Below are positions 1 through 26,625 of a stretch of 26,625 nucleotides of DNA, piece after piece. Origin of the DNA: Bacteroidales bacterium (GTDB lineage: Bacteria; Bacteroidota; Bacteroidia; Bacteroidales; Azobacteroidaceae); NCBI GenBank assembly GCA_020860885.1, contig JAJBTS010000148.1, positions 1 through 26,625 of the forward strand. Reading direction: 5' to 3'. The position numbers and the translations under genes were made by a program. The stretch's first letter is position 1. Every line of letters starts with the position of its first letter. Below the pieces are notes generated by a model. The model was not told the origin of the DNA and made no database searches. It saw only the letters and a program-made list of their open reading frames with translations.

Positions 1-60
1 GCATACGATCATAAAATGAAGATTAAAAATATAAGAAGAATAAAAGCTGTAAAATTATAA
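1..60 (+). CDS. Probable 3' end of an upstream gene (partial)
   Basis: Reading from base 1, frame 1 stays open for 19 codons and ends at TAA (58-60); the other two + frames stop within the first 20 bases. The encoded tail is very basic (ends IKAVKL), as is common at the C-terminus of membrane or glycosyltransferase proteins of surface-polysaccharide clusters. The 25-nt gap to the next start matches the gap between the next two genes, which supports a preceding co-transcribed gene. Its family cannot be told from so little sequence, and chance openness over 60 bases is possible. Confidence 0.45.
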   Translation, partial: AYDHKMKIKNIRRIKAVKL

Positions 61-85
61 ACGTTCCTATCTCTTAAAAATCTGA

Positions 86-1450
86 ATGAAAAATATAGCT
101 GTTATTTTAGCGGGTGGAAGTGGGGCAAGGATGGATGAACCTATTCCCAAGCAGTTTCTGAAAGTCGCCGGTAAAAAGGTAATCGAACATACAATCGATG
201 TTTTCGAGCAAAATAAAAATATCGATGATATAATAATTGTAAGTAAAGCTGAATATATACCCGAAGTAGAACAGCTAATTATTAATAATCAATATACCAA
301 AGTCCGGAAAGTATTGCAAGGGGGCGAGGAAAGGTATCATTCCAGCTTGGCTGCAATCAATGCAGGCGAAAATGAAAAAGACAACCTTATTTTTCATGAT
401 GCTGTCCGTCCGCTGGTAAATAAACGGATTGTCGATGATTGCATTCAGGCACTGGAAACCTATCAGGCAGTAGATGTAGCTATTAAAACAACAGATACTA
501 TTATTGAAGTAAACCAGGAAGACCTTATTACTTCCATACCTCTTCGAGCTAAACTACGAAACGGGCAAACCCCACAATGTTTTAAACGGGGATTAATAAA
601 AAAAGCTTATGAAATAGCACTGAATGATCCTTATTTTATTACTACAGACGACTGTGGGGTCGTAAAAAAATATCTACCCGATACTCCTATTTATGTTGTT
701 GAAGGTGAAGTTTTCAATATGAAACTTACCTATCGAGAAGATTTGTTTTTGTTGGACAAACTCTTCCAACTAAAATCGATCAGCGACAATAGGGTACTGA
801 ATGAAAATGCTATTAAAGAACTAAAAGGTAAAGTAATGGTAGTTTTCGGAGGTAGCTATGGAATTGGGGAAGAAGTAGTAAAATTAGCAAAAAATTTAGG
901 AGCAAAAGTTTATTCTTTCAGCCGGACCCAAAATAATATTGATGTTTCGAACGATAAAGATATAAAAAAAGTTTTAGCGGAAATTGCCCATGAAAACGGA
1001 CATATCGACTATGTCGTATGTACTGCCGGATTACTGGTTAAAGAGGCTTTATACAGTATGAGTTATAACAAAATAATTCATAGTGTGAATGTCAATTTTA
1101 TAGGCTCTATCAATGTTGCAAAAGAATCGTACGCTTACTTAAAAGATTCCAAGGGATCCTTGCTTCTCTATACCAGTAGCAGCTATACCCGGGGAAGAAT
1201 GTTATACAGTATTTACTCTTCGACTAAAGCAGCTATCGTTAATTTAGTACAGGCCCTCAGTGAAGAATGGTTCTCTTTCGGTATCCGGATTAATTGCCTG
1301 AATCCGGAACGCACAAAAACTCCTATGCGAACAAAAAGCTTCGGAAACGAACCGGAAGAAACTTTACTTAATCCTGAAGTTGTAGCTATTGCATCTGTAA
1401 ACACACTCACTTCGTCTTTAACCGGTGAAGTCATAGATATACGAAAATAA
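86..1450 (+). CDS. Bifunctional ribitol-5-phosphate cytidylyltransferase / ribulose-5-phosphate reductase (CDP-ribitol synthase, Bcs1/Acs1-like)
   Basis: A cytoplasmic fusion enzyme of 454 aa. Residues 1 to about 230 are an IspD/TarI-type cytidylyltransferase: the nucleotide-binding loop LAGGSGARM lies at 8-16 and PKQF at 21-24. Residues about 245-454 are a short-chain dehydrogenase: the cofactor loop GGSYGIG is at 255-261, candidate catalytic serines at 364-366, and the YxxxK pair is Y377/K381. In Haemophilus influenzae Bcs1/Acs1 this domain pair reduces ribulose 5-phosphate to ribitol 5-phosphate and couples it to CTP, giving CDP-ribitol. The fused reductase and the LicD gene 25 nt downstream argue against an isoprenoid IspD role. 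The ATG at 86 sits directly before the conserved N-terminus. Sugar specificity is inferred from the architecture. Confidence 0.85.
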   Translation: MKNIAVILAGGSGARMDEPIPKQFLKVAGKKVIEHTIDVFEQNKNIDDIIIVSKAEYIPEVEQLIINNQYTKVRKVLQGGEERYHSSLAAINAGENEKDNLIFHDAVRPLVNKRIVDDCIQALETYQAVDVAIKTTDTIIEVNQEDLITSIPLRAKLRNGQTPQCFKRGLIKKAYEIALNDPYFITTDDCGVVKKYLPDTPIYVVEGEVFNMKLTYREDLFLLDKLFQLKSISDNRVLNENAIKELKGKVMVVFGGSYGIGEEVVKLAKNLGAKVYSFSRTQNNIDVSNDKDIKKVLAEIAHENGHIDYVVCTAGLLVKEALYSMSYNKIIHSVNVNFIGSINVAKESYAYLKDSKGSLLLYTSSSYTRGRMLYSIYSSTKAAIVNLVQALSEEWFSFGIRINCLNPERTKTPMRTKSFGNEPEETLLNPEVVAIASVNTLTSSLTGEVIDIRK

Positions 1451-1475
1451 AAACTATTGAAAGCTGAAATTAATA

Positions 1476-2423
1476 ATGAGAAGAGTAACAGCAGACTATT
1501 TGAACAAATTGGCAAAAGAAAAAGATGTCTTTTATATCTTCACGGAAGCAGAACGTAAAGATCTTCAAAGATGTTTATTCGAAATATATCTCGACATAGC
1601 TAAAGTATGTAGGAAATATAACTTATGTGCTATGATGTGCGGAGGCTCAGCTTTAGGAACTGTCAGGCATCAGGGATTTATCCCCTGGGACGATGACCTG
1701 GATATCATGATGTACAGGGAGGACTACAAAAAGCTGATCGAGGTTTTTGATAAAGAATTAGGCGACAAATATATATTATCCGTTCCCGGAAGAAAAGAAG
1801 AAAGCAATGAAACGTTCATGGAGGTAATTAAAAAGGATACCTTAATGAGAAGAGTCTATAATAATAAAAACAGACAAAATGGTATCCGGATAGATGTCTT
1901 TCCTATTGATAATACTCCATCCAATAAATTCAAAAGAAAAGTAATTGCTGGTTTGGCAAATAGCACCCGCATTATTATCGGATGTAAAACTTCCTGGGCC
2001 AACCGGAAAGATTCATTTTATAAAGAATGCCTGGCAACTACCCCGAAAATGACTGTGTATTATTACGCACGTCTTGCAGTAGGGATGTTATTCTCTTTTG
2101 TTCCTCACAGGTCCCTATGTAATTTCTTCGATAAGACAGTTTCCCGTACGAAAGAAGATACATACCAGTGTATTTCCATGGGACGTGATTACTATGAGGG
2201 AGAAGTTTTTCCTAAAGAAGTTTTCTTTCCGGCAAAAAAAGCCATCTTTGAAGGCGAAGAGGTATATATTCCTAATGATGTACATTCTTATCTGAAAAAC
2301 CTGTATGGAGATTATATGCAAATCCCTCCGGTGGAGAAAAGAGAACAGCATTTTGTTGTGGATTTCAGTTTCGATACCACAAAACCATCCGCTAAAACAA
2401 CATTTCCTGATCCATTGTCGTAA
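1476..2423 (+). CDS. LicD family phosphotransferase, probably adds ribitol phosphate to a surface glycan
   Basis: A 315-aa protein of the LicD family, a nucleotidyltransferase-fold group that transfers phosphocholine or phospho-alditol groups from CDP donors to glycans; the eukaryotic relatives fukutin/FKRP use CDP-ribitol. The diagnostic block is clear: GGSALG from residue 56, then RHQGFIPWDDDLDI with P70, W71 and the metal-binding acidic run D72-D74 and D76. No signal peptide is evident, so it is probably cytoplasmic or at the inner membrane. It starts 25 nt after a CDP-ribitol synthase gene, so CDP-ribitol is the likeliest donor; phosphocholine is the alternative, but no choline genes are visible. 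The acceptor glycan is unknown. Confidence 0.85.
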   Translation: MRRVTADYLNKLAKEKDVFYIFTEAERKDLQRCLFEIYLDIAKVCRKYNLCAMMCGGSALGTVRHQGFIPWDDDLDIMMYREDYKKLIEVFDKELGDKYILSVPGRKEESNETFMEVIKKDTLMRRVYNNKNRQNGIRIDVFPIDNTPSNKFKRKVIAGLANSTRIIIGCKTSWANRKDSFYKECLATTPKMTVYYYARLAVGMLFSFVPHRSLCNFFDKTVSRTKEDTYQCISMGRDYYEGEVFPKEVFFPAKKAIFEGEEVYIPNDVHSYLKNLYGDYMQIPPVEKREQHFVVDFSFDTTKPSAKTTFPDPLS

Positions 2424-2432
2424 GAAAATTAT

Positions 2433-3164
2433 ATGATGCAATCCTACTTTAATATATTATTGGAATTTGAAAAAACTAAAGTCAACAAAACTATCGAGGA
2501 TACTATCCTTTCAGGTAAAAAAGGATATGTTTGTGCCATAGAAGCCAATAATCTGGCTATCGCAAACAGGGATATCTCATTCAATAAAATCGTCAATAAT
2601 GCATTGGTAAACATTTGTGATGGAGCAAATATAGCTGCCTTAGCGGGACATATACATAAACAGAAATTTACTTCCTACAACGGCAATAGTATCTTCCTTC
2701 ATTATATCGGACAAAAAAAATTCAGGCACTTTTTTATCGGAAATACAACAGAAGTGCTGGATAGCCTTAAAAATAATTTAACAAAAATAGATCCGTCGAT
2801 TTCTAACATGACTTTTAAGGAACTTCCTTTCCTCAAAGTCGAAGATTTTGATTACAAAAATATAGCAGAAGAAATCAATCTCGATTCTGCAGATCTTATC
2901 TGGGTTTCCTTAGGAGCCCCCAAACAGGAAATATTTATGTCTAAACTTCTACCTTTCCTGGATAAAGGAGTAATGGTAGGCGTAGGCGCTGCCTTTAATT
3001 TTAATGCAAGTACCGGAAACGTAAAACGAGCTCCCCAATGGATGATCAATATACGTCTGGAATGGCTGTACCGTGCCTTTGAAGAGCCTAAGAAAAATGT
3101 TCCAAGATATTGTAATTTTTTAAAAATCCTACCTAAGTTATATTTGGAAGAGTGTAAGAAATAA
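2433..3164 (+). CDS. WecG/TagA/CpsF family glycosyltransferase (GT26)
   Basis: 243 aa, the usual length for this family, whose members add a sugar (for example N-acetylmannosamine or N-acetylmannosaminuronate) to a lipid-linked intermediate on the cytoplasmic face of the inner membrane. Family motifs are present in order: ANN at 38-40, the ICDG segment with the presumed catalytic Asp63, LGAPKQE at 160-166, VGVGAAFNF at 182-190, RAPQW at 199-203 and LEWLYR at 209-214 near the basic C-terminus. In Gram-positive bacteria TagA acts early in wall teichoic acid linkage-unit synthesis, which is notable beside ribitol-phosphate genes. The gene begins 9 nt after the LicD stop, with two tandem ATGs (2433, 2436). 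The donor sugar cannot be read from sequence. Confidence 0.85.
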   Translation: MMQSYFNILLEFEKTKVNKTIEDTILSGKKGYVCAIEANNLAIANRDISFNKIVNNALVNICDGANIAALAGHIHKQKFTSYNGNSIFLHYIGQKKFRHFFIGNTTEVLDSLKNNLTKIDPSISNMTFKELPFLKVEDFDYKNIAEEINLDSADLIWVSLGAPKQEIFMSKLLPFLDKGVMVGVGAAFNFNASTGNVKRAPQWMINIRLEWLYRAFEEPKKNVPRYCNFLKILPKLYLEECKK

Positions 3165-3176
3165 CTTAATAGTTCT

Positions 3177-4043
3177 ATGGAAAATACGAATCATTTCATT
3201 CTGACCCGTTTTAACATTCGGTTGTGGACTAAAGATAAGACCAATAGACCTACCCAAACTCCGGAATGGTTGAAAGAACGTTTCCGTTTGTTTGAACAGT
3301 ATTGTCTTCCTTCTGTTAAAAATCAGGATTGTAAAAATTTCAAATGGATCGTATTATTTGATGCGGAAACTCCTGATTTATATAAAAAGAAAATAACTGA
3401 CTATCAGAGCCAGTTTGAACCTTTTATTCCTTGCTTTGTTTCTGCGGAGGATGCTCAAAATTTCGTTCTTATTTTTCAGGAAGAAATCAAAAAACACCTG
3501 GATAAAACAAATAACAAAATAATCACAACGTATCTGGATAATGACGATGCAATACGTTATGATTATATCTCAGAAATACAAAAAGTATCTGCTCGGACTT
3601 CTCCCAAAACATTTATTTCTTTCACCTATGGCTTGCAATATTTCACTCAGCTAAATATCGCTACCAATATACGATATGAAAACAACCATTTCATCTCTTT
3701 TGTAGAGGATTGCAGCGATAACTCCAATATAAAGACCGTACAAGGATACGGCAGCCACTATTACATCAATCAATATAAGGAAACCAAAATACTGTATATC
3801 CATCAACCGGAAAAAGAAAAATGGATAGAAATTATCCATGGATCCAATGTAGATAACGATATAAAAATGACATTTAAAACAAAACTTATTACTGATAAGA
3901 ATAAACTCAGAAAGGAGTACGGAATTGATGTCACCCTGGCTAAAAATTCCACAATCTTATTTTTCACCAAATATATGCAACGGCTCTTTATGCAAGTGTT
4001 ACGAAGAACCAAATATAAATTCGTAAAAAGGAAATGGGACTGA
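3177..4043 (+). CDS. Putative rhamnosyltransferase-family glycosyltransferase
   Basis: 288 aa, resembling the 'putative rhamnosyl transferase' family (PF11316 type). The N-terminus has HFILTRFNIRLW, then EQYCLPSVKNQ (40-50) and FKWIVLFD (55-62), a pattern typical of this family, followed by a DxD-like metal/nucleotide-sugar site in TYLDNDDA (D121-D124). The C-terminus is strongly basic, suggesting peripheral attachment to the inner membrane. No signal peptide. It starts 12 nt after the GT26 gene and ends the tight + strand run, so it probably adds a sugar to the same glycan. Rhamnose is only the family label; the true donor is unknown. Confidence 0.7.
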   Translation: MENTNHFILTRFNIRLWTKDKTNRPTQTPEWLKERFRLFEQYCLPSVKNQDCKNFKWIVLFDAETPDLYKKKITDYQSQFEPFIPCFVSAEDAQNFVLIFQEEIKKHLDKTNNKIITTYLDNDDAIRYDYISEIQKVSARTSPKTFISFTYGLQYFTQLNIATNIRYENNHFISFVEDCSDNSNIKTVQGYGSHYYINQYKETKILYIHQPEKEKWIEIIHGSNVDNDIKMTFKTKLITDKNKLRKEYGIDVTLAKNSTILFFTKYMQRLFMQVLRRTKYKFVKRKWD

Positions 4044-4110
4044 CCTTTCATTTTGAACCAAACCTTATCATTCTTGTTTAAACCTTAGAAACTAATATAA
4101 TATAAAGTCT

Positions 4111-5565
4111 ATGAAAAACGGTGTAATGATGCAGTATTTCGAATGGAATCTGCCCAACGATGGAAATTTCTGGAATCAATTAAAAGAAGACGCAGAGCAT
4201 TTAAGTGATATTGGAGTCACTTCCGTATGGATTCCCCCGGCATACAAAGCAGACGAGCAACAAGATGAAGGTTATGCAACCTACGATTTATTTGACTTAG
4301 GCGAGTTCGATCAGAAAGGTACGGTACGTACCAAGTACGGAACCAAACAGGAACTGATCGATGCTATTACCGAATTGCATAAATATCAGATATCGGTTTA
4401 TCTGGATGCGGTAATGAACCACAAAGCAGGTGGTGAATACACCGAGAAATTCCAGGCTGTTGAAGTGGATCCGAATAACCGTGAGAAAAAGATCAGCGAT
4501 CCTTACGAGATTGAAGCTTATACAGGTTATAATTTCCCCGGAAGAGATAATAAATATTCGGACTTCAAATGGCATTGGTTTCATTTCGACGGTACCGATT
4601 ATAACGCTGCAAACCAGAAAAAAGCTATTTACAGGATTCTTGGAGAAGGTAAAAACTGGAGTCAGGGAGTAGACGATGAAAATGGGAACTACGATTACCT
4701 CATGTTTAACGATTTGGATCTGAACCACCCCGAAGTAGTAAAAGAATTATGCAAATGGGGTATATGGGTCTCCAACGAATTAAGCCTCGATGGAATGCGT
4801 TTAGATGCCATCAAACACATGGATGATATTTTCATCAAACAATTCCTGGATGCTGTAAGAAGTGACCGAGGCGCTAATTTCTATGCTGTAGGTGAATACT
4901 GGAAAAATGATTTCGACAGCTTAGAAGAATATCTGAAATACACCGACTATTCTCTGAACTTATTCGACGTTCCTTTGCATTATAAAATGTTCGAAGCGGC
5001 TCAGAAAGGAAGAGATTTTGACTTAACCAATTTACCCGATGATACGTTGGTAACCCGTTTCCCTGAGAATGCCGTTACTTTCGTGGACAATCACGATTCG
5101 CAGCATGGGAGCTCGTTAGAGTCGCAGGTTAAGTCGTGGTTCAAACCATTGGCATACGGATTGATCCTGCTCATGGAAAAAGGATATCCGTGTATCTTTT
5201 ATGGAGACTACTACCGTATGGGTGACCAGGAATCTCCACACCGCATAATTATTGATATTCTCCTGGAGGCCCGTAAAAAATATGCGTACGGCAAACAAAA
5301 TAATTATTTCGATCATCCGAACACCGTAGGATTTACACGTGAAGGAGACGATATAAGGGAAGATTCCGGACTGGCATTCCTGATGTCAAACGGAGAAGAC
5401 GGGGATAAAGTAATGTATGTAGGCGATGCTCATAAAGGAGAAACCTGGCATGAAATAACAGGTAGTATATCGGAAGAAGTGACTATCGGAGAAGATGGAA
5501 ATGCCCTTTTTAAAGTTCACGGCGGTAAAGTAGCTGTATGGGTGAAAAAAGAAACGAACAGTTAA
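4111..5565 (+). CDS. Cytoplasmic alpha-amylase, GH13 (subfamily 5-like)
   Basis: A 484-aa endo-acting alpha-1,4-glucan hydrolase with all four GH13 regions intact: DAVMNH at 99-104, GMRLDAIKH at 228-236 with nucleophile Asp232, GEYW with acid/base Glu262, and FVDNHD at 324-329 with transition-state stabiliser Asp329. The start GVMMQYFEWNLP and the all-beta C-terminal domain (about 395-484) match the bacterial liquefying amylase group that includes Bacillus amylases and E. coli AmyA. There is no signal peptide, so it should act on internal maltodextrins or glycogen. It lies 67 nt after the glycosyltransferase, with no terminator hairpin between them, so read-through is possible, but the function does not belong to glycan assembly. 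The ATG at 4111 begins exactly at the conserved N-terminus. Confidence 0.93.
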   Translation: MKNGVMMQYFEWNLPNDGNFWNQLKEDAEHLSDIGVTSVWIPPAYKADEQQDEGYATYDLFDLGEFDQKGTVRTKYGTKQELIDAITELHKYQISVYLDAVMNHKAGGEYTEKFQAVEVDPNNREKKISDPYEIEAYTGYNFPGRDNKYSDFKWHWFHFDGTDYNAANQKKAIYRILGEGKNWSQGVDDENGNYDYLMFNDLDLNHPEVVKELCKWGIWVSNELSLDGMRLDAIKHMDDIFIKQFLDAVRSDRGANFYAVGEYWKNDFDSLEEYLKYTDYSLNLFDVPLHYKMFEAAQKGRDFDLTNLPDDTLVTRFPENAVTFVDNHDSQHGSSLESQVKSWFKPLAYGLILLMEKGYPCIFYGDYYRMGDQESPHRIIIDILLEARKKYAYGKQNNYFDHPNTVGFTREGDDIREDSGLAFLMSNGEDGDKVMYVGDAHKGETWHEITGSISEEVTIGEDGNALFKVHGGKVAVWVKKETNS

Positions 5566-5569
5566 ATAC

Positions 5570-5636
5570 AAATTTTCGCACGTGTGATTTTTTAAAATGG
5601 AAGTCTGATTTAAAAAAATCGCACGTGTAAAAATTT
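5570..5636. terminator. Large inverted repeat between convergent genes, probable bidirectional terminator
   Basis: Left arm 5570-5596 and right arm 5609-5636 are near-complementary (core CACGTGTGATTTTTT against AAAAAAATCGCACGTG) around a 12-nt loop, giving a stem of about 27 bp with a few mismatches. It starts 5 nt after the amylase stop and ends 7 nt before the acyltransferase stop on the other strand. The arms carry A/T runs that give a U-tract in either direction. Convergent placement and symmetry fit an intrinsic terminator serving both genes. Confidence 0.75.
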
Positions 5637-5642
5637 ATACTT

Positions 5643-6776
5643 TTACGCAATAAAACGGCGCGTCAATTTGAACTGCCACATAATACGAACCACAATAAAG
5701 CTTATAATAAAAGAAGAAATTGCCATCGCAGCTATTTGCACTATGGCCGGCAACCCAAAAGAACTAAAGAAGTCATAAGCCATCTGGACGATCAGGAAAT
5801 GGCAAAGATAAATCCCGAAAGACAATTTGGCCATAAGTGATAAAAGAGGAGAGGAAGAAACAGTCAGCTTCTGTCCGATAATAAATATTGGAAAAGTCAT
5901 CATAAATACATTGATTCCCGCAAACAACCATACAATTTCAAGATTGGCATAATTACCCGGAAAATATTCTTGAGTAATAATAAATCCTCCGGAAGTAATT
6001 GCATATCCTGCCAGAAACATAGGTATTGAAACAGATAATGTTTTTTTCCACGACCATTGAAGAGGATATTTAACCAGATAATAAGATAAAATCAGGTAGC
6101 CTATAAATCCGGAGAAATAATAAAAAGTACCGTATTCGTTCCAGTCACATACTCCTAAAATGCCCATATTACCATAATTACCTGTATATCCCAATACGGG
6201 AGCAACCATTTTCACGTAAGGAAGAAGCAAAGATATTCCCCACACATACAACACTGTTTTTATGTCTTTTTTTGAAGCTTGTTTTAACCATACACTGATA
6301 ACAGGCATCACCAGATACAAACCGATCAGCATATACAGATACCACATTACCGTTGTATCAAAATTAAAATTAAACAGGAAAGTATACAGCTTTTTTAATG
6401 TTGCTGTCAATGTATGATCTTCATAAACGATAGATGGATTAGCCGTTGTTACTACATAATTTACATAGATAAAAAATAATACGGGCAATACAATGGACCA
6501 AAATACGAGGGGGGTAATAATACGCCCTATACGCTTTTTATAAAAAGACCGGATATCCATAGTAACGGGAAGCAGCAACACACCGATCATCATTACAAAA
6601 AGCGGGACACAACATCTTACCGCACTCCCGATAAGAGTTCCGGTGAGGAAAGCTCCCCGATCCGAATCAAACTGTCCGACAAAAGGATCACAACAATGAG
6701 AAACAACTACCAGAAAACAGGCCATAACACGCAAAAGATCAATCCAGCCAATGTTCTCTCTCTTCTTAATTTCCAT
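5643..6776 (-). CDS. Acyltransferase 3 family integral membrane protein (OafA/WecH-like)
   Basis: 377 aa, almost entirely hydrophobic, with about ten transmembrane segments. The N-terminal signature WIDLLRVMACFLVVVSHCCDPF (residues 11-32) contains the conserved membrane-embedded His27 of the acyltransferase-3 family, whose members move acyl groups (often acetyl) onto surface sugars or lipids in the inner membrane. It resembles the short WecH/OafA-like forms with no extra C-terminal SGNH domain. It is convergent with the amylase and therefore not in the polysaccharide operon, although it could still modify that glycan. Its promoter should lie in 6777-6840; no convincing Bacteroidota TAnnTTTG element was found there. 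The substrate is unknown. Confidence 0.85.
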   Translation of the reverse strand: MEIKKRENIGWIDLLRVMACFLVVVSHCCDPFVGQFDSDRGAFLTGTLIGSAVRCCVPLFVMMIGVLLLPVTMDIRSFYKKRIGRIITPLVFWSIVLPVLFFIYVNYVVTTANPSIVYEDHTLTATLKKLYTFLFNFNFDTTVMWYLYMLIGLYLVMPVISVWLKQASKKDIKTVLYVWGISLLLPYVKMVAPVLGYTGNYGNMGILGVCDWNEYGTFYYFSGFIGYLILSYYLVKYPLQWSWKKTLSVSIPMFLAGYAITSGGFIITQEYFPGNYANLEIVWLFAGINVFMMTFPIFIIGQKLTVSSSPLLSLMAKLSFGIYLCHFLIVQMAYDFFSSFGLPAIVQIAAMAISSFIISFIVVRIMWQFKLTRRFIA

Positions 6777-6840
6777 GAATATTTATTTAAGGATTAATAG
6801 ATTCGTAAAAGTCGTAAAAGTACACATATTAATCAAAAAA

Positions 6841-6970
6841 AGAGGTTGTCCAAAAAGTCAAAGATCTCATTGTCTGCCCCCCACCCCCTAACGGGGGCTA
6901 ATCTAATTAATGGTTCAAGGAGTCACATTTAGGGGATTTAGGGGCAGAAAGTTCTTTTTGGACAGCCTCT
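6841..6970. repeat. 130-bp element with terminal inverted repeats (MITE-like or intergenic repeat), possible terminator
   Basis: The outer 17 nt at 6841-6857 (AGAGGTTGTCCAAAAAG) and the reverse complement of 6954-6970 agree at 16 of 17 positions. Inside, TCTGCCCC (6873-6880) pairs with GGGGCAGA (6941-6948) and CCCCTA (6885-6890) with TAGGGG (6930-6935), so the element can fold into one long nested hairpin; a small CCCCC/GGGGG hairpin lies at 6884-6897. It has no coding capacity and no clear target-site duplication. The C/G-run core is out of character with the AT-rich flanks. It lies 21 nt downstream of the peptidase stop, so it may also end that transcript. The rest of the 6777-6991 spacer shows nothing else. 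Confidence 0.65.
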
Positions 6971-6991
6971 GCTTTACAAAGATGATAAAAA

Positions 6992-9052
6992 TTATTCTAC
7001 TTTGAATTCCATTTTATTTTTATCCGTAATTTCATACAAATTCTTACCTGCAGGAACCGGAGGTTTAGGTAAGTTCATTGCAGCTATTGCAGCTTTCGTA
7101 GCAGCAGCTCCAGCTTCCGTAACAGTAACTGTTGCTTCGGCATAATCTTCAATTACAGCGGAAAACGGTGTATAGAAACCCCAATCCTGAAAGAATTCCG
7201 TGAAATCGTATCCTGAAATTTCGCATACCATTTTAGTAAAATCCAATTGATACTGTCCGTCTAGAGAGTTTCCGTTTGTTCCGGCTGTTAAATTAGGTGT
7301 TGTACGAACCCTTTCATAAATGTCTTTATAGAAATCGTCCTGACCCAATACATCGTGTATATAAAGTTTCAATTGCCAGAAAGGAACCAATTTACAGAAT
7401 ACATCTCCTTCTGGATCGTTATGAGGCTTTCCTGCTTTGATAATCGTCTCTATAGCCTTATTGTAACGATTGCCATAACCATCTATGAATTCATCATTCA
7501 GGCGGGAAGGCTGTCCCCAGGCAGTAGTTATATATTGTGAATGAATGTTGTTGGTAACCTCTGTCATTCCCAGCCATTTTAATCCCGGACGAGTCTGGTT
7601 GCAATGTCCTACCTCATGGGCAGGCCCCCAGGCAACACCTCCATCCCAACTATTAGTAAACTCTGCGGACATCAATTTATCATAATCCAGAATAGAATTC
7701 TGTGTTCCGTACTGATAACCTGTAAAGTAATCGGTAGCATACATGAAATCCTTCTCTCCGTATACAACCTGGAAATGCATACGTGTAGGGAAAACCTTAT
7801 TGTATTTAAATAATCCCATAAAGTCCATCTCCATACGCACCAGTTCATCGTAGGCTTTCAGTAATTCCAATCCTTTTTTCTTGGTATAACTGCGGAATGC
7901 GCTTGTTTCAAAATTCAGTAAACAATATTTTCCTTTCATATCGAAATGACTGAATGGGGCATTTGCAATCAATTTTTCCCAATCTTCCGCAGTGTGTTTT
8001 TCAATATCAAAATAGCCATTCACACCTCCCGAAAGAAAGTTTATTTTCACAGGCTTTTCTGTTCCCGTTGGGGTATAAAACATCACATATACCAATCCAT
8101 CATGGGGAGCCACTATCTTATTTATACCTTCTTCCACATAAATACTTGTTCCGTTGTTCCTGTCATCCGTTGTTTGAATAAATATAGTAGGATAATTAAC
8201 TTTATCTATTTCCGGAACCAAAACGATCAGATTTTCTCCTTTCGTCACATAAATCCCGGTAGGATTGTCTCTCTTTCCATACTTATTCGTTTTATTAATA
8301 GCAGAAGTAATTTCCGGTTGGATATAAGATTCATATTCCTGAATCCGGAATTCATCATCGTACTGTCCATAATAAATATCTTCGGCCAGTTTCCTGAATA
8401 TTTCCGGTTGAATAGCCTTGATATCATCAATGGTAACTCCCGGTTTTATCTCAGAGCATGATCCATCTGTGAAAATATCCTTGTAATTAAATGCCTGTGG
8501 ATTTCTTTTATAGAATTCCATTTCCGCACAACTGGCAAAACCGTTTCCATCTCCGGCTCCGGATTTTACACTAAACTTAATATATTCTACATTTTTCAAC
8601 GTTTCAGAAAACTGAACACCCGAAGCATCGTTAGAACCTTTAAAATCATAGCTTCCGTATTTAACTTCTTCTGCAGCACCCCTTAATTTATAAAAGACAT
8701 CTACTTCTTTAAAGTTACCATTTAATCCTGATGATCTGGGGCGGTAAACCAGGTAATCAATATCCTGATTTTCAGGAAATGCGTATTGCAAAGTGACTGG
8801 GAAAGTGGTTGCACCCCAGGAAGAATGATATATGGTAGACATGTTATCGTCGAAAGACTTTGCTATTTCTTCTCCCGATTGATAAGAAGATGCAAACGTT
8901 CCGTTTGCCTGTGGCTTAATTTTAATATTACCGGGTATTTCTTCCGTAAGAGAAGAAATGGTAGGCACAGCCGTCAGAAACTTTTCCTGTGCATTCAATG
9001 AAAAGACACACGACAGTAAAAGTGCACTTAATAATATATGTATTTTTTTCAT
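6992..9052 (-). CDS. Secreted M60-family metallopeptidase with N-terminal F5/8 type C (discoidin-like) domain
   Basis: A 686-aa zinc endopeptidase of the M60 (enhancin/mucin-degrading) family. The signature HExxHx(8,28)E is met by HEVGH at 479-483 with Glu498 after 14 residues; His479 and His483 should bind zinc and Glu480 catalyse. Residues 1-21 form a signal peptide ending SLNA. Residues about 40-182 look like a discoidin/F5-8C sugar-binding domain, about 250-345 an M60 N-terminal beta domain, and about 345-640 the catalytic region. A Cys15 inside the signal lacks a good lipobox, so I read it as a soluble or surface protein rather than a lipoprotein. Bacteroidetes M60 enzymes such as BT4244 act on O-glycosylated mucin-type proteins. 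It starts 18 nt after the lectin-like gene, so the two are co-transcribed. It lacks the sorting-type tail of its partner. Confidence 0.88.
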   Translation of the reverse strand: MKKIHILLSALLLSCVFSLNAQEKFLTAVPTISSLTEEIPGNIKIKPQANGTFASSYQSGEEIAKSFDDNMSTIYHSSWGATTFPVTLQYAFPENQDIDYLVYRPRSSGLNGNFKEVDVFYKLRGAAEEVKYGSYDFKGSNDASGVQFSETLKNVEYIKFSVKSGAGDGNGFASCAEMEFYKRNPQAFNYKDIFTDGSCSEIKPGVTIDDIKAIQPEIFRKLAEDIYYGQYDDEFRIQEYESYIQPEITSAINKTNKYGKRDNPTGIYVTKGENLIVLVPEIDKVNYPTIFIQTTDDRNNGTSIYVEEGINKIVAPHDGLVYVMFYTPTGTEKPVKINFLSGGVNGYFDIEKHTAEDWEKLIANAPFSHFDMKGKYCLLNFETSAFRSYTKKKGLELLKAYDELVRMEMDFMGLFKYNKVFPTRMHFQVVYGEKDFMYATDYFTGYQYGTQNSILDYDKLMSAEFTNSWDGGVAWGPAHEVGHCNQTRPGLKWLGMTEVTNNIHSQYITTAWGQPSRLNDEFIDGYGNRYNKAIETIIKAGKPHNDPEGDVFCKLVPFWQLKLYIHDVLGQDDFYKDIYERVRTTPNLTAGTNGNSLDGQYQLDFTKMVCEISGYDFTEFFQDWGFYTPFSAVIEDYAEATVTVTEAGAAATKAAIAAMNLPKPPVPAGKNLYEITDKNKMEFKVE

Positions 9053-9070
9053 GATTCTATATTGCTTACG

Positions 9071-10288
9071 TTATTTAACTATTACTTTGCGAGCTTCTCC
9101 ATTTATTACTACCAAATAAATTCCTGTAGGCAATGCAACATTTTTTCCCACTTGAGAACCATAGATATTCCATACAGTATAATCGTCAGTACCGAAAACG
9201 ATGATGCGTTTTTCTTCTGAAGTTACTCTGATTTCTTCGTTGATCACCGGATTAGTTATACCCACTTCACCTTCTGCCCATTCAAAAGTCCACGCGAAAC
9301 CTGTATTTTCACTTCTTCCTGCAAGATATGTTTCGGATTTCGTATCAGACGATGCGGCATTCAGATATCTCACGGCAGTTCCGTCTTTTCCGCGCAATTC
9401 AAACTGTTCCTTATTAATCGAAATAAATTGCCATCCATAACCTTCCTGCATATCGGTTGTATTTTGTACGTAAAAATATTTATCTAAGATAATTTCAGTT
9501 GAAATTATTTCGCGCGTAGCTTTATTCTGGATGTAATAATGTAGATTTTCTTCATCTTCTGTAACTTTAACAAATTTCCAATATTGATTAGGATTTGAAG
9601 CTTCTTTTGCGGCCAAATTAAACTTAATATACGGATCGGTAGGGTTAGCAATGGCTGTTACGCACTGATTTTCCATTCCCGGCTTAGCCGATTTAATAAA
9701 ATACCAAACCTCTTTATCATTGCTTTCGACAGGGAGAGAGTTATTAAAAGTTATAAACTGAAATTGAGCATTTAAGTCCGAATTTTTACTTGCAGCATCA
9801 AACATGATAATATAGTTGCGCCGGGAAGTAGAAATTCCCTGATATGCCAATATATTTCCGGCTGTTCCTTCTGCCGGTTCGGTTAGCATACGCATATTAT
9901 AATTGTTTCCATTTCTCTGAAAACGCCAGTTTGTAGAAGGAGAGTCATTCAATATTGCCACACGAAGTCTTAAAGAACTATCGTATTCCACATCTAATTT
10001 CTTTCCGGTAGCTTTATTTACAATCATTATGGAAGTACTTGTTACCTTTTCAAGCCTCCAAAGCTGTTTGTCAATAGAAGTCCGGTCTAAACCCGTATAC
10101 ATAGGACGACCGTAAACCCTGCCTTCTTCTGCAGTGAATACCCTATCCATCCGGTCGGTTGTTCCTATAACCTGAATATACTGCCATACAGGATTCTCGG
10201 CAGTACTATAAACAGGAGCCTGAGCATATATCTTCATCCCGAAGATAATACTCAAAATTAATACTACTAAAGTTTTTTTTGTTTTCAT
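9071..10288 (-). CDS. Secreted protein with two ricin-type trefoil-like regions and a C-terminal sorting-like domain
   Basis: 405 aa. Residues 1-22 are a signal peptide (ends KIYA). Two similar halves, about 32-180 and 192-338, each begin with a 'VWQYIQ' or 'VWYFIK' strand and contain repeated W-R/K-F and 'NKATGKKLD' / 'NKATREIIS' turns, typical of ricin B-like beta-trefoil modules that bind sugars. After a short linker, residues 351-405 resemble a type IX secretion (Por) type A sorting domain: IRVTSEEKRIIV, then YTVWNIYGSQV, LPTGIYLVVING and a basic end RKVIVK. No catalytic motif is visible, so the likely role is glycan binding for the co-transcribed M60 peptidase. The fold assignment rests on pattern, not alignment. 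A 76-nt spacer with a hairpin separates it from the SusD gene upstream. Confidence 0.7.
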   Translation of the reverse strand: MKTKKTLVVLILSIIFGMKIYAQAPVYSTAENPVWQYIQVIGTTDRMDRVFTAEEGRVYGRPMYTGLDRTSIDKQLWRLEKVTSTSIMIVNKATGKKLDVEYDSSLRLRVAILNDSPSTNWRFQRNGNNYNMRMLTEPAEGTAGNILAYQGISTSRRNYIIMFDAASKNSDLNAQFQFITFNNSLPVESNDKEVWYFIKSAKPGMENQCVTAIANPTDPYIKFNLAAKEASNPNQYWKFVKVTEDEENLHYYIQNKATREIISTEIILDKYFYVQNTTDMQEGYGWQFISINKEQFELRGKDGTAVRYLNAASSDTKSETYLAGRSENTGFAWTFEWAEGEVGITNPVINEEIRVTSEEKRIIVFGTDDYTVWNIYGSQVGKNVALPTGIYLVVINGEARKVIVK

Positions 10289-10307
10289 GATTTATGATTT
10301 AAGAACA

Positions 10308-10340
10308 AAAGATCAAGTGTATTTTATACACTTGATCTTT
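10308..10340 (-). terminator. Perfect 15-bp hairpin after the second SusD gene
   Basis: AAAGATCAAGTGTAT (10308-10322) and ATACACTTGATCTTT (10326-10340) are perfectly complementary around a TTT loop. It lies 24 nt after the SusD stop in the direction of transcription, and is followed on the - strand by a T-rich TTTTGTTCTT stretch. It looks like an intrinsic terminator or attenuator, or an RNA-processing/stability hairpin. The lectin start follows 19 nt later and no Bacteroidota TAnnTTTG promoter is visible in the 76-nt gap. The lectin and peptidase genes may therefore depend on partial read-through. Confidence 0.7.
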
Positions 10341-10364
10341 ATATAATAATCAGATTTATTGTTT

Positions 10365-12119
10365 TTATTCTTCTTCGGGTATCTCCGGATTTTCCGGTTC
10401 TGTTTGTTCTTCAATGAATTTATAAGGTATATACCAATTTTTCTCGTCTTGCAGTTTATCCCCTGCCGCCGGATTTTTTTGTCTAACCAATTTAGACAGT
10501 ATATTTACACCCTCTCCCACTTCATTACCTCTACGTTTAGCAAAACGCATCAGGTCATGGAAACGGTTACCTTCAAACGCTGTTTCCAAAGCGAGTTCTT
10601 CTATAATCAGTTTCTCAACATAATCCATTTTCTCAAGAGTTGTTTCCAGAGTTGCAGGGATATCATACAAAGTATCTTGTTCTGCACTACCGGAACCTCT
10701 CCTATGTACGCCCATGACTGAAGAATTCGGAAGTTGGTAAGAAAAGTCCAGATAAGCAGGACGAGCTCCCGTACCTAATTCTTCCGGATCCACATAATCC
10801 TGAAGGATTTGTTCTGATAACCCGCGTTTTAACACCATCATTGCCACTGTGGGTTTTCCTGCACGGTTTACTGCTTCCGCATAACGCAACCATAAAGTCG
10901 CATTCCTGTAAAGGAAAGCACAATTGTTATCTCCATATTTTGTTATTACCGGAATAGTATCTCCTGCCAGTGTATAATAATACGAATAAGAATTACTTCC
11001 ACAGGCATTCGTATAGATTCTTGAGAGATTTCCTCTTAAATCTCCCTGAAGATAATACAGGCTTCTGTCATTGTCGTTCCAATAAGCATTTCTGGATGAG
11101 GTCCAGTTATTCATTGCAACTTCAGATGGAGCTAATTCATAGGTAGCCCTTGAATTGGAAATAGCCAATGAATAATTCGTCAGGAATTGAATATTCATGG
11201 TAGTAGCATTCAATCCTGCAACATCCGAGATTACACTATATACCTGTCCGGTTAAATTACTAAACATATTTGAATAAGCACAATTAGCAGATGCATTTTC
11301 AGTAATCGCCGGATTCTGATCCCAGTTTGCCGAATACATAGACAAACTGTAAGACATCGTCGGATCAGGTGTCACTTCACCGGAAAATAATTTATGGTAA
11401 TGAGTAGCAGCATTCACATAATCTCCTTTCCATAAATACAGATCTCCTAATAAATAAGAAATAGGAATTAATAAATTGCTGACTTCGTATCCATTGATTC
11501 TACTTGTAATAGTATAATCAGGATATTGTAAATATTCGTAGGGAGTCAGATCTTTGATCAATCTATCCGCCAATCCGTAAATATCCACTACGGGATACTC
11601 CCTGTTCATATCCTCTAAAGTCAGAATAGGAGTTTCGATGTATGGAGCTTTTCCATAATTCAATACCAGCTGCATATATGTCCAGGCTCTTATTGCTTTA
11701 ATAGCAGCATACTCCATCAACATTACATCTTTACCACCTATCATAATTGAAGTGTCGACCTTACTTATATAGTAATTACAATTATTAATAACTGAGAAAT
11801 ATTCCTTAGATGAATAATAAGGGTTTTCACTGTTCGAATAATCGATATTATTTATTTCCAACAGATCACTTGTTGAAGTTTCCGTAACATCCATAAGGTC
11901 TGCTCTTAGCTCACCCAATACTATATATCGATCGCCGAGAGCTCTCATCTGGTTCAATATACCCAACATGGTATACAAGGTATCATTAGCCGAGCCCAGA
12001 TCATTATCTTCTGTTAAAACATACCGGTCTGTATCAGTATCTAACATATCGCTACAAGCCGAGAATAAAACTCCACAAGCAATAAGTACCGATCCTATTA
12101 TTTTAGTTATTTTTTTCAT
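10365..12119 (-). CDS. SusD/RagB family surface nutrient-binding lipoprotein (second pair)
   Basis: 584 aa, standard length for SusD-like lipoproteins that cap a SusC barrel and bind the imported glycan or peptide. The lipobox LFSAC places the lipid-modified Cys at 22, followed by SDMLDTD; acidic residues after the Cys are the known signal for outward display in Bacteroidota. The N-terminal half carries the helical TPR-like region (AAIKAIRAWTYMQLVLNYGKAPY), and the C-terminal RagB signature EELALETAFEGNRFHDLMRFAKR lies around residues 505-530. The tail is Glu/Pro-rich (ends NPEIPEEE). It follows the SusC stop by 30 nt, the usual SusC-SusD order. Ligand unknown; it is diverged from the other SusD here, so the two pairs need not share a substrate. 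Confidence 0.93.
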   Translation of the reverse strand: MKKITKIIGSVLIACGVLFSACSDMLDTDTDRYVLTEDNDLGSANDTLYTMLGILNQMRALGDRYIVLGELRADLMDVTETSTSDLLEINNIDYSNSENPYYSSKEYFSVINNCNYYISKVDTSIMIGGKDVMLMEYAAIKAIRAWTYMQLVLNYGKAPYIETPILTLEDMNREYPVVDIYGLADRLIKDLTPYEYLQYPDYTITSRINGYEVSNLLIPISYLLGDLYLWKGDYVNAATHYHKLFSGEVTPDPTMSYSLSMYSANWDQNPAITENASANCAYSNMFSNLTGQVYSVISDVAGLNATTMNIQFLTNYSLAISNSRATYELAPSEVAMNNWTSSRNAYWNDNDRSLYYLQGDLRGNLSRIYTNACGSNSYSYYYTLAGDTIPVITKYGDNNCAFLYRNATLWLRYAEAVNRAGKPTVAMMVLKRGLSEQILQDYVDPEELGTGARPAYLDFSYQLPNSSVMGVHRRGSGSAEQDTLYDIPATLETTLEKMDYVEKLIIEELALETAFEGNRFHDLMRFAKRRGNEVGEGVNILSKLVRQKNPAAGDKLQDEKNWYIPYKFIEEQTEPENPEIPEEE

Positions 12120-12149
12120 ACATGAATTTTTTGAAAATGAGAAAAATGA

Positions 12150-15100
12150 TTATAAGTTTATTTTTACTCCTACATGATAACTTCTACCTTGTGGAGTTAA
12201 ACCATTGTCAATACCTTGTAATAACACTGAATTGTTCATAGAAAATTCGGGATCGCTTCCGAGGTATTTAGTCCATGTCCATAAATTATTTGCAGAAGCC
12301 CATACGGTTATTCCTTGCAAGAAAGAAAGTCTGAATGGTATATCATACGATAAAGTCAGTGTTTTCAATCTTAAGTAAGAGCCATCTTCAATCCATCTGT
12401 CAGAGAAGACGTTGTTACCCATAGGATCTCCGTATACTGCTCTTGGAATAGAAGTTTCCTGTCCTGGAGTAGTCCATCTGTTTACAAGAGCTGTGGTCTG
12501 GTTGTAGAATGTAGAACCGCTTTCCAGTTGGGATCTTAAATAGTTATAAACATCATTACCATAAGAATATGTAAATAAAACATCTAAAGTAAAATGTTTG
12601 TATTTGAATTTACTTGCAATATTTCCGTAGAAATCAGGATTAGGATCACCAATAATTTGTTTATCGGAATCGTTTATCTTACCGTCATTATTCTTATCAA
12701 TAAATCTCACATCTCCACCGCCATAAGCTACACCATTAGCATTCACCAATGCGCGATAAGTTTCGCTTTGAGGATCGTAGTGTGCTCTTGAAGCCTCTTC
12801 AGTTGATTTATAAACACCATTTGTTTTATATCCATAGAATACTCCTAATGGTTGTCCTACTTCTGTTCTGATAGTACCATTTCCAGGAATTTCAGTTTCG
12901 TAACCTCCTGTAGGAAGAGACACAATCTCATTTTTATAATGTCCCATCGTAACTCCTAATTCCCATTGGAAATCTCTTAAATTAAGGATCTTACCATTTA
13001 CGCCTAATTCATAACCATTATTTTTCAATTCACCTTCGTTGCCCCAATAAAATTCAAATCCGGTAATATTCTTCAAGGGTTTTAACGTTAAAAGATTATC
13101 TGTTTTACTGCCGTATACATCAAAAGTAATACCCAATCTTTCATTGAACAAATGCGTATCTATACCTACATTCCATTTTTTTGTTGTTTCCCATTGAATG
13201 GTTTCATTTTGAATGTTACCCAATACCAATCCGATAGCATTCTGATAATATGTAGCAGACTTGAAGTAAGAACGTGCAGCATAAGTATCAATATCATCAT
13301 TACCGGTTATAGAATAGCTGGCTCTTAATTTCAGTAAGTTAACCGGAGTTACATTTTTCATGAATTCTTCGGAAGAAATCACCCATGCACCTGCAGCAGA
13401 CGGGAATATTCCCCATCTTGTTCCGAACATACTTACCCCATCTTTCGCTTCTTTACCAAAACGTGAAGAAGCATCTGCTGATGCAGTTAATGAAAGAATG
13501 TATTTATTTCTGTAATCATAAATTGCATTAGCATACCAACTCATGGATTTCCATCTGTCATCCGTACCGGTAACTGATTTATTCATAAGGTCACTGATAA
13601 GTACCTTAACATTGTCATTACCTGTATTGTATCCTTTAGGAAGCATAGAATTGTAAGAATCGGATGAAAATCTGAATCCGCCCAATAAAGATAACTGATG
13701 ACCTCCTTCAAACTCCAGTTTCCAATCCAAACGAGTATCGCTATATACTGAATTCTGTCTTTGAGTCATGTCACGAACTTCATTATAGGGTTGTGCCACT
13801 CCATTAATAATCAGAGGCGCGATACCTGCTTTAGGAATAAAGAAAGACTCTTTCATACGGCTCATGGTATAACCAAATATAGTACCGAATCTAATATTAT
13901 TTGTAAATTGGTAATAAGGGTTAACACGCATATTGAAGGTTGTTCTGGCAGCAGTACCCATTGCTTCTTCTACGATCGAAACCGGATTAGAAACGGCGTT
14001 TGCCGAAGTTGGGTCTAACGTATCGTGAAAAGATAATTTTGGAGAAAACTGATCTGAATTATTTACATATCTGTGGGATGCTAAAATAGGAGCTTTAATC
14101 AAGCTGATAAAACCCGGAGCTGTTTTGGAATCAACACCATCATCACTCAGGTTACGTGTAATCCTGGCAATAGAAATATCCACATTTGTATACATTTTTG
14201 AAAACATCCGGATGTCGGCATTGAAACGGGCATTAAATCTTTCCATATCCGTATCTTCCACAGTACCTTCCGTTTTCACATAACCCATAGACAAGTTATA
14301 CAAAGCAACTTCATCACCACCACTTACCGATAAACCGATATTTTGATAGAGTCCATCCCTGTAAACCTCGTCTGTCCATTTCGTATTATTTTGGTAATCC
14401 CTGTAATTTACGATATCCGGATCTAAAAAAGGAAATAACTGATTGGTAAGCTGAGATTGGAACTGATTCGATTCATTAACCTGAAGCCATCCCTGAGCCT
14501 GATTAGACGCATAAATTCTATATTGATCCGCATTCATCATTTTGGGGAATGAAGGCTTTTGATTTAATCCTATAGAAAGATCCGCCGTAATCCGGGTTGT
14601 CATATCCCGTCCGCGTTTGGTAGTAATAAGAATAACGCCATTAGCCGCCTTACTTCCGTAAATTGAATTTCCATCTTTGATTACGGTTACATCTTCGATA
14701 TCATTTACGTCTATCGATTCAAAAGGATTGGCAAAGTAACCCTGATGTATAGACGTACTGTTCAACTGGTGATTCCAGATTACTCCATCAATAACAAACA
14801 AAGGTTGAGCATTTGCATTTAAGGAGTTTAATCCTCTGATAAACATAGCAGCTCCCATTCCCGGAACTCCTGAACGGGTAATTGTTCTTACATCAGCACC
14901 TAACTTAGACTGAATTTCCGTATCAATAGTTATAGCAGTTGATTTATCAAAATCGGTAGCAATATCCACGGGATTGACAGTAATAGTTCTTCTTTTTTTC
15001 TGACCGGGTAATAGTTCCAAAGTCTCGTATCCTGTTGTAAATACACCGGAATATAATTCAGCATCTACCGTTTGTCTTCCTTGCAAAGGAACTTCACGCA

Positions 15101-15401
15101 AAGCATGGTCAGGGGCTGTTATGATCAATACTTCGGATGTTGAAGGAACTTTTATTTTATAATTACCATTCTCGTCAGTTAAAACAGACAACGCTGTTTC
15201 TGCGACAGCTACCCGGGCGCCATTAATAGGAGTTTTTGTTGCAGCATCCAAAATTACTCCTGTCACTTCCATTCCACTCTGAACGCCCTGTGCACTCAAG
15301 CTTAACCCGGAAAAAAGCATACCAATGGCTACAACAATGCTAAACATGTGTTGTATTGATAAGTGATACTTGATTGTATTTTTGAAATTATATTTTTTCA
15401 T
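12150..15401 (-). CDS. SusC/RagA family TonB-dependent outer-membrane transporter (second pair)
   Basis: 1083 aa. A long signal peptide ends SLSAQ near residue 38. Residues about 47-117 are a carboxypeptidase-regulatory-like beta domain (GVILDAATKTPINGARV; TDENGNYKI). The plug, about 155-265, shows FIRGLNSLNANAQPLFVIDG and VIKDGNSIYGSKAANGVILITTKRG, the SusC/RagA plug signature. The rest is the 22-strand barrel, with the family's calcium-loop-like DKNNDGKINDSD and a C-terminus ending in a hydrophobic residue. There is no STN domain before the beta domain, so no direct anti-sigma signalling is expected. Where SusC proteins usually have VVVGYGTQ, this one has GYETLELLPGQKKRR (124-138), a degenerate form. 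It should import, with the adjacent SusD, a ligand across the outer membrane using TonB energy. Confidence 0.95.
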   Translation of the reverse strand: MKKYNFKNTIKYHLSIQHMFSIVVAIGMLFSGLSLSAQGVQSGMEVTGVILDAATKTPINGARVAVAETALSVLTDENGNYKIKVPSTSEVLIITAPDHALREVPLQGRQTVDAELYSGVFTTGYETLELLPGQKKRRTITVNPVDIATDFDKSTAITIDTEIQSKLGADVRTITRSGVPGMGAAMFIRGLNSLNANAQPLFVIDGVIWNHQLNSTSIHQGYFANPFESIDVNDIEDVTVIKDGNSIYGSKAANGVILITTKRGRDMTTRITADLSIGLNQKPSFPKMMNADQYRIYASNQAQGWLQVNESNQFQSQLTNQLFPFLDPDIVNYRDYQNNTKWTDEVYRDGLYQNIGLSVSGGDEVALYNLSMGYVKTEGTVEDTDMERFNARFNADIRMFSKMYTNVDISIARITRNLSDDGVDSKTAPGFISLIKAPILASHRYVNNSDQFSPKLSFHDTLDPTSANAVSNPVSIVEEAMGTAARTTFNMRVNPYYQFTNNIRFGTIFGYTMSRMKESFFIPKAGIAPLIINGVAQPYNEVRDMTQRQNSVYSDTRLDWKLEFEGGHQLSLLGGFRFSSDSYNSMLPKGYNTGNDNVKVLISDLMNKSVTGTDDRWKSMSWYANAIYDYRNKYILSLTASADASSRFGKEAKDGVSMFGTRWGIFPSAAGAWVISSEEFMKNVTPVNLLKLRASYSITGNDDIDTYAARSYFKSATYYQNAIGLVLGNIQNETIQWETTKKWNVGIDTHLFNERLGITFDVYGSKTDNLLTLKPLKNITGFEFYWGNEGELKNNGYELGVNGKILNLRDFQWELGVTMGHYKNEIVSLPTGGYETEIPGNGTIRTEVGQPLGVFYGYKTNGVYKSTEEASRAHYDPQSETYRALVNANGVAYGGGDVRFIDKNNDGKINDSDKQIIGDPNPDFYGNIASKFKYKHFTLDVLFTYSYGNDVYNYLRSQLESGSTFYNQTTALVNRWTTPGQETSIPRAVYGDPMGNNVFSDRWIEDGSYLRLKTLTLSYDIPFRLSFLQGITVWASANNLWTWTKYLGSDPEFSMNNSVLLQGIDNGLTPQGRSYHVGVKINL

Positions 15402-15423
15402 GTGATAATAATAATTTAAAGAG

Positions 15424-17049
15424 TTAATTTTGTACAGGCACTAATTTCAGATAATCGATACTCATTCTATTAACAAACTCTCTTAATTCCCCAGCCGAAC
15501 CAATAGTCGTTTCAACTCTTAGTTTAAGAGAATAATTACCACTCTCTTCGTTAATGAAAGCATATGGGAATTTGAATTTTTCACAAACTAACATTTCTGT
15601 AATTTCCTGTTCGCTTACTATATTGTTTTCCGGTGTAATTTGCGCTTGACTAGCAGCAACAACCTCTCCTCCACTTTTAATGGGTTGCCATCTTCCGGTA
15701 GTTCTGTCTAATTGATAGAAAGTAAACACAACTTTTGTTTTTCTTGGAGCTCTGGCAAAATCAGCATTTCTAACATCCGGCACAAAAACACAATATACAT
15801 CGTATTCGGCAGATAAGTTATTTGGGAAGTAGAACTCATTATAAGTTGTTACGATTGTTTGTACCGAATTATTTAAGAAGTACGAGCCACCGGAAAGATC
15901 ACCTACCTGGTCGGAAACTACTTCAAGTCTACCTGCCACAGATGTAGGAGGATCGTCTCTGGTTAATGTATTTTCTGCTTCAATCTTAATCGTTTTATAC
16001 CAGGATTCCGTCGATATGAAATTCAAATGATCGGCGATATATATCCAACCGTTACTTGCCTGTTCCCTTGTGGTATTTGCAAATAATTCCGCAGGATTTG
16101 TAAATATACCTAAACGGGTAGATTCTACAGTTTCAGCATTTGTATTGACTTCACCACGGAAAACCAAATCCTCTACCAATGCATATTTTGTATAATACTG
16201 CTGAACAGAATCAGCATTCTCAGCATTGCTGTTAAAATAGGGGAAAATTTTATCATAAGCTTCTATCCATGCTGCATTTGTCGGCAACAACATACTGTAA
16301 AGACTATCTTCCCTATTTATAGGATAAAATCCTCCATCAAAATAAGAAGTAGGATCTTCTCTAAGCGTACGGCTGTTCCTTGCATAAGGATATCCTTCCC
16401 AGAAAGGATTTCTTTCAACAAAAACAGAGTCGTAGATTGCTATTCCTTCTTCATTATAATCAATAATAGTTGAAGCCGATTGATTGAAGTCCATTATTGT
16501 TTGCGAATGCAAATAAGTACGGATAGAATCAAACCCCGGATCTTCCATTTTTTCCCAAAGGTTAGGTTGGTAGTTCAACTGTTCTTCAATAACATGTAAG
16601 ATACCATTTTTGGCAACTATATTTACAGAATCAAGAGCTACCCCACCAAATGTATAAGAACCATTCGCACCAATAAATCTCATTAATTTGGCATTCTGCA
16701 TAAGAACAGTGTCAGCGATAGCTCCATCGGCATTATACAGATAACGCGCAATATGGTTTGTCACAAATTTCAAAGAATCATCCTTTGTTTCAAAAGTAAC
16801 CCCTTCCAGATACCTGTTTTTAGGAGCCCAAACAGTGAAACTTTCATTACTATCGAGAATTTTATCGTAACCGACCCCTTCCAGTATTTTAGCAAAAGAA
16901 CTCAATTCACTAATTTCATTTATTTTAGTCATCAGACTTTTATCCGAAACGATAGATCCATCCGGGTCATAGTGATCATCATCTTTACATGAGTATGTAA
17001 AGATCAATGAGCAGAGTAAACCAATTATATATATATTTTTCATTTTCAT
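15424..17049 (-). CDS. Fasciclin (FAS1) domain lipoprotein with C-terminal beta-sandwich-like region
   Basis: 541 aa. The signal peptide ends in a lipobox with Cys21 followed by KDDDHYD, an acidic surface-export signal. FAS1 repeat 1 spans about 35-159, with the H1 box FTVWAPKNRYL (71-81) and H2 box NGILHVIEEQL (148-158). A divergent FAS1 repeat 2 spans about 163-345 (YSMLLPTNAAW 251-261; NGWIYIADHLNF 333-344). Residues about 350-541 are predicted beta-rich and begin 'TIKIEAENTL' and end 'MSIDYLKLVPV', a pattern like galactose-binding or CBM6/35-type sandwiches; this is a guess from pattern. FAS1 domains mediate protein or glycan adhesion in known families. It lies 22 nt before the SusC gene, in the position where surface glycan-binding proteins often occur in utilisation loci. 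Confidence 0.8.
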   Translation of the reverse strand: MKMKNIYIIGLLCSLIFTYSCKDDDHYDPDGSIVSDKSLMTKINEISELSSFAKILEGVGYDKILDSNESFTVWAPKNRYLEGVTFETKDDSLKFVTNHIARYLYNADGAIADTVLMQNAKLMRFIGANGSYTFGGVALDSVNIVAKNGILHVIEEQLNYQPNLWEKMEDPGFDSIRTYLHSQTIMDFNQSASTIIDYNEEGIAIYDSVFVERNPFWEGYPYARNSRTLREDPTSYFDGGFYPINREDSLYSMLLPTNAAWIEAYDKIFPYFNSNAENADSVQQYYTKYALVEDLVFRGEVNTNAETVESTRLGIFTNPAELFANTTREQASNGWIYIADHLNFISTESWYKTIKIEAENTLTRDDPPTSVAGRLEVVSDQVGDLSGGSYFLNNSVQTIVTTYNEFYFPNNLSAEYDVYCVFVPDVRNADFARAPRKTKVVFTFYQLDRTTGRWQPIKSGGEVVAASQAQITPENNIVSEQEITEMLVCEKFKFPYAFINEESGNYSLKLRVETTIGSAGELREFVNRMSIDYLKLVPVQN

Positions 17050-17071
17050 ACTTTATAACTTTATTTATTCG

Positions 17072-18934
17072 TTAATCACGGCCTTCTTGCTCTAAATAAC
17101 TTGAAGGAACAAATTCTACAAAATCTAAATGGAATTCAGAAGTAGTATTATCTTCTACCGATTTAATTCTAAGGATATGAGTACCTGCTGTCTGGAATTC
17201 TTCAGTAGTAACAATTCGTCTCAGAGACTGATTGTTTTGCCTCAAAGGTTGAGAAGAACTTTTCAATAATACCGTAGAAGGACCTTTCATATATCCTCTG
17301 TTACGCATCATTTTATCGTTTTCCACACCGTTATCCTGAGTATCGGCATCAGCGATCCATCCTATATTTGCATGTGTTGCATTGATACGCATATCCAATG
17401 GAATACCGCAAGGCTTACCATCTAAAAACATTTGAGCAACCCCTCTTCTCGGATTGGCCGTATAAGCTATCCGGAACTCCCATCTCCCCGGAGGTAACGG
17501 CGGAGTTTTTAAAGAGAAATCATATTTTTTAGCAAAAAGAAGCTCATCGCCCTGCATATCTCCCCACCCGGAAGACCCGATATACTGGCATTGCGTACCT
17601 TCCGTGTAAATCAAATTCTTCAGGAAATCCTGCGGAATAATATAACCGGTAAAATCTCCACGCAATTTATTGGTAGCAAATTCGGAAAAGAGGCTGGAAG
17701 CGTCCATTCTTAAGCGTTTATTCAGAACATTCGTTTCTACATCTTTATAAGTTAAGAAGTTATTAATTTCCAAAAACATAACATTTGCAACATCTGCAAC
17801 ATTGCCTGTTATTTTAATTTCCGGATCATTATCTTCGGGATACATACTTTTATTAATAATATTTCCTGTCTGAACCTCGATAAGAGAGTTCGGCATCATC
17901 ATTTCAATGTATTCCCTGATTATAGTATTCGGAAGAAAATATCCATCCCAATCAGCCTTAATAAATTCATTTGTATCCATCATTCTATCCATCATATGGT
18001 AGGAAACAAATCTATTTAATGCATTATTACGGTCGGTATAATCTTGTTTTATCCGGCTTTCGTCACTCGGATCCAAAGGAAACAATACATAGTAAATTTC
18101 TTCTGCTTTAGTAATCAGATCCTGCAAATTATTAATTCCGACATTTGCTAATGTACTATTACTTTCCATAAAGACGGTATATCCGTATTTACAAAATGGA
18201 GGTGTTTCCATTAAAGAACGGTTTCCTGAACCCTTTTCATCAATTATTTTACCAACATACTGATAGTTAGGGTTATCAGTCAGATAAAGAGAATCGATCA
18301 ATCCGGTAACTTTCATCGCATCATAGAATATGGAAAAATCTTCCAGAGGAGCCAATACTTCATCAATAACCAAAGTAGGAGCTTCCAATACCTGGTCTAT
18401 GGTATGAATGATTCCATTATGAACTTTATCGTCCCATTTAATAATTTTTGCAGATCCGTTAACCGTAAAGCGGTTACCACCTTCAGTTCCTATTCTTAAG
18501 AATATTTCATTCATATTCGGAGTTGAAATTGATCCGATAGGAAAATTGATTGTTTCTATAGGATCCGCTCCTATTCTACCTGAAATAATATGATTCTGTA
18601 CTATATCTACTATCATAGAATCAGTCAATGTTTCAAAGGTTACCCCTTCTTTTTGATAGTAATTTCTAACAGCTTCATTAGATGGTACAAAGCATGTATA
18701 TACACCGTATGCATTCAGTAGATCGTACATACCCGCAGCTTTAATCAAATTTGTAAATTCGGAATAAAGAGCAGTATCGTTCTCCAGAAAAGTAGCGATT
18801 TGAACCGACTCTACTGTTAGTATAGCATTATCCACATCATCCTGACAGGAATGGAACCCTAAAGAAGCAATTAATACGCTTAGCAGGACTACCTTGCTAA
18901 TGGTATAATTTATTATATTATTCATTTTTTTCAT
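17072..18934 (-). CDS. Fasciclin (FAS1) domain lipoprotein with C-terminal ligand-binding-like region
   Basis: 620 aa. The lipidated residue is probably Cys30 (SLGFHSC, then QDDVD, acidic). FAS1 repeat 1, about 42-185, has YTCFVPSNEAV (79-89) and NGIIHTIDQVL (173-183). A second, longer and weaker repeat about 195-400 has GYTVFMESNSTL (251-262) and VMFLEINNFL (385-394). Residues about 405-612 look like a beta-sandwich: GRWEFRIAYTANPRRGVAQM, a 'FLDGKPCGIPLDM' turn and a final 'THILRIKSVEDN...HLDFVEFVP', similar in shape to carbohydrate-binding modules. The start may be Met1 or Met4 (18925). It lies between a SusD gene (24 nt upstream) and the next FAS1 gene (22 nt downstream), inside the operon. 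No enzyme motif was seen; a surface binding role is inferred. Confidence 0.8.
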   Translation of the reverse strand: MKKMNNIINYTISKVVLLSVLIASLGFHSCQDDVDNAILTVESVQIATFLENDTALYSEFTNLIKAAGMYDLLNAYGVYTCFVPSNEAVRNYYQKEGVTFETLTDSMIVDIVQNHIISGRIGADPIETINFPIGSISTPNMNEIFLRIGTEGGNRFTVNGSAKIIKWDDKVHNGIIHTIDQVLEAPTLVIDEVLAPLEDFSIFYDAMKVTGLIDSLYLTDNPNYQYVGKIIDEKGSGNRSLMETPPFCKYGYTVFMESNSTLANVGINNLQDLITKAEEIYYVLFPLDPSDESRIKQDYTDRNNALNRFVSYHMMDRMMDTNEFIKADWDGYFLPNTIIREYIEMMMPNSLIEVQTGNIINKSMYPEDNDPEIKITGNVADVANVMFLEINNFLTYKDVETNVLNKRLRMDASSLFSEFATNKLRGDFTGYIIPQDFLKNLIYTEGTQCQYIGSSGWGDMQGDELLFAKKYDFSLKTPPLPPGRWEFRIAYTANPRRGVAQMFLDGKPCGIPLDMRINATHANIGWIADADTQDNGVENDKMMRNRGYMKGPSTVLLKSSSQPLRQNNQSLRRIVTTEEFQTAGTHILRIKSVEDNTTSEFHLDFVEFVPSSYLEQEGRD

Positions 18935-18958
18935 TCTCTTTGATTTTTAGGAATATAA

Positions 18959-20692
18959 TTATTCTTCAGAATCATTATTATCGTTATTATCGTTATCATC
19001 GATGCCGGAACCTCCTCCTTCTTGTAAATCATTGATGTAATAAGGATTTTGCACCAACGATGGATTTACAACAAGTTCATCCCTATGAATCGGCATATAA
19101 AAAGCATTTATATCGGATAATTTGCTAATAATAATATCTGAATTAAAAGTATAATTTCTGGAAAGATAATCACTTAGAATAGTTCTTGTAGTTCCTTCCC
19201 TTCTTGCGAAACGAATTAAATCAAACCATCTCTTACCTTCAAACAGGAATTCGCGTTGTCTTTCCAACAGAACCAGTTTCCTCATTTCCTGTTTTGAATT
19301 ATAAGAAGCGAAGGCCAGTCCTTCCTGAACGGTAGGATTTGCACGTTTGTATATTCTGTTCACCAAATCAAAAGCTTCCCTGAGGTTCTCATCTCCCAGT
19401 TCAACCAAAGCTTCCGCTTTCATAAGGATTACATCGGGTAAACGATAGAATATCCAGTTTGCCGGAGTGGTACGTGATGTAAATTCAGGCATTAAGTTTG
19501 CTCCGGTTCCCGAAATTCTTTGTCCGACATATTTAAGAATTCTGGATGGTTCATTCGTATTTTGCGGATCAGAGTAATAAAAGTCCTTTTGTCTTAAATC
19601 TGTTCCGGTAGAATTAAAGACACTCCAGTCATTCAAAGTGGATACATTTAACCATCTTGTTGATTCGGAGCTACCATACAGGTCTTTTACTGCATACCTT
19701 CCATCATTATTCGTTGTAAACTGTAATTCAAAAATACTTTCCGCTGAATTCCCGGATCGGTCATTTATAGTATACATCGGGCTAAATATAAACATATAGC
19801 TGTCAGAAGCTCCGGTTCCGCTGTACCTGTTATTAGAAATCAGATACAATTCGGCTCCTGTAAATGTAGACTGTTGTTCCTGCGAATTGTATTGTTCTTC
19901 CGTAATTTCATTTGCCAATACTTTGTCGCACATTTCAATACATTCTGAGTATCTTCCCAACCACAGATAAATATCTGCGAGAAGAGTCCTTACCGAATTT
20001 TTATTGAATCTTCCTTTTGTATCTGAAGCGTAGAAATTATTATAAATATAATTACCACGTGAAATTAAAGCACTTCTTTCCGCATCCAATAAATCGTCAA
20101 CAAGTAAAGTTAAAATAGAATCGCCATCCATTTTCGGCACATCAAATTTCTGAGTATCGTCAATAAAAGGCTCCGTAACGAAAGGAACGTCTTTATATAT
20201 ACGAACCAGATAGAAATAAACCAGAGCCCTGATGGCTTTAGCTTCCGCTAAATGGATTCCGAGTCTACCATTGGTATAATCCGGGTCTAAGTCCTGTACG
20301 CCGGGAGCATATCTGATAACAGAGTTGCAATAATTAATAACTCTGTAAAAGTCATACCAGGAAGCATACTTATTATCTGTTTGAATAGTAACATTCAAAA
20401 TATCCTCCAAAGAATTATTATCGCCAGGTTCGTTAGGACCTTTTGTTACATTATCTGAACGTACTTCACTTCCAATGATCATGCATTGCATAAAACCTTC
20501 TTTAGTCATAGCTTCGTAGCAAGCTAAAACCATAGATTCAACGTCATCGTTTGTTTGCCAGAAATCTTCCATTACCATTGTATCCAAGGGCTTCGGATCC
20601 AACCAATCCGTACAGGAAGAGAATGTTATTGAGAACAATATCCCTAATAATATAATTTTATTTTTCATAAATCTATTCATTAATTTATCCAT
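18959..20692 (-). CDS. SusD/RagB family surface nutrient-binding lipoprotein (first pair)
   Basis: 577 aa counted from the first ATG. The lipobox TFSSC puts the lipidated Cys at 27, followed by TDWLDPKP, the classic SusD start. SusD helices follow (HLAEAKAIRALVYFYLVRIYKDVPFV), and the RagB signature LLERQREFLFEGKRWFDLIRFARREG is near residues 475-500. The C-terminus is an unusual Gly then Asp/Asn-rich tail (GGGSGIDDNDNN...). Three in-frame ATGs precede the hydrophobic stretch. The third (20668) would give an 18-residue signal peptide and a 26-nt gap to the SusC stop, close to the 18-30-nt gaps typical of this operon, so it may be the true start; the first ATG leaves only 2 nt. It should act as the lid of the SusC encoded just before it. 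Confidence 0.93.
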   Translation of the reverse strand: MDKLMNRFMKNKIILLGILFSITFSSCTDWLDPKPLDTMVMEDFWQTNDDVESMVLACYEAMTKEGFMQCMIIGSEVRSDNVTKGPNEPGDNNSLEDILNVTIQTDNKYASWYDFYRVINYCNSVIRYAPGVQDLDPDYTNGRLGIHLAEAKAIRALVYFYLVRIYKDVPFVTEPFIDDTQKFDVPKMDGDSILTLLVDDLLDAERSALISRGNYIYNNFYASDTKGRFNKNSVRTLLADIYLWLGRYSECIEMCDKVLANEITEEQYNSQEQQSTFTGAELYLISNNRYSGTGASDSYMFIFSPMYTINDRSGNSAESIFELQFTTNNDGRYAVKDLYGSSESTRWLNVSTLNDWSVFNSTGTDLRQKDFYYSDPQNTNEPSRILKYVGQRISGTGANLMPEFTSRTTPANWIFYRLPDVILMKAEALVELGDENLREAFDLVNRIYKRANPTVQEGLAFASYNSKQEMRKLVLLERQREFLFEGKRWFDLIRFARREGTTRTILSDYLSRNYTFNSDIIISKLSDINAFYMPIHRDELVVNPSLVQNPYYINDLQEGGGSGIDDNDNNDNNDSEE

Positions 20693-20694
20693 AA

Positions 20695-23600
20695 TTAAAA
20701 TCCTACAGTAATACCAAGAGTGAAGTCTTTGGTACGGGGAGTAATAGCAGTATCTTCGCTAATTCCCAAACCATTGTAACTAACCTCGGGATCCACACCC
20801 TGATATTTGGTAAAACAGAATAAATTATTTACAGTAAGATAAAAACTTAATTGTCTCATACCATATTTTTTAAGAGAGGCTGAAGGAACCGCATAATTTA
20901 CCTGAATATATTTCAGACGGAAGAAAGAACCGTCTTCTACGTAACGATCACTAGGCAATGAGTTATAACCATAATTATAAAGAGCGCGGGGAATAGGACG
21001 ATCTTCGCCTTCTTTTCTCCATCTCCAGTTTACGGCTATACTTTGATTGTCGAAGTTATACATACTTTCAGCATCCATTCTTGCTTTGTTTATGATCTTG
21101 TTTCCATAACGGAAGTTAGCAAACAATGTAGCAGACAGTTGTTTCCAACGGGCTGTGATACCGATACCCCCATTCAATGTTGGGTTAGAATTACCTAAGT
21201 AAACAATATCCAGTTCGTCAATAGTTCCATCATGATTGATATCTTCATAAATAGCATCTCCTGCCTGGAATTCATAACGGCCATTGTTACCTAAATCATA
21301 AAAGTCGAAATACATAGGTAATGGTTGTCCGTTAGCATCCAGTAACGGTTGATTGTTTGCGTCTCTGGCAATAGGAGCTGTTCCTAACTGATAATTCTTT
21401 GCGCTATATTGGTAAACTCCTTTGTAACGGAAACCGTAAATAGAACCGAAAGATTTATCTTCTTGTAAACGTTGCAGATAAGCTGCCTTATTACCATAAG
21501 TAAAATCTTTATTATAAGAATCCAGGATATCCTGATCCAGAGAAATAATAGTATTAACCGAGTTAGCCAAATTGAATTTGAAATCGAAAGTTACATTTCC
21601 AACCTTAACAAAGCGGTTTGCCTGGAAGTTAACTTCCCAACCATCGTTGTCCATAGTTCCTCCATTTCTGTAAGGCAAGTTATCGTATCCGGTGGAAGTA
21701 GGGATTTTAGTATCTTTATGCAACATATCCTGAGTACGTTGATGGTACAGGTTTACATCTAAAACATACGTATAATCTAATAAAGCAAGGTCAAATCCTA
21801 AGTTATAACCGATTGTTTTCTCCCATTTCAGGTTAGACAAACGAATATTTTCCGGATAAATTACAGGATAATCGTTGTAACTTCCTGAAGCTTTATAACG
21901 GCTGAAATGCAAATAATCACTTGTAGGAGAGTTACCTGTAATACCCCAGCTTGGACGAATGGATAATATATCCAGATAATCTTTAGCAAAATCCATAAAT
22001 GGTTCATCAGAAATATTCCATCTCACAGAAACACCCGGGAAGTTACCGTATTTATTTGACTTACCGAATTTAGTTGAACCGTCACATCTGTAAGTAAGGT
22101 CAAGTATATATTTACTCTTGTATGCGTAGTGCATACGTCCGATCATACCCAAAGAACGAGACTGTCCTATTCCACTCTTTATCTCTTTCAGGTAACCATC
22201 AGCCGTTGGGTCTGTAATGCTGCTGGATGGGAATCCGTAAGATACCACGTTCTGGCTGTTAGAACTACCTGATGTTGTTTGCAAAGAAGCAAAAGCCATG
22301 AAACTATGGTCTTCGTTTTCCATTTTAGGTTGCCATGTAAGACTGTTTTCAGACTGGATACCAAAGTTTTCATTATCAAGATTGGTACTTCTGTTGATAA
22401 ACTCATTATCCCATGGTTGAGCAGAAACTTCTTTCGGTAAGTATTTACGTGTTTTTTCGTTTCTCATTTGGAAAGAAACCCATACATTATATTGTAATGT
22501 AGATTTTTCAGGATCCAGCAGGTCATAACGCAAACGCAATACAGGTTGAACATTGTAAGACTTCAAATTCTGGGTTGCCAGATTTGCCAAAGCTACCGGG
22601 TTCTTGTAATTTTTCTGAGAACCGAGGTCTGCGCTTTCCAACATGTTATAATAAGTATCCAAATCCTGTCCTGTTCTTCTATCCTTATTATAGATTGCCA
22701 GGTTAGGCATCTTTTTATAAGCGATATCCAATATACTATAACCGTTATGGTCGCCCGTATCTGTCCAGTTACGATCGTTATCGGTATAAGTAAACATAAA
22801 TTCCGAAGTAAAACGGATACGGTTAGATACGTAATAATCTAAGTCCATACGAGTGGTAAACCTGTCTAAACCTTGACCAAGGATTGTACCTCTTTCAGTC
22901 ATATAACCACCGGCTACACGGAAATTAGCTTTTTCTCCCCCTCCGGATATTACCAGATAATGGTCGTGAGTATATCCTGTCTGGATTACATTATCTCTCC
23001 AGTCTGTATTATTATTGTAGTAACCGAATTCAGAAAATTCAGGATCATAATTTAACTCCCTTAATGACAAATAATTTCTTGTAGATGAGCTGTTATTATT
23101 CAAATAAGCGTTAAATAAAGCCTGTTTCATCATCATCGTATAGTCGTCACCACTAAGCATTTTCAAGCCTTTGGGTTGTTTCTTACCAGAGAATTTATAG
23201 GTATAATTGATACGCGTCGGACCGCTGACCCCTTTTTTAGTGGTGATCATCAATACCCCGTTAGCACCTCTCGAACCCCATACTGCAGTAGAAGCAGCAT
23301 CTTTCAATACAGTAACTTCCAGGATATCATCCGGGTTAACACTTAACAGGTCTGCAAACTGATCTTCATTAGCAGTCGCTAAGTCGATTCCGCTTTCACT
23401 AAGGTTAATATCTTCACGGGGAATACCGTTCATTACAATCAAAGGTTCTACGTTAGCATTGATAGAAGATGTACCGCGAATACGCATGGAAGCACCTCTA
23501 CCTAAGTCTCCGCTACCTACGATATCCAATCCGGCAATATGTCCCTGAAGAGCATCATCGATAGAAGTAATTTGCATACCTTCCAACTCTTTAGTGCTCA

Positions 23601-24015
23601 TTTTTTGCATAGCAAATGGAACTTCCCTTTCAGGAATCTGGAATGTACCGTCCGAAACCGTTCTTTTTTGTACGATTTCAACTTCCGGTAACACATTGTC
23701 TTCTTTTAAGACAAATGTAATATTACGTTGAGATCCAATATTTACTGTTTCTTGTTTAAATCCAAGATATGTAACTCTTAAACGGTTCTGAGCGCTAAAT
23801 AATTTCAAAGAAAACTCTCCGTTCATATCGGTCAGGGTATGACCCACAACACGATCCGTCCGGTCTATCTCCACCACCTGGGCTAAAATCAATTCTTCTC
23901 CGGTCTCGGAAACAACTTTTCCCCGTATCATATCTCCAGCTCCGGATTGTGCAAATACTGATTGGCAAAAAGTAAGACATCCAATCAGAAGGATATATAT
24001 AAATTTATTCTTCAT
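20695..24015 (-). CDS. SusC/RagA family TonB-dependent outer-membrane transporter (first pair)
   Basis: 1106 aa. The signal peptide ends VFAQ (residue 23). A carboxypeptidase-regulatory-like domain spans about 29-105 (IRGKVVSETGEELILAQVV; TDMNGEFSLKL). The plug, about 130-262, has MRIRGTSSINANVEPLIVMNG and TVLKDAASTAVWGSRGANGVLMITTKKG. The barrel contains EDINHDGTIDELD, the usual SusC loop, and ends in TLGITVGF with a terminal aromatic residue. As in the other SusC, no STN domain is present. The TonB-box region reads VLPEVEIVQKRTV (108-120) and lacks the usual VVVGYGTQ. The gene starts 1 nt after the four-repeat FAS1 gene, so translation is probably coupled. It is clearly a different paralogue from the SusC at 12150, not a recent duplicate. 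Confidence 0.95.
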   Translation of the reverse strand: MKNKFIYILLIGCLTFCQSVFAQSGAGDMIRGKVVSETGEELILAQVVEIDRTDRVVGHTLTDMNGEFSLKLFSAQNRLRVTYLGFKQETVNIGSQRNITFVLKEDNVLPEVEIVQKRTVSDGTFQIPEREVPFAMQKMSTKELEGMQITSIDDALQGHIAGLDIVGSGDLGRGASMRIRGTSSINANVEPLIVMNGIPREDINLSESGIDLATANEDQFADLLSVNPDDILEVTVLKDAASTAVWGSRGANGVLMITTKKGVSGPTRINYTYKFSGKKQPKGLKMLSGDDYTMMMKQALFNAYLNNNSSSTRNYLSLRELNYDPEFSEFGYYNNNTDWRDNVIQTGYTHDHYLVISGGGEKANFRVAGGYMTERGTILGQGLDRFTTRMDLDYYVSNRIRFTSEFMFTYTDNDRNWTDTGDHNGYSILDIAYKKMPNLAIYNKDRRTGQDLDTYYNMLESADLGSQKNYKNPVALANLATQNLKSYNVQPVLRLRYDLLDPEKSTLQYNVWVSFQMRNEKTRKYLPKEVSAQPWDNEFINRSTNLDNENFGIQSENSLTWQPKMENEDHSFMAFASLQTTSGSSNSQNVVSYGFPSSSITDPTADGYLKEIKSGIGQSRSLGMIGRMHYAYKSKYILDLTYRCDGSTKFGKSNKYGNFPGVSVRWNISDEPFMDFAKDYLDILSIRPSWGITGNSPTSDYLHFSRYKASGSYNDYPVIYPENIRLSNLKWEKTIGYNLGFDLALLDYTYVLDVNLYHQRTQDMLHKDTKIPTSTGYDNLPYRNGGTMDNDGWEVNFQANRFVKVGNVTFDFKFNLANSVNTIISLDQDILDSYNKDFTYGNKAAYLQRLQEDKSFGSIYGFRYKGVYQYSAKNYQLGTAPIARDANNQPLLDANGQPLPMYFDFYDLGNNGRYEFQAGDAIYEDINHDGTIDELDIVYLGNSNPTLNGGIGITARWKQLSATLFANFRYGNKIINKARMDAESMYNFDNQSIAVNWRWRKEGEDRPIPRALYNYGYNSLPSDRYVEDGSFFRLKYIQVNYAVPSASLKKYGMRQLSFYLTVNNLFCFTKYQGVDPEVSYNGLGISEDTAITPRTKDFTLGITVGF

Positions 24016-24016
24016 T

Positions 24017-26617
24017 TTAATTCACTTTATTATAATCCAATACATTATCAATCAAATGCATTACAGCAAAAGAAGAAGTCGCGATGGTCATAGAAGAACC
24101 CGTGCCTTCCAGTCTATAATCTCTTGCCATAATATTATATAAATTACCGGCTTTAACAACAGAAGCTGATCGTGCCGCGAAATTAGGATTAGTTACAGAG
24201 AATTGAGGATTTTTTTCTGCAAACAATCCAAGCTCACCATTATTTTCTACAACCCTGATTTTCCTGAACTTTCTATCCGCCGGGTTTAGAGTGGCTGTTT
24301 CAAAATAGGAAGAAACTTTATTGGTAACATATACCGAATTATCCTGAAAATGGTAACGAATAAATTCATACAATTTCTGAGCTTCCTGTCCTTGTTGCGT
24401 CGGATCAATGATAGCGTCTATTTCTTCCCAGGTTTTAATAACTCCGTCACTTATAGCTTTACGTATTGCTGCATTTGTCGGAATATATACGGTATAATGA
24501 TACGTATTGAAGAAACTTACTACTGTAGCATTATTTTCCTGAATGAAAACCGGACCGGCATATTCTACTATACCTGAAGAAGATTCGGCCAGATAAGTTT
24601 TCGCAGCAGCACAAAGATTATAGAACTCTTCGAACTCTTCCGTATCCTGTAATATCTGGTAAACAGATTTCAATGCGGGCTGCAGAACCTGATCAGTAAA
24701 ATAAGTATTTCCATTGGCCTGGAAGTACGTATCAATAGCATTCCCCATTTGATTGCCATTTTCTATATTTGCACCGCCTTGCACCTCTAATCTTGTATTA
24801 TTCGGATCTGCATCCAAATTGATAACATTGGCTTTAAGGGTTGCTCTTCCTTTCGTTTGATAAAAATATTTTCCTTTTTCCAGTTCACCTACAATAATAT
24901 GATTATCTAATAAATCCAGTAAGCGGTTCTGAATCTGAGTAGTAGTCGTAATAAGTCTTAAGCTGTCGCCATAAGTAGGGCTTTCCTCGTCTCCATCATA
25001 AACCGTAGCCTGCACGTTGGCTGTAGTTTCGTTATAGGAGAAACTCCAGAATTCCTTTTTGTTTGAATTGGTAAGAACCACCGGATCCACATAACCATCC
25101 GTCATTTTTCCTGACGCATCGAATGTTCCTTTAAAAACGTTATCTACAGGTACAAAGAAACTGAATAAGTTTCCTTCTTCCATAGATAATAAGTATAGAT
25201 TAAATTCGAGTTCATCAATAGCCCACTGGAATATTTTTGTTTCGTCACTCAAAGATACGGGAGCCGATACTGCAACATATTCGGTAGGAGCATACACTTT
25301 ATCAACAACATACACAGCACCATTGCTACATATTTCCGCATGGGTTACATCGTCTTTATCTACACCCATATTCGTACCCATTTTATCTTCAAGATTTCCG
25401 AATTTACTGGGTAAAGTAAGAAGGAAAGAAGGTTTCATCTGGTGTGCAATTAAGTCCAGCAAAACATTATCAGGAACATTCTCCCATGTACCATAGCGTT
25501 CTTTCAGGATTCTTCCGTCGCCACGTTCAAAATATTCTTCCAAGGCAGCATCCGTAGGAACAAACATGGCAGCCATGTTTGCTTCCATGCTTTGTCCGGG
25601 AGACGAATAATTATTTTGTCCCGGATCGAAAGGCAATTTTAAAACAGGTCTTCCTTCCGGATCTGTCATTTCAGGTAAAGAAGGATCTGAGCGTTCAATG
25701 AAAAATCTTTTGTAATAAAGAGTATCTCCTCTGAAATTAGGATTTAAGTCTATATATGCATAGGTATTTGTCATATCGGGATAAGGAGCGCAAAAACGTT
25801 CCAGAAAACTGTTAAACAGTTGGGTTTCCGGGTTTTTACGAATATATTCCGCCATATTATCACGAGGGATCAATACTTCTTCCAATACATTTACATATCC
25901 GTTTTTACAGAAAAGATCGGGTTGTGTGATTTTTATATCAAATATAAAAGCATCACCCTGGCTTCTTGTTTTTCCTGTCAAACGGTAAAAGTCATCATCC
26001 GTTATAGCCTTTGAATCCATGAAAGATTGAATGAAGTAAGCCAACGTAGGAATTGAATTATCTTTCATAAGATAAATTCCTTTTTCCCTGTGATAGTTAC
26101 TCCAATAATTTGTTTTAGGAAGGTTGTCTCCTTTTTCAAAAGGAATAGTATCAAACAACCCCATACTGGACGTTTTTCTCATTACTTCACCCGGAATAGC
26201 AGGACTATTTCCTTGCCCGGGCATACTTGATAACATATCCAGAGAATACGCATCATCGATTAAACTTGAAAATAAAATCATCCGTCTTTGGGCTTCTGTC
26301 AAATCCTCGAAGCGGTTTACTCCCCAGGTGTTGTTTGAGGCAAAAAAAGCAGCAAAAGCTTCATCGTTTGCGACAAAAGCTGTTTTACTACCTGTTTTTT
26401 TCAACACATCGGAATAATAACCACCCTGAATAGCTACAGAATCAGCAATTTGGGTAAATAACTTATAATTACCTTCTTCCGTAAGGTAATCATAAATACT
26501 GGGAGCCAGTATACTTCTTGGGGGCTCCTCATCGTTGTAAGGATAATCATCTTTACAAGCCGTGAACAACAACGTGTTCAATAATAAAAAGGATGCGATA
26601 AATAAATACCTGAGCAT
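24017..26617 (-). CDS. Large lipoprotein with four fasciclin (FAS1) repeats
   Basis: 866 aa. A lipobox (LLFTAC) places the lipidated Cys at 21, followed by KDDYPYNDEE, a strongly acidic surface-export signal. Four FAS1-like units can be traced. Their H1 boxes are TAFVANDEAFAAF (79-91), AAMFVPTDAALEEYF (349-363), FSFFVPVDNVF (485-495) and YTVYIPTNAAIRKAI (708-722). Matching H2 boxes are near 239-249, 432-442, 636-645 and 848-860. Units of 180-220 residues exceed the usual ~140, so each carries insertions. The start has only 8 bases of upstream sequence in the window, but the signal peptide begins right there, so the gene is probably complete. It is the first operon gene visible; its promoter lies outside. 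Likely a surface adhesin or binding component of the adjoining SusC/SusD importer. Confidence 0.82.
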   Translation of the reverse strand: MLRYLFIASFLLLNTLLFTACKDDYPYNDEEPPRSILAPSIYDYLTEEGNYKLFTQIADSVAIQGGYYSDVLKKTGSKTAFVANDEAFAAFFASNNTWGVNRFEDLTEAQRRMILFSSLIDDAYSLDMLSSMPGQGNSPAIPGEVMRKTSSMGLFDTIPFEKGDNLPKTNYWSNYHREKGIYLMKDNSIPTLAYFIQSFMDSKAITDDDFYRLTGKTRSQGDAFIFDIKITQPDLFCKNGYVNVLEEVLIPRDNMAEYIRKNPETQLFNSFLERFCAPYPDMTNTYAYIDLNPNFRGDTLYYKRFFIERSDPSLPEMTDPEGRPVLKLPFDPGQNNYSSPGQSMEANMAAMFVPTDAALEEYFERGDGRILKERYGTWENVPDNVLLDLIAHQMKPSFLLTLPSKFGNLEDKMGTNMGVDKDDVTHAEICSNGAVYVVDKVYAPTEYVAVSAPVSLSDETKIFQWAIDELEFNLYLLSMEEGNLFSFFVPVDNVFKGTFDASGKMTDGYVDPVVLTNSNKKEFWSFSYNETTANVQATVYDGDEESPTYGDSLRLITTTTQIQNRLLDLLDNHIIVGELEKGKYFYQTKGRATLKANVINLDADPNNTRLEVQGGANIENGNQMGNAIDTYFQANGNTYFTDQVLQPALKSVYQILQDTEEFEEFYNLCAAAKTYLAESSSGIVEYAGPVFIQENNATVVSFFNTYHYTVYIPTNAAIRKAISDGVIKTWEEIDAIIDPTQQGQEAQKLYEFIRYHFQDNSVYVTNKVSSYFETATLNPADRKFRKIRVVENNGELGLFAEKNPQFSVTNPNFAARSASVVKAGNLYNIMARDYRLEGTGSSMTIATSSFAVMHLIDNVLDYNKVN

Positions 26618-26625
26618 TTCTCTCT

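Follow-up and report, generated by a model that had tools for sequence, protein, structure and literature searches.

A conserved FAS1/double-SusCD cassette joined to a lectin–M60 peptidase pair suggests a surface system for mucin-type O-glycoproteins in Azobacteroidaceae

Introduction

The mucin PUL BT4240-50 of Bacteroides thetaiotaomicron combines, as is predicted for the locus described here, a surface M60 O-glycopeptidase carrying a CBM32 domain with SusCD and a surface glycan-binding protein, and import of glycopeptides has been proposed for it (PMC11992087). Bacteroides caccae has 16 M60 genes, 15 of them with PULs (PMC13355702). SusCD-type transporters that take up peptides, RagAB and BT2263-64, have also been named (PMC11992087), and a Ricin B domain is listed for four M60-like entries (Nakjang 2012, PMC3267712).

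Here we analyse a window of 26,625 nucleotides, the whole stretch of DNA under study, which is the entire contig C45 of a 3.0-Mb genome in 438 contigs. The original prediction for it was a surface system that binds a host or dietary glycoprotein, cuts it and imports the products.

Results

A row of nine genes on the minus strand comprises two SusCD pairs and the genes for three FAS1 proteins, a lectin-like protein and an M60 peptidase

All nine of the consecutive minus-strand ORFs that had been proposed are present at 6992..26617, separated by intergenic gaps of 1, 2, 24, 22, 22, 30, 76 and 18 nt. From 5´ to 3´ the row reads F866, SusC1, SusD1, F620, F541, SusC2, SusD2, TREF and M60 (F866, F620, F541, TREF and the SusCD numbers 1 and 2 are labels coined in this analysis). 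The TonB-linked outer-membrane transporters SusC1 (20695..24015) and SusC2 (12150..15401) were both called as SusC/RagA by NCBIfam (TIGR04056, 681.8 and 645.2 bits, respectively, cut-off 368), and their surface lipoprotein lids, SusD1 (18959..20692) and SusD2 (10365..12119, the last cassette gene), both matched Pfam SusD_RagB (97.2 and 36.8 bits). The two adjacent susC/susD pairs make this a PUL-like uptake locus and are indeed unlike one another, SusC1 and SusC2 being 25% identical.

FAS1 domains were recognized by profile and by fold, with a Pfam Fasciclin assignment for each of the three predicted FAS1 proteins. F866 (24017..26617), the first cassette gene, encodes an 866-aa multi-FAS1 surface lipoprotein that passes the Fasciclin threshold by its summed score and by no single repeat, the FAS1-like stretches near residues 43-126, 222-256, 352-448 and 699-780 being individually weak. 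Its relatives, among the best 120 of 517 matches, are 37-63% identical and include proteins named for Candidatus Symbiothrix and Candidatus Ordinivivax. F541 (15424..17049; Fasciclin, 38.2 bits) is a FAS1 surface lipoprotein whose profile matches periostin (E 4.5e-38) and whose C-terminal domain gave no clear PDB relative in a sequence search. For F620 (17072..18934; Fasciclin), the structure model has two FAS1 domains followed by a C-terminal beta-sandwich (residues 399-620) resembling a carbohydrate-binding module (CBM); the idea that FAS1 proteins replace the usual surface glycan-binding proteins gains support from this modelled third domain. Lipoprotein N-termini were read by eye in SusD1, SusD2, F866, F620 and F541, using the lipobox rule from general knowledge and no predictor, and the FAS1 lipoproteins have acidic residues after the cysteine (TACKDD, SCKDDD and SCQDD).

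The eighth gene, TREF (9071..10288), encodes the expected trefoil-lectin-like protein, a secreted beta-trefoil (RicinB-type) protein (RicinB_lectin_2, 37.7 bits) with a C-terminal tail like those of type IX secretion system (T9SS) substrates. Downstream of the row is a palindromic element of 158 bp, for which the genome gave 42 matches, counting the element itself. Past it lie an acyltransferase gene on the same strand and, farther downstream on the opposite strand, LicD, glycosyltransferase and alpha-amylase genes (a GH13-type alpha-amylase, at 4111-5565, is outside the locus), none of which look like part of the locus.

The original prediction also held that the locus has no carbohydrate-active enzyme. 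A profile scan found none within 6992-26617, and the flanks of related loci differ. This statement is weak, since the contig ends 8 bases before the start of F866 and the upstream flank of the row is off the contig. With the same proviso for the upstream side, GH2 and GH109 are absent from the window genes scanned, so that the combination of M60, SusCD and GH2/GH109 in one locus, typical of the BT4240-50 type of mucin PUL, was not found among them.

The M60 protein is closest to proven O-glycopeptidases

The last gene, M60 (6992..9052), encodes a signal peptide, a CBM32 domain, which is the discoidin-like domain of the original prediction (F5/8-type-C, 37.7 bits), and an M60 gluzincin metallopeptidase domain (135.3 bits, cut-off 25.8) with the HExGH motif and downstream Glu of the family (PF13402; HEVGH..E). 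The peptidase domain is nearest to BcM60K and BcM60C of Bacteroides caccae (E about 1e-95), then to BcM60F and BcM60B and, farther off, to 7yx8 and 5kd5/5kd8, which are AMUC_0627 and BT4244, respectively (PMC13355702). In the alignment with the B. caccae enzymes, the catalytic HEVGH, TEVTNN and the F of FMYAT are kept and the helix region has the same length. The Phe of the FMYAT stretch borders the glycan pocket in BcM60K, where tolerance of branched core-2 glycans is associated with a short catalytic helix (PMC13355702). Because the window M60 aligns gap-free with BcM60K in this helix/Phe region, its expected substrates are Tn, core-1 and perhaps core-2. That M60 would cut mucin-type glycoproteins, as had been proposed, is in keeping with its closest relatives by sequence being proven O-glycopeptidases, and we consider it highly likely to be an O-glycopeptidase itself.

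The CBM32 domain matches that of B. thetaiotaomicron in 7blg (E 8e-36) and retains YHSSW, PRSSG, NGNF and GFASCAE, stretches that in relatives appear to hold Gal-type binding residues; this comparison was made via 7blg, and the Gal-binding residues of BT4244 are given in PMC11992087. By eye, the M60 N-termini (13 rows, one a fusion and one cut) are apparently plain signal peptides ending in AQ, and the window M60 has no clear lipobox, its LLSC falling inside the signal peptide. The lack of both a sorting tail and a clear lipobox counts against the surface location predicted for M60. Nine M60 matches covering the peptidase were found in the window's own genome.

The first seven genes are an inherited cassette found across Bacteroidales

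An F620 search yielded 89 relatives, 80 of which were kept via short exact peptides, leading to a biased set of 78 Bacteroidales loci (two of them, L049 and L050, near-identical). The exact order F866-SusC1-SusD1-F620-F541-SusC2-SusD2 was present in 43 of the 78; another 22 fit it up to a contig end, 3 are rearranged and 10 have F620 alone. This last group was defined from the strand of F620; in L008 and L013 the opposite strand carries an F866-like gene. The range extends to Prevotella, Paraprevotella, Bacteroides nordii, Paludibacter and Marinilabiliaceae, with several cassettes in some genomes (for example Paludibacter 47-17 and Paraprevotella xylaniphila). Across 40 cassettes in which each of the seven ORFs is complete (the window and 39 of the loci), pairwise distances among all seven genes correlate at 0.89-0.95. 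The value for SusC1 versus SusC2, 0.89, was reached by 0 of 2000 permutations, and SusC1 is the best-conserved gene (mean identity 0.55). These correlations reflect joint inheritance, not contact, as shared descent alone yields such values; judged from sequence, the seven genes are inherited as one unit.

Outside the window's family, the cassette adjoins GH95, GH92, GHcc and others. Counted per family and not per protein, on either strand, the upstream neighbours (n=43 ORFs) gave GHcc 10, GH95 9, GH92 5, GH43 2 and GH31 1, and the downstream neighbours (n=63 ORFs) FG-GAP 16, GH95 5, DUF2264 2 and GH43 2. These ORFs, a few of which adjoin a lone F620 and some of which are possibly shadow frames, are from 123 chosen, with 43 of 47 upstream and 63 of 75 downstream scanned and one further ORF dropped. 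Glycoside hydrolases are therefore often found beside homologous loci in the wider order, a result that the original prediction had named as speaking against it. Within the window's family, a GH106 gene lies directly upstream of the cassette in genome G007 and one other locus has GH2 downstream; among the neighbours scanned in the G011 and G012 flanks there was no polysaccharide hydrolase, and a lytic transglycosylase was seen near G011. In our reading, the cassette provides the uptake side of a PUL family that has been coupled to many substrates, and we hold it likely, with good confidence, that what it imports is glycan-bearing matter.

TREF and M60 form a repeated module with one T9SS-like tail

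A TREF search of 45 genomes of the window's family gave a match in 14. For neighbour reading, 23 TREF-like genes and 29 M60 genes were taken from the window and selected regions; further TREFs on contigs without an M60 match were left out (e.g., G026 C35, G035 C77/C96, G011 C15/C35, G044 C85/C210 and G014 C181). TREF directly precedes M60 on the same strand in 19 of the 29 cases, with a gap of -4 to 33 nt, and three of the ten M60s lacking a TREF in this position are truncated there by the end of the contig. Of the 23 TREFs, 19 are thus followed directly by M60; of the other four, two are followed by another enzyme (C311 and C388), C79 stops at a contig end and the last, a second lectin of G012, lacks both a tail and an M60. 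An additional pair in G014, cut by the contig end, is outside the 19. The window's own genome has five TREF-M60 pairs (C45, C322, C7, C134 and C382), and two further TREFs there precede other tail-less proteins, namely a DUF4874/DUF4832 protein and a metallophosphoesterase. Two natural fusions, one in the window's genome (C150, 5´ end cut) and one in G006, carry trefoil, CBM32, M60 and tail in one chain.

A tail profile grown from three T9SS tails named by Pfam or NCBIfam, with no TREF included, matched 12 of the 23 TREFs, ten at 1e-3 or better (window TREF, 1.2e-5), and both fusions. None of the 29 M60s matched (26 with a whole C-terminus, 3 cut at the 3´ end), and the matches among 218 other ORFs were three, all of them profile members. 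When TREF tails were included in the profile, 22 of the 23 TREFs matched and still no M60. An hhalign comparison of the TREF tails (one fusion tail included) with the T9SS sorting-domain profile gave 98.2% probability. The TREF tail must be divergent, because Pfam tail models stay below their cut-offs; NCBIfam gave no match. The genome encodes T9SS, as indicated by GldL, the component searched (205 bits, cut-off 68.3). The two-part build of the locus, TREF-M60 as a repeated module, the T9SS-like tail and the fusions had no place in the original prediction.

One tail per module, on the lectin when the genes are split and at the chain end when they are fused, is what would be seen if TREF were a secretion escort, and would also be seen if the lectin alone were a surface protein. 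As an escort, TREF would bear the sole T9SS tail, bind the tail-less enzyme encoded by the next gene (mostly M60, also the DUF4832 protein and the metallophosphoesterase) and carry the complex across the outer membrane, and in the window an escort pair would be plugged into the FAS1/double-SusCD importer. We offer this as a tentative possibility, on the doubtful side.

Cassette and module are joined in the window's family

Among the 45 genomes of the window's family, 13 have F620 (E<=1e-100) and 13 have M60 (E<=1e-150), with both in 12, F620 only in 1 and M60 only in 1 (Fisher 6e-9, kinship uncorrected). Of the 12 genomes holding both, 8 have TREF-M60 on the same contig as cassette genes. The join is direct in G000, G011 (a linked cassette without F620) and G012 and likewise, though cut, in G014, and one or two large ORFs intervene in G007, G015, G030 and G044; those scanned (G007, one of two in G015, and G030) contain trefoil stretches as well as Ig-like repeats. 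Cassette and TREF-M60 lie on different contigs in G019, and in G006, G029 and G031 contig ends keep the linkage from being read.

Across the 78 loci with up to 10 kb of flanks, M60 was found beside the cassette in L006 alone, which belongs to the same family as the window. A further 392 genomes of the order contained 16 with F620 and 16 with a close M60, with an overlap of 0 where chance expectation is just 0.65 (few candidates were scored per genome in the order-wide F620, M60 and PF13402 searches). PF13402 is commoner in genomes picked for the cassette (15/47, from 48 of the 78 loci) than in the order sample (32/393; 26 above cut-off). As 5 of the 15 are in the window's family (L005, L006, L030, L054 and L080) and the samples differ, we do not lean on this figure.

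The notion that M60 generally travels with the cassette in the order was rejected given the zero overlap, with likewise 0 of 31 other PF13402 genomes among the 16 F620 genomes. Also rejected was the notion that all nine genes are one old unit: seven are, and TREF-M60 was apparently joined later. Cassette and module were observed together only in the window's cockroach/termite-gut family. Of the neighbourhood proposed for a search across Bacteroidales, the FAS1/double-SusCD order is conserved, and M60 beside it was seen only in this family. M60 and lectin genes accompany FAS1/SusCD genes in the one-contig genomes above, and F620 and a close M60 do not co-occur among the 392 others. The original prediction is right in outline for the window's family and not as a general rule for the cassette.

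An RNA hairpin with a 15-bp stem (10308..10340, minus strand) lies between SusD2 and TREF. Compared with shuffled sequences, it has a z of -5.9 in the window and hairpins of unlike sequence at this place have z values of -4.5 to -5.0 in G011, G007 and G030; the G012 stretch tested gave -0.95. Stable folds before TREF are also predicted from folding energy in G015 and G044, and the G011 hairpin has a T run. We take the hairpin to be an attenuator or weak terminator, which probably keeps TREF-M60 expression below that of the transporters; it may instead be a complete terminator, with TREF-M60 having its own promoter.

The setting is probably an insect gut, with further enzymes encoded elsewhere

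The nearest named full cassette, L006, is from Bacteroidales bacterium OttesenSCG-928-M11, a cockroach single-cell genome; a study of the cockroach hindgut names an M11 cell as Azobacteroidaceae (PMC10266427). According to that study, some members of each of the two known genera in this family live in association with protists of the termite gut. We infer that the window comes from an insect-gut relative of cockroach and termite symbionts. The "host or dietary" glycoprotein of the original prediction is, on the basis of the cockroach cassette, better read as one of the insect gut. Enhancins, which are relatives of M60, degrade insect mucin (PMC3267712), making insect gut mucin a fair candidate substrate. 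The same paper links CBM32 mainly with vertebrate hosts and CBM5/12 with invertebrate hosts (PMC3267712), which speaks against applying a simple host rule to this locus.

Three GH109_C matches above cut-off were found in the window's genome and none in 14 control genomes. One, on C311, shares its contig with TREF, GH36, GH2 (in two pieces) and a pair of DUF4832 proteins, and the protein beside the TREF-M60 pair on C382 combines a GH31 C-terminal domain with one of CBM32 type. The genome therefore encodes, at other places, enzymes that the window lacks.

Discussion

We lean towards reading the row as a surface system for eating mucin-type O-glycoproteins, in which an old uptake cassette was joined to a cutting module. 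After export by T9SS, TREF would act with the CBM32 domain of M60 to hold a Gal/GalNAc-bearing glycoprotein, which the FAS1 lipoproteins, at least F620 via its CBM-like domain, would hold at the SusCD mouths. M60, to judge from its sequence and close proven relatives, would cleave the peptide chain adjacent to an O-GalNAc glycan. The glycopeptides, perhaps of two classes, would then enter through the two SusCD pairs, as SusCD biology and the BT4240-50 model suggest, and GH109-type alpha-N-acetylgalactosaminidases and other hydrolases, whose genes were found elsewhere in the genome, could strip the sugars. The substrates are likely to be either mucin-like proteins that line the insect gut or glycoproteins on the surface of protists living there. 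That cassette and TREF-M60 act on one substrate here is probable; that the cargo is glycopeptide has an even chance.

The hydrolase-rich surroundings of cassettes elsewhere, with GH106 directly upstream in G007, would suit an ordinary poly- or oligosaccharide importer whose hydrolases lie past a contig end that falls 8 bases upstream of F866. TREF-M60 would then be a separate transcription unit, as the hairpin between SusD2 and TREF and the T run in G011 might suggest, and either a chance follower or a loosener of matrix that frees glycan. Chance adjacency is unlikely, however, with TREF-M60 on the cassette's contig in 8 of 12 genomes, and the readable flanks of G011 and G012 are without polysaccharide hydrolases among the genes scanned; we find this explanation rather unlikely. 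The plain signal peptides ending in AQ, read by eye, and the lack of a T9SS tail in all 29 M60s (3 cut at that end) would also be expected of a periplasmic M60, with large O-glycoprotein fragments being bound and imported first and trimmed afterwards, and TREF alone on the surface. Against this, both fusions place M60 in one chain with a T9SS-like tail and the homologue BT4244 is at the cell surface (PMC11992087), making a periplasmic enzyme distinctly improbable.

An alternative centred on attachment starts from the FAS1 and lectin proteins, which could glue the cell to a protist or the gut lining, with M60 clearing or remodelling the surface. In animals, FAS1 domains serve as adhesion modules, and two of the organisms with FAS1 homologues, Candidatus Symbiothrix and Ordinivivax, live on protists. 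The former's life on protists is also described in PMC10266427. The large secreted Ig/trefoil proteins between SusD2 and TREF (scanned in G007, G015 and G030) would fit as well, but two SusCD pairs so tightly co-inherited with the FAS1 genes indicate uptake, and we judge that attachment is very unlikely to be the main role.

If the O-glycoprotein reading is true, Bacteroidota have a second design for foraging on glycoproteins, found in insect guts, on which the human-gut PUL models were not built, and a widespread seven-gene unit of two SusCD pairs and three FAS1 proteins receives a name. The locus also serves as a warning that a single contig is insufficient for calling a locus CAZyme-free. 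Were the escort to prove real, proteins lacking a sorting domain would have to be counted among T9SS cargo, and both address and substrate would be set by the lectin; a tail on the partner offers a clean test of whether T9SS moves complexes.

Among the literature matches listed, we found no description of a cassette of FAS1/fasciclin with SusC/SusD genes, nor, among those on M60 with T9SS or lectin and on T9SS piggyback, one of a tailed lectin partner of M60. A mussel-symbiont study, listed together with a marine single-cell study, mentions, in the text available, one FAS1 gene apart from its SusCD pairs. M60 beside SusCD is already known in Bacteroides (PMC13355702, PMC11992087); what looks new is the FAS1/double-SusCD unit, together with the lectin partner and its tail. 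RagAB and BT2263-64 are SusCD pairs that take peptide, as is proposed for the cassette, a likeness of description. We know of no FAS1 or M60 in either. BT4240-50 has one SusCD pair where our row has two, and GH2 and GH109 within the locus where the window's genome has GH109_C at three other places; BT4244, unlike the window M60, is a lipoprotein with BACON, and the words fasciclin and FAS1 are absent from the available text of that paper (PMC11992087). The B. caccae set resembles the window's genome in its many M60 copies and PUL linkage and includes the closest solved M60 domains, and "ricin" and "T9SS" are absent from the main text of that paper in its available part (PMC13355702). Finally, in the entries of Nakjang 2012, Ricin B and M60-like are domains of one protein (PMC3267712), whereas here they are mostly encoded by separate genes and it is the lectin that bears the secretion tail.

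Fused and split forms of the trefoil-M60 module

The secreted beta-trefoil protein (TREF) and the CBM32-bearing M60 peptidase, split between two genes in the window, have a fused counterpart in two genomes of the family. On G000:C150 (L163), in the window's own genome, and on G006:C3 (L156), trefoil, CBM32, M60 and tail form a single chain. Another contig of the window's genome, G000:C311 (L171), carries a gene cluster encoding GH109, a split GH2, two DUF4874/DUF4832 proteins, TREF and GH36, likely an O-glycan processing locus of this genome.

Variants and neighbors of the cassette

F620, one of the FAS1 lipoproteins of the cassette, is duplicated in tandem at G011:C4:47910-51662 and G044:C105:6997-10831, with both copies between SusD1 and F541 in the latter. 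The cassette was also detected in L073, a MAG labelled Roseburia sp.; because its cassette genes are Bacteroidales-like, the MAG was most likely misbinned or misnamed. A conserved FG-GAP beta-propeller protein is encoded 3´ of SusD2 where the cassette occurs in Prevotella- and Paraprevotella-like genomes (L026, L031, L044, L046, L048, L055, L068, L071, L072, L074 and L076); a search by sequence for a PDB relative of the L048 protein found none. HYDIN/ASH-like Ig repeats, trefoil stretches or both are present in large secreted proteins (L143:5716-9528, L151:16358-18619, L005:18682-21075, L154:3977-7006 and L179:3786-7562) that lie in the cassette-TREF interval, 3´ of a cassette or beside a TREF-M60 pair.

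Beyond the M60 gene, the window contains a MITE-like palindrome (6808-6965) with 42 matches in the genome, itself included, the copies mostly showing 76-86% identity across about 125 bp. At the window start, beside LicD, an IspD-like cytidylyltransferase is fused to a short-chain dehydrogenase (86-1450), a protein that probably serves a CDP-polyol-type surface sugar.
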